From: Acytostelium subglobosum LB1
Taxonomy: Eukaryota > Evosea > Eumycetozoa > Acytosteliales > Acytosteliaceae
Length of the DNA stretch: 64,000 nucleotides
Assembly (NCBI RefSeq): GCF_000787575.1
Contig: NW_012236527.1
Span: forward strand, 372,001-436,000
Reading direction: 5' to 3'
Each line of letters opens with the position of its first letter. Positions within the stretch are counted from its first letter, which is position 1. The notes under the pieces are model-generated. The model was not told where the DNA came from. It saw only the letters and a list, made by a program, of their open reading frames with translations, and made no database searches. A program made the translations under genes and the position numbers. Below are positions 1-64,000 of the stretch, in pieces.

Positions 1-84
1 GGTCAAACAATCAATCAAACAACCAATTGATAAACGACAAACAGTATTCTCGTCTCTAAGACTACAAATAGATAGAGTTGAACA

Positions 85-3000
85 ATGAATAATCTTTATG
101 TAGTTTTGATACTACTTGTCACCTTATCATTACATGCTAATGCAGTAAAACAAGAGTTCAAAGGACACTTCTATGAGTTACAGACTACACCTGCCACATA
201 CTCATCTGCATTGGCAGCATGTAAACAGTTGCCACCATATAATGGAATGCAAGGGTAATCAATCACTGATTTAATCAATCACTGGAACTATTCCACTCAC
301 TCACCCACTCACTCACCCACTCATTCAATCAATCAATCAAATTAGTTACTTGGCAACAATAACATCTAAACAGGAGAATGATTGGATTGTTGAGAAGTTC
401 TTGAGTACATTGACTGCAACACAGAAGTTCTGGATATCAGGTCAGATGTCCAAATCTGGTCAATTCTTCTATAGCTCTGGTCCAGAGAATGGTACACTAC
501 TCTATGATCGATCAACCTTAGAGTGTGGAATGTTCTGTGGATGGAATCAAAGTATGTATTAACTTCAACTAATGATTGATTGATTGATGGACTTACAATC
601 TGGGATGATCCACAGTTGAACCAAACTTTAATGATGTTGAGACCAACATTGCAGTGGAGTTCAATTATTACTCACCAGTCAAGTATGTTGGACAATGGAA
701 CAACTGGTCTGGTACACTCAGTGCCATGTATCTCTGTGAATTTGGTGGAATGGAAGGTTAGTACTTAGTCCAGTTCAAGGGCTTGGCCACAGCCAACTGA
801 CTCACTCATTAATCAATCAATCAATGACAAACAGACCCATTCATACCATCAGTCAGGACTGTTGGAGTCAATGATACAGCCACCATCAATAATATACTCA
901 ACTTGAATTTGTTGAATAAGAAATCAACAGATGTATCAGTAACATTTGTTAATGATGATGGAAGGACTTTCAAGGCATCGGATATATATATCACTTCGGA
1001 TACAACATTGTTAATGACAATTCCACCTGGTTCAGGAATGTATAATGTTACAATCACAGTGATGGTCAACAGTAACACTGTCACTTTAAAGACAACATAT
1101 CAGTACAAACCACCTCAATTAAGTATTGTGGTACCAGCACTATCAACTGGATCTACTATTACATTGGTTGGTGATAACTTGGTCGATTTAAAGACATCTG
1201 TATTCCTTACCAATCAGTCTGTTGCATGTAACAATGTGCAATTGGTCAAGCAAGGAGTGATAACATGTCAGACCTTTGTGGATCTCACCGGCCTTGTGAT
1301 CGTGCCCATCACAATCAATGTCGACTCTGTCTATTCCATCAACAATAATCCTGCCTTCAGTAAGTTTATCAAACTCAACGATCCATTCCAATCACTCACT
1401 TCCAATCACTCAATCAATCTTGGAACCATTCCACCACCGCTCAATTAATCAATCATTTACTCACACACTCACATCAACCAATCAACCAGATTATGTACCA
1501 GGAAATGGATATTATCAATGCTTCCGAACTTATACAAACTTGACAAACTCACTCCAGTTTGCTCATGATCAAACTGTTCGTGGAATGTCTGGTTACTTGT
1601 CTTATGTTAGTACAAAGGCTGCCAAACAGATTGCTTCAAACATGTGTCCAGATATGTATTACACCACATCATTATCGATGAACAATAACAATCAGATAAT
1701 CACATCTGATGATCCCAACATTGGTAGCATCATCACATTGGACCCAACCATCTCAGTCTCTGGAATGGGTGGTCAATACTACCTCTCGCCACGCAATGGA
1801 TACCTTCGCCAAGCACCAACAATGGGTGATGGCACATTCCTCCAATTGATCTATAAGAGTAAGTACCCTGAGAGACGTCGTCCCTCTGACCACTAACTGA
1901 TCAATCAATCAAAGATAACTTCCAAATGATACCTAGGACTTCGACGTACGTCGTCCCCACCATGGGTGATGAGATCGACTTAGAGTTGTTTCAGGTTGGA
2001 TCCCCATTGGACATTACATTCTACACTTATAATGGAGGACAACAGAGTGTAATCGCAAGGGACTACTACTCCGATCATATCTATATTGTCATACCACCTG
2101 ATGCCGGACCATCCAAACAACTCTTGGTATCATTCCAACCATTTGGCAGCACCACACCAGTCTCAAGTGTATCGATAACAATTGATCGTCTACGACCAAG
2201 TATCAACTCGTTGTCATTCATTGAGGATACAGTGAATGGACGCATGACATTCACCCTCAAAGGTGATAATCTGTATACTGATGCATCATTGATCCAATGT
2301 CAAGATTGGATCAAATGTGTGCTCCAACATCACCATGATGATGCCACACAAGTCGCTCACTTGCGTGCTAGAGTCCAGACTTCCAGGACCACCCGTCGCC
2401 ACAGTGTCTGTCAATGGTGCTCAATCATTGCCATTCACATACTCATTCATGGCACCAGTGGTTCGCTGGACCACCCCAGGTATTGTGAACAAGACCACCT
2501 TGATCACGATCATTGGAAACAACTTCTCGCCTGTCAACCTCACCGTTCAGATTGGTGGCGCACCATGTTATTCGGCAAATGTCACCAATAGTACCACAAT
2601 ACAATGTTTGTTTGATGGTACTGTTCAGATGCCTCCCAATCAGATCGATTCCCTAGCAGTCAATGTGTCCTCACAAGGAGAGTTTGGTTTCAACATTGTG
2701 TTCTACTACATCAACATCACCCAGTTGAACTGTAGTGGCAATGGAGATGCGGTTGGAGGAAGATGCGTCTGCAAGGAAGGGTGGACAAAGCAAGATTGTT
2801 CAGTTAAAGCTGAGATATCAACTGGTGAGCCAGTGATTGAACATGGATCAGTGCGCAGTCTGGCAGACGGAACATTATTCAACACATCAATAGTATACCT
2901 GCGTGAGGTTGATGGTGCGGGCGCGACGATCAAGACATTGGCACTGTCATCAATCACTTGGAAGGATGTGAGCAGTGCCGCTGACACCAGTGATGGCGCG

Positions 3001-3678
3001 ATCAACCTCGTTGGAACATTCTCAAATGACAACGCAACAATGGACATGCACATCAAACACTTCAAGACAGCAGATCAGGTGACATTTGCCGGCGAGACGA
3101 TGTACATGCCCGCCAACTCGGTAAAGTTCACGGTTGGAATACGCGAATGGACATTCAAATCGAAGCTTCATACTCTACAAGTTGTGTTTGAGAGCAAGAC
3201 TGCCCGAGAGAAGGGTCCATGCATACAGGCCAAGTCAATGGGAGGCATCAACTCATACTACATCGAGCTAGATCGCTCAGTGTTGTATGGATCATTCGCA
3301 GGACATCTTTACACAGATGGGCGAGTAGTGACATCTGTGCTCAAGGACATCGAGTCCACCGACGTTCTCTACGTCAACAACACATCAGAGTTGTCTTACA
3401 GATCATTCATCGAGGTGCCAGCTTTTGACACTGAGTGCATAGTTGATCCAAACTTCCAATCACTGGTCAAGGTCAATGAAGGAGGTGAGGGCGAGGCAAC
3501 GTCATGTTTGAAACCTGACAAGGACTACACCAAACTCATTATCATTGTTGTAGTATGCTCTGTGGCTGGAGCAGCCATCATCCTGGCCAGTATACTTCTG
3601 ATAAGGAAGTATAAATACCAACTACTATCACATGCTCCCAGTTCACTTGTCAACATGAGGACAATAAAGAAGACATAA
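85..3678 (+). CDS. C-type lectin / IPT-TIG / EGF single-pass membrane protein
   Basis: Likely cell-surface recognition or adhesion protein. Exons by phase matching: 85-254, 346-551, 616-756, 835-1359, 1490-1858, 1915-3678. The start at 85 gives a clear signal peptide (about 20 residues). Residues about 25-160 form a C-type lectin-like domain: GYLATITS, a WNQIEPNFND segment recreated by splicing exons 2 and 3, and a closing LCEFGG. Then come several TIG/E-set-like repeats, one EGF-like module (CSGNG...CVCKEGW...C, near 2733-2800), a Ser/Thr-rich ectodomain, and one transmembrane helix near 3535-3605 with a short basic tail. The family resembles dictyostelid tgr/TIG proteins. Oddity: the reading frame changes by one base near 2296-2300. 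Removing one base there gives a continuous TIG repeat (SLIQ-VKIGSNVCSN), and the summed exon length is one base over a multiple of three. This is either an assembly insertion or a real break. Expected length about 1,057 residues. Confidence 0.8.
283..295 (+). repeat. Intronic palindrome TGGAACTATTCCA (copy 1)
   Basis: Lies in intron 1 of the lectin/TIG gene, flanked by AATCAATCAC and CTCACTCACC. It belongs to the eight-copy set of 13-bp imperfect palindromes discussed in the findings. Confidence 0.8.
1421..1433 (+). repeat. Intronic palindrome TGGAACCATTCCA (copy 2)
   Basis: Lies in intron 4 (1360-1489) of the lectin/TIG gene, downstream of a CAATCAATC run. Confidence 0.8.
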
Positions 3679-3698
3679 GTGGTCGATCGATCAATCAA

Positions 3699-5225
3699 TC
3701 AAGTATTATTACTCATGATCCTCTGGAAATGGATCCTTCGTTGACCATTGTCCATGGATGCGTTGGTCATATGGAGTTGGCCAACAATGTCTGGTAGTTG
3801 TAATGTTTTGAGGTCAATGGTACCAGAATCCAGTATTATTTCCAATATTGTTTGATTATCATTGAGTGCCAACAGTGCAGTTGTCAATGGCATGTCATTG
3901 TTTATACCTCGATAATGCAAGGTAATGCTCTCAATTGATTTGTTGTTACGCAGTGATGATATTATACGCTTTGAATACTGACACGTTAAGCGGCGACAGC
4001 TGGAATTGTTCTCGAGATAGTGCGCCAGACTGTCTTCATAGCAGCTGAGACCTTGTTGTCCAACAAGGTTGATAGTCAACTCGCGAAACTGATTGAAACG
4101 AATGTCTGTAGAGATGTCAAGTTGAAAAGTGTCCGATAGCATCATAGATGTGATCTTTAGACTTTGAACACTTGTTTCCAACTGAATGTATAATGTTTGA
4201 TTAGCCTTTGTCGTTGGGCTTGTGGACATGTGTATCTTTCTTAGACGCGCAGCAGAGTTGATTGAGGATGTTATAGAGTTGTCAAGCATTATTGATGTCT
4301 TGAGTATCTTGAGCGTCTGGTTGTTGCTGAGATATGCGACCATCTGCCTCTTGGCCATCGTCTCATTCTTAAACTGACATTGAAGCAATGAGAGTGAAGT
4401 CAAGCTTGAAAGATCGGTCAATGATATAAAGAATATACTTGAGTCTGTGATGTAACATTGTATCTTGAGTGATGTCAATCGCGTGAACAGGGTGGCCTGT
4501 GACAGTAGACTGTTCTGGATGAACCTCTCATTGGACCCGTCGTCGCCGCGTTTCGTAGTGCTTCCAAATGCCAACTTGGTGAGTGATGACGCCCTGGCCG
4601 ACACCAGACTGGCCAGTGCAAGACTAGCATCTTGCAGTGGAGACAGGTATTCAATCTCCTCGAGCGGAGCATTGTTGTTCATCAAGGCCAATAGAGTGTT
4701 GTCGTGAATAGTAGTATGTGAGCTTTCAAAGGTGAATCGCCGCAGTGAAGAGAGATGTTCCACAAAGTTCTTTATGTCCACTGATCCAACCATTGAGAAT
4801 GGTGAGCCGCGCTCCTCAATCACTAGTGATTGTATGTTGTTGGAGGTGAGCGGTGTGTTTGGTGAGATGAGCAGAGGCATCACTCTTGTATCTTTGAGTA
4901 GTTTGTTCAGATCGATCAATGATGTATATATATGTCTAGGTGTCATTGATAAGTAATCCGATGTGATATGATCATATATCATAACAGAGTTTAGTAATAA
5001 CTTGTTATAAAGTACTTTGATCAAATTGAAGTAACGCCATGATAAAGTATTCAAAGCAAGTCTCCATCTCCAATAATATGATCTATCAACAAATGAATAC
5101 TCTATAATCAATGATGTTACATATTCTGGTATATTTATATAACTATTATTTTTATACATCTCTTTGTCTCTCACTTGATTGAATGATTGAGCTTTGAACA
5201 TCATCGTCTTGGTTTTGTCACACAC
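3699..5225 (-). CDS. Dictyostelid LRR-like / F-box-like family protein
   Basis: Single-exon ORF of 508 residues that I cannot assign to a named gene. The N-terminal segment (IPEYVTSLIIEYSF...WRWRLALNTLSWRYF) resembles the F-box-like opening of large dictyostelid multigene families, in which a short hydrophobic helix-rich start is followed by irregular leucine-rich repeats. From about residue 130 to the end there are repeated L-x-x-L-x-L patterns (for example LSSLTSLSLLQCQF and LKILKTSIMLDNSI) consistent with degenerate LRRs. No signal peptide or membrane helix is evident. The first Met (5225) and Met9/Met10 are all possible starts. The gene ends 20 bases from the stop of the convergent lectin gene. 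In this family a role in ubiquitin-ligase substrate choice is possible but is inference only. Confidence 0.7.
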   Translation of the reverse strand: MCDKTKTMMFKAQSFNQVRDKEMYKNNSYINIPEYVTSLIIEYSFVDRSYYWRWRLALNTLSWRYFNLIKVLYNKLLLNSVMIYDHITSDYLSMTPRHIYTSLIDLNKLLKDTRVMPLLISPNTPLTSNNIQSLVIEERGSPFSMVGSVDIKNFVEHLSSLRRFTFESSHTTIHDNTLLALMNNNAPLEEIEYLSPLQDASLALASLVSARASSLTKLAFGSTTKRGDDGSNERFIQNSLLSQATLFTRLTSLKIQCYITDSSIFFISLTDLSSLTSLSLLQCQFKNETMAKRQMVAYLSNNQTLKILKTSIMLDNSITSSINSAARLRKIHMSTSPTTKANQTLYIQLETSVQSLKITSMMLSDTFQLDISTDIRFNQFRELTINLVGQQGLSCYEDSLAHYLENNSSCRRLTCQYSKRIISSLRNNKSIESITLHYRGINNDMPLTTALLALNDNQTILEIILDSGTIDLKTLQLPDIVGQLHMTNASMDNGQRRIHFQRIMSNNT

Positions 5226-5596
5226 ATATTAGGCACATTTGGTCCTCTAATGATCGACAGACAGAGAGACAGGTCTGTATCTTTCGAATGATACAGCGCC
5301 AGTGATGGCGTATGACTGTCCATGTCATTGTGATGTGTGTGTCACAGCTCTGGGCCGACCACAAACAAGTACCTGTCGACTAACTTGCCACTCACTCAGC
5401 GTTCCGAGTTGTTGTTGTTGTTGTAGACCTTTCTTCGATCATCGTTCAACTAATGATGGTTGTAGCCACAAAGTTCTCAACGTATGGTATTGACTCTGTT
5501 GGTAACACTGATGCAGGGAATCTTGAGAAGCGGAGGATGAGGTGTGAGTCATAGTGTGTACACACATAGCATCTGCTCGGCTTCATCCAACATCAC
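5226..5596. other. Intergenic, 5' of the LRR-like gene
   Basis: About 370 bases between two minus-strand genes, so it should hold the promoter of the LRR-like gene. A 63-codon plus-strand ORF at 5302-5493 is Cys-rich, has no splice context and no recognisable domain, so I do not call it. I see no RNA gene. Confidence 0.6.
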
Positions 5597-6177
5597 TTAC
5601 AATGCTACCAATATGACAGTGTCCAACAATACAATGATAATACCGCCACCAACACCCTGATTGGTGTTCACTCCATAGAATGATCTCTCCTTCACTGTTG
5701 TTACAATATCTGAGGATTGTATGTGTGTCAGTCGAGTGCGTGCGATCAATGTATGAATGAATGAATGAATGAATGAGACTACTACTTACACTTGGTACCT
5801 GATATACTTATAAGCTCCATGTGAAGTCTGCCTTTTGACAGTGCATCACATATCTGAATTGTCTCGTTGAACTTGATCAACAATCCCTTCTGCGCCATCA
5901 ATGTGTTCTTTAGCTTCTGTCCAGGTGTCTTTGATACTAGTGCAGCAGACATGATTACCTTGCCCACCAACTGAGTGACATACCGCTCATACTTTGCCTC
6001 TGGCTTATAAGATGGAGGCATTATAATAGGTATTGGTTGAGTTGATAACTTATCAATCAACTCTGGATTAGGTGTTGACCTTCTCCTACTTGTCACACTA
6101 GATGGTGTTGTACCTATTGACACTGCATTGTTATTATTACTATTATTACTACTATTATTACTTGTAGTATTAGACAT
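5597..6177 (-). CDS. Small predicted tail-anchored protein, function unknown
   Basis: Two exons: 5790-6177 and 5597-5709, joined within codon TAT across an intron with donor GTAAGT and acceptor CTCAG. The product is about 166 residues. It has an Asn/Ser-rich N-terminus, then a Ser/Arg segment, then a conserved-looking helical core (KYERYVTQLVGKVIMSAALV...KLKNTLMAQKGLLIKFNETI). The second exon encodes a hydrophobic C-terminus (GGGIIIVLLDTVILVAL) that would act as a tail anchor in ER or mitochondrial outer membrane. I do not recognise the family. Start 6177 is the only Met that includes the whole Asn tract. Confidence 0.65.
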
Positions 6178-6254
6178 CCTATCTATCTATCTATATGTAT
6201 ATGTATATGTACATGTACATGTATTCGTTAAGTTAGTTCATCAAATGATCATGA

Positions 6255-6354
6255 ATGTGCGAGGGTATGTTCGCGAGGGTAAGTGTGTGGGGGTAAGTGT
6301 GCGAGGGTAAGTGTGCGAGGGTATGTCTGCGAGGGTATGTCCGCGAGGGTATGT
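6255..6354. repeat. 14-bp tandem repeat, seven units
   Basis: Seven units with period 14, consensus about GTGTGCGAGGGTAA, have their GCGAGGGT cores at 6259, 6273, 6287 (GTGGGGGT), 6301, 6315, 6329 and 6343. The array fills the spacer between the start of the tail-anchored protein gene and the stop of the Hsp20-like gene, so it lies in the former's promoter. Its GCGAGGGT core resembles the G-rich tracts found in several introns of this window. Confidence 0.9.
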
Positions 6355-7672
6355 TTATTTGAATGACACCTTCTTGTTGCCTCCAGCTGACTTTCTACGC
6401 TTGTTGGATGGGATCACATCGTCTTCAATTCCCATGGACTTCTTCTCTTTCAACTCTCCAATCTTCTTGATCTTGGCTGCATGCTTGGACTCCTTCCTGT
6501 TGTCTCTCTCAAAGTCGCGCTCCTCCTGCTCCTTCATCTTCTTTGTCTCCTTGGCAATCTTTTCTTTTGCCTGTTGCTCCTGCTCCTTTGAAATCATCTC
6601 GATCAAAGCCTTGGTTGACTCATTCTATGTTTAAGTTATGATTGATTGATTGATTGAATGAGAGAGTGAGTGAGTGAGTGAGTGGATCGTAGGCCAAGCG
6701 TGTCAAGGTGACAACTTACATCGATGTATGTCGACTTTCCCTTTGGTGCAGACTCCTCGTTCTTTTGCTCGCTCTTCTGCTTCTTCTTGGCACCTTGCTT
6801 GGGTGACTTGGTTGTTGGCTCGGCATCAGTTGACTTTCTCTTCTTGTTGGCGCCAGGTGCATTCTTAATCTTTGGTAGTGGAGCAGGTTGTTTGCTTCCT
6901 GCAGCCACTGGGATGAACACTGTCAATACTCCATATTCCAAACTTGCAGTTGCCTGCTCTGGCTCAACCTTGATTCCATCTGGATATGGTACGCTACAAG
7001 TTTGATTGATTGATTGATTGATTGAGTTAGCGAACGAACGAGCCATTGTCAACAACAACAATAAGATACATACTTGAGTGTATACTTCTTGGTATGTTTC
7101 AAAGTGTCGAGGACAAAGTGTGTCTTGGTTGGGTTGAGGTTGATGTGCTGGTCTGGGATCTTTTGAAGTTGGATGACGGCCTTGATAGAGTTCTTGAATC
7201 TGTTGTAGGTGATCTTGTGAGCTGGCTCCACTGGTGACATTGCCTTTGGTCCTGATGGTGCTGCTGGCTCCTCGACAACTGGAGCAATAGACTTTGTTGA
7301 TTTTGTTGTGGTGGTAGTAGTGGTTGACTTTGTTGCGGCCTTCTTCTTGGGTGCTGCGACTGTTGGTGCTGCTGGCGTGACTGACTCTTGTTGTGCGACT
7401 GGTGTTGTGGTGGCTGTGGTTGTGGTTGCGGTTGACTTGGCAGCGGCTTTCTTTTTTGAGGCAGCAGCTGGTGTGGTTGGCTTGGCTACAGCCTCCTCGT
7501 GAACTACTGGTGCTACAGCCACTGCAGCAGCAGCAGCAACCTTCTTTATCAATTTCTTTGGTGGTGCCTCAGCAACAACCTCAGCAACTGCAGCAGCAGG
7601 AGCAGTCTTTGTCACAGTCGCCTTCTTTGTGGTTTCAACCTTCTTTGTTGTTGTCTTTGATGGAACTACCAT
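6355..7672 (-). CDS. Hsp20/CS-domain protein with long basic Ala/Thr/Lys-rich tails
   Basis: Three exons: 7074-7672, 6720-6993, 6355-6624 (380 residues; summed exons 1,143 nt, in phase). Residues 1-145 are a low-complexity Ala/Thr/Val/Lys region with three copies of a KKKAA-type motif. Residues about 155-255 look like an alpha-crystallin/p23 (CS-like) beta-sandwich: KNSIKAVIQLQKIPD, THFVLDTLKHTKKYTL, then YPDGIKVEPEQ and LEYGVLTVFIPV with the typical L-x-V/I-x-I ending. The C-terminus is highly charged with nuclear/nucleolar-type Lys-Arg runs (GANKKRKST, SNKRRKSAGGNKK). Likely a small-heat-shock or PIH1/p23-like co-chaperone working in the nucleus; the compartment is inferred from the basic tails. 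The first intron carries a sense-strand CAATCAATCAAT run. Confidence 0.7.
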
Positions 7673-8361
7673 TTTATTCTTATATTATTATATATATATA
7701 TCTTTACAAGTATCGTTTTAAAGTAAAAGAGTTTTCGATACAAACAATGCTCAATGTTTGAGAGTCGTTCGTCAAAAGTCCAATTAATTAATTTTGATTT
7801 TTTTCAATCGAAAACCTTCAAAACAAAACCAGTCATTTATCTCAACTTCCATTGATTGATCAAGCTCATCAACTTCAACAACAAAAGAAACATAAGTATA
7901 CTTAGAATAGTAGTTCATTGACATCAAAACAACTACAGCAACATCAACACCAACATCAACATCTACTCTATGAAAATTATTGTACATACTTCAGTTGATA
8001 TTCTAAAAAATCTACAAATAAGAGAGTCCATTTTATAACTCACCTGTATCATTGATTGATTGATTGAATGATCGATTGAGGACCTTTTAGTTATTTCAGA
8101 CCACATTGAATGATTGAACAGACAGTTAGTAAACGATGTCGTTTCGTTCAAACCCCACCACCAATCAAGATGTACATATTCCAATTTTGATTGGACAAGC
8201 CCCAAAAAAAAACAAAGTGTAGGTTTACAGTTGGATCATATATATATATATAATTAATTAAGATGTCTATCTAGTTGGATGTAAATTGTATATTAATATT
8301 ATTACAAGTTATTGATCGATTGTTTCATCGATAATAATATATTAATTATAGTTATACATAC
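7673..8361. other. Divergent intergenic region, Hsp20-like (-) / ABCG (+)
   Basis: About 690 bases of AT-rich sequence with TATA-type stretches near 7690 and 8240. Short minus-strand ORFs (7784-7987 and 7963-8205) contain TCAA-repeat translations and no domain; I treat them as noncoding. It is expected to hold promoters for both flanking genes. Confidence 0.6.
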
Positions 8362-10725
8362 ATGGAAGAATCTACATCTATTAACATTGGAGGTATCAAT
8401 GATGAGATACCAATGTCAACAATAAGTTCACCTCAGATATCCTCTAAAAATGATGATACAAAGGTAATTATATATAATCTATTTATATTTATAAACTATT
8501 TATTCTAATATACATTGTATCAATTTAGATTGATGTATTCAAATCCACATTTGAGAATAAGATGGACTTTACGTTCCATGATATCAATCATCATGTTACA
8601 ATCAAGGAGAAGGGGAAGGGTAGGAAGAAGATAACAATGGATAAACAGATATTACACAATGTCAATGGACTTGTTAAAGCTGGTGAGATGATGGCAATTA
8701 TGGGTCCATCAGGTGCTGGAAAGGTAATTAAATATTAACATCCCATGAATTATGTTTATATTTTTATTAACTTTACACAATTTAAACATAGACAACATTG
8801 TTGGATATCCTTGCACATAGAATATGTATCAATGGCACTGGAGAGATGATGTTAAATGGTACACCAGCCACATATAAAATATTCAAAAGGAATATTGGCT
8901 ATGTCACCCAACATGACACCCTGTCCCCATCAATGACAGTGAGGGAGACACTTAGTTTCTATGCCCAACTCAAGATGCAAAGAGATATCCGTATGTATTC
9001 ATATCCCAACCAATCATTCAAACATATTGTTAACAAATTTCCAAAATAATAATATTAGCTTTGCAGGAGAAGTTGATAAAGGTGGAGGAGATTATTGGTG
9101 AGATGGGATTGAAGAGATGTGCCAATACATTGGTTGGTAATGATAAGATCAGAGGTATATCTGGAGGTGAAAGGAGGAGAGTGACAATTGCTATAGAGTT
9201 GTTGACTGGACCTAGTATCCTGTTCTTGGATGAGCCCACAAGTGGATTGGATGCATCAACATCATTGAGTGTGATCAAGGCCATTAGAAGACTGGCCAAC
9301 TCTGGTCGTACAATCATATGTACGATCCATCAACCTAGATCAAACATATTTGATCTATTTGACAAGTTACTCCTATTGGCCGAGGGCTCAACCATATACT
9401 ACGGCTTCACATCCAGTGCCGTGACCTACTTCAATCAACTTGGATATGAGTGCAAGGACACTGTCAACCCAGCTGACTTCTTCAGTATGTACATCACATC
9501 CATCAATCAATCAAACCTCATCACTTACACAATCACTCATTAGTGGACTTGATCAACACTCAGATTGAGGACGAGAATGATGACTCCCCACCAACATTCA
9601 CTTATGATGATGGATCGGAGGATAAGAAAAAGAGGAGATTAACAACGGAGGAGGTGGCAAGATTGAAGAGGTATTATGTCCAGAGTAAGCAGAACCAGTA
9701 CTTGGTCAATACTTTGGAGGAGATAAAGAAGTCATCAGCAGGAAATGAGTTGTCCTATCACAAACACAAGAAGGCCAATGGATTGACTCAATTCAAACTG
9801 TTGCTACACCGTGAGTTATTGAACCTCAAGAGGAATCCAATGTCCAATCGAGTCCAAATAATGTCATCCATCATGAATGGATTATTATGTGGACTTGTGT
9901 TCTACCAACTTGGCGTCGGACAATCGACCATCCAATCCAGGACTGGTGTACTCGCCTTCATTATCATGGGTATCGGTTTCCCATTCGTAATGCTCACAAT
10001 CCAAGTTTGTAAGTACATCCATCCGGTGATCACATGACCATTTAACTTAAAAATTTGATCAATCACAAATAGTTCCAGAGATTATAACAATATTCATGAA
10101 AGATAGAGCATCAGGAGTATATACTACACTACCATTCTTCATTGCCAAGTCCACTATTGACTGTGTCATTGCAGTCATTTGCCCAATCATTATGGGCACT
10201 ATAGTATACTGGATGTCAAATGAGCGTGTGTATCCATTCTACGCCGCAGCACCATTCTTCAAGTTCCTCTTGGTCCTCGTGATGGCCAGTCAGATCTCAC
10301 TGTCAATGGGTGTATTGATATCCAGTGCCGTACCCTCAGTTGCCGTTGGAACAAGTGTAGGACCACCATTTGTAATTTTCTTCTTTCTGTTCAGTGGCTT
10401 CTTCATCAACTTGAGCGATGTGCCAAGTGGATGGATCTGGGCACCCTACATCAGTTACTTCAAATATGTGATTGAGGCAGCAGTCGTCAACGAGTTTGAG
10501 AATGTTACATTCACATGTACTGCCAGTCAACAGATTGGCGGAGTGTGTCCTACCCAGACCGGCCAACAACTGATCGATCACATGAACTATGATGTCAACA
10601 GCTACTGGCGCAACATATGGATCTGTGTGCTATTCATCATTGGCTTCCGAGCGATGACATATGGTGTCCTTTCATTCAAGAGTCGACCGATCAAGTTCAC
10701 AAAGTCTGTCACCAAGAACCATTAA
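8362..10725 (+). CDS. ABCG (White/PDR-type) half-transporter
   Basis: Six exons: 8362-8463, 8529-8723, 8792-8990, 9059-9484, 9544-10008, 10073-10725. They sum to 2,040 nt (679 residues), the normal length of an ABCG half-transporter. The nucleotide-binding domain comes first: Walker A GPSGAGKTTLLD is split by intron 2, followed by Q-loop YVTQHD, signature ISGGERRRV and Walker B ILFLDEPTSGLD with the H-loop IHQPR. A charged linker follows, then a six-helix ABC2-type membrane domain with the large Cys-containing loop before the last helix (NVTFTCTASQQIGGVCPT). It should work as a homo- or heterodimer exporting lipids, sterols or xenobiotics at the plasma or vesicle membrane. The acceptor at 9057-9058 was chosen over a nearby CAG because only it keeps phase. 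Confidence 0.93.
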
Positions 10726-10926
10726 TGATGGTTGTAATATTATCATTGTTTATAATAAATATACTGTATTGGTAAATTATTATTCCATTTTTTATATTGT
10801 CTCTAATCTATAATTTAATATTTAAATTTAAAAACTAGTTTTGTTCTTTTCACTTGTATTCTTCAATATCCAATAGTTAGAATAATAATATTTATCCATT
10901 TACTATTAGTTTCCCTAGTGGATACC

Positions 10927-11778
10927 ATGTCATTTCAACAACTTAAGAAAGTGCCAACATTAATACCTTATTCACATCAGTTATTGTCGAATGAATTGGC
11001 AGTTGAATCTGAACAAGGTATCATGATAGATCAGGAAGATGTATTCCCAAGATATAGTAAGGTTAAGACATTATATAATTATATTAAAAAACATCAATTA
11101 GTACATCTTAGTGGACCACATTACTCTGGCAAGACTTCATTAACTCAGTTGTTAGAGCAATACATAATTGACAATCATACAGATACCTATGTCCGCAGGT
11201 ATTCTTTTGTATGGAACCAGGGAGACTTAGAGGATTTTGATCAACCATTCTCCAAATTGACTGGAGTCACGTGGAAATCTTTGATAGACCTTGCCTATGA
11301 ACAAAATGAACCTGTATTCATCATTATTGATGAGGTACAGCTCACATACTCCCAAAGTAGAAACGATATCCATGAGTTTTGGAAGAGGATCAAGGGTCTT
11401 ATTCAAACCTGGCCCTCGACACTGTCTATACTTCTGGTGTCTTTATACCAATGTTTTAGTGACAGTCTCTGTCCACCTGTCAAATTGGTCCATTGTCTTG
11501 GCATTGACTTTCTCAACATCGCACCAGAGGAGTTCTTTGAATTATTCCAATTAATGAGAGAGACTCAAATGGGATCACCTGTTCCACTCTCGACTGGTCT
11601 ACAATCACTCTTATGGGAGATAACAGGCGGACAAGTTGGACTTGTCTTCAAAGCACTCAGAGAACTTAAGAAAGAGTTCAATTCAAAGGAAATGGACCGG
11701 CAAGCAATCGATATTTCAGAGTGTCAGAGGTTTCTTTATGAGAGTGCCTGGTATTTCCCAGCCTTCCAGAGAGGATGA
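10927..11778 (+). pseudogene. P-loop NTPase of a dictyostelid multigene family, probably a fragment
   Basis: Single-exon ORF of about 283 residues starting at ATG 10927. It has a Walker A motif (SGPHYSGKTSL), a Walker B strand (VFIIIDEVQ) and a later TGGQVGL motif, which together resemble the STAND/Crinkler-like NTPases that are expanded in some dictyostelids. The protein appears short at both ends: no N-terminal targeting or adaptor module precedes the NTPase, and C-terminal family sequence seems to be lost. I therefore treat it as a probable non-functional remnant. No partner gene is adjacent. Assignment to the Crinkler-like group is tentative; an ORC/AAA-type ATPase is the alternative. Confidence 0.5.
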
Positions 11779-12020
11779 GGGCTAACTGTGGCACATTCAA
11801 TACAACGAGGTCTTTACACTGTGGAATGGATACTGTTTATTACAATCCGCTTGTTGTTTGGTTGAGGAGATAGAGAGAGTGATGTTGATGATGATAGTTG
11901 GGCAACACTGTTGTTTGATTGAAGGATGGATGGATGGATGGATGGTGAGTCGTCGAATGAATGAATGAATGAGTGAATGAGTGAGAGTGTAAGTATGACT
12001 TGAATTCTACTGTGCTACTC

Positions 12021-13122
12021 TTAATCTCTCTCAGCCAATCTAGTCAATTGAGTGTCGATCTCCTCCTCTGGCAACAAGCTGAACCTCTTGTTCTCCAATG
12101 AACATATTCCAATCTCAATGTCGGCAGCCTTCAGATCAGCTCCCAAAACATTCTGCAGTGTAGATATGGCAAGCTAAAGTGAGAGGGTACGATAATGACA
12201 TATTAGATGGGATTGATAACTACAATGATCACGATCATGATCAACTCACCTGAATGAGCTCATCTCTTGACAGTTGTGGATTGGACTTGAACTTCTTCTC
12301 CAAGAAGTTGGTAGCCTCTTGCTCCTTCTCACCAGCGCTGGTAGCCTTGTAGCCAAAGTAGGCTCCTGATGGGTCCATCTTGAACAGTTGTGGTCCAAGT
12401 TGATCATCAATTCCAATGAGTATCATAGCTGTTTGTTTATGTCGTTGTGTGTGAGTTGTTGAGTTAGAGGTATGATCAATCAATCAATAATTGATCGTTA
12501 TCATGTGACGTCACTTACAAACACCTAGTGGTCTGGCTGAAGAGTGTTGAGTGGAGAGCTGAGAGTGATCGGCAATCTTCTTGGCCAAGACGTTGGGAGG
12601 GATTTGGTATCCGAATTTATGATGGAAGGTTGCAGCCTCGTGTCTAGCTCTCTGAACCTGTTGCTTTGCATCAGCTATTTAATCATCATATATCATCATC
12701 GAGAATCGAATGATTGAGTATGTGAGTGTCAGTGAATGTTGAGTGATTGAATGAGTGAACGCCAATCCAGTCATGATGATATACATACGAATGATACCAG
12801 TCTGAATACATCCAATATAGTCTGTTAGTTTATAGATTGAAGTGATGGTTGATCCGTCGATAAGCTTGTCCTGATGATGATGAGTGATGATGAGGTTAGA
12901 TCACTTTGAATGAATGATTGATTGATTGAATGAATGAATGATGATACAAACTGGAATCTTCTTCTGAGCTGCAACAATAACAGTATCCTTTCCCCTGATA
13001 CCGATTGAGGTCAGACCTCCTGATTTTATAGCCTTGAAGGCGTACTCGACCTGATAGAGCTTTCCCTGTGGCGAGAAAATGATGCCCATATCATAACCTG
13101 CTGAACCTGCTCTACCGCTCAT
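12021..13122 (-). CDS. psmA6: 20S proteasome subunit alpha type-6 (alpha-1 position)
   Basis: Five exons: 12952-13122, 12789-12870, 12519-12674, 12250-12428, 12021-12173. They total 741 nt and 246 residues, the same as human PSMA6. The N-terminus [18 protein letters not shown] is the alpha-subunit gate and signature helix characteristic of PSMA6. Other conserved stretches are [24 protein letters not shown] and the end LTRLAERD. The subunit is non-catalytic, sits in the outer alpha ring of the 20S core and helps gate substrate entry. Introns 1 and 3 carry CAATCAATC-type runs in the sense direction. The start of RRP45 lies about 1.9 kb away on the same strand, so each gene has its own promoter. 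Confidence 0.97.
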
Positions 13123-13345
13123 TCTTCTATTTCTATTGTTAATATATTATTATATATATATATAATTATAAGTATATGTATGTATATGTATGAATGTGTG
13201 TGTAATGAAGATCAATAAAGTTGGTGCAGTGATCATCACTCTTCATCAAACTTGTGAAAAATTCAATTTAAATGTGTGATGATGTTCAATGGTGAAGCTC
13301 ATTCTGAACGAAGTTCAAGACGAAGTGTGTGGACCAGACAATCAT

Positions 13346-15035
13346 TTATTTCTTTCCAGTTGCCGCCTTCTTCTTGGCTGATGGCTTCTTCTTAAGCAGG
13401 GCCACTGACAGGTCTTCTGATTCCTCTTCATCGATAGAGGGCTCAGATGTTGTTTGTTTAGTTGGTGGTGCTGGAGTTGGCGCTGGAGTTGGAGTCACCT
13501 GTGTCGCTTGAGTAGTGGTCATGACTACAACATCTTCTTCCTCACTATCACTATCAACCATTGTCTGTTTCTTGTTGTTGGCCAATACATTCTTCTTGTT
13601 GTTGTTGTTGGTCTCTTGGACATCGACTTGCATTGCATTGTGGTCATTGTTATCGTCATCCCATGTATTCTTTTCGCTAAACATTGATTCTTGATTGACA
13701 CTATCCTTCATCAATACATCCAATGCATTTGGTATAGGTTTGCCATCTGTCTTTGTCACTGCTGGTGCTGCCTTTGCCGGTGCTACTTTCTTTGATGGTT
13801 GTGTCTGTGTTGGTTGTTGCTTTGGTGTCTGTGTCTGTGTGGTTGTCTGAGTCTGAGGCTTTGATTGTTGTTGTGATGGCGGAGTCGTTGGTACAGTGTG
13901 CTCAACGATCTCCAGTGGCAATGACTTGCGCCTCAAATGTGATCCACTGGTGCTCCTCGCCTGTACGTTCTGATGCAATGCCTCTCTGATCTGTTGAGTC
14001 ACCTCAGCAGTCCTGATGATCGCAATCTTTGAACACTTAATCACCTGCTCTATTGTGGTAGACATTCCGCCACCCTTTGAAACTCCACATATCTCCTTGT
14101 GTACATTGACCAAGAAACTCAACTTTCCATCCATTACCTGCTCCTCCCTACTCTCTGGATCGACAATCATCGCGCTAAATGAATGGCATGGTGTGTGAGT
14201 ATGAGTGCGTTAATCTGTTGCCGCGTCTGTAGTCGCGCGAGTGACGAGTCGCGAGTTGCTGGACAGCAACAACATACCCTTTGGGGAAGAAGCCAAATGT
14301 GATTGATATAGGAGTATGATGAATACTCAGGGGCACAGGCTCACGCTCTTCAATTGGATGCTATATGATGATGTGCTTGGGTCAGTGACATGCTTGTCGC
14401 TCATTCACACGCGCCAACTTAAACAACTTACAATGGTCGCCTCATTTCCAACGACAGTGACATCTGGCTTTCTAAAGTGTAGTAGAGCGGTGATCACTGA
14501 TATGCTGGCACAGTCGAGTAGGTTGCCACAGTCGTCCAACACATGTACATTGGTGCGAATGGTCCATACTTTAGATCCAGCCACAATACACAATGACTCG
14601 GTATCAATCGCTCTACTCTCTTTCAGTCCACGCTCGATCAATCTTCCCAATTCAATCTCTGCCGGATTACTCCTTGTTGAATCCACCGATACACTAGCCA
14701 TTGGTGATATCTCTGTACTAAACATAAAGAATCCCTCATTAGGTCTTTCAGGCTTTGGTTCAGACACTTCACATGTTACTGTTGTATATACTCTAATTAT
14801 GTATGTTAGTCAGAAGTAATGTTCATTCATACATTCATTCATTCATTCATTCATTCGTTCGTTGATTGACACTATACCTTGTTCTACCTAGCTGTACCTC
14901 AACCATGCCTGATGATTTGCCGAATGATATCTTGATTGATCTCATGTCATTCAATCTTCGACCATCCAATCTAAGTCTCTGTTCAATTGATGAGAGTACG
15001 AACTCTCTGTCATTCCTTGATAGTATCTCCTTCAT
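13346..15035 (-). CDS. exosc9: Exosome complex subunit RRP45 (EXOSC9)
   Basis: Four exons: 14878-15035, 14432-14792, 14278-14360, 13346-14174 (1,431 nt, 476 residues). The first about 300 residues match the RNase PH-like fold of EXOSC9: LRLDGRRLNDMRSIKISFG, the GRTRVYTTVTCEV strand, WTIRTNVHVLDDCGNLLDC, EEREPVPLSIHHTPISITF and the MIVDPESREEQVMDG segment. It would form part of the catalytically inactive six-subunit ring that guides RNA into the exosome in nucleus and cytoplasm. The C-terminal 180 residues are low-complexity Gln/Thr/Pro plus acidic patches, ending in Lys-rich ALLKKKPSAKKKAATGKK, consistent with nuclear localisation. The tail is longer than the core domain needs, as in other EXOSC9 proteins. 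Confidence 0.93.
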
Positions 15036-15216
15036 ATCTTATTCGTTATCTATATCTATCTCTATTTCAATTTAATTGAATGACATAAATGAATGAATGA
15101 TCAAAAAAGACGAACGACACTTTGTTTTGGAAAATGAAGATGTGATGAGACGACAAAGTTTATATTATTGTATTATATCTGTCTTTGGATGACGAAGTAG
15201 TGAGTATACATGTAGC

Positions 15217-17519
15217 TTATGGATGCTTCTCCAAAGTGACCTTCTTCTCAAGATCAATTGCTGAGCTTGAACCTGAACCAGATGTTGTTGACGTAGTTGT
15301 TGGTGATACAGTGAGGTTGGACATCGACTCAACTGGTGGACTATGCTTTTCAAGATCAATGGTGCCTGAAGAAGAAGTAGTTGGTGATGATACAGTAGCG
15401 TTGGCTATCTCAACTGGACTATGCTTGTCAAGATCGACGACACCAGAGACTGAGGAGGAGCCTGTTGCTGGGACCACTGGAACTCCAGTGGCGCCAGCTG
15501 GGAGTGGAGCAACAGCTACACCTGGTGCAGGTGGCAGTGGGAGAGTAGTTGGATCGATCACAGAGACTGGTGCCATTGGTGCGGCGACAACTGGTGCTCC
15601 GGCAACTGGTACACCAACGACTGGTACGCCAACCATTGGAACAGAGGCCATGGGAGTGGGTGGTGCGACAAACACTCTGGGTGGATTGGCAAAGACCGAG
15701 GCAGTGTTCATGTATTGCATGAACTGGGTGGGGACCTCCTTGAGCACCTCCTGAGCCAACATGTAGAATGGCTTGTCCTTGAAGTCGCTCATTGCAACAA
15801 ACTGAACAATATCTCTCTTGGCCTCATGTACACCATCACTCAATCTCTTTCCATCACTGTCCAACTCCACCATGCTATCAAAGTTGGCATTACCAACTCC
15901 AACACTATATGAGTGTATCATTGAATGAGGTTAGCTATGGTCATAGTCGAAGCCACTTAGTACTAATACAACTTACATGATGATTGACATTGGGTTGTTG
16001 TTGGCGGCGCGAACTATCACACGAATGGTCTCCTCCATGTCATTGATGGCACCATCAGTGATGATCATGAGGATGGTATACCTCTGGTTGGCCTGTGTGC
16101 ACTCAGACTGCTTCCTAACCTCCTCGATGATTGGAGCGAAACATGTAGGTCCACTAAAGTCCACAAGTGCAATGTTCTGATAGTATGTGTCCAAGACACC
16201 CTCAACTCCACGTGCCTTTGGCTGATTGATTAAATGAATGGGTTAGTGATTGATTGGGCACAGTGAGTGATTGATCATGTACATACATCCATTGTCAAGT
16301 TCATTGGGAAACAATGAGATGTTGAGTTCTTGTGGGGAACGATGGCACCGAATCCATATGTTGGGATGAGTCCATCAAAGTCGTATGGAGCAAGAACGTT
16401 GCCAACAGAGACAATGGCATTGGCGTATGGGTTGGGATCGGTTGGGTGCTTGTAGTGAAGACTGGATGGTGAGGAGGGTGACAGATTACTAGCAGTACAA
16501 TCGATAGCCACTGTGAGCTGGATCTCACATCCACCGAACAAGTAGTCGATGAACTCCGAGTCACGGTACATAACTGCATTGGAAATAGCAATGGTACCCG
16601 AGTTGTGGTAGCTTGACTTCTTCTCCTTCTTCTTCTGGTTGATCAAATCAAACGTGGCCTTGTTGTTTGCGTTGGCCAAGATGTACTCGGCAGTTGTCTG
16701 ATTGGTTGAGTGTGCGCGAGTGAGTGAGTGATCGATTGATTGATGATGGACATGTCAACATACAATGAATGAACCGATAAAGTCATGTGATCCAACTGAA
16801 TCATAGTCGTAGAAGTTGAAGAGAAGCTCTCTGCGGATGTCTCCACCGGTGAGGTCATCCATGGGCAGTATGACCTGCTTGTAGTGTGGCTCGAGTGTGT
16901 TCTTGATGATCTCACTCTTGTATACTTGGGAGAAGCCTTCGTTGGAGCGCTTGGACAGCGTGAAGTATGGGTCGGACTTGCCAAACAGATCCTTCTTGTC
17001 AAGCTTGTGACCATCGACGATGAATCTGATCTTTTGCTTCGATCCACTGGTCACCTCTGACTTGACAGTGATCAATCCTGCCTTGTGCATGTGCTTGGAC
17101 ATCAACTGCATCTGGACGGTAGCACCTGGTGCCGAGACGATCGTTGCCAAAGTGCACTCGGCTCTTCCAATCAAATCATCCTCATTGTCCAAAATGTCAT
17201 TATCAACATCCATAACGACAAACTTCAAGTGTTGAGTCAGTTCAAAGTAGTAGTCTTGATTGATTCGCGTTAGGTGTAAGTATGCTTGGATGTGAGTTGT
17301 GACTGGACAATCATTCATACCGACAAAGACAGCAGTGTTAAACTGTGGATTGAGAGAGTTGTTGATCTTCTCAGTCTTGCCCATCAGTCTTGGTTGTTGC
17401 CCTGGAAGACTACAGTATACAAACACTTGAGGGTCTGACTTTGAGAAGGTATCTTTGTTAGTCAAACCCTTGCATGATATCCTAAGTTCAACCTTTGATG
17501 TTGGTGCTGATGCTGCCAT
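15217..17519 (-). CDS. Copine (two C2 domains plus von Willebrand A-like domain)
   Basis: Four exons: 16764-17519, 16287-16697, 15977-16221, 15217-15904 (2,100 nt, 699 residues). C2A covers about residues 10-140 (SCKGLTNKDTFSKSDPQVFV), C2B about 150-270 (VDGHKLDKKDLFGKSDPYF, with the acidic calcium loops conserved). The copine A-domain spans about 300-540 (IQLTVAIDCTASN, YGFGAIVP, YTILMIITDGAINDMEET). Copines bind phospholipids in a calcium-dependent way at plasma and endosomal membranes. The C-terminal 160 residues are an unusual Val/Pro/Ala/Gly-rich extension with short repeats such as VPVVGVPVAGAPVVAAP and three ID/VDLEKHSP-like motifs; these are not part of the family core. I chose ATG 17519 (MAASAPTSKVEL) because upstream in-frame sequence is AT-rich leader. 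Confidence 0.95.
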
Positions 17520-17748
17520 TATTATAATATAACAATATATATAAGTAATACAAATAAAAGTAATATATGAATGAATGAATGAATGAGATGAGAATGAAGA
17601 TGATGTGTCAGTCACAAGTCTAACATTCAGATCGAGATGATGTTGGCATCAACCATGAACCCGCTCAAGATCTTTGTCAAACACTTCACAACAAAAGGAT
17701 TAATTTTGGACTTTTGCAGGTTCATGTCATTTCCCCTCCCCCAATCAT

Positions 17749-20700
17749 TTATTCGTTCACAAGGTCATCGTTTGGTGATGGCATTGTTCGACTGACTCTG
17801 TTGGATGATGCTGCTGGCGTTGTTGGCGCTGATCTAGACATCCTTTCACGTCTCAATACTTGTCCAATTGACTGTTTCTTCTTCTTTCTCCTTGATGTCA
17901 ATGGTGATACTGGTGACTCATCCTCAATATTATTATGATTATCATTGATGTCATCGTTATTGTTGTCAATGATATTGTTATCATCAACATATAATTGATT
18001 ACTATTTGTTGTTGTTGTTGTTGCTGTTGTTGGTTGTTGAATTGTTGATGAAGTTGATGATTGTAATGAATTATTTGGTTGAGGTGGATTATTGATAGTT
18101 GTAGTTGAATCCAGTGCTCGTCTAGTTGGTAACGGGGACATATTACTAATGTCATTGATATATGTATAATAGAACTTTAGTACATCCTTATTCTTGGCAA
18201 TACTCTTCTCTTGATCTTCAATCTGTTTCTTGAGCTAATAAGGTGTTAATAAATTGGCTAGGGATGGCCATAGTGTACTGGTATACTCACTGATTGAATG
18301 ATAGCCTTGTTACGCCAGAGGAAGTTAAACTTTGGGAAGAATATCAATATGATCGTACTGCTAACAAATAATATTAAGGCTACTTCCAGGATAAGGAATC
18401 TTGCTGTTGGATTACCATTGAAGCTAAATGTCAATGGCATCGTCGTAGTAATAATGATCAAGTAGTTGTATAACTAAGATTGATTGATTGAGTTAGTGAT
18501 CCAGGGTTTGTGTGATTGAGTGATTGGAATAGTTCCAGTTACTGACCAACTTACCAATAATCCAACATATGTTGCTTCATTGAATGTACCAGGGAAACTA
18601 CGATACTTCCTACATGTGTATACTAGGTAACATCCAATGATGAGGCATACAAGGAGATAGGCTAACTCTACTACAATGAATATCTCTGAACGTACTAGAT
18701 TGCAACGGATATAGTAAGATGCGGGATCACTTAGATCAAACTCTTTAGATGTACGTCCATTCAGGAATATACCACTGAGTACCACTGATATCACTGGAAT
18801 GATCAATAACAATGCCAAAGACTTGATCAAGAATGAGTTCTCCACATTCGTCTCCCTCATATACTGTATATCCTCCAGCAATCTCCACATACTAAACTGT
18901 TTGACCAACACTGAGCACACTACCAAACTCGTTGATATTGGGAATATAATGAACTGTGCCAGACATCTATGATTGATTGATTGAGTGAGTCAATGAGTGA
19001 ATGATTTAGTGATGGGATGATGTACTTACACTCCACGTGACTTGGTGAGGTAGAATACTCCGGAGCCTACGAGCGAGAGGATACAGCCAAGGAGGACAAT
19101 GTAGAGGAATAGTGGATTGGAGTATCGGATCACTCTGCTCTTGCGATATATAAAAGTGATCACTGTACACACTAATGCCAGTAGCAGTACTAATATGTTG
19201 AACACTCCCAACACGATAAGTGCACCACGTGATACCTTGACCTGATGTAATCCATAAAATATGACGCCGCCAAACTGTACCAATAACTGATCATGGGGTG
19301 GAAGAATGAATGTAATCATCTTGGTAACAGGTTCTACAATGATGAGTTAGAATGATTGATTGATTGAACGGCACATCACTCACTCATACTCAACTAACTT
19401 ACTCAATGAGTATGGCATGGAGAGGAAGGTTAGGTTGCAGTTTGTACCTGGCATGCCAGTGATGTGAAGGTCATGGAATGATGCTTGACCGCTGGGGAAT
19501 AGGTCGGCCACTGTGCGTCCTTGTAGAAGTACGTTATCACATGGGATAACAAAGAATGACATGTCACTGCGACCAAGTACCTGATGACCAAGTTGATCGT
19601 ACACTGTGATGTTGATGTTAACTGGAACGTTTGGAACAACATTATCATCCTCCAAATATACAGTGAAACTACTGATAATGGTCGTGGGCATCAAGGGGTC
19701 GTAGCCATAAGATAACACGTTCTCTGTTGATTCGACATCATTGAATATCAACTTGTTGGTGTAGTTGCCATTGTAGTGGAAGAGTGATGAACGATTGGCA
19801 ATGTTCAATCTGAATGCATCCCCTGAGAATACAAAAGGTTTGGTACTCGGGTATCCAACCAGACTCGTGGTAGCGTACAATATCGTGCCCCACACTGCCC
19901 TGTTGCCTTCATACAGTGAGCCATTTGATGTAAGTGTGCCAGTTTGATCCAACTCATATATACATCCTCTCTAAAGTATTGAAGGAGGTGATATCAGTCA
20001 GTTGATTGATTGAATGATTGGAATTATTCCAACTCAAAACATACATTGACACCATTATTTGCCATGAAGTATGATGATACTACGCGGATGTTGTAGCCTC
20101 CTGTGCCAGTGATTATTGCTCCATAGGCTCTGTTGAGATAGAATTGTGACCCGAATATATAGAAGTTACTTCGGAATTTGGAATTGATGATTGACGTTGC
20201 ATTGTTCAAATAGAATATTGAGTTGTCCATTGTAACAGTTGAACCATATTGAATAACAATGATATCGTCTACATTATTATATACGAACCAGGCACCGACC
20301 ATGTGCACTGATGCTTCATGAGTGATCTTCAAGACTGAGCTGGAGAATATACCTATATGATCATTGAGTGTGATTGATCGATTGATTGGTTGAGTGGGTG
20401 AGTGGAATGGTTCCAAGTTTGAGTGATTGAGTGATTGGGTGATTGAGTGGAATGATTCCAATGATTGATGGGCAATCCTTACCATCGAATTTACAATATG
20501 TCAGAGAGATTGAAGAGATTGAATCGGCTAGGATCACAGGCCCAGATAGATTGTAGAAGTAACAATCTTGGATGTTCATCATGCAGAAACTATCGTACTT
20601 GCCAATCTGTGCATTGACAACCCATATTCCATTGGCAAAGATTGATCGCTCGATGGTGAGCGCTTTGAATGCATGTGATTCAATGATGCCACAGTTGGGT

Positions 20701-21815
20701 GCATAGTTATCCGAGAACAATGAGTCCAATACCGTCACCAATGCTTCAGTCGCCACGAACATTGCGCCACCAGTAAAGTTGGCGGTATTATTAAAGAATA
20801 CATTATTGTCCAATCTTAAGAAACTCATGTAGAATGCACCAACTGCTCCACCTCCATTAGCATTATTACTCTGGAACAAACAACTTGAAACACGATGTAC
20901 CAATCCAACTATATTGTGATTGAGCGCGTGAGTGGTATGAGTGTGTGAGTGATTGATTGATGGAGGGATCATAGTTACATGTGTGGATTCCACCGGATGA
21001 GACTCCTTTGTTGTAGAAGAATTGAGAGTATGTGATTGTGGAGTTTGAGAAGACCATGGATATTGCACCACCTTTGCCCTGTTGACACCGATTGCTTATA
21101 AATGTCGATCGGAAACACATTAGCACTGACTGGAAACTGAATATTGAACCTCCATTCTCTTGTGCCCAATTCAATCTAAATATTGATGTTGTGATGTTGA
21201 CCTTGGCTACATGATTGATTGAGTGAGTATGTTTGGAATCATTCCATGTCATCGTGGATACCAACATTGTTCAAAGAATAGTGCACCGCCAGAGTGTGCG
21301 CTCATGTTGTTGGTGAATCGCGTGCGGATAAAGTGTGCCTGGCTGAGTGCTATGATGGAGATGGCACCGCCAGAGATGCGTTTGGACACACATCCATTGA
21401 TGGTCATGTCCATCACCACCAGTTTGGAGTAGTTTGATACGAATAGCCAGTGAAAGGTGCCGCGTCCATCAATGATCGTGTCATTCATCGATACACCTTT
21501 GAATATAATACGTTTATGTGTAATGTTGATACGGAAGTTACCTGGATCGACATAAGTCTCTGCTCCCAAGTATATTATATCATCACGACTTGTATTCAAC
21601 CATGGTATTGTATCTATTATATGTCTAAGTGTTCTACAAGGTGATGAACTATTGCCACATGTAATACTATCCACTCCAGCATTTGATAAATGATGTGTAT
21701 ATATTGTACGTCTAGTATTACTACTAAATGCTTGTACAAATGATGATGATGATCCATTGTTCGTCATTAACATCATCAAAGTTATTATTAATATTATATT
21801 GATTGAAGTTGACAT
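17749..21815 (-). CDS. Class C (family 3) seven-helix receptor with beta-helix ectodomain
   Basis: Nine exons: 21266-21815, 20979-21206, 20483-20908, 20045-20352, 19403-19970, 19030-19333, 18555-18966, 18291-18473, 17749-18234. They sum to 3,465 nt (1,154 residues) with consistent phases. A signal peptide is followed by about 470 residues of repeated short strands with GGA/GGS turns and N-x-F cores (NNANGGGAVGAFYMSFLRL, FTGGAMFVATEALVTVLD), typical of a right-handed parallel beta-helix. A beta-sandwich-like region precedes the membrane domain. Seven helices lie at about residues 730-975 with family-3 hallmarks: NPLFLYIVLLGC, the conserved Cys in CLAQFIIFP, FPGTFNEATYVGLLLYN and a PKFNFLWRN end. 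A coiled coil follows (LKKQIEDQEKSI), as in GABA-B-like receptors, then a basic, Ser/Asn-rich tail. Likely a surface receptor coupled to G proteins; ligand unknown. Intron 1 uses a weak donor (GTTGGT), the only one giving phase. Confidence 0.85.
18525..18537 (-). repeat. Intronic palindrome TGGAACTATTCCA (copy 3)
   Basis: Lies in the receptor-gene intron 18474-18554. Read on the sense (minus) strand it is identical to copy 1. Confidence 0.8.
20019..20031 (-). repeat. Intronic palindrome TGGAATAATTCCA (copy 4)
   Basis: Lies in the receptor-gene intron 19971-20044, next to a sense-strand CAATCATTCAATCAATC run. Confidence 0.8.
20403..20415 (-). repeat. Intronic palindrome TGGAACCATTCCA (copy 5)
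   Basis: Lies in the receptor-gene intron 20353-20482. On the sense strand it is identical to copy 2; the same intron holds copy 6. Confidence 0.8.
20448..20460 (-). repeat. Intronic palindrome TGGAATCATTCCA (copy 6)
   Basis: Second palindrome in the intron 20353-20482, 45 bases from copy 5, with CACTCAATCAC spacing between them. Confidence 0.8.
21234..21246 (-). repeat. Intronic palindrome TGGAATGATTCCA (copy 7)
   Basis: Lies in intron 1 of the receptor gene (21207-21265), close to the donor site. Confidence 0.8.
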
Positions 21816-22210
21816 TGTATCATTCGACAGTAATCAATCATTATTATAACTATTACTACTATTACTACAATCAATCAATCAATCACTTACTTAGTTGTTG
21901 TAGAATGAAAGAGATACACACAAACACACATATACACACACACATAAAGGGATACAGATACACACAAAGAGATACAAGTATGTGTGTGTGTGTGTTTCGA
22001 ATCGAAGATGGAATAAGAAGGAGGGTTTGGGACTAAAGTAATTATTGTTTTGTTATTACATGCTATGCAACTTATAAATTATGAATGAATATGATCAAAG
22101 AGAGGGAGAATGAGATGAATGAATGAATGGTTGGTTGAATGAATGGACATGGGATGGGTCAAGGTCGGGTCTATCTTGAAGGACTAGTAACTCTAGTGAG
22201 GCCAGGAGGT
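21816..22210. other. Intergenic, promoter of the beta-helix receptor
   Basis: About 395 bases with ATTACTACT repeats, CACA/GTGT microsatellites around 21910-21995 and GAATGAATG runs. I see no gene. Confidence 0.6.
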
Positions 22211-25175
22211 TTACTTGCGGTGACCAGTCATCTCATGGTCGACAGTCTTGGAGCTACCACCACCACAGCATGAGAAGCATGAGGTGATCTTGGTGAGGAA
22301 CTTGGAACGCATCTGCAACCAGGAGATGACGAATGTGGCGATACAGACAACCATGCCGAGTGCTTGGAGGATACAGAAGACAAGCTCACCAGCCTGCGAT
22401 GGCTCCTTCAAGTGGGTCAGACAGACACAGATCGACACGATGTTGATCACGGCCAGGGCGTACTCGAGCCAGAGGTGGTAGTGGTCAAAGTATGGCTTGC
22501 GGATGAACAGCAACACGGCGTACAACAGCAGCACGAGCGAGATGATGGCGCACTGGGCGATTGGCACTGCGCGGTCGGTGCCAGCCAGGGGGTATGCGGG
22601 CTCAATGTCGAAAGCCAGGATACCGATGATCATGGCCATGATGAAACGCTTGATGTACGAGAAGACGACGAAGCGGTGGTCGGTCTTTGGCTTGAAGTTG
22701 ACGTACAGCGAACCGAACTGCTGCTTGAACGATGGGTTGTGCAGACGGCTCTCTGGCACGCGAAGGATGAACCAGATGGCCACTGGGTAACCAATACCGT
22801 AGAGGACGATCAGGATGATGCCTGGCACCAGGGTCTTGGCGGCGATGGGCTTGGCGACGATGGAGAAGGCGGCGGCACTGATCACTCCAATGTAGGAGAA
22901 CTGGAGAATGCGCACGGTGCAGTGGACCAGACGGTTTCTGATGACCTCCTTCCAGTGGACTAGGCTCTCGACGAACGAGAGGATGATGAAGGCGATGAGC
23001 AGGGGCACGATGAAGGCGGCAGCCAAGATGATGAACCAGAACAGGATGTTGGCCAAGTGGTAGGTTGAGCTGGACTCGAGGATGTTGTTGTACTGTGCGT
23101 AGGTAGCGAGGTTACGACCGGTGTTGGCGATCTGGTCGTAGGTGTCGCGCCACTCGAAGTTCATTGGTGGCATCTGGTCGCGGATCGACTGTGGGAATGG
23201 GATGCCCAGGTTGGTCCAGTCGAGGAACATGGTGAAGCTGAGGAAACGCGATGGGAATACGACGCCCATGTGCGAGACGAGCGAGAGGAATTGGAACTGA
23301 TCCATGAGCGTCCAGGCCTTGGCTGAACGCTGGTCGCGCCACCAGAGGACGGAGGCCTCCTCGTGCGATGGCTTGGGGTAGGTACCGGTGCGGAACTCAA
23401 CCTCGTAGTTCTTTGCGCGCTGGAGGTCCAATGGGATGGTGGTGATCATGTCGATAAGGAAGAGGATGGAGATGAGGGCAATGAAGATGCATGCGAGCAC
23501 AATGACACCGACTTCGTAGTCCTCGGCAAAGAACCACTCGCGGCAGAAGCCAACGGCTGGACCGTACTGGTTACCGGCCTGGCAGGTCTTGGAGGATGCG
23601 CACCAACCACAGTAGGTGCGGCTAATGCAGTCTGAACGCGAGCCAATGGTGTTGCACTGAGGGGCGGGGGCGGACTCCTGGCAGTAGGCACCGACAAAGT
23701 CGGCTGGGCACTTGCAGGTGTAGTTGGAGGAGACAGAGTCAAAGTTGCACTCACCGCGGTTGCTGCAGTTCATGTAGCAGCCGAGCACGGAGCAGTTGGC
23801 GACGGTCTGGTAGACTGGGTCACACTCACAAATTCCGTTCTTGCAGGTGCCGTGGAGGCCGCTGGTGCAGTTGTTGAGGTCGCCAAGGCAGAGCTTGTTG
23901 TCACAGGTGGCGCCGATGTACTCGGAGTTGCAGCTGCACACGCCCATCAAACAGTCACCGTTACCGTTGCAGTTGGCCTCACAGTTGGACTCGTAGTGGA
24001 GCTCGACGTACTGCTTCGAGGTGAAGATGGTCAACTGGTGCTTGGCGAGGTTGATCGAGACACCGATGGCGGTCGACTCGACAGAAGCGGGCTGGTCGGT
24101 GAAGAAGGAGATGAAGTTGGAGCGGAGACCATCACGGAAACCCTCACCAATGACGGCGAGACCACTGTCGTCGGCACCGATGAAGAACACCTGACCTTGG
24201 ATCTTGTCGTAGACGGCGGCGTTACACGAGGACATACGGGTGAGAGTCTTGGTGTAGTTGGCCGAGAGACCGGTGAAGGGCACCTGGTACTGGAGCACGT
24301 CCATGCTGAGTTGGTCGTTGTCGTTGGCGGCAAAGAACACGAGCTTTCTGATTGGGTCCACGGTGGCGACAAAACGGTTGGTGACGTTGGTGTTTCTGTA
24401 GACAGTGGATGCGCCGAATGGTGTCATTGTCTTCAAGTTGAATGTAACGACTGATCCAACATCATCTCCAATGAAGAGAAGTCCATTATCAGTGTCTGCA
24501 GCACTGTTTGATCGAGTTGGAGTTGCAGTGAGTTAGTGAGTGAGCATTGTTTGATCAAAGAGTGTCGCCGGTATCAACTTACAATCCCCATTGGTTCAAG
24601 CTGAGACCAGTGATTGGAACAGAGGAGACGGCAACAGTGACGTTACCATCCTCGACGTTGTTGGGTCTGTCAACAAAGTAGTGAACCTTTTGGCCGGAAG
24701 AGTCGACGATGAAGACCTTGGTGTCAGTGCCACTGTTGTAGGTGAAGACTCCGGCGGAGGAGATCGCGCCAGAGGTGGACTGGGAGCCAAAGCTCTGTGG
24801 CTCGGTGAGGTTGGCGCCGAGGATGGAGGTGGAGGTGATGGAGTAGACGGTGCTGCCAACGGCGGCTGACGACCAGAATGGGATGGTGTCTCTCGCGAAA
24901 CGGTTCTGGAAGGGTGTTGGGGTGATGAGTGCCTCGCTGGTGACGTTCTCAGCGATGGACTCTGGGTAGATGTCGACCAAACGCTCAGCGCTCAGTACGA
25001 AGCCCTTCTTGTCAACGAGGACAGCGGTCTCGTAGCCGGTGCTTGCTGGTGCGTTGGCCAACTTAAAAACTCGTGGCGTAAATGTGGTTTGCTGGGCCAT
25101 CGCGATGGTAGCCAACAGCAGCACCACAGTGGCAGCAACAATTGAGAATCTCATTATCTTGTTGTTGTTGCTCAT
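22211..25175 (-). CDS. EGF/PSI-domain protein with TRP/PKD2-like multi-pass membrane domain
   Basis: Two exons: 24583-25175 and 22211-24503 (2,886 nt, 961 residues). A signal peptide (to about residue 27, AATVVLLLATIAMA) is followed by a beta-propeller-like lumenal region, EGF-like modules at about residues 350-455 (CNGNGDCLMGVCSCN, CKNGICECDP) and a PSI-type Cys cluster at about 457-503 (CISRTYCGWCASSKTC). From about residue 528 there are eight or nine membrane helices. The segment LHNPSFKQQFGSLYVNF between helices, and the following R-rich helix start, resemble fungal TRP-like (Flc/Pkd2) proteins and related protist EGF-multi-pass proteins, so a channel or membrane-transport role is plausible but inferred. 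The codons are strongly biased to C/G endings, unlike most neighbours, which suggests high expression. The C-terminus is Cys-Gly-rich (CFSCCGGGSS). Confidence 0.8.
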
Positions 25176-28123
25176 GTATGCGTATGTTGTTGTGTTCGAC
25201 CTGGAACTGGATTGATTGATTGATTATATATGTCTAATATTACAAACTGGACTTAATAAATAGTATAAGCTGGTCAACCAACAACTATAATATTATTATT
25301 ATTATTATTAATTATATTATTAATTATTAATATAAAGTTGGAAATGTGGAATCGATCAGTTAGTATATATTATTATTAATTATTATTCTCCTTCGGAAGG
25401 AAAAATAAAGTGATTGATTGATTGATTGTTATGGATTGATGGGTAATAATAATGGACAACACACAATGTTGTTGGTGATGTTGCAACAAGTCAATCAAGC
25501 ACCTGATCAACTTTAAACAAACACGCCGGAGTATGTGTGTGTGGAAGTGGCAACAGCTGTCAATGTCCGTAAGGACAACCCACAATACGACAACAAACAG
25601 GAAACAGTGAAGGGAGGTATGTTATGGCAAGGATACAAATAAGGTGATGTGTATTAATTGATTGATTGATTGATTGATTGATAGAGTTAATGAATGAATG
25701 ATTGATTGAGTGATTAGTGATGAGAGAGTACTGTTGAGTGCGTCAGATTGACAAAGGGTGGTGTGATTGGATCGAATGACAATCAGCTGATTGTCTGAGA
25801 CAACCTTAAATAGCAGTCAGTTGTGTTCTAATATCTAACTATCACACTCACTCAAAGATAAACACACACGATTTGAAGTGATTGATTGATTGAATGAGTG
25901 AATGAGTGTGAGGGGGTGTTTGATCGTTTGTGGTATACATATATGTGTGTGATTGTGCGTGTGTGTAGATGGATCGGATTGGTTGGATGGGTGTATGGAT
26001 AGTGCGAGTAGTGTACGATGGATGATGGATGATGGATGTATTTCGAAAATCTATATTAACGTACATTTAAATAAATAATAAATATGGATGGACAAATATA
26101 TATATATATATATATTGGTTGGTTTATATTGTTATAACAACAATGTAGGTGTGTGTATATGTGTGTTGGTTGATCAATCGCAAATGCAATTGTGGTTGTG
26201 TCTCACTTGCAACCAGTTCCAGCGCTCACCTCAGCTCCTTCCTTGCGGACAACAACAATCATTTCAAAGGGACTGACTTTACTTTACTTACATGTTTTTA
26301 CACAGAGCTATTACCTGATTAAATTGTTTTTAAAATAAAATCGTCGCTCTTTACAACCAAGAGAGGCATTCATTCGAGACTGAATGACAATCAATCATTG
26401 ATCCAGTCCACTCATTCAGTCAGATCAGGACACCCCCACCAATCACATACAAACACACCACTACCAGTCTGGAAAGGTGTAGAGAACATGGTGGCCAAGG
26501 CAGGATTGTAGACGGAATGGATAGGCCCATGACGGCCTTTCAGCCTGCCAACGGGCTCCCATCGAACGATCGTAGATAGGAGGCGTAGACGGGGTGGGTG
26601 AATTTGGTGGGGTGTATCACCATGTTTGCATTGTTTATCATAATAATATGATTGATTGATGACTAGCAAGGCAAGTGATGGTGGGTTGTCTGCAACTTGG
26701 CAAATGTTGTTGAGCTCATCAAATCAAATTTTGAAAATAAAGATTTCATAATTTCCGTTTACTACTTGTGGAGGGCGCGCTGTGATGGGGGCCAAACAAG
26801 GTCATCTGACTTGGCTTTTCACAGAATGACCTAAATCCCACTCCACACACTTTTCGAATCAGAAAAAAACGAAACTACTACAAAAAAAAACTGATCACCC
26901 AAGATGATGCCTTTTTCGCGCTTTCTCAATTCTCTGTCTAAATCGATTCGCTTTCCACTCAACTCCGACATGATGCGATTGCCAATGATTTGGTCATTCC
27001 TTTACGAGAAGATAAGGATGGGTAGATTGATAATCCAGATCCCATGTTGGGTGTGAGTGGTGTGGGCAGGGTTATGATGATGACCTAGACAATAACTGAT
27101 AATTTGATGTAATAACATTGATGATAGATTCAATTGATTGATTGTTTGTTTGAATTGGAAGGATACAAAAACACAACACAACAACACTTGTGTTGGGCGG
27201 GACTCCGACGACCTTCGGGGCAGAGGTCCATGTTTTAAACGTCAAGAGGTGCATTGGATATGATATTAAGAGTAGTCGTCAACCCACATTCCCCACCACC
27301 ATCTATCCGTCCATTCATTGATTCAATCAAACAATCATACAAGTTATTATCAATTCAATCTCCATCAATTTGGAGAATGACCAGTCAGTCCCAAATGTAA
27401 TGTGAGGTGAGCTCTTGGATAACTTATTATTATCCATACCATCAATCAATCAAATCAGTTAGTCACCAGCCATTTCGTCGGCCATTCATTCAGCTAATCA
27501 CATCAAATATATGATTGGCTATGGAAACATATATACACAAATACACAATCAATCAAACAACAAACAATCATTTGTTTCACAAGGTGATGAGGTAGACGAG
27601 ATGATACGAGACGAAGAGTCTTTATGCGTGTCTTTAGAAGTTGAGTGAACTAGGTCACATGTCAAAGACATTCAGTTGACTTGAGTATGGAGGAGTAGGT
27701 GTCTATCAATGTTGTGTTGATTGATAATGGTCTAAAAGTGTTGGTACTTGATCTCTCCCATCACATGCATTATTCATGCATTCATCATGTCCAGGATGAC
27801 ATGGAGTACGTCTGTCTGTTGCCAGAGAGAGAATGATGAATCCACTCTCTCTGGTAAACTTAGTATCATAATCAATCTTTGGATTGCAAGCGTCCATTCA
27901 TCACCTGTGTGTGATTGATATTTTTGACCCCGGACCAGGCCAAACCCGGAGTTGATCAATCTTCCTGGGCCAAAAACAATCACTCCCACACACACAACAC
28001 TCTGGCAAAAGACGAATGATCATTCGCAAGTTGTTTAAATAGATACAATCATTTCAATCAATCACTCACAATCAATCAATCAATCGATCAATCATATAAC
28101 ATCACACACACGTATACACTACC
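25176..28123. other. Long gene-poor divergent region
   Basis: About 2.9 kb between the EGF/PSI gene (-) and the ABCA gene (+). It is dominated by TTGA/TCAA tetranucleotide runs, TATA microsatellite (26100-26115) and AT-rich DNA. Three more GC-rich, non-repetitive patches stand out: 26465-26605, 27180-27260 and 27925-27990. A minus-strand stretch 26203-26262 reads as a 19-codon peptide ending GAEVSAGTGCK, possibly the last exon of a tiny gene, but no upstream exon is convincing. The minus-strand ORF 26412-26669 over the first patch has no family I recognise. I call no gene here. Confidence 0.5.
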
Positions 28124-30605
28124 ATGGCTTACGAGTCCACTTTTATGGAGCAGGTCGCGGCCTTGCTTCAAAAGTGTTATATTATAAAGAGGAAGCGTAG
28201 AGCTGAGACAATGACTGAGTTCTTGATTGGCGCACAATATGTTATCATCTTGATCGTGTTGAAGATGACTATACCCGCCACACCCGGCCAAGAAGCCGTG
28301 ATATACAACTCGGTGCCGGCCAGTCATGTGCTGGCGGGCATGCCCCTGCTGGGCTACGTCGACCTCTCGTCGGGCGGGCAGGCGGCGTCGTTGCTCAACC
28401 TAACAGGCTTCCCATTGGAGCACATCAAGCAGTTCACCAATGAGTCGGCCATGCTCGACACCTACCTCGGCAGTCCAGAGGCCTACTGGGGAGGTGTAAT
28501 CTTCAACGGTATCGACATTGACAACAACCTCATCAACTATACCATTCGTCTCAACAACTCGTTTGGCAGCATGCAGTCTTCGCCCTACCCCTACATTGAG
28601 CAGGGTATCCTATCAGCCTTCAGTAAGTAATCTTACCCTTGCCCTCGCCCTACCCTCGCCCTAACCCTCGACCTTACTCGACCTCAATAGCCCGCCTCAA
28701 GCTTGGAGACGACCAAGTACTTGGTAATGGATTCAATACGACACAGTACCCATCACCTGTCAATCCATTCGTGATCACGACATTCAATATCCTGTTCCCA
28801 ATCTACTTCCCATTGTTCTTTATGTACTCGCTGCAGCAACTCATCATCCTGTTGGTGACCGAGAAGAAGGACGGTATCAAAGAGGGCCTCAAGGTGATGG
28901 GCATGCGCGAGTCTGCATACTGGATATCAAACATCATCATGCAGTTGGTGATGAACATCATTCTCATCCTGGTCATGGAGATCATGTGCTACCCAAGCAA
29001 GGTGATACACTATTCATCGCCCGTCATGGTGTTCATATCATTCTTCTTCTACTCATTGACATTGATTGGCATTGCCTTTGCCATCTCCACATTCTTGAGC
29101 AATCCCAAGGCTGGCAGTGCCATATCGGCACTGTTCATCCTTGTTGGCATCGGTCTGTCTTGCTTCTACGAGTTCTACATCATTGAGCATCAGCCCGACC
29201 TCAAGTACCTCTTCTATCTCCTCTCCCCATGTGCCTTTGGTTCATTCCTCGTCCGTCTATCCTATGCCGAGGCTGAGAAAGTTGGTAAGTGTTTGGCTAG
29301 TCGCGAGCATGGGTCAAGGCCAAGCAACTAACTCATTCATTCATTCAATCAATCAATCAATCAATAGCCATACCTTGGAACGACCCCAACTTTGTCCAAC
29401 CATTGTTGTTCATGATCTTGGACTTTGTGTTGTACTCTTTGATTGCTTGGTACTCGATCGAGGTGTACCAGGGGGACTTTGGTACGGGCAAAGGCTACTT
29501 CTTCTTCTTGAGGAAGGACTACTGGGTGCAGTCAGACGTGCCCATCTATGAGCAGCGCTTGATCAATGGCGAGGGCAGCAAGAACATTGGGAAGGGCATC
29601 GAGTTGCGCGACCTCCATAAGGAGTACACGTCCAACACCTCCAAGGACAAGAAGGTGCGCGCTGTCAATGGCCTCTCGCTAAGCATCCCCAGCGGCACAA
29701 TCTTTGCTCTGCTCGGACATAACGGTGCAGGCAAGTCCACAACGATGGGCATTCTCACCGGTATGATGCCACCAACAAGTGGCGACGCATGGATCAATGG
29801 GCGCAGCGTACGCACTCAAATGGACTACATTCGCAAGCACATTGGCTTCTGCCCACAGAACAACATCCTCTATGCGCAGTTGTCTTGCGCTGAGCACCTT
29901 CGCCTGTTTGGCAAGATCAAGGGTGTACCAGCCGAGACGCTCGAGGCGTCGATCGTCACGTCGCTGCGCGAGGTCAACCTGCAGGACAAGACAGATGTGG
30001 CCAGTTCCTTGCTGAGTGGTGGCATGAAGCGTCGTCTGAGCCTTGCCATGGCCTTCATTGGCGACCCATCCATCGTCTTTTTGGACGAGTGCACTACCGG
30101 CCTGGACCCATACGCTCGCCATCTGATATGGGAGCTGCTGCAAAAGAAGAAGATCGGTCGCACCATCGTCATGACCACTCACTTTATGGAGGAGGCTGAG
30201 CTGCTTGGCGAGTCAATCGGCATCATGTCTCACGGCAAACTGCGCTGCATGGGCACATCAATGGAGCTCAAGGCGTTGTTCGAGCTAGGCTACATCCTCA
30301 CGTTCACTCTGGAGCGCACGGCCGGCACGTACGAGCAGTTCAACTCGTACTTCATGTCGCTGTTCCGCGACGCTGTGGCTGGCAAGCACAACCAGGCCAA
30401 CTTGGACAAGACTGGCACGTCCTCGGTCGGCGACCTCGAGATCTCGTATTCATTGTCACACGAGAAGTCCGAGAACCTCTCACGCTTCTTTGAGCATGTT
30501 GAAGAGCGCCAACAAGAGTTTGGCATCAAGCGTCTAGGTATCTCCATGACCACGCTAGAGGAGGTGTTCCTCAAGATCCAGAACGAAGAGGTCGACACCG
30601 AATAA
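28124..30605 (+). CDS. ABCA-family half-transporter
   Basis: Three exons: 28124-28622, 28691-29284, 29368-30605 (2,331 nt, 776 residues). The membrane domain comes first (the reverse of ABCG order): an N-terminal helix, a large lumenal loop, then a six-helix ABC2-type block with the family hallmark EKKDGIKEGLKVMGM. One nucleotide-binding domain follows at about residues 480-700: Walker A GHNGAGKSTTMG, Q-loop GFCPQNN, signature LLSGGMKRRLS, Walker B SIVFLDECTTGLDP and H-loop TTHFMEEAE. The C-terminal regulatory segment ends in the usual MTTLEEVFLKI. Dictyostelid ABCA proteins are commonly half-size, so this is complete; a role in lipid movement or endomembrane trafficking is likely. The first intron carries a telomere-like C-rich tract. 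Codon use is GC-rich. Confidence 0.95.
28629..28680. repeat. Telomere-like C-rich tract in ABCA intron 1
   Basis: Nearly the whole intron (28623-28690) is made of CCCTA/CCCTCGCCCTA units. In the other strand this reads GGGTTAGGGCGAGGG, like the tracts in the nonaspanin and Utp3 introns. Confidence 0.8.
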
Positions 30606-31201
30606 GCGTATTTGTTGACAGACACGCAGTCCCTTCGTCCCAACAAAGAACAATGTATTAAATCAATCCCACAACTCCCAATGACTCTTGTCTCGGCTCG
30701 CTCTTCACTTACTAACATCATATTTGAGACTAGTGTTGAGCAAGTATGAGTTGATTGAATGGTGATGGTGATGTGATGGTGTTGGCAACAGCTCATGGCG
30801 TCAACACTTGTAAGAATGACACTAAATGAAGAAAAGCAGACTTAACAATAACAACAATAACAATATCATCAATATCAATATCTCTGTGTATTGGAATTGG
30901 AATGAATGAATGAATCAATGAATGACCAGTCTACAAGTCTCCTTTGATTTGTGTTTGTCTCTTTGTCAAGCCCATTAATTGAACTCAACCAAAATGGAGT
31001 TGTTGTGATTGATTGGGGTGAGCTACAGTGAATGAACATCAATGTGAGTGATGTTCACTCTAACCAACAACAGTGATCGGGATAGATCCATGTTAAATTA
31101 CTCACTTACTCTCACTCTGTCTCACCACATTTTAGTTCAATAACAACTACTTCATAAGGGCTAGTACTTGTCATGGTAACTCTACAATTTACATCAATCT
31201 T

Positions 31202-31254
31202 AACATGTAGAGTGACAAACACAGTGAAGGAGGATGAGGGTCACTCTACATGTT
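31202..31254. promoter_or_regulatory. Perfect 15-bp inverted repeat upstream of the adhesin gene
   Basis: AACATGTAGAGTGAC at 31202-31216 is matched by its exact reverse complement at 31240-31254, with a 23-base spacer. A further GGTCACTCTACA copy lies near 31365. It sits about 280 bases before the adhesin ATG, so a regulatory protein site or cruciform is possible; function is inferred. Confidence 0.6.
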
Positions 31255-31422
31255 CAACTTCACCTTTTCCATTCTGATTGGATCACATCTAATAGTCCCA
31301 GCTGCCCACAAATGATCAAGACATGTACTCCCACACTGACACCCATCCTCCACATTCATCATAATTGGTCACTCTACAGCCTTCCACTTTGGTTCAATGT
31401 GCAGGTCCACTTGAACAAAGGG

Positions 31423-31430
31423 TATTTAAA
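31423..31430 (+). promoter_or_regulatory. TATA-like box TATTTAAA, adhesin gene 1
   Basis: TATTTAAA lies 109 bases before the ATG at 31532. The paralogue has the same box about 103 bases before its ATG, supporting it as a core promoter element. Confidence 0.55.
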
Positions 31431-31531
31431 GAGTCCATGGACAACATCATTATAACAACAAACAAACAAACAAATAATCAATACTTATTCAATAATCAAA
31501 TATTCAATCAAACAATTAATCCAATAACAAG

Positions 31532-32167
31532 ATGACCGTCGGAACAGATAGAGTTAAATTCTACACCCAGAAGAACTTGGCAGGCTCCTACAACAAGGAG
31601 TACAAGGTTGGTGACTCCATTGCCTTCTTGCCAAATGACCCAGACAATGACAAGTACATGTCCTGTGAGATTGGTACTGAGTGCTGGGTCAACGCCTACG
31701 AGCACAACGATGCCTTCAACCCAGAGCCCGGCGCACACCAGGAGCTCAAGTCCGGAGTCCACAACGACCTCACCTCGCTCAAGGGCTTGTCCATGTTCCA
31801 GGTGCTCGAGAACAAGTTTGGCTATGCCATCGACATCCGTCTCGTGGACTTCAAGGACACCAAGGGAGGTTACAAGCTCTCCTTGATCCCCTACCAGGTG
31901 AATCCAGCAGTCTGCCTCAGTGGCGATGCCTTCATCCAGTGCCCAATCCCCAAGTTGACCCCACCCGACTCAGAGATCGTGTGCCAGGTCGTTGTGGCCG
32001 AGACCGCCTGGCCAGGTGCCACCGTTGCCAACGGCAGCGTCTACTTCAGGTACAACCCCTCCACAGGTTTGCTCTCCTTCCGCAAGACTGAGGGATTCCC
32101 CACCAACATGTCGCTCACCCAAGCTGGTATGACACAGTTCACCTTCAAACTCGAGAAATTATTGTAA
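31532..32167 (+). CDS. cadA: Calcium-dependent cell adhesion protein, DdCAD-1-like
   Basis: Single exon, 211 residues, close to the 213 of Dictyostelium DdCAD-1. Shared stretches with what I know of that protein include DKYMSCEIG, NDLTSLKGLSMFQVL, PIPKLTPPDSEIV and VNGSVYF-like NGSVYFRYNPSTG. The N-terminal half is a beta/gamma-crystallin-like domain and the C-terminal half an Ig-like domain; the family is soluble, has no signal peptide and reaches the surface through contractile vacuoles to mediate early EDTA-sensitive cell-cell adhesion. No signal peptide is present here either. Codon use is strongly biased to optimal C-ending codons, which fits an abundant protein. A damaged tandem copy follows 490 bases downstream. 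Confidence 0.93.
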   Translation: MTVGTDRVKFYTQKNLAGSYNKEYKVGDSIAFLPNDPDNDKYMSCEIGTECWVNAYEHNDAFNPEPGAHQELKSGVHNDLTSLKGLSMFQVLENKFGYAIDIRLVDFKDTKGGYKLSLIPYQVNPAVCLSGDAFIQCPIPKLTPPDSEIVCQVVVAETAWPGATVANGSVYFRYNPSTGLLSFRKTEGFPTNMSLTQAGMTQFTFKLEKLL

Positions 32168-32653
32168 TAATGTATTTTCTTGTCGTCCTGGTGTATCAAG
32201 CAAGGCTTGAATAAAACAAAGTAAAGGAGTTGACTTTCATTGTATGTTGTAGTTGGTCTTGATGATATGTAAGTTGGGTCAGGGTATCATGTCTTCACCA
32301 AGAGTAAGTTAATTCTATTTAACTTAACAATATCAAGCTAGCTAGATTTGTGTACAACTCAACAAGTTGGAAAAAGATACTATATTTGTCTCAATATTGA
32401 TAGGACACCTTAAATACCCTTTTTCTTAAGGTCTCAAATGTTGTAGAATGACCAATAATGTAAATGTCTTTATGTTGGAAGTGTCTTGATCTTTTGTGTG
32501 TGACACCATTAAATGTGATCATGAATAGGATTCAGAAAACTGAACATGACTATTTAAATAGAGGAATCCAATAGGATTATTATTTTTACAACATATATCG
32601 CAATAACTTATAAGTACTTATTCAATCAATCAAATAATCAATCAATTTATAAA
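32168..32653. other. Intergenic between the two DdCAD-1-like copies
   Basis: About 490 AT-rich bases with an AATAAA-type signal near 32211 for the first copy and the duplicated promoter of the second copy in the last 110 bases. Confidence 0.6.
32551..32558 (+). promoter_or_regulatory. TATA-like box TATTTAAA, adhesin copy 2
   Basis: Matches the box upstream of copy 1 in sequence and in spacing to the ATG, followed in both cases by a CAAATAATCAAT-like leader. Confidence 0.5.
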
Positions 32654-33184
32654 ATGACAGTCGGACCAGACAGAGTTATATTCTACACTGAGAAGAACTT
32701 GGCAGGCTCCAGCAAGGAGTACAAGGTTGGTGAATCTATTGTCTTGAAAAATGACCCAAACAATAATAAGTACATGTCCTGTGAGATTGGCACTGATTGC
32801 TGGGTGAACGCCTACCAGTATATCGAGAGCAGCGATCCCTACACACTAGAGACATGAGCACATGAGGAGCTCAGATCTAGAGTCCACAATGACCTCTCAT
32901 CTCTCAATGGTCTTTCCATGTTCCAGGTGCTCCAGAATAATTTCCTCTACTCCATCGACATCCGTCTCTTGGATCGCAACGGAAAATTCAAGTTCACATT
33001 TATCCCTTCCCAGATGCAGCCAGTAATCAGCCTCAGTGGCGATGCCTATATCCAGAGCTCAATCTCCATGGAGACCCACGGCGAAGAGATCTTGTGTGAT
33101 TTATCTGTAGATGATACCGCCTCAGGTGCCACCATTTCCAAGGGCAGCCTCTTCTTCAGAAGAACAACCGCTTCAATGGTTTAG
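32654..33184 (+). pseudogene. Second DdCAD-1-like copy with an in-frame stop and shortened end
   Basis: The first 67 codons closely follow the upstream gene (MTVGPDRVIFYTEKNLAGS, KYMSCEIGTDCWVNAY). An in-frame TGA at 32855-32857 then interrupts it, and the same frame continues with HEELRSRVHNDL, LSMFQVLQNNFLYSIDIRLL and SGDAYIQSSI to a stop at 33182-33184. The C-terminal strand region present in copy 1 (about 25 residues) is missing. There is no frameshift before that point, so decay is recent, or the stop is read through. TGA ends other genes here (smkA, sepA), so the code is standard. Leader and TATA box are preserved, so transcription is possible. Confidence 0.8.
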
Positions 33185-33518
33185 TATCTTTCAGGACGTC
33201 CAAATATTTCTTCCCCTCTAATATGTATCTGGTGCAAACTAGTTCAACACTGTTTTCCTTCGAAATTACTAACAAGAAACAAATAGAACCAGTCCTAATT
33301 AATGAATAAAAGAAATAATTGTGTCATTTGGTCATGACTTAGCAAATGCCCTTTGAAGTTTTGGTTTCTTCTTGAATAAACTAGTTCTCTCAAACCCACC
33401 CACCCAAAGTGAATGAACTCTCGATCTTTGTCAATGTTATAATCAATCAATCAATCATTCTTTGATTGATAAACATACACATACATACAATCATTTATAT
33501 ATATATACATCATCAATC
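33185..33518. other. Intergenic, upstream of the SepA-like kinase
   Basis: About 330 AT-rich bases including the leftover 3' part of the adhesin copy (to about 33300), a CAATCAATCAATC run and a TATATATA stretch just before the kinase start. No gene seen. Confidence 0.55.
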
Positions 33519-36500
33519 ATGCCTGGCGACCGCAGAAACAGTAATAGTGGCAAACCAGGAGGTGGAGCTGGTACCAGCAGTACTGGCAACAACAACAACA
33601 ACAACAACAACAACATGGATACACAACAACCTCAATCTCAACCTGCCTCTCCACCATTATCATCACTGACCAAGATATTGGCAGAGGAGAAGAAACAACC
33701 ATTATCAACATTGGTCGATAAAGAGATGTGTGGAGACTATGTATGTTGTTGATCGAGCGATCGATCGGACTTTGAATGGTTGACTAACTTACATTCATTG
33801 ACTTGATCTGTCAGATATTGATTGATATCATTGGTAAAGGAGGATTCGGTGTTGTATATAAAGGATTACATAAGACAAAGGGACACTTCTCTGCGATCAA
33901 GAAGATCAAGATCACAAAGCGAAAGAAGGGCGATAAGTCTGCAGAGTCACAATCAATGCTGATGGTCGAGATCAATCTACTCAAAGTGTTGTCGCATCAC
34001 AACATCGTGCGATACTATGATCACATCCCAACATCATCTCACTCATACATTGTAATGGAGTATGTTTGATCATTCAATCAATCTCGTATCTCCACTCACT
34101 CACTCATACCCGATCAATCAATCATTCAATAGGTTCATTGAGAATGGATCATTGGAAAAGATTGTAAAGAGACATGGACTGCTGCCAGAGGGATTGGTCA
34201 ATGTGTATATCGCTCAGGTGCTCAATGGATTGGAGTACTTGCACAGACAGGGTGTCATTCATCGTGATATTAAGGCGGCCAATCTGTTGATTGCCACCGA
34301 TGGCTCAATCAAGTTGGCAGATTTTGGTGTGGCGACAAAGGTGTCGGACCTCAGCGCGGACAATCCCGATGACTCGTTCGCAGGCACACCCTACTGGATG
34401 GCACCCGAGATGATCCAGATGCAGGGAGTGTCGACCGCATGTGATGTATGGTCGCTTGGCTGCACGATCATCGAGCTGCTCAGTGGCCAGCCGCCCTACT
34501 TTGGCCTGGCGCCCGCTGCCGCACTGTACAAGATCGTTCAGGAGGATCACCCGCCCATACCTCAGGGCATATCGCCGGCCCTCAAGGACTTCCTGCTGCA
34601 GTGTTTCAAAAAGGATGAGAATATGAGGAGTTCGGCCAAGCAACTACTCAATCATCCTTGGATCAGAGCCGTGGCAATGATGAAGAATGCTGAGGGCAAG
34701 GTCAAGAACGCGCGACAGGAGATTCTAACATATAACGCACAGATGCAGGAGGTGGCGACGATACCGGCCGAGCAAATAGTCACGCGGCCACGGTCCAAGA
34801 CCATGGTTCCGCCTCTGCCGCTACATATGAGCAATGGACAGATCAAGCAGGCGGCGACAAGTGCGAGCGGCAAGCTTTCTGGCCAGCCACCAACACCAAG
34901 GAGTGGCGGCGCAAAGATTGGTTCGCCAAGATCCCCATCCCCCTCTCCAGCTCAAACAGCGGACTCAATCAGCAGGCTCTGCCCACGACCAAGAGTCCAC
35001 GCCCGACTCAAACAACACCATCAGGGGCCGTGGCAGTGGCCTCAACACCAGCCCCTGCATCAACTGCCCCAGCAACAACAACGACACAACAAACACAGAA
35101 GGAACAGAGCAAGGAGAAGAAAGCGATCATTGAGAAGATGTTTTCAAAGTTTGTGGACGACGATGATGATGACGATGGCTTTGGCCCCGCGGCCAAGCAG
35201 CAGCCACAATCGACAATCAAGCTCAAGTTGCAAAAGTTCGTCGACGACGAGCAAGACGATGGCAATGACTTTTTCAAGTCGGTACAGGGCAAGAGCAACA
35301 CTCTCAAGGTGATCAACAAGCAGTCAGACACCGAATGGGACGACAAGGGTGGATTTGATGGCTTCAGCGACGATGAAGACGCAACAAACAGCAACAAGAA
35401 GAAGGAGCAGGGCGACAAGAAGGAGCTCAAATTAAAGGTACGCGACACGACCGAGGAGTGGGACAGCGAGATTGAGGACAGCTTTGACAGCGTGTCGATG
35501 TGGAGCGAGGAGGAGGACAGAGTGCGAACGACGATCAATCTCCAAGACAAGAAGAAGGAGCATGTCACCAAGACCATCGTCGATCTGCTCTCACAGCTCA
35601 AGCCTCTTCTCTCGCATCTGCAGACCACACTCCAGGGCGAGGTAGCCAGCGAGGAGACATCACGTGTCATTGAGAAGTTGATCGAGCTGCTCCTGCTGTT
35701 CCCCACAGAGAAGCGATTGTTGATCAACAATGGCGAGGGCGGCGTATACTTCCGTCTTCCACTCATCACACTGCTCGAGATACTCGAGTTGCCGCTGTCA
35801 GATGGCGACCACCACTACCTGATACTCAAGCTAATCAATCAAGTAATGTCCAGCGACAAGGACATTCTCGAGACCATCTGCATCCTCAATGGAATCCCCA
35901 TCATCACGACATTCGCCGCACGTCGCTACCCCGAGGAGCTGCGCGAGGAGGTGTCCAAGTTTGTGCTGGAGCTCTGTCTGAGCTCTTCGTACTCGCTCAA
36001 CATGTTCATCGCAGGCAGCCGCGGCTGCAAGGTGCTGGTGGACCTGGTCGACTCAGACTACTTCAACAGCTCCGTCCTGATACACAACGCATTGGACTCG
36101 ATCTCGCAGGTTTTCAAGCTGCAATCGGCGCTACCCAAGACGTCGCTGTGCCATCTATTCTCACGCACTGAGCTGCTGAACCGCATCTCCTTCCTGCTCT
36201 ACCAGATCTTCATCCCAACATCAACAGACACTGAGCAACAACTGGACCACAAGAACAAGATCAAGCAAAAGTCGCTCAGCAAGGATGCGCTTCATCACTC
36301 TGTTAGCCGCAGCTCAAGTAGCGTCAAACTGCTGCCCAAGGATGCATTTGATCGTGTATTGGCCTACAGTGTCAAGGCTGCCGACATCCTGTTGTTCTTT
36401 TCGACAGGCGACTCATTGGTCAAGGAGGAGATGAGCAGCGAGGCCGTGCTCAAGGACATTCGCGAGGTGCTACAAGAGATCTACATGTGGAAGTCGATTA

Positions 36501-37465
36501 CAAAGGATGTGCGTGCGTTCGTACTACGTATACTCAAGGTGATCAAGAACCTGTCGATGGACCAGAACAACAGGGCCAAGTTGGACAATGTGGAGATCAT
36601 ATCAACACTGATTGCATACCTTGGATTGGAACAAGGTGGCATTGAAAAGATCAGCGAGATCTACAATCAAGTGCTTCACTCACTCTACCATCTACTACTT
36701 CTTGACAAGTCCAGACAGGACAAGGCTTTGAAGAGTGGCATCCTGCCACCACTGTTACAGATCATCAATGAGAGAGGTCCACTGAAGGTATGTCCTTATT
36801 CAATCAATCAATCAATATTCATTCAATCACTTACCCATTCAAACTCAATCCAGGAACTTGCATTGCCAATACTGTTTGACTTGGTGAGACTTTCGACATC
36901 AAGTAGCAGGAAGCAGCTTTGGGAGTGCAACACATTGGACAAGCTTTTGGTACTACTAGAGGACAGGAACTGGTTCGCAGATGCTATTGAATCAATTGCC
37001 GCTTGGACAACATTGGAGTCATCGACAGTATATCAACGCCTGACATGCAGGGAGTCTGCACTGAAGCTGATGTCAATCGTGCACGTCAGCCACGTGAAGC
37101 ACCCTTCATTCTCAAAGTCACTCATCCCACTGCTACAGCTGATGCAGGGCTCCAACACACTGATCGACCACCTCGTCGAAGTGGGACTGGTGCCCGAGCT
37201 GCTGTCCTGTCTGCGACTGGATCAGTCGCCCGTGTCCAGGATCACCCTGCTCAAGATCGTTCTAACCACCAACGCCAAGTTGAAGCTGAACAACATCACC
37301 AACAACCAACAACTAACCGAACTGAAACAGACTCTTCTGGAGATATCCGAACAGGACGAATCACAGATTGTCAAGACGATTGCCGACAATCTCTTGGATG
37401 GTATCAACAACCACAATATACCTGTATCATCATCAACATCAACGACCTCAACAACATCCATGTGA
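33519..37465 (+). CDS. sepA: SepA/Cdc7-type septation protein kinase (MAP3K epsilon family)
   Basis: Exons: 33519-33740, 33815-34059, 34133-36787, 36854-37465. The kinase domain spans about residues 75-335: [44 protein letters not shown] and the subdomain XI region. After a Ser/Pro-rich linker and an acidic Asp-rich stretch, the C-terminal half is helical ARM/HEAT-like ([43 protein letters not shown]). This architecture matches SepA/Cdc7/MAP3K-epsilon, which signals through Spg1-type GTPases to cytokinesis. The frame changes by one base in a C-rich tract near 34935-34955. Adding one C gives a continuous linker, and the exon sum is one short of a multiple of three (about 1,244 residues), so an assembly undercall is likely. 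The last intron (66 nt) has no stop and is a multiple of three. Confidence 0.9.
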
Positions 37466-37702
37466 GGTGGAGAACAACTATCAATCAATCATTCAATCAT
37501 TCAATCAATCAAACAATCCATGTACTGTAGACAGTGAAGCGAGCAGCAACGCGTCTAAGTTCACCTTGTCCTCCACATCAGTTGTCATAAAGTCAAGTCT
37601 AACTTATTGTATACTCCTTCCTTCTCGCGCGCGCGAAGCGTTATCTTGTTTGAGACATGTCTCCCTTGCCAATGACTATGGCATGGTTTATTATTATTAT
37701 AA

Positions 37703-39916
37703 TTAATGTAGATAGGTCTGGCCTCTGACTGCGCTGGAGTTGATAGCCTTGGTACCTCTGTACTTGCCATCCTGGCGCTCGGCCTTGGGCGTGGCTCTGT
37801 CCTTCTTCTCCATGGCGGCCTCGTACTTGTGACGATGACGCAGATGTGGTGTGCGATGCTCTCTCTTTCTCGTTCTGGTGAGACCTCTGTTGGTCTCGAT
37901 CTGCTTTGAGATCTTTCTCTTGCCATCGACCATGTCTCTGTACGATGAGTAGTCGTTGGGGCCTCTTGGCACGCCGTCATACTCGACCTCCTCCTCGTGG
38001 TCAGAGTGCAGCTCCTCATTGTCCTCGTCTCTGTTTCTCAAGAGTCTAGTCTTCTTCCTCTCCTGCAGAGGCAGATCCTCATCGCCACTTCTTGCTCTCT
38101 TTGTCTTTCCAACCTGATTCAGCGAGCTCATAATCTGTTCCATTCTCTTCTTCTTCAAGTACTCCTTGTCATCGCGACTTGCTCTATCTTCCTCAGTCTC
38201 CAGCAATCCACTCAGATCGTTAAAGTCAGCCAAGTCCTATATTGGTAGTTGGTGTTAGTATGTGCGCCATTCCCGTTTGATTGATTGATCGATCCATCGA
38301 TTGAACATACATTAAGACCATCGGACAATCTCTTCTTCTTCTGGATCTTCTTGTCCTTCTTGGTTTGAGTCAAACGAACAAAGTTGTTCTCTTCGTACTC
38401 TCTGATCTCCTTGGCATCGTCGTCCTCCATGCGGTTGGGGTCATCGACATAGTCGTCCAGCTGATCGGGAGCATCACCAAACATCTCCTCGATATCTCTG
38501 GCCATGGAACTCTTGATGGCACGCTCCTTCTTCTTGAGCTCGCGGTTCTTCTTTCTGATCTCGATCGACTCCTCCTCCTCATATCGCTCGGCGGCCGATT
38601 GTGGCGCCTGGTACAGACCGGCCTGCTGCATCAGTCTGGACTCCTCGTCCATCTCGTCGTCGTCGTGTGACATATCCTTGAGGTTGGGCTTGAATCGCAT
38701 TGGGTCGTCCTTTGAGGCCGACACGACACCGAGTGTCGCGGTCTTTAGTATCTTTTCGATCTGGTACTGCAGCTTGTTGTCCAGCGGCTTGACCTTCTCC
38801 AGGATGACACGTATCTTGACCAGCTGGTCAATAACTGGATGGTCCTTGATTGATGCGCCCGATGCCTTAAGCATCAAGAAGTATGTAATGTTCAAACAAT
38901 AGCTTAGTAACAGGTCTTGGTTGGTTGGATGAGAGGGTGAGGGTTAGTGTCGAGGGTCAAGGGCGAAGGACTCCCGTGCGTTAGGGACTTACGATATTTG
39001 GTCTCGAGGAAGCTGACACCTTTGGTGGTGGGCAGCTGCTCCTTCTTTATCCTGTCGAGCAATGGCATCAAGGTATACTTGATCTCTGATATCTTCTCTT
39101 TGTAGTCATCGAGCAACTCGAATAGGAGTGGCGACTCCTTCATCAGATACTGCAACTTCTCCTTCTTGGAGAATGTGGACAGGTTCTTTTGGAGCAGCTC
39201 GACATCGTCGCTGTTGTCCAGTGCACTGGTGATCTTGGCCATAGTTGGGTTGGCGGCAGAGGCCGACTCGGCCTTCTTCTTCTTCTTGCCCTCGGTGGCC
39301 TCCTTCTTTTGAGCGAGGATGTCGTTGAATGACTCACCCTCCTCATAGTCCTCCTCTCGCACCAGCTTTGCTCTCTGTTTCTGCAGCTCGATGGCTTCCT
39401 TCTCCTCCTCCTCCTCGTCCTCTGAGCTGACGTCCTCGCCATCAAACTTCTCTGTGTAATAGTCCGACTTCTCCTTGCCCCATGACATCTTATTCTCCAA
39501 GTCCTTATTCTTTCTTGACTTCTTTGCAGACAAGTCCATGTCGTCATCTTGGTCATCATCGTCAAAATCAACCTCATCATCGTCGTCTACATAGTCATCC
39601 TCATCATCATCGTCAAAGTCTTCAACCTCTTCATCAGAGACGTCAACAGGCAAAACCTCGACCTTCTTCTTTATGTTGCTCTTTGGTTGCTTTATATCTG
39701 TAGTTGATAAATCAATCTTATTCTTCTTATCGACGACTATATATATATGATTGAGCAATGTTAGTTAATACCATCATTGAAGGAATCCCATAAATGTAAA
39801 CATTTACAATCATCAATCTCTCCTTTGCCAAAGAGATCCTCAATTGACTTTTCTGAACGAGTTGATCCTTTGGTCGTTGCTGGAACTTTCTTAAATGCCT
39901 TCTTAGTTGGTCCCAT
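37703..39916 (-). CDS. utp3: Utp3/Sas10, small-subunit processome protein
   Basis: Four exons: 39808-39916, 38993-39736, 38311-38915, 37703-38236 (1,992 nt, 663 residues). The N-terminal part is acidic (VDVSDEEVEDFDDDDEDDY) with a MSWGKEKSDYYTEKF motif typical of Utp3. The Sas10/Utp3/C1D domain covers about residues 205-300 (FSKKEKLQYLMKESPLLFELL to YHLLLSYCLNITYFLMLKAS, recreated by splicing). The C-terminal Sas10 domain ends RGLTRTRKREHRTPHLRHRH and AINSSAVRGQTYLH. It acts in the nucleolus in 18S rRNA maturation. The acceptor of exon 3 was chosen at CCAAG (38916-38917) because only it keeps phase; intron 2 includes a GAGGGTTAG-type tract. A 240-base divergent promoter is shared with the Lin1-like gene. 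Confidence 0.95.
38931..38974. repeat. G-rich telomere-like tract in a Utp3 intron
   Basis: GAGGGTGAGGGTTAGTGTCG and a following GAGGGTCAAGGGCG occupy much of intron 38916-38992. Here the G-rich strand is the plus strand, so the transcript carries the C-rich version. Confidence 0.65.
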
Positions 39917-40156
39917 TATATATGTATATATATTGTATTATCTTTAACTCTTTATCGTGTTTTTGTCAAATGACCAACTAAACTTTCGTTCGTCATCCAT
40001 TCATTTTTAATTTTGAATGATTTTTTCAATTTATCCTCTCACCTCACTTTGAAGGAAGTTCATTATGTTTGGTTGATTACATGCTGCAGTGATGAACATT
40101 GTTCAATGAACTTGACAAGTCATTGTATATTTATAAGATAGAGATAGAGATAGAGG

Positions 40157-41631
40157 ATGGATAATAATAATAACAAACGAAAAGGAGAAGATATACCTGT
40201 TGGAGGTGCTGCAGAGAAGAAGGTCAGATTCACAGAACAACCTGAAGTTAGAGTGTTCCATAATGACAACAGTAATGACAATGGCAAAGACAATGGAAAT
40301 GGCAAAGACATTGGCAATGACAATAAGAAGGAGGATGTAGAGATGACATCAGTATCATCAAGACCATCATTATATATTGATGATGATGATATTATGCAAC
40401 AGATAGCAAGAGCTGATGAGAAGTATAAGAAAAGAATGGAGGATACAAAGAGGAGAGAATCATACTTTGATAGGAGTGAGATGCGTGATGCTGTTGAAGA
40501 AGTCGGTGAAGATGGTATTATAAAGAGAGTGGAAGGTGAAGAAGAAGAAGAACCAGATGACTATGACCATCCATCAAACAACAACAAGTCACGCAACAAC
40601 AACACAAAACAAAGAGTCAGAGAGGAGGATGATGATGATGACGATGACGACGAAGTGGAGATAATGCCATTCAATCTGCGACAGGAGAGAGATGAGGGTC
40701 ATTATAAACAGGATGGCACTTATGAGCAGGCCAGTGGAGAGAAGGAGGACGACCCTTGGCTACAGGAGTACGATGAGGTGTGGAGGAATAAGGTGCCAAA
40801 GCTCAGCAGGAAGGAGTTGTTGAAACAGGAGGCAGAGGATCAGACAGATGAGAACGAGGACCTGTGGGAGAAGGAGGAGGAAGAGGAGAAACAACGTAGA
40901 CGCAAGGGTCCCACAGTCGAAGAACGTGATAATAGGCGAATGTGTCTGACAAAGTTGGTTGGCATACTGGAAGATGGCGAGACATCACTGGCAGCATTGA
41001 GAAGACTTGGTGGAAACAACAAACCAGTGATCAAGAAGAAGTTGAACAAACATCAATTGTTGAAACAACAGCAACAACAGCAACAAGAGACCACGACCAA
41101 GCCTGCAGAGGACAGTGATATGGAGGAGAAGAGGAAACAACAATTCCTTCAACTTACAGAGGCCACTGATTATCTGTTAGCCAATGGATTTATGAGTATG
41201 TATCCTGGACTTTGGACTTTGGACTTTGGACGCGGACACGACAACTGACCTCCCTTCCTTCGACTCAAACAGATATATATACCGAATCAAAGGAAGTTGT
41301 ACAACAACTCTTGTATAAAGATATTGGAAGGAAGCCACCTGCACAAGTACGATCATCCAATGCCAATAATAATAATAATGGAAACAATCAATCAACGACG
41401 ACGGCGACGACGGACCAACAACAACAAGCACGAGCTCAATTGGAGAATGATGATAATGATGAGGATAACATACTATGGGAGTACAAATTGACTGATGGCA
41501 ATGTGTATCAGAATTTCACTGGACTGGCCATGAGACAATGGAAAGACGGAGGATTCTTCACGGACAAAGGAGTGGTAGCCCGCAAGATCGGAGACTATAG
41601 CTTTGTACCAGTGGAGCAACTAAACTTCTAA
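40157..41631 (+). CDS. Lin1 / CD2BP2-like GYF-domain U5 snRNP protein
   Basis: Two exons: 40157-41195 and 41273-41631 (1,398 nt, 465 residues). The N-terminus has the KKVRFTEQPEVRVF motif and a highly acidic middle (DDDDDDDEVEIMPFNLRQE with the MPFNLRQE block typical of Lin1/CD2BP2). The centre holds DPWLQEYDEVW and the helical WEKEEEEEKQRRRKGPT stretch. The C-terminal GYF domain covers about residues 405-463 (ILWEYKLTDGNVYQNFTG, MRQWKDGGFFTDKG, VARKIG); the classical GYF core reads GGFF here. In yeast and human this protein belongs to the U5 snRNP and the tri-snRNP assembly path in the nucleus. It starts about 240 bases from the divergent Utp3 gene. Confidence 0.92.
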
Positions 41632-41773
41632 ATTACCTGTATAAACATGTGATGTCCAAGATCTTTGATGTGAACATCACTTCGCGAAAATGATTGATTG
41701 ATTGAGTGAGTGCGATTGATCACACGTCATTCACACATAGTTATTCAAAGAGATAGAGATAAAGATAAAGAGG

Positions 41774-42820
41774 ATGAGTAATATATATGGAAAGAAGTCT
41801 GGAGAACGTGTAAAGGTTGTGTTGATAACAGGATGCTCGGGAGGCATTGGTAGGGAACTGGCTTCAATGTTCAAGTTCTATGGATTCAATGTATATGCAA
41901 CATCTCATTCAATTGAATCAATGAGTGATATGAATGATAGAGGTATACATACTCTACAACTAGATGTGACCAATCAAGAAATGATACAATCCGTTGTCAA
42001 TTCAATCATTGAAGTTGAAGGCAGAATAGACATACTCATCAACAATGCAGGTGTACTCAGCATGGGACCTGCGATCGAACTGACCCTCAACGAGCTTAGA
42101 CGCGTCATGGGTAAGTCGAGAACAAGATTGATGTTGTTCAAACATCTCATCTAACATGTTATGTTCAATCAATCAATCAAATGAATTAATGAACAGACGT
42201 TAACTTCTTTGGACTGGTGGCAACAACGATGGAGGTGAGCAAACACATGGTACAACAGAGATGTGGAATCATAATCAATGTTGGAAGTACTTCGGGCATC
42301 ACCGCAACACCATTCCTCAGCTTTTATTGCGCAAGTAAGGCGGCGGTTCAATCATGGTCAGATACATTGAGGATGGAGTTGGACCCTTTTGGAGTAAAGG
42401 TGATCACGGCAGTGGCCGGCCCCATCTCTGGCACTGAGATACTCAATCGTGCCATACCAAGACTGCGTCAACTGGTGGACAATCCAGACTCACTGTACTA
42501 TCCCATCAGAGAACAAATCATTGGACGCACATCGATGATCAAAGGTGCGCAGATGACACTTCAAGGCTTTGCCGACACAGTGATGCGAGTGGTCTTTGGC
42601 AGACGACTGCCTGCCGTCTTCCGATATGGACGTGGATCACTATTCCTCATGTTCTTCTCGATGCTACCCTATTGCATCTCAGACTACTACCAAAAGAAGA
42701 GATGTGGATTGGACATACTCAAATCAATCATTNGCTCAATCAGCTGGTGTATCCAAAGTCCCATCAACATCACCATCATCCAATGTCCGAGTTGTGGTCA
42801 CCTCTCCCATCATCAACTGA
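41774..42820 (+). CDS. Short-chain dehydrogenase/reductase (AYR1/retinol dehydrogenase-like)
   Basis: Two exons: 41774-42110 and 42197 to about 42820. A Rossmann fold begins at residue about 15 with VLITGCSGGIGRELA; LDVTNQ, LINNAGVLSMGPAIEL and the catalytic INVGSTSG...FYCASKAAVQSW (YxxxK) follow in order, then VAGPISGTEI after the active site. This is a classical SDR, closest in pattern to membrane-associated 1-acyl-DHAP reductase or retinol-dehydrogenase-like enzymes that use NADP(H) on ER or lipid droplets. A hydrophobic segment (GSLFLMFFSMLPYCI) lies near the end. An N at 42733 falls in the last coding part; reading one frame gives a TCAA-like tail to 42864, the other gives AQSAGVSKVPSTSPSSN and a stop at 42820, which looks more protein-like. 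The end is therefore uncertain. Confidence 0.85.
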
Positions 42821-42886
42821 ATCATCTCAGTCACTGTAAATACATCAATCAATCCCAATCATAAATGAATGAATGAATATGACATC

Positions 42887-45800
42887 CTAGTTTAGTGTAC
42901 CTCTGCACTTTGGTGACTTGCAGAGACATGCTATCTTGACGTCCTCCAATGGGAACTTGTAGTCGTACGTAATCTCTTCTCCAATGTTGATATCTCTCTT
43001 GGCATATATAACAATCTTCTTATGTGATCCAGTTTGAATTATCTTTGCTATACAGTTTGGCTACAGAGAGAGGTTGAAAGGTTAATGAATGAACTAGATG
43101 AACAAGATGAATGAATGAATGAACTTACATCACAACAATGATTAATGAACCTTGCCAAGTTACCCTTGAATGTGGCATCAATGATATTGTCGTCGTCTAT
43201 TCTAAAGAGATAGCTGCTACCAATGCCTTGCTTGACGTATCGCTTCTCTCGCTCGTCTGCAACCTTTTGACGAATGATCTCTCCAATGTACTCGATCACC
43301 ATGTCCTTGGCGGGGATGGGCTCCAGTGCAAACAGACCCCAGTCGTGGATGGATGAACGGGAGAATCTGATCATCTTCTTCCTGGATGTGAGGATCGTGT
43401 CGCCACCCATTCTGCTCTCGTATCGACTGCTTCGTGCCGACTTGGTCAGCTCGATCTCCAGACCAGCCGTCCTGCGCACGGTTGATGCTGCCTGTTGTTG
43501 TTGCTTCTTGAGCTCGCGGTCCAGCTTGGAATAGGACTCTGTCCTGGCGCAGCCACTCGGGTTGCCAATGGGCAGTATCTCATCCTGGGCGTGCTCCTCA
43601 TCGTCGTCGAGGGGCGCCTGCTGGTCATCGACTTCCATGTCCTCGTCGATCACGCCATTGTTGCTCTGATTGAGAACGTACTTGAGGTAGTAGGCGTCTT
43701 CGTCGTCGGGTGGGGTCGCCTCCTCAGCGCGTCGCTGCTGCTTCTGCTGCTGTTTCTTCGTCTTTCTCTTCTTCTTCTTCTCGCGCTCTCGTTGCTTGCG
43801 TTGCTCGGCCTCCAATATCTCCTGATTCATCAGGTCCGACTCTGAGATCGACTCCTCCGAGTCACTGCTGTTGAGTGAGGCGGCTGCTGTGGATTGCTCG
43901 CTGGTTGTGGCTGGATTGGTGGTGGGGTGGACAGGGGAGCTCCTCGCCTCCTCGTCCTCTTCGTCGTCGTCGAATATATCATCGCCATGATGTGTCTTTG
44001 TTGGCTTCTTTCTAGGCGCACGAGTGCTGATCCTGCTACTTCGTTGCTGTTTCTCCTCAGTCGACCTTGGCTTCCTCCTTTGTATCCTTCTTGGCTCATC
44101 ATCATCGGCATATCCAACATCCTCGACCTTCTTCTTGGAGTACTTTGTGTTCTTCTTGAATGACGGCAGGGAGGCGATGTCAAAGGTCGACTCTGACTTG
44201 TCGGCGCTGGCCAGGGCAGTGCGCGTTGGTGTCACCGGCTCCAAGGTTGGGGTGGGCGCTGCCTGCTCTTCCTGAGGCTGCTGCTTGACGGCAATGGCCG
44301 TCGTCCCTGACTTGCTCAAAGGAGTGTCTGCGCCGCCCTGTCCCGATAGATGCTGGAGCTCGATGTTCTTGATGGCTGCTGCAATCTCTGCCTCGACAAT
44401 AGCCTTCTTGGCATCCTTTGACGAGATGGCCAACAGCTCCTTGATTACAATACGCTCGCACAGCTCTTGTATCAGCTCAGTGTTCTCCAGCATTAACTTC
44501 CTGCGATCGATTGGAGGATGTGACTCTTCAACAGGAGTCTCGCGCTTCTCATCCTTTCGTTTGGCTGGGTCTGTTGTTGAAGATGATGATGACGACAGTG
44601 TGTTGGACTTGTTCAAGTCCAGTGCTGTGGCTACTGGTGGTTGGTTGTCTGTGTGTTGTTGGGCCACCATTGTAGGTGTGGTCGAAGGAGTTGATGATGC
44701 TACAACTGGAGGCTTTTCGCCTGAATGATATGGACTTTGTACATTGTGACCCTGTTGTTGTTGTTGATGAAGTGGAGGTGTTGTAGGCTTTGAGAGTGAT
44801 TGATGATTCTGACCAGCTGGGGGCCTTGATGCATAGTAGTGAGGAGGAGCATGTTGAGGAGGTGGATAATTATCTCGCCTTGGTGAATACATTGAGTCGG
44901 ATTTGTCGTACGAGTGGTCCTTTGGTCGTTGTCCCCTGATGGGCGACGTGGTCGAGTCGGTGGGATGTGCTGGGTCGTACTCAAACTGTGGAGGTGGAGG
45001 CGGAGGTGTCGTTGTCTTTGTGGGTATGTCCATTGTTGATGCTGTTGTTGACACAGATGAGTTGTCTTGTGGCTTTGATGATGTTGTTGTGATTGTGTCC
45101 ATGTCTCCACCGCCATTAATACTGCCATTGTTGTTGCCAGTGTATTGTTGTTTGAATGATGACTTTGAGTGACCAAACTGTGACATCCAGTCGCCTGCTG
45201 GCACAGTACTATACGATTGATTGAGTGTTGGTGATGTCACAGGGTTGCTGCCATACTCCGATATTCCTATATCGCTCATCAATGCAGACGTCGACAATAA
45301 CCTCTAAATGATTGATTGGGTGTGAGTGGGTGGAATAGTTCCATTGATTGAATGATCGAGTGAGTGATCAACTAACCTTCTTTGACGATGAAGTCAGCGA
45401 GTCGAACATGGTCTGAGAGACATAACCTGAAGGATCAAGATTGATTCTGATCTTACGTCCATGGATGAGAGGATTCTCGCCAAAGGTTTTGAAAGCTTTG
45501 ATGGCAGAGTTGGCCTCGCTGAAGCTGACAGTTGCAATGCCTGTGCTGATCTTGTTACCCGAGGGCAGGTAGAACACCTTGGTTCGCTCAATCTGTCCAT
45601 AGCGTCCAAACTGATCGCGTAACACCTTCTCGTCGGCGTTGGGTGGCAGGTTCGACAGATGTATGACCTTGGGCTGCACGGTGACCTGTGTGTTCTTGTC
45701 GCTGATAAAGAGTGGCACGGGGAAGTCGGGATTGAGCATCGACATGCTGTTGAGGATGTTGGCGTGGTGGCTGTGGCGCGGGTCTACAAAGTCGACAAAG

Positions 45801-47019
45801 ATCTGCTCGGCCATGTCGTTCTCCTGTGCAAAGCCATTGACGCGGTACTGGCGCCCGCCAGATAGCGCCGCCAGGGACTGCTGTTGGGCGATACCAGCGT
45901 GCAGGATGCTGACCAGCTCGTCGCCGGCCGAGGGCGCCTCCGCCAGCTTCGAGTCGAATATGATCATCCAGTTGTACGCGCTACGTGAGCGGATAGGGAA
46001 AGGGCCTGTGTTTGGTTCATTCGCCATGAACTGCGGCTTGACGAGGTTATCGAGCAGATACTGCTTCTGTGAAGTCTCCTTTAGCACCTCAGTTGTTGGC
46101 AATGTGTCTGCTGCTTGTTGTGGTTGTTGCTGTTGCTGTTGCTGTGTTGGTGGTTGGGGCTGAGTAGGAGGAGGAGGAGGAAGTGGGAGTGATTGAGGTG
46201 GCGGCTGAGGCAGAGGGAGGGGGGTTGGCAAAGGGAGAGGTAGTACTGATACTGGTTGTGTGATTGGCTTGATATCGTCCCTCGCGCTATTATTGATTGT
46301 GTGTGTTGTTACTGTTGGCAGCAACAGGGGCAGCAGGGGCAGCTGTTGATGTTGATGTCGATGGAGGCGGAGGTGGAGGTGGTGACCTTGATCGTGACCT
46401 AGAACGATACCTGCTGTTGAATCGCGCTGGAGGTGGCCCATATGGAGGCGATCGTGACCTCGAACGAGACCTGGACCTGGACCTAGAGTGAGACCATGAT
46501 CGACGACCGCCACCACGTCGGGGCGGTGATCTGTAGCGCATTGGTCGCAGGGGCGGCGACCTTGATCTGGATCTAGACCTCGACCTCCGATAGTATGGTG
46601 GGGGAGGCAGGGGTGGTGGCGACCGCGACCTCGATCGATTCCGATAAGGTGGCGGCAAGCCACCTGGTGGCAGCGGTTGGTAATACCTTGGCGGAGGTGA
46701 TCTCGAACGAGATCTACGCCAATGTGGAGGTGGTCCCAATGGAGGAGGAGGTCCACCAGGTGGTCCTCTAAACCTAAAAGCTCCTCCTCCACTTCCACCT
46801 GTTGCTATACCAGCATAAGCTGGTTGAAAACTATCTACTTGGTCCAACAACATAGATTGATTGATTGATGTTGTTGTTAGAGATGATTGATCGATTCGTT
46901 TGATTGAATGATTAGACACATTGAATGAACATACCTCTTCTTACATTGCGTTGATATTGTTGTTGTTGTTGTTGTTGCTTTGGTTGTTGAGGTGCAGTAT
47001 CCAATTCACCATCTTCCAT
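42887..47019 (-). CDS. set1: Set1-like H3K4 methyltransferase with RRM and RS-rich region
   Basis: Exons: 46935-47019, about 46387-46834 (see below), 45377-46286, 43129-45303, 42887-43060; about 1,263 residues. After a Gln-rich start comes a Pro-rich region packed with SRSRSRSR dipeptides, then an RRM-bearing segment ([38 protein letters not shown]). A long disordered, Ser/Gln/acidic middle follows, then n-SET and [64 protein letters not shown], and the post-[16 protein letters not shown]. This is the COMPASS catalytic subunit architecture acting on H3K4. Between the RS and RRM parts the frame shifts by one. A weak 100-base intron (donor GTCACC, acceptor AATAATAG) restores phase exactly, but a one-base indel is an alternative. 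Confidence 0.9.
45331..45343 (-). repeat. Intronic palindrome TGGAACTATTCCA (copy 8)
   Basis: Lies in the Set1 intron 45304-45376. On the sense strand it is identical to copies 1 and 3, although the host genes are unrelated. Confidence 0.8.
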
Positions 47020-47777
47020 TGTTATATATACAACACATGATCTATCTATAAAGCTATAATATAGTTAGTAGTAATATATATATGTATATGTTGACTATAT
47101 TATATATTATTGATGTCGTCAAATGACTCGCGTTAATGACAACTACACAACTACACAACTTTTAAGTTTGAACAAACAATGAAAGAGAGATCGTGTATTT
47201 CAATCGACTTGACGCAAATTTCAAAATTCTCTCAAACCCTTGCCCTAACCCAAGGGAATGGTGGCGCCTCTTTCAACCTTTAGCACCAATCAACACAACT
47301 CAACTTGAGTTGTTTCAACACACACAACCATTCAATTTATTTAAATTAGTTTACAACAGACAGATGATGATAGTTGCGCGCGCTTCATGTTCAACAATCA
47401 ATCAATCAATCAATCAGCTGACACACTACACTACACTATACTGCTATCGACAATAACCCTACCCTACTGCAGAAGTAATATACAGCCGTTATAGTTGTAG
47501 TCATTGTTGCTGTTGTTGTTGAACATCATCATCATCACATCTTTCAAACAATCCTCAGATCTATCTCTCTTCACTCTTGCACCTCCAACAACATCCCCTC
47601 AAGATACAGGTACATGAAGGCTAATTGCATAAAGTACGACATCATTGACATCAACAAACAAACAAGATTGATTGAATGAGTGAGATGACATCATGTTGGC
47701 AAAGCAAGAACATTGAATAGCTGACATACACTCAATCATACATTGTTTAGATAGACAGGAATATATATATATATAGT
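47020..47777. other. Divergent intergenic region, set1 (-) / smkA (+)
   Basis: About 760 bases with TATATATA stretches at both ends, a CCCTTGCCCTAACCC tract near 47236 and a CAATCAATCAATC run at 47395-47416 followed by CAGCTG. Short ORFs here have no domain. Expected to hold both promoters. Confidence 0.6.
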
Positions 47778-50700
47778 ATGGATATAAGAAAGAGAGTGAA
47801 GGTGTACCAGCTGGACTCTGACGCACGATGGGAGGACAAGGGCACGGGATATGTGTCATGCGCATTCAACGAGACGATAGAGGCACATTGTCTGATTGTC
47901 AAATCTGAGGAGGGCGGTAACCTGATATTGGAGTCACGCGTACATACCATCGACGTCTATCAACGCCAACAGGACACATTGATCGTGTGGACCGAGCCCA
48001 ACACCAGTCTGGACCTGGCCATCAGCTTCCAAGACGCCGGTGGCTGTCAGGACGTCTGGGACTTTATCTCAACCAATCAAGGCGGCGATACCTGCGGCTC
48101 TGGCGATTGCGAGCTGCCCGAACCCTACAGCGCCAACCTAGAGGCGATCAGAGACTTGCTCGATCCCTCTCTTGCATCGCCTCTTCGTGAGAGGATTGTA
48201 AATATCATCATCAGAGAAGTAAGTATCTTGGTAGTCTTGGTCTTGGCCTTGGCCTTTTGCATCAGCTGGTCCATCACGTGATCATCACACTAACATAGTT
48301 CGGCTGGCCTGACGGGCACTCATTCATTCATTCATCAATCACACAGGACTACATCAGATCATTGCTGAGCTTGTTCGAAGAGTTGGAGGAGGAGCATGAT
48401 CTACCAAACCTACATAACCTATTTATCATATTTAAGAATCTAAGTATGTGATTGATCAATCACATCCATGTCAGCTGACTGACTTCCTGGACTGATCGAC
48501 TGATTGATTGATTGATCGATTGATCGATCGACTGACACTGACCCATCAATCACACTACCAATAGTATTGTTCAACGACACCTCGATATTAGAGTTCCTAC
48601 TATCAGAAGAGAACCTGCTCAAGGTCATGGGCGTCCTAGAGTGTAAGTACAAACTAGTCGCATCACATGATCACACTCGTCCAATCACTAATCAATCAAT
48701 CAATGAATTACACATAATAGATGATCCGGATATTGCAGAACAGAATAGGATCAAGCATAGAGTATTCCTGAATCAGAGCGTTGTGTTCAAGGAGGTGGTA
48801 GAGTTCTCATCGGACTTGGTCATTAGTACCATCCACCAGACATTTAGAATCCAGTATCTCAAGGATGTCGTATTGCCTCGCGTACTAGACGACATCACCT
48901 TTGCCACGCTCACCTCAATCGTTTACTTTAACAACACAGAGATTGTCAATCAGATCCAGCAGGACACGGCATTCCTCCAGAAACTGTAATTGTCACATTC
49001 ACACCACAGCCAGGCCAGTCCAATTCAACTCCAAACTCACTCACTCACTCAATCCAATCAATCCAATCATGTCCAATACAGATTCGCGCAGATACAGAGC
49101 AGTACACCTGGGTCCTCCGATAGGAGGGACCTGATGACGTTCCTCCAGGAGCTGTGCACGCTGGCCAAGAACTTGCAGCCACAGAACAAGATTGCCTTCT
49201 TCCTCACACTGGTTGATATGGACCTCTTCAACACGCTATCCATCACACTCGACGATTCAAATCCACAGACTAGACAATCGACGTAAGTATCCGATCACGT
49301 GACAGTGACATCGATCACGTGACAGTGACATATGTCAGCTGACTCATCCCCACCCTACCCTTGCGCGATTACAGTACGGAGATCATACTCTCCACTCTAT
49401 CACATGATACAAGACTGCTGAGAAGCTATATATTATCAAACACTGTATTCCTGACGCAACTGCTGTCAGGCTTCATCAAGGACAAGGACATTGGCGTAAA
49501 GAATCAGGTGGTGGAGATCATCAAGGTTCTACTCGATGCAGACTCAAGCGCTAGCGAGGTATGTAATGTAACATTGTTTGATGTCAGTCAGTCAGCTGAC
49601 TGATCCTGGATGATCACGTGACTTACCCACCCCCGAAATCATCATTCTCCAATATCCACGTGTCCAGGTGAGCGAGTTCTTTAGACTGTTTTATGATAAG
49701 GGTATATATGAGTTGGTTGCGCCACTGGCGGATATAACCATCAATCACAACAAGGACGCGACTACGACTACTACAACGACAACTACAACATTGGCGACGA
49801 TAACAACAAACCCAACAAATGGCGAACCATTGGTACCAGGCGACCCAAGCAGTAACCTCGAGTCATTCGTATTGTACAACGTGATCGAATTGATGATCTA
49901 CTGCATTAAGCATCACTCGTTCAGGATCAAGAGCTTCATCGTGCAGGAGAACATTGCGCAAAAGATATTGAACCTGGCGCAGTGCACCGAGCGCTATCTG
50001 GTGCTGTGCGCCATTCGCTTCTTCCGCTGCCTGGTCAGCATGAAGGACGACCTGTACAACAGCCACATCATCAACGAGCACCTGTTCGACCCAATCATCG
50101 GCATCTTCAAGGACAACATCCAGCGCTACAACCTGCTGAACTCGGCCATCTTTGAGCTGCTGCAGTTCATCTACAAGGAGAACATCAAGGCGCTGATCAT
50201 CTACCTGGTGGAGCGCTACCGCGACCTCTTTGAATCGATCACCTACACGGACGTCCTACGGCACCTGATCCTCAAGTACGACCAGATCAAGCACGCCTAC
50301 GACAGTCCGGCACTGTGCGCGCTGAATCAGCAGCGCAACGAGCGCGAGATGGACGAGGACGAGGAGGCATACTTCAACAGAGAGGACGTATCTGACGACT
50401 CGGACCAGGGCGAGCAATACATGGACGAGAGATATGTTGAGCATGGCAATGTTGGCGATGACCTTACCAACATGATCCACGAGAATGATGATGCCAACAA
50501 TGGTTCTGCCTCAGACATGCAATCCAGCAGCAACAGTGACGATGATGACGAAGACGAAGACGACGACGAAGATGAGAACAACAAGTCTACCTCTGAGGAT
50601 GTTAATGATGAGGATCAGATGCAGCAGCAACAGCAACACCAAGATCAGGAGCAGGAGTATGAAGAGCAGCAACTACAACAGGAGCAGGAGCAGGAGCAGG

Positions 50701-51287
50701 AGCAGGAACAGGTAGAGGCACATGCGCAGACTGTGTCGATGGATGAGATGGAAGAGGGACAACAGGAAAAGAAGAGGATACAGAAAAGGAAGTTGGAGGA
50801 GGAAGACGAGTCTGAGGAATCAGACGAACATCCACTGGCAGACGAAAATAAGGTCAATGGTGGAGAACAAGCCATTGAACACATTGCCGAGCAAGACGCT
50901 ATCCATAGTCATACTCCGCCTCAGCCTATGACTACAACCACGATTGACAACGCTACGACCACCACCAATACCATTACCGACACGATTAACATCAACAATG
51001 ACGACATTGACAACACAACATGCATCACAACCAACAACATCAGCACCATCCTCCTACCAACATCACCAAAGTCACCAATCGCATCACCATCATCAACACC
51101 AAAGTCACCACTATCACCAACATCGCCTATATCACCTATCAATGGAAACAACAACAGCTCAATGGCAGTCGACAAGGTTGCCACGATGAAGAGAGTAAAG
51201 ATTACATTGGATGACAATGACACCAGTTCCAAGCTCACTACAACAACGACAACTGCTGCTGCTGCCACAACAACAACGACGACTTGA
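47778..51287 (+). CDS. smkA: SMEK / protein phosphatase 4 regulatory subunit 3
   Basis: Seven exons: 47778-48218, 48347-48443, 48565-48642, 48721-48985, 49082-49282, 49375-49558, 49668-51287 (2,886 nt, 961 residues). Residues 1-110 form the EVH1/PH-like domain (KRVKVYQLDSDARWEDKGTG, LIVWTEPN, FQDAGGCQDVWDFI). The SMK-1 domain and HEAT-like repeats follow (YDPDIAEQNRIKHRVFL, DIGVKNQVVEIIKVLLD, LYNSHIINEHLFDPII). The C-terminal 300 residues are acidic and low in complexity with poly-Gln/Glu, Thr and SPTSPISP tracts. SMEK recruits PP4 to substrates and links to MEK/FoxO-type signalling, chemotaxis and development in Dictyostelium; it shuttles between cytosol and nucleus. Most introns carry CACGTG or CAGCTG palindromes. 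Confidence 0.95.
49292..49331. repeat. Perfect 20-bp tandem duplication in a smkA intron
   Basis: The 20-mer CGATCACGTGACAGTGACAT occurs twice with no spacer at 49292-49311 and 49312-49331, just after the donor of intron 49283-49374. It includes an E-box-like CACGTG, and CAGCTG follows at once. Confidence 0.9.
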
Positions 51288-51816
51288 GATAATCATCATC
51301 CATAAACTTATATTTATATATATACACATCGAACTTTAGTCGTAGCCTTAGTAGTACCGCGTTTCCATGATTAAGATGGACTGGACCATGCATAGACCAA
51401 ACCTTGGTATAAGCGCAACCATATGTCTCAGACGTCAACGGTTTAGACATGTCTCAAGGTGATTGTGAACCCAACCCGCTCACAGTTGGCTTGCAATTTG
51501 GAATGTCGCAATGCCCAACAATGAATTGATGGGGGTGGGTTTGGGTCCTTTGATCTGTTTTTTGATCACACCCCAAATTTATGAGTGATAGTGCCAAGCC
51601 GTTACCCGACATTGATTGATGTTTGCCTACAAGTGTAAATCTATGGAAGATACATTCTATTTATGAATTATTATTATAATAATTATAATAATGACAACAA
51701 TGTGATGATTGATAGATTGCAAGCACGACATGTCCAATCAGGACATCACAAGTCCTTTCTTCCAATTCTAAAACAAACAAACAAATAATTATACACAAAT
51801 AATATTATACAATAAA
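51288..51816. other. Intergenic, upstream of the CAP-domain gene
   Basis: About 530 bases. The first half (51340-51560) is less AT-rich and not repetitive, the second half AT-rich with AACAAACAAACAAATAAT before the ATG, much like the adhesin leader. I see no ORF or RNA fold that I can support. Confidence 0.55.
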
Positions 51817-52450
51817 ATGAAGTTATTTATTACACTTTTGATGTTGATGTCTTTGACATTGGCTATCTCATTGGCCGAGCAAGATGCAACAGTCACCACA
51901 GATCCAAACTACCATCTGTCTTTGGTCAACAAAATTAGAGCAGACAATGGAAAGAGTCCACTAAAGCTCAGTCCATGTCTTATGGACTCTGCACAATTCC
52001 ACTCTGAGTACCAAGCAAAGTATGTTTGCTTGATCGATCATCATATTGGCCCACTCGCTCACTGACTCAATCAATCAATCAATCAATCAATCAAATAGCA
52101 CCAACACAATGACACATGACGATCCTAATGGCGGCCTTTATGAGAGGTTCACAGTATATGGATCGACAAACTACACCGCTGGTGCTGCTGAGAATGTCGC
52201 AGCTGGCCAACAATCTGATGACTCTGTTGTCACTGCCTGGAAGAACTCTGCAGGTCATTTCGCCAACATGATTGGTGACTACCAGTTGATTGGAATCGGT
52301 CTGCAAGTGTCTGGAAAGGGCACACCATACTGGACCCAACAGTTCACCTCTGGTGCCTGTGTTCACAAGAACTCAAGCAGCCGTGCCACCTTCAGCGTTG
52401 CCACCATCCTTGCCAGCGTTGTCTTTGCCCTCGCTGCCCTCTTGCTCTAA
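51817..52450 (+). CDS. Secreted or GPI-anchored CAP/SCP-domain protein
   Basis: Two exons: 51817-52019 and 52099-52450 (555 nt, 184 residues). A signal peptide (MKLFITLLMLMSLTLAISLA) is followed by a CAP (CRISP/PR-1) domain: HLSLVNKIRADNGKSPL, the AQFHSEYQ helix with its conserved His, GAAENVAAGQ, VTAWKNSAGHFANMIGDY with the second His, and IGIGLQ ... YWTQQF. The C-terminus is a hydrophobic helix after a Ser run (KNSSSRATFSVATILASVV), consistent with a GPI signal or a membrane anchor. CAP proteins bind lipids or act at the cell surface; the role here is unknown. The intron is a near-pure CAATCAATC run after the donor region. Confidence 0.9.
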
Positions 52451-52685
52451 GTTGGCTGTCGATGGACGAACGAACAAACCTTATTTAATTATTATACATG
52501 TATTGTAATAAATATAACTTGGGATGGACTGATGGATAAACATCCAGCCAGTTCATTCCCTAATCTCGATGTACCTACCCACTCAATCAATCAACAAATC
52601 AATCAATCTAATCCAGTTATTTGAATAAATAATAATTAATAATACCCTTTTATTGGATTGATCGGGCATGTCCACGCATTGGGTG

Positions 52686-53903
52686 TCAGGAGGACATGTC
52701 ACTTCCAGAGTCTTCCTCAGTATCGGAGTAGTCGCCAGCATCACTACTGCTGACACTTGAGTAGCTGGAGCTGTAGTCAGAGTCATATTCACTGCTGGAA
52801 GTGGTATAATCATCACTAAATGTGTTGCTACTCGTATAAGTTTCATAGTCACTGCTCTCTGAAGCTGACTCACTTGTTGTTGATATTGGCAACAATGTTG
52901 ATGTTTTTGTTGATGTTGTTGATGTTGTTGTAGTTGGTAGTGTCGCTATGGTATTGGTGGTGTTGGTAATCGCTGTTGATGTGGTGGTCGTTGATGGAAG
53001 TAGGATGGGCAGTGGCAAGCTGGCAGTATTCTCCAGCTCTGCATTGTCTTCATAATTTAAACTATCCAATGAGATGCCTTCGACACTCAGTCCATCCAAT
53101 GTGAATGTACCTTCCGCCACTCCAGTTTCCAGACCGACCAAATGATGATCCAGTTCCAACGATTCAATACTATACAATGATGATGATGGTTGGTCACCAA
53201 TGGCCAAGTTGTCAAGCAACTGTACCATTGATGTCAATGAGCTAAGATCATCTCCAATTTGGTCCTGGTCCTGGTCCTGCTCCTGGGCATGTTCTTGGTC
53301 ATGGCTGACAACATCATTAGGATGTGTCTCCTCTCCAACAACAACCTCTTCGGTCGGTGCCGACATATGAGTGTCAACAATCATTGGTGCCAGCTCCTGA
53401 ATCTCTATATTTTGTTGTTGTAGTTGGAGTTGATGCGCGTTGTCTTGGTCCTTGTCTCTGTCTGGTACCAAGCATTGTATACTAGGTTGTTGTTGTTGAT
53501 GTGGTTGCTCTTCCATTAGGGTCGCCTCAACTACTGGAGCCTTGTCGGGCGTTGATTTGATGATACCCTCATGTTCATGATCGCTGTCAGAGTCGTCAGT
53601 GTCTGTATAACTGCTGCTTTCATAGTCACTATCTGTATAACTATCCGCTGTATAACTGTCATAGTATGACGATGTGAATGACTCTGTGTCATACTCCGAT
53701 GAAGAGTAGTCCGATGTTTCATCATCATCACTGACACTATTATTATTATTGTTATTGTTGTTATTGTTGTTGTTTGTACCTCGTGAAGAGTCTGGTCTAA
53801 CATATTGTTGTTGTTGTTGTTGTTGTTGTTTCAGTTGTAGTCCACCCTCTTGTTTCCTCTCGGATGATGATGATGAAGATGTGGCCACACCTTTAGTTGC
53901 CAT
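52686..53903 (-). CDS. Low-complexity Ser/Asp/Thr/Tyr-rich protein, function unknown
   Basis: Single uninterrupted ORF of 405 residues with no recognised domain. It begins with a Ser and Gln-rich segment, an Asn tract, then a stretch rich in SYTDSDYESS-like repeats, a central less biased segment (about residues 150-290, containing DDLSSLTSMVQLLDNLAI and LDHHLVGLETG), a Thr-rich run and a C-terminal repeat of the same Ser/Asp/Tyr type ending DYSDTEEDSGSDMSS. The acidic Ser pattern would suit heavy phosphorylation (casein kinase 2-like) but that is inference. A decayed copy of its central part lies at about 56690-56865, which supports this being a real, formerly duplicated gene. It lies downstream of the first nonaspanin gene, on the same strand. 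Confidence 0.65.
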   Translation of the reverse strand: MATKGVATSSSSSSERKQEGGLQLKQQQQQQQQYVRPDSSRGTNNNNNNNNNNNNSVSDDDETSDYSSSEYDTESFTSSYYDSYTADSYTDSDYESSSYTDTDDSDSDHEHEGIIKSTPDKAPVVEATLMEEQPHQQQQPSIQCLVPDRDKDQDNAHQLQLQQQNIEIQELAPMIVDTHMSAPTEEVVVGEETHPNDVVSHDQEHAQEQDQDQDQIGDDLSSLTSMVQLLDNLAIGDQPSSSLYSIESLELDHHLVGLETGVAEGTFTLDGLSVEGISLDSLNYEDNAELENTASLPLPILLPSTTTTSTAITNTTNTIATLPTTTTSTTSTKTSTLLPISTTSESASESSDYETYTSSNTFSDDYTTSSSEYDSDYSSSYSSVSSSDAGDYSDTEEDSGSDMSS

Positions 53904-54354
53904 TTGTCTTTCCTTGCTCGCTATCTATCTAAATAATGTACAAAGTAATGTAATAATAACAATGAATGGGATGAGTTGAAAGAGTTGAATGAATAACAAT
54001 GTTGTAAACATCAACCAACTGACACACAATGAAAGAATGAGTGAACTCAAGTCGTGGTGTCCATTGAGATACATTCATTCATTCATTCGTGGGGGTATGC
54101 GTGGGAAAAGGGGTGGAGGCCATCATCACCTAACAGGTCCAAAAGGGTCCTGGGCCAAGCGGGGACCACAGAAGCACATTTATTTGAAAAGTGTCCATCA
54201 ATAACAAAGAACAGCTCTGGGTTCATCCTGTTTATCGCGTGGTGATTGGGCATCACACTCTCAACACGCAATATCTGGGCGAGGGCAAAGGCAAGGGCCA
54301 AGCAAGGCCAATGATTGGAGTATTATACATTGAATGGTGATGATTGATGATGAG
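53904..54354. other. Intergenic between the Ser/Asp-rich gene and nonaspanin 1
   Basis: About 450 bases. The right part (54270-54354), including a GGGCGAGGGCAAAGGCAAGG tract, is repeated at 56868-56934 in the second unit. The left part has a GC-richer patch (54110-54180) of unknown nature. Confidence 0.6.
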
Positions 54355-56501
54355 TTAGTTGATATGAATATTACTGTAGATCCTTCGAACAAAGTGTAGA
54401 CTGAAGTAATAGGCAACGGATCCAGCCATCACACTTAGACACAGGGAGAAGATGAGCGCGTAGCAAGAGTAGATGAAGAAGGCACTGGCATTGCTGGGAC
54501 CTCCCCATATAGACATTAAGGCAAATGTGATGATGTATAGGTAGACGCCAGAGAAACTCATCGTCTCGAATACACGCCACCACCAATGGTAGTTCTCGTA
54601 TCTGAAGAGACCTTTGATGCAGAGATTGGCCGACGACACGCCGACTGTGAACAGCATACAGAGCATCGATATCATTGCCATGGGGTAGTTGACATTGTCG
54701 TTGATTAGAAGCGAGGACCAGATCGTTCTTAGAACGCCAAGGTAGAAGTTCGAGATGAATGAAGCTGGTGCCGTACCCATGAACGGCGTGATTAACCATC
54801 GGCTATAGTACCATGGTGTGATGTTGGGTATATCGCGCGGGAATTGGTTGGTCTCGGTGTCTACAAACACTGGCATCTTTGATGCGTAATAACTGCCACA
54901 GAATGACAGAGGCACAGAGATGCCCAGCCAAAGGCCAATTAATGTGAACATTGAACCATTCGAGATTGCAGCCGATGATCCTAGACTCTTAAGGTATATA
55001 TCAGAGATAACAAATATCAAGAATATCACTCCTTGAGGACATAGCGCAGTCTTGTGGACCATGGGTTAGGGCGAGGGTTAGGGCGAGGGCGAGGGTTGAT
55101 AGATGATGGATGATCACATACTAACAAAGCATTCTTCTTGATATTATTTCCTTTGAATAACATGTAGTTCCTTGTTGAGAAGTATCCCGCGAACATACTA
55201 AGACAAGATTATGACATGTTAGTCAATGTGATTGAATGAACCAATGAATGATTGGTGACAGACTGACTGTCTGACTATACATACGATGTAACAGTGAATA
55301 GAGCAATGATAGCCATTGGTATATATCCATAGTTGACTGGGGAGAAGAATCCAATTAGTCCTAGGAATAGTGATAGGAGTACGACACACATCACTTGAAT
55401 GCCACTTCCGATGAGGATTGGTAGTATCATCTGGTATTGTAATGGTGGCGCTCTGAATACATCACCTCTGATCAACTTCCATCGCGTGGAATCCTCAGTC
55501 TCCTCAATCGCATTGAATTTGCGCCACTCTCTCCATGTAGAGATGGTCAAGCCGATGGCCAAGCCTACCAAACCTGCGGTGGTAAGCATAGTCACCAAAC
55601 TGATTACCTTCTCTAGCCTGTCCTCTGGGGCCGTCCATCTATCACTCCAAGACATGCTCTCATTCAGTTGATACTTGACACTGTATGTCCATAGTATGAA
55701 TGGGTTGTCACCAATGCGTGTCCTGTTTGAGATTGGCAGTCCGACGCGATCGCCAAACGGACAAATGTTTGGAGTATTTGGGTTGTACTCTTTGGATTGA
55801 TATGACAATGATGCAGGCATGACTTCAAAGGCCACAATCTCATACGTATCATTCTCCATCCTAGTATTAGTTGGTCGAAATGTCACAGTGAAATCAAAGT
55901 GATTATAAAGGTACTGATCGCCATACTTTGATTGATTGAGTGATTGATTGAATGAATGATCACATTAGTGAATGAATGAAAGGAGGAAGGATGGATGGAT
56001 GAGCCTTACATATTCACCGCCAAGATTAATACCAAGGTAATGACGTTTTTTAAGCGGACGAACTGGAAGGCTGTCTAGGATCATGTTGACGCGGTAACTA
56101 TTGAGAATGAGGTCAACAAGTTGGTTGAGCTGAGATTGATCCATTCGGTTGTCATCATAGCATTGGGCATCGGGCATTGCATTCAATACGGCACACGATA
56201 CATTCTGGAGGAAGTTGAACTTGTACAGTGTTCTCTGCATCTCTTCGCCAAGCAGCTCTTGTCCAAGGTTGCGTGGTTGTTTGCTCCATGAGCTGTCTTT
56301 TCTTGGTTTGCACACTGGCAATGAGTTGAAGAGATATGGAATAGGTGAATCGACCGATGTTAACTTGTTTATAAACATTGGAATCTGTTGGCCCTCTGTA
56401 TACACATGGGGTGTCAATGATGGGATGTAGGCATGGCACATCAATGCCATGAAGGATATCAACAATGTTAATGTCAACAACTGATTGATTGGTGATGCCA
56501 T
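54355..56501 (-). CDS. TM9SF nonaspanin, copy 1
   Basis: Four exons: 56010-56501, 55285-55925, 55122-55197, 54355-55050 (1,905 nt, 634 residues). A signal peptide is followed by a lumenal domain of about 270 residues with family stretches (SLPVCKP, LGEEMQRTLYKFNFL, VRPLKKRHYLGINLG, NHFDFTVTFRPTNTR). The C-terminal half has nine membrane helices: WSDRWTAPEDRLEKVISL, LIRGDVFRAPP, NYGYIPMAIIALFTVTS, ISVPLSFCGSYYASK, then the conserved WWWRVFETMSFSGVYLY. Nonaspanins act in endosome/Golgi sorting, adhesion and phagocytosis (Phg1 proteins in Dictyostelium). The final KxD/E-type sorting motif of some members is replaced here by RRIYSNIHIN. Intron 55051-55121 holds a telomere-like G-rich tract. Confidence 0.95.
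55064..55098. repeat. Telomere-like GGGTTAGGGCGAGGG tract in nonaspanin 1 intron
   Basis: Two GGGTTAGGGCGA units followed by GGGCGAGGG fill half of the 71-base intron. Four or more G-runs in close spacing could form a quadruplex on the plus strand; the transcript carries the C-rich strand. Confidence 0.8.
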
Positions 56502-56934
56502 TATTATTACTACTATTAAAATATTATTATTATTTGTATTTGTTGAAGTTTGAGAATAATGGATATTACATTACCTCGCCATCACCGTCATTCAATCAAC
56601 CTCGTCATCGATCGTCCAAAATCCAAATGAGGGAAACAAAATGTCATCCCATAAATTCAAACTTTGGACACACTCAAATGTGTCTCCCGATTGGTCCTGA
56701 TCCTGGATTAGTAGTGTTCATGACCATGCTGACAACATCATTTGGATATGTCTTCTCACCAACAACCTCCTCGGTCGCCGGCGAATGAGTGTCAACAATC
56801 ATTTGTGCCGTCTCCTGTATCTATATATGTTGTTGTAGTTGTTGTTGTAGTTCGTTGTCTTGGGCCATTCAAGGGCGAGGGTAAAGGGTAGAAGGTAAAG
56901 GAAAAGGCCAGGTCCAAGTATTGTACATTGAATG
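56502..56934. other. Intergenic between the nonaspanin copies, with a gene remnant
   Basis: From the left: promoter of nonaspanin 1 (56502-56690), closely matching the promoter of copy 2 at 59108-59290; then a remnant of the Ser/Asp-rich gene; then a 3' spacer shared with copy 1. No other gene is seen. Confidence 0.8.
56690..56865 (-). pseudogene. Decayed partial copy of the Ser/Asp-rich gene
   Basis: Sequence such as CTGACAACATCATT, AATGAGTGTCAACAATCAT and a GTTGTTGTAGTTG run aligns with 53270-53450 of the Ser/Asp-rich gene, in the same orientation and the same position relative to the neighbouring nonaspanin. Only the central portion is kept; both ends are missing. Confidence 0.8.
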
Positions 56935-59107
56935 TTAGTTGATATGAATGGTAGAGTAGATCCTTCGAACAAAGTGCAGACTGAAGTAATAGGCAACGGA
57001 TCCAGCCATCACACTTAGACAGAGTGAGAACATGAGCGAGTAGCATGAGTAGATGAAGATGGCACTGGCACTGCTGGCACCTCCCCAATTGCAGACTAGG
57101 AACAATGTGATGATGAATAGGTAGAAGCCAGAGAAGCCCATCGTCTCGAATGATCGCCACCACCAATGGTAATTCTCGTATCTTAAGAGTCCTAGCGCGA
57201 TGAAGTGGGACGTGGACAAGCCCACTACAGACAATATACATAACATCGTAAACATTGCCATGGTGTAGTTGGCGTTGTTGTTGATATGCAGTGCTGACCA
57301 GCTGGTCTTTAAAATTCCATTGTAGGTGCTTGCGATCATTGATACAGGTGTTGTTGCCATGGTCAATGTTGTGAACCAACGGTTATAGTACCATGGTGTT
57401 CCACTTGGTATCTCTCGTGGGAATTGATTGGTCTCGGTGTCAACAAACACTGGCATCTTTGATGCGTAATAACTGCCACAGAATGAAAGGGGCACAGACA
57501 TACCGAGCCAAAGTCCAATCAAAGTGAACATTGAGCCAGTCGAGATTGCAGCCGATGAATCGAGACTCTTTAGACATATATCAGAGATAACAAATATGAT
57601 GAATATCACTCCTTGAGGGCATAGTGCCGCCTGGTTGGAAGATGAGTTAGGGCGATGGCGAGGGTTGAGGGTTGGGGTCGAGGGTTGAGGGTTGATCACN
57701 TACCAACAATGCATTCTTCTTGATGTCTCTTCCTTTGAACAACATGTAGTTCCTTGTTGAGAAATAACCAGAGAACATACTGAAACACGGATGCACTTAT
57801 TGTTAGTCAAGTGTTTGAATGAATGAGTCTCATGATGGACTGACTGCCAGCCAAACAGACAGACCGAGTATACATACGATGTGACAGTGAACAGAGCAAT
57901 GATAGCCATTGGTATATAACCATAGTTGACGGGGGAGAAGAATCCAATGGCTCCAAGGAATAGTGATAGGAGTACGACACACATTACTTGAATGCCACAG
58001 CCGATGAGGATTGGTAGTATCATCTGATATTGAAGTGGTGGTGCTCTGAAGACATCACCTCGGATCAACTTCCATCGTGTAGATTCCTCTGTCTCCACAA
58101 CTGCGTTGAATCTGCGCCATAGTCTCCACATGTTGATGCTTCCGCCAATGGCCAAGCCCAACCATGCACCAGTGGACAACGCAGTAATCAAGCTGAGGAT
58201 ATCCTCTAGCCTGTCCTCTGGGGCCTTCCATCGATCACTCCAAGACATGCTCTCGTTCAGTTGATACCTGACACTGTACGTCCATAATACGAATGGGTTG
58301 TCACCAACCAGTGTCCTGTTTGATATTGGCAGACCGGCGCGATCACCAAACGGACATATGTTTGGAGTGTTCGGATTGTACTCTTGGGATTGATATGCCT
58401 TTGATACAGGGTTGACTTCAAAGCCGACAATCTCATAAGTATCATTCTCCATCCTAGTATTAGTAGGTCGATACGTCACAGTGAAGTCAAAGTGATTATA
58501 AAGGTAGTCCTGGTCATCCTTTTTTTTTTGATTGATCGATCATATTAGTGAATGAATGAATGGATGGATGGATGAATGGATCAATGTCACTTACATAGTT
58601 GTTTCCAAGCCTCGTACCAAGGTAATGAGGGTTTGAAAGTGGACGAACTGGAAGGCTGTCAAGGATCATGTTGGCATGGTAACTATTGCGAATGAGGTGA
58701 ATGAATTGGTCGAGCTGAGATTGGTCCAGCCTGTTGTCCTTGCTGCATTGGGCATCAGGCATTGCATTCAATACGGCACACCATACATTCTTGAGGAAGT
58801 TGAACTTGTATAGTGTTCTCTGCATCTCTTCGCCAAGCAACTCTTGTCCAATGTTACGTGGTGGTGGTTGTTTGTATGATGAGTTGTCATTCCTTGGTTG
58901 TGTGTTTGGTTTGCACACTGGCAATGAGTTGAAGAGATATGGAGCTGGTGATTCAATCGATGTTAACTTGTTTATAAACATTGGAATCTCTTGGCCCTCT
59001 GTATACACATGGGGTGTCAATGATGGGATGTAGCCATGGCACATCATCACTGCCATGCAGGATATCAACAATGTCAATGTCAACAACTGATTGATTGGTG
59101 ATGCCAT
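56935..59107 (-). CDS. TM9SF nonaspanin, copy 2
   Basis: Four exons: 58595-59107, 57878-58518, 57704-57779, 56935-57630 (1,926 nt, 641 residues). Exons 2-4 have exactly the lengths of copy 1 (641, 76, 696), and most residues agree. Differences are concentrated in the lumenal domain, with a seven-residue longer exon 1 (CKPNTQPRNDNSSYKQPPPR), and in the linker before helix 1. The acceptor of intron 1 follows a run of A on the sense strand. An N at 57700 lies in the donor region of intron 3 (GTANGT) but outside the coding sequence. Same predicted role as copy 1; two diverged copies may differ in cargo or timing, which is inference. Confidence 0.95.
57644..57697. repeat. G-rich tract in nonaspanin 2 intron
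   Basis: Repeated GGGTTGAGGGTTGGGGTCGA-type units in intron 57631-57703. Same place as the tract of copy 1 but a different unit order, so the tract evolves fast. Confidence 0.75.
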
Positions 59108-59621
59108 TATTAATACTACTATTATAATATTACTATTTGTATTTGTTGAAGTTGAGAATAATGGATATCACTTTGTTTGGACAGCACCGTCACTCAATCA
59201 ACCTCGTCATCAGTCGTCCAAAATCCAAATGAGGGAAACAGAGAGACATCCCATAATTTCAAACTTTGGGACATACCCAAGTGTGTCTCTTTAGATCACT
59301 GTCAAGACTACTACTAGTATATCAATGATGACTGAGTGTATGAATGAGTGAATGAATAAAGAATAAAAGGAGCAGGTGTCAATTCGATCCATGATTGATT
59401 GATTATTGCCTGAATGTTTAGGCAATGAAGGAGATGATGGAGTCTTCATGTTTGTTGAATAGAAGTCCTGGACCCATCATTCAATCAATCATCATATCAA
59501 TCTAAATCATACATTATATCTATATCATTATTATTATGGGAACGAAAGGAAAAAGATAAGATTAATCAGTCATTTCCTCATTCATCATTCAAACAAACAC
59601 ACTTACACACAAATACAAATA
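59108..59621. other. Divergent intergenic region, nonaspanin 2 (-) / PSMG4 (+)
   Basis: About 510 bases. The left 180 bases match the promoter of nonaspanin 1 (CCAAAATCCAAATGAGGGAA, CATCCCATAA). The match ends near 59290, which marks one edge of the duplicated unit. The rest is AT-rich with TTGA runs. Confidence 0.75.
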
Positions 59622-60281
59622 ATGGACTCTTTTGATGATGACGATGATCAGCTGAATCAACAACGACAGAGTAGTGTATTGGATAGTGTCAATATAAGTG
59701 ATCTAAAGGTTGTGGATGATGCTGTGAACAGTAATATATCTGTCAATAAGTTTATAGAGACATATAATGATGAGACTCAGATATACTATATGATCTATAC
59801 ATTCAAGAACACATCAACATCACCTGTATTCATATGGATTGGTGAGAGTGCATCTTCACCATCAATCAATGCATTGCTTGTATCAATGAAGATACCAATG
59901 GTATGTTACAACATGTTGGCATGCTTAGCATACGTCGGATATTAACATCGATCACATCATCAATCAATCATCAGGACAATGTACCAGCTGTATCACACTT
60001 ACTATACAATTCCAGCGATAACAATTCACAATCAATTATAAAGAGAATAGGTATGATTCATGTTAGTTGGGCTCAAACTGTTTATCAAAGGTCTAACACA
60101 TCATTCAATCATTCAATCATTCATTCATTAATTCATCATTGTAGTGATCAAGTATAACACACAAGCATTCCTAAGTTATAACATTGGACAAGATATTATT
60201 GAAAAGAACATCTTTGTTGAGAGGAAGTTGTTTGAACATCTGAAACAACTGTTACCTCAACCAGTAAATACACAGACATAA
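59622..60281 (+). CDS. psmG4: Proteasome assembly chaperone 4-like protein
   Basis: Three exons: 59622-59900, 59975-60050, 60145-60281 (492 nt, 163 residues). After an acidic N-terminus come strands typical of the PAC4/Poc4 fold: ISVNKFIETYNDETQIYYMI, SPVFIWIGE, and in exon 3 AFLSYNIGQDIIEKNIFVE with the ending ERKLFEHLKQLL, which is a hallmark of PSMG4. PAC3-PAC4 dimers guide assembly of the 20S alpha ring. The length and exon phases are consistent. It lies 308 bases upstream of the proteasome beta-3 gene on the same strand. Confidence 0.85.
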
Positions 60282-60589
60282 TAATATAACTACATTATAC
60301 ACTTCATGTACTTGTCCAATGACACCTTGACTCCTATCCATCCATCTTCGACTTCGACTTTGAGTTCTTCTCATTCATCCCCCACCACTCTCTTCATGAT
60401 GTTCAAGTGAACATCAATTTGAATTAATTTCAATTTTTGTTGATTGTGAAGTGTGATGATCATCAAAGTTTAATCATCACTTCTCTCTCTTTATATTTTG
60501 TGAACATACATATACTAAACATACACATACTTACATACATATTGTACAAACCATATATATATATAATATAAACAAAGAAAGAACATAGA
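60282..60589. other. Intergenic between PSMG4 and PSMB3
   Basis: About 308 bases with CTCTCTCTTTATATTTTG and a TATATATATA stretch just before the PSMB3 start. No gene seen; likely PSMB3 promoter. Confidence 0.6.
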
Positions 60590-61447
60590 ATGAGTATAAT
60601 GGAATATAATGGAGGTGCCGTCATTGTTATGACTGGCAAGAATTGTGTAGCGATAGCTTCCGATTTGCGTTATGGTATTCAGCATCAGACCATCTCGAAT
60701 AACTTCCCAAAGGTGTATAGAATCAATGAGAAGTGCTTTGTTGGTATTGCTGGTCTGGTCACCGACGCTCAAACACTCTATCAAAAGTTGATGTTCCGTC
60801 ACAACCTATACAAGCTCAGAGAGGAGCGTGACATGACTCCTCAAGTCCTAACCAATCTGATTGCCAACATGTTGTACGAGAAGAGGTATGTATACATTTG
60901 TAGTTTGTAATCAATGTTTGATTGATTGTGATCATTCTAACAATGCTTCGACACAGATTCGGACCATACTTCACAGAGCCAGTAATTTGTGGATTGGATG
61001 AGAATAACAAGCCATTCATCTCTGGTATGGACTTGATTGGAGCACTCGTTAGCACTGATGACTTCTTGTTGGTGGGCACAATGACACCAGCCATGTACGG
61101 TCTCTGTGAGACATTATATAGAAAGGATATGGTATGTATATTTGATCATCAGGTCATTGATGATGGATGGAATGACACGAATATTAACTAATCATGACCA
61201 TATGTTAACAACTTGGTGTAGAATGAGGAGGAGCTTTTCGAAACGATATCACAGTGCATGCTATCAGCTCTTGAGAGAGACGCTATGAGTGGATGGGGAG
61301 CTGAAGTTACCGTTATGTATGTATATCAATCATATGACGAATGATCATGGAGCCATTATTAACAATACACAAACTCAACAAACCAACCAATAACACAGCA
61401 CACCAGAGAAGGTATTCAGGAGAAGACTGTTGGGTCGTCAAGATTAA
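60590..61447 (+). CDS. psmB3: 20S proteasome subunit beta type-3
   Basis: Four exons: 60590-60885, 60957-61131, 61222-61316, 61399-61447 (615 nt, 204 residues; human PSMB3 has 205). The N-terminus MSIMEYNGGAVIVMTGKNCV lacks a propeptide and catalytic Thr, as expected for the inactive beta-3 subunit. RFGPYFTEPVICGLD, GTMTPAMYGLCETLY and SGWGAEVTV follow, and the last exon gives ITPEKVFRRRLLGRQD. The subunit forms part of the inner beta ring of the 20S core. Confidence 0.96.
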
Positions 61448-61907
61448 TTTCATTACGTTAGCGAGTGGACACATAACATACATGGGCGCACTCTTACATT
61501 TCCATTGACACATAATCATCATCATCATCTTCATCATCATCATCTTCATCACTCCCAACAACCAACCAACCAATCAACCAACCAAACATATACCAAGTCC
61601 CCATTTGTCACACTTTTGTAATTAACAGCAATAAACCTCGTCCTAATCTCCTTCCCTTTATCTCCAATGTGGAGCAAGCCTTCCAACCAGCCAGGTATCT
61701 AGATTGTCAGCTGACACCTTCTCCAATCTTTCAATTCCTTACCACCTGACACAGACATATTCAATGCCATACCCTACCCAACCCTGCACCAACATAGCTG
61801 GCAATTCTTTTACACAGTAATAAACTACACTCATAACTATAGAAAAACAAGTTGGGTACTTGTTATAAGGAAGGAGGCCAAGGGAAAGATAGATAAAGTC
61901 AAATAAC
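61448..61907. other. Intergenic with possible exon relics
   Basis: About 460 bases after PSMB3. A stretch at 61630-61702 with AG and GT edges reads NKPRPNLLPFISNVEQAFQP in one frame, and 61757-61910 is open in another frame (IFNAIPYPTLHQHSWQFF), but I could not join them to each other or to the next ORF in phase. They may be relics of a truncated gene. Confidence 0.4.
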
Positions 61908-62325
61908 GTGATTGATTTACTTTGGATCAACTCTAATATCCTTGAGAATCATTACATCACATGCTCAGAGGGTGGTGCTAGAGTGAAAGGTGATATTGCT
62001 TACAAAGACTTTACATTCTGGAAGTTGGCAGATTGTCACTTATTCACAGTCAGCTTCTTCGGCGAGTTCCCAATGATCTACAAGTTTGAAACAAAGATCT
62101 ATACGACATCCGGTTTACTAAATTCAATCAACTCAATACATCTGTTGTTTGGATGAAGATGGATACTTTGCCAAAGCATCCAACCATCGTACTCCTCAAC
62201 AACTTTGTCTGTCTGGTACACGTGGACTACCAGGTCAGGATAATAACAATACCTCTACAGGTGCACCACCTGGTATTGATGATCCAAGAAGTGATGATGA
62301 TGATGTCATATCATTCCTTAAATAA
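61908..62325 (+). pseudogene. 3' fragment of a gene, PTEN-C2-like segment
   Basis: Two coding blocks join in phase across a short 46-base intron: 61908-62112 and 62159-62325. The first reads ITCSEGGARVKGDIAYKDF, then LFTVSFFGEFPMIYKFETK, a pattern (V-x-GDI ... LF-x-V-x-F-x-x-x-F) like the C2 domain of PTEN/tensin phosphatases. The second is a Thr/Gly/Pro tail with an acidic end (DDPRSDDDDVISFLK) and a proper stop. No phosphatase domain precedes it; the proteasome gene lies directly upstream. I infer a 5'-truncated fragment. The family call is tentative. Confidence 0.4.
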
Positions 62326-62741
62326 ACAATAAATGACAAATCAGAATAAATTATCTTGTAAATTATGATGTTGAATTGATCAAAGAATTTAAATCAATTA
62401 AGTCTGGTTTGTCATATGAATAATGGTTAATGATTCGAGGGTTGGGGAAGTGATGAGTAAGTGGAGGGAGGGAGGGAGGGGGGTGTTGTCGTGGTGACTA
62501 GTCAATATATTGATTGATCACTTATTGAGGGGGAAGAAATTGATTGGTTAGAGGTGGGGTTATGATCAAAGTAGTAGTATCTGATAAATAATATTTTTCC
62601 AATTCAAACAAATCTAATTTAAATATTAATACTATTTATTCAATTATAATCAAATATAAATAGACAATAAATTTGTTCCAATAATATCATCAAATCAATT
62701 CTAATCAATTATCCAATCAATTAATCTATCAATCAATTAAA
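62326..62741. other. Intergenic, upstream of the short Ser-rich gene
   Basis: About 415 AT-rich bases with a GGGAGGGAGGGAGG run near 62464 and a CAATTATCCAATCAATTAATC leader before the ATG. No gene seen. Confidence 0.55.
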
Positions 62742-63058
62742 ATGACTATCATCAGTATGTATAAAATTAATTTCCATCAATTGTTACTTCAATAAACTTA
62801 CCAATATCTCTCTTCTAATCATCAATAGAATCCATGACCTCCCTCTCCTTCAACGCCTCTGCTTTCAGCAATGGTTCAGTGATGGGTTCCTCCTCATCAT
62901 CAAGTGGACAGTCATCCAACAATACCTCTGGTCTCGTCGCCCAAATTGGAAAGGATGCCCAACCAGCACTTGATGGAACAATTGCTTCTGTGAAGGCAAT
63001 TTACAGCACTGTTATCGCCACTGCTGACGGACTTATGAGCAGAACCATCGGAATCTAA
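62742..63058 (+). CDS. Short Ser-rich protein, HssA/UPF0512-like
   Basis: Two exons: 62742-62754 (only MTII plus one base) and 62829-63058; 80 residues. A tiny first exon ending in phase 1 after the opening MTI is the layout I associate with the dictyostelid HssA/2C/7E and UPF0512 small-protein families, as is the start MTIIKSMTSLS followed by a Ser/Asn/Gly-rich stretch. Unlike many members it lacks a Cys-rich tail; the C-terminus is an amphipathic segment (ALDGTIASVKAIYSTVIATA). Such genes are often sporulation- or stalk-related, but that is family knowledge, not evident here. Its first coding exon is too short to be seen by simple ORF search. Confidence 0.7.
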
Positions 63059-63384
63059 ATTTTGATTTATACTTAATAACTAAATTGCTTTATAGTATTA
63101 TTATTATAATCTATAAATCATTTCAACAATTAGGAAAATATATCTTTGTTCCCTTTCTTGATTAGTTCAGTCTATCCTTATAAATACTTTAATTTTTATT
63201 CATAAATGTTATTGATTTGATCAGGAATGGAACTTTAGACTTGAGCCAAAGTAATCTCCAAGTAATTCCAACAATATATATACAATAATAATCGTTGGTG
63301 AGAGTCAAGGTTATTACCTAATAAAAGAAAATCTGCAAAACTAGGAACAAAACCATGGTATTTTTCCTCAAAAATTTCAAAAAA
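63059..63384. other. Intergenic before tRNA-Cys
   Basis: About 325 very AT-rich bases. A 68-codon minus-strand ORF (63235-63441) overlaps the tRNA and is noncoding by that criterion. Nothing else seen. Confidence 0.6.
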
Positions 63385-63455
63385 GGTGCCGTAGCTCAGT
63401 GGTAGAGTAGAGGATTGCAAATCCTTTGGTCGACGGTTCAATCCCGCCCGGTACC
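63385..63455 (+). tRNA. tRNA-Cys (anticodon GCA)
   Basis: The 71-base sequence folds as a standard cloverleaf. The acceptor stem pairs GGTGCCG with CGGTACC (one G-T pair), the D arm is GCTCAGTGGTAGAGT, the anticodon loop TTGCAAA gives GCA, and the T arm carries GGTTCAATCC (B box). There is no intron and CCA is not encoded. A TTTT run just downstream serves as Pol III terminator. It is transferred with cysteine and reads UGC and UGU. Confidence 0.95.
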
Positions 63456-63820
63456 TTGGTTTTGAATTGGAATTGAATATACGAAGTTCCGGTAGATAAT
63501 CCTATTCTCGGCATTTTAATCTTGATAACCATTAGTGAATAAATATTATTTTTTTATTCAATTTTACTTTATCTATTTATAATTGTAAACTATTTCCTTA
63601 TTTTATTTATATATAATTCAAGTTCTCACAACCTATTATTCTCAAACACTTTGTCAAACACATTCATACATATACAGTACAGAGACAGATAGACATAGTT
63701 GGTTAGTTGGTTAGCTAAGCGAGAGGGAGAGAGAAGTGTGATATAGATAGAGAGTGGAGAAAGTGTAACCAGGTTGTTGTTGTTCAGATATTATAAGCAA
63801 CAACTACAACAACAACAACA
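63456..63820. other. Intergenic and long leader of the last gene
   Basis: About 365 bases. AT-rich to 63650, then GAGA/TAGATAG purine-rich sequence and an AACAACAACAACA run directly before the ATG, which looks like a transcribed 5' leader. Confidence 0.6.
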
Positions 63821-64000
63821 ATGTCTTCTCCATTACTATATAGTAATAATATATTCACAAGCACACAACAACATCAACAGTATCATCAACAGTATCAACA
63901 ACACTTGGCATCCTTTCAAATCACTGCATTAGAGTTTGATACAACCGCTACATATCTAGCTGTTGGCTATTCAAATGGCACAATATCAGTAATGAAGCGA
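63821..64000 (+). CDS. WD40-repeat protein, 5' part only
   Basis: The first 60 codons are open to the window edge. After a Gln/His-rich N-terminus, ITALEFDTTATYLAVGYSNG is a typical first blade of a WD40 propeller and resembles the start of PP2A B-type regulatory subunits or similar scaffold proteins. The rest lies outside the window, so the identity is not decided. The ATG follows an AAC-rich leader with no earlier in-frame Met. Confidence 0.7.
   Translation, partial: MSSPLLYSNNIFTSTQQHQQYHQQYQQHLASFQITALEFDTTATYLAVGYSNGTISVMKR

What the first reader, a model, noticed from the sequence alone, without database searches (positions are those of the whole stretch)
283..45343. Sense-oriented 13-bp palindrome TGGAAYNATTCCA found eight times, always inside introns
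Copies at 283, 1421, 18525, 20019, 20403, 20448, 21234 and 45331 all fit TGGAA(C/T)NATTCCA on the sense strand of the host gene, although the hosts lie on opposite strands and are unrelated (lectin/TIG, class C receptor, Set1). The asymmetric inner bases (Y N A) keep the sense orientation every time, and three copies are identical in different genes. All I saw are in introns, beside CAATCAATC runs. This could be a splicing-related RNA hairpin (TGGAA/TTCCA stem), a protein-binding intronic signal, or part of a small dispersed intron element.
Basis: partly seen in the sequence, partly recalled or inferred. Interest (0 to 1): 0.75.

Follow-up and report, generated by a model that had tools for sequence, protein, structure and literature searches.

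The report
Intron-restricted 13-base palindrome in slime mold
One exact 13-letter, nearly self-complementary DNA word turns up well over a thousand times in this social-amoeba genome, mostly inside introns in the part examined, so some unknown factor probably reads it, and whether it is read in the RNA or in the DNA is still open.

Summary
All 8 copies are at the stated places, against 0.06 expected. The genome (30.7 Mb, very probably Acytostelium subglobosum) holds 1554 TGGAA-NNN-TTCCA sites against 41 for the backwards control. In 264 kb that I annotated, 16 of 18 sites lie in predicted introns, which are 11% of the DNA; none is in an exon. The word is sharp: introns hold 16 exact and 8 one-mismatch copies, with no excess at two mismatches. 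Arm spacing is always 3 in introns. Copies avoid the zone next to the 3' splice site. A transcript-sense extension, TCAC(TCA), follows the palindrome.

The sense-orientation argument is weaker than stated. Three of the 8 copies are symmetric. In all annotated introns 26 of 30 asymmetric copies are sense, which their G-poor composition explains (p = 0.38). Selection for a generic hairpin is not supported. FNIP-type codons and decaying repeats do not explain the set.

Best reading: an intron-specific cis-element bound by an unidentified sequence-specific factor, slightly more likely on pre-mRNA than on DNA. My literature listings showed no description of it.

The parts
283..295 (+). motif copy TGGAACTATTCCA (sense)
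   Evidence: in predicted intron 255-345
1421..1433 (+). motif copy TGGAACCATTCCA (sense)
   Evidence: in predicted intron 1360-1489
18525..18537 (-). motif copy TGGAACTATTCCA (sense)
   Evidence: in predicted intron 18474-18554
20019..20031 (-). motif copy, centre TAA in sense; symmetric at the Y..A positions, no orientation information
   Evidence: intron 19971-20044
20403..20415 (-). motif copy TGGAACCATTCCA (sense)
   Evidence: intron 20353-20482, which holds two copies
20448..20460 (-). motif copy, centre TCA in sense; symmetric class
   Evidence: same intron 20353-20482
21234..21246 (-). motif copy, centre TGA in sense; symmetric class
   Evidence: intron 21207-21265
45331..45343 (-). 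motif copy TGGAACTATTCCA (sense)
   Evidence: intron 45304-45376
255..345 (+). predicted host intron in a ComC-type surface protein gene (predicted 85-3678)
1360..1489 (+). predicted host intron in the same gene
18474..18554 (-). predicted host intron in 7tm_3 (class C) receptor gene (predicted 17749-21767); 4 of the gene's 10 predicted introns carry the motif
19971..20044 (-). predicted host intron in the receptor gene
20353..20482 (-). predicted host intron in the receptor gene, two motif copies 45 apart
21207..21265 (-). predicted host intron in the receptor gene
45304..45376 (-). predicted host intron in RRM + SET (Set1-like) gene (predicted 42887-47019)

Best explanation
TGGAAYNATTCCA (best written in transcript sense as TGGAA-[TCA, CTA or CCA]-TTCCA-N-TCAC) is an intron-specific cis-element read by an unidentified sequence-specific factor. 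Shown by computation: it is vastly over-represented, sharp, of fixed spacing, concentrated in introns, clustered in particular introns and genes, placed mostly between the 5' splice site and the branch-point region, and followed by a transcript-sense extension. Inferred: the factor binds the pre-mRNA and marks or assists splicing of the introns that carry it (13 of 323 in the 264 kb), as an intronic splicing enhancer would. Not shown: that it is read in RNA rather than DNA, what the factor is, or any effect on splicing.
For: Over-representation: 1554 versus 41 genome-wide; Y-N-A form 1047/1074 versus 2/1. Introns: 16 of 18 sites in 28.9 of 264 kb, p = 5e-14, and p = 1e-6 against non-coding DNA alone; a looser gene-finder setting put 18 of 18 in introns. 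In further loci 46 of 55 sites fell in predicted introns, 5 intergenic, 4 exonic, and in three last loci 5 of 7, 1 and 1. Matched repeat context: 12 of 103 versus 0 of 89 windows. Sharpness. Spacing: 62 pairs at 3, none at 0-2 or 4-12 in introns. Only 2 of 42 single-site introns have it within 27 nt of the 3' splice site, 16 expected. Transcript-polar extension: C at +3 in 41 of 59, p = 2e-9; TCACTC at one downstream offset in 16 of 59, at the others shown in 0 to 4 of 56 to 59. Gene-level clustering: 7 pairs versus 1.1, p = 0.002.
Against: The allowed centre triplets form reverse-complement pairs (TCA/TGA, CTA/TAG, CCA/TGG), and antisense-form copies also sit in predicted introns, as expected if double-stranded DNA is read. 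Core orientation needs only base composition. No good hairpin evidence. Host genes look functionally mixed, so there is no obvious regulon (translations judged by eye; Pfam only on the three window hosts). Motif introns have ordinary 5' splice sites and no bias to first introns. One copy lies downstream of its branch-point-like word, and 27 of 61 sites have no such word. All gene models are my own ab initio ones, without RNA data.
Confidence: 0.45

Rival explanations
1. The palindrome is a double-stranded DNA site for a homodimeric DNA-binding protein that acts inside gene bodies (transcription, chromatin or DNA maintenance); introns host it because exons cannot.
For: Two-fold symmetry of the arms, fixed 3-base spacing, centre preferences mirrored on the two strands (63 TRG to 6 TYG among the 69 distinct rows I used; CTA+CCA 26, CAA+CGA 0), orientation explained by composition, no hairpin signature for 3-base loops.
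Against: Intergenic DNA with the same CAATCA context lacks it (0 of 89 windows); the 3' extension follows transcript sense, not core symmetry.
Confidence: 0.32
2. It is a hallmark of an intron family that spread by copying (introner-like), the 13-mer being the best-preserved part.
For: Motif introns share a G-poor CAATCA/ACTCAC make-up (13 of 13 and 11 of 13, versus 149 of 310 and 70 of 310 other introns). Two stretches about 500 bp apart in L053, one in a predicted intron and one in a stretch called intergenic, share 43 of 50 bases including the motif. A 130-base query holding two copies found 53 matches, itself included, at 71-100% identity, though low complexity inflates this.
Against: Flanks are otherwise unalike beyond the 3' extension, several copies in one intron have different centres and flanks, no terminal repeats or target duplications were evident by eye, and decay would leave many two-mismatch copies (no excess).
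Confidence: 0.12
3. A simple RNA hairpin selected for structure.
For: UGGAA/UUCCA can form a 5-bp stem with a triloop, -3.8 kcal/mol at 22 C. In single-site introns the stem forms slightly more often than with shuffled flanks (0.71 versus 0.64). Inverted repeats with some other loops, mostly even ones, are enriched in introns (for example loop 4: 35 versus 19 to 22).
Against: Loop-3 stems of other sequence are not enriched (16 observed, 18 to 21 in shuffles); TGGAA/TTCCA with other loops absent from introns; all native sites 0.55 versus 0.68 for implants and 0.76 for implants in G-poor introns.
Confidence: 0.04
4. Pairing with a spliceosomal snRNA, for instance U6 UGGAACGAU beside ACAGAGA.
For: This genome's U6 has UGGAACGAUACAGAGA.
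Against: The preferred A before TTCCA breaks the sixth pair, which the rarer TNG form would make; both U1 copies and one of two U2 copies fetched have neither half. U4 and U5 were not looked at.
Confidence: 0.03
5. Artefact: chance, simple repeats or FNIP-type codons (G-x-I-P).
For: Some coding copies read like FNIP repeats (L003, L050; L006 and L034 were called introns but read like such codons; my reading, no Pfam run).
Against: The FNIP-shaped pattern has only 62 matches in total, many of them not of that kind; the control count is 38 times lower for the general form and several hundred times lower for the Y-N-A form.
Confidence: 0.02

Closest known systems
Mer1-type intronic splicing enhancer of budding yeast (AUACCCUU)
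   Same: Short fixed sequence inside introns that recruits a splicing factor (PMC6380292, passages read).
   Different: Mer1 serves four meiotic introns with non-consensus 5' splice sites; here 13 of 323 predicted introns in 264 kb, mixed genes, ordinary 5' splice sites, a palindrome, factor unknown.
Highly iterated palindromes (HIP1) of cyanobacteria
   Same: One short palindrome far above chance genome-wide; one-base deviants concentrate at the outer positions (PMC4390886, abstract; here 5 of 8 one-mismatch intron copies).
   Different: HIP1 is tied to DNA methyltransferases in bacteria; here the site is concentrated in introns of a eukaryote.
Introner elements
   Same: Intron-restricted repeated sequences, some with inverted repeats (PMC7789003 and PMC9860276, passages read).
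   Different: Introners are whole introns with shared sequence, some with terminal repeats and target duplications; here about 13 to 20 bases are shared.
Roquin constitutive decay element (triloop hairpin)
   Same: A short triloop hairpin read by a protein (PMC5603727, start of abstract in listing).
   Different: CDEs lie in 3' UTRs and differ in loop and stem (recalled); here the arm sequence is fixed and no structure-level selection for 3-base loops was seen.

Membership tests
Intronic splicing enhancer | Located in introns, away from splice signals | tested here: met
   (predicted introns)
Intronic splicing enhancer | Strand-specific (read in RNA) | tested here: inconclusive
   3' extension is transcript-polar; core orientation explained by composition
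Intronic splicing enhancer | Changes splicing when mutated | not testable with these tools
   no RNA data
Introner elements | Introns share sequence over their whole length | tested here: inconclusive
   (low complexity inflates matches); one pair sharing 43 of 50 bases
Introner elements | Terminal inverted repeats or target duplications (present in some families) | tested here: inconclusive
   none evident by eye in the introns printed; no systematic search
Highly iterated palindrome (HIP-like) | Short palindrome far above chance, sharp | tested here: met
Highly iterated palindrome (HIP-like) | Spread over the genome, coding and non-coding (recalled) | tested here: not met
   0 of 18 in exons, 2 of 18 outside introns
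Roquin-type stem-loop | Selection on structure, stem can vary (recalled) | tested here: not met
   for loop 3
Mobile element (MITE/SINE) | Longer shared sequence decaying by mutation | tested here: not met
   mismatch spectrum, flanks

The most novel reading that the evidence does not exclude
A dedicated factor reads a fixed 13-base palindrome in about one in twenty-five introns of a social amoeba (13 of 323 in the stretch annotated), independent of gene function: a genome-wide internal intron label that none of my literature listings described for any eukaryote.
Probability: 0.35. Interest if true: 0.8.

Novelty: new variant of a known kind. Interest (0 to 1): 0.6.

Why it matters
Introns are thought to need little beyond the 5' splice site, branch point and 3' splice site. 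A sharp, abundant and nearly self-complementary word concentrated in introns implies an extra reader, either of pre-mRNA or of DNA inside genes. It can be tested in an organism for which transcriptome data exist (PMC4334915), and it gives a clean handle for finding the protein.

Tried and rejected
Rejected: chance; FNIP-type codons as the main source; a decaying repeat; selection for 3-base-loop hairpins of any sequence and for hairpin exposure; intron-mediated enhancement near gene starts (no 5' bias); a functional regulon (mixed genes by eye); pairing with U1, U2 or U6 (weak lead only for U6). Known RNA families: Rfam at gathering scores on the window and four loci gave only a tRNA.

Results that do not fit neatly: inverted repeats with loops 0, 2, 4, 6 and 8 are enriched in introns with the motif masked; I did not resolve this, the commonest listed one is of the self-complementary ATCGAT kind. 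Nine other spacings together give 732 against 380 for the control, a mild excess. In single-site introns the stem forms slightly more often (0.71) than with shuffled flanks (0.64) or in other introns (0.68), but less than in G-poor introns (0.76).

Limits of the data: the gene models come from my own hidden Markov model, trained on 264 kb with the motif masked and one strand-symmetric non-coding model (the first run failed to start, and over-called introns). Of 62 intron sites I dropped 3 (two FNIP-like, one duplicate) to reach 59 in 49 introns. At least one of the 59 (L029:547) reads like FNIP coding on rereading, and L028:2405 is doubtful. (51 motif introns, 42 with one site, 61 sites for the branch-point count) did not drop the two FNIP-like ones. 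L053-L055 (7 sites: 5 intron, 1 exon, 1 intergenic) were picked as duplicates and are in none of the tallies of 55 or 59. L027-L032 were chosen for site clusters, L033-L052 are the next listed sites without selection, L001-L006 the first listed. Gapped-pattern counts on the reverse strand count several gap lengths per site, so 569 and 81 are matches, not sites. For one search I used the distinct rows visible in the listings: 69 of the TNG class and 66 from the first 100 rows of the CNA class, all conditional on CAATCA within 30 nt.

Literature: the listings (titles and starts of abstracts) showed no description of this motif. Passages were read of PMC4334915, PMC5114724, PMC7789003, PMC9860276 and PMC6380292, the abstract of PMC4390886. 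One search failed on a search term and was repeated. Part failed (donor scores); donor hexamers were tallied.
Full report
Where it is. The window lies at C51:372001-436000 of a 30.73-Mb, 56-contig eukaryotic genome. The name is inferred.

The observation. TGGAAYNATTCCA occurs at the 8 stated places and nowhere else in the window; 0.06 are expected. The more general TGGAANNNTTCCA has the same 8 places. Genome-wide there are 1047 forward and 1074 reverse matches of the Y-N-A form, against 2 and 1 for the pattern read backwards, and 1554 sites of the general form against 41. Of the 50 sites listed, 45 obey the Y-N-A rule on one strand.

Introns. I fetched flanks to make 264 kb of contiguous sequence and annotated it with an ab initio gene finder in which the motif was masked and introns and intergenic DNA shared one strand-symmetric model. 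It predicts 323 introns (28.9 kb), 174 kb of exon and 61 kb of intergenic DNA. Of 18 sites, 16 are in introns, none in exons, 2 outside; one of the 2 looks by eye like an intron in a 5' UTR. A looser setting, which over-calls introns, gives 18 of 18. Binomial p is 5e-14 against all DNA and 1e-6 against non-coding DNA only. In the other fetched loci 46 of 55 sites were in predicted introns, 5 intergenic, 4 exonic; by eye, at least two of the 46 and at least two of the 4 exonic ones read like FNIP codons. Three late loci add 5 intron, 1 exon and 1 intergenic site. The CAATCA context alone does not bring the motif: 12 of 103 CAATCA-rich windows in introns carry it, 0 of 89 in intergenic DNA.

Sharpness. 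In the 323 introns there are 16 exact copies, 8 with one mismatch (0.55 expected) and 9 with two (10.7 expected). Five of the 8 single mismatches are at the outermost bases. Arm spacing is 3 in 62 of 62 intronic pairs with spacing 0 to 12; genome-wide, nine other spacings together give 732 against 380 for the control. Among 5+5 words with at least two G and gaps 0 to 6, TGGAA-N3-TTCCA and its overlapping shifted versions are the commonest in introns apart from TTGA-type repeats (top four per gap shown).

Centre and orientation. Among 59 intronic sites the sense centres are TCA 21, CTA 13, CCA 13, TAA 3, TGA 3, TAG 2, TTA 2, TGG 1, TCG 1. Thus 26 of 30 copies that are asymmetric at the outer centre positions are sense, and the three main triplets with their reverse complements account for 53 of 59. 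Motif introns are C 30%, G 6%, other introns C 23%, G 13%. Given the first composition, 26 of 30 is expected (p = 0.38); given that of all introns it is not (p = 0.007). Antisense-form copies have G-richer tails (mean 13% versus 4%).

Transcript-sense extension. Directly after the palindrome, in transcript sense, come T, C, A, C, T, C, A at +2 to +8 in 47 to 69% of sites; C at +3 is 41 of 59 (p = 2e-9). TCACTC occurs at one downstream offset in 16 of 59 and in at most 4 of 56 at any other downstream offset shown; upstream it reaches at most 3 of 30. With a sense core the tetramer TCAC follows in 26 of 66 sites, with an antisense core in 8 of 69 (p = 0.0003); among G-free tails it is 21 of 48 and 6 of 27. 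This polarity is the best remaining sign of RNA-level reading.

Position. In 42 single-site introns only 2 copies lie within 27 nt of the 3' splice site (16 expected, none of 10,000 simulations as low). Of the 34 sites with a recognisable branch-point-like word, 33 are upstream of it; 27 further sites had no such word. The median distance from the 5' splice site is 25. Any bulky element might be excluded from the branch-point zone, so this fits both an RNA and a DNA reading.

Clustering. In the 264 kb, 13 introns carry the motif; 4 are in one gene and 2 in another (7 same-gene pairs, 1.1 expected, p = 0.002). Three introns have two or more copies (0.5 expected). Host genes look functionally mixed (by eye; Pfam on the three window hosts).

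Hairpin tests. If structure alone were selected, other 5-bp stems with a 3-base loop should be enriched; they are not (16 seen, 18 to 21 in shuffles). Inverted repeats with several even loop lengths are enriched (for example loop 4: 35 against 19 to 22), which I did not resolve. The native sites form the stem with mean probability 0.55, against 0.68 for the motif implanted in other introns and 0.76 in G-poor ones; for single-site introns the native value was 0.71 against 0.64 with shuffled flanks. Taken together this is no clear sign of selection for an exposed hairpin.

snRNA pairing. This genome's U6 contains UGGAACGAUACAGAGA, so UUCCA could pair just beside the 5'-splice-site-binding box. 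But the preferred base before UUCCA breaks the next pair, and both U1 copies and one of the two U2 copies fetched have no matching half. U4 and U5 were not examined. I keep this as a weak lead only.

Conclusion. The sequence is a real element, very probably maintained by selection and concentrated in introns. RNA-level reading (probably splicing-related) and DNA-level reading by a dimer are both open; I give 0.45 and 0.32. Effects on splicing, the factor and conservation in other species are not shown.

Noticed in passing
L006:1501, L003:1501, L050:1597: Some copies of the same 13-mer read like codons of FNIP-type repeats (G-x-I-P-x-S-V), a coincidental second source of the word (my reading, no Pfam run).
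   Followed up: partly
L053:861-910 and L053:1359-1408: Two stretches about 500 bp apart share 43 of 50 bases including the motif; one is in a predicted intron, the other in a stretch my gene finder called intergenic. It hints at copying between introns.
   Followed up: partly
L054 and L055: A duplicated coding segment 8 kb apart on C42 carries an identical motif intron in antisense form (TAG).
   Followed up: partly
L056, L057, L058: Besides the intact U6 gene, two copies on the same contig keep the 3' part of U6 plus downstream DNA, with unlike 5' sequence.
   Followed up: no
L059 versus L060: Two U2 snRNA genes are strongly diverged; one holds UGGAAC and GUUCCA in its second half, the other lacks both.
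   Followed up: no
window 28642-28674, 55063-55089, 57660-57695: Short arrays of GGGTTAGGGCGA / CCCTCGCCCTAA / GAGGGTT type, telomere-like, inside the contig.
   Followed up: no
predicted introns of C51:272001-536000: Strong strand asymmetry of simple repeats in introns: CAATCA 14.7 per kb in sense against TGATTG 2.7 per kb.
   Followed up: partly
predicted introns of C51:272001-536000 and other loci: With the motif masked, inverted repeats with even loop lengths are enriched over shuffles.
   Followed up: no
window 63385-63456: tRNA gene on the + strand.
   Followed up: no
L001 and L042: What looks by eye like the same channel-protein gene with an identical motif intron is present on contigs C2 and C17: duplicate or alternative assembly of one locus.
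   Followed up: no
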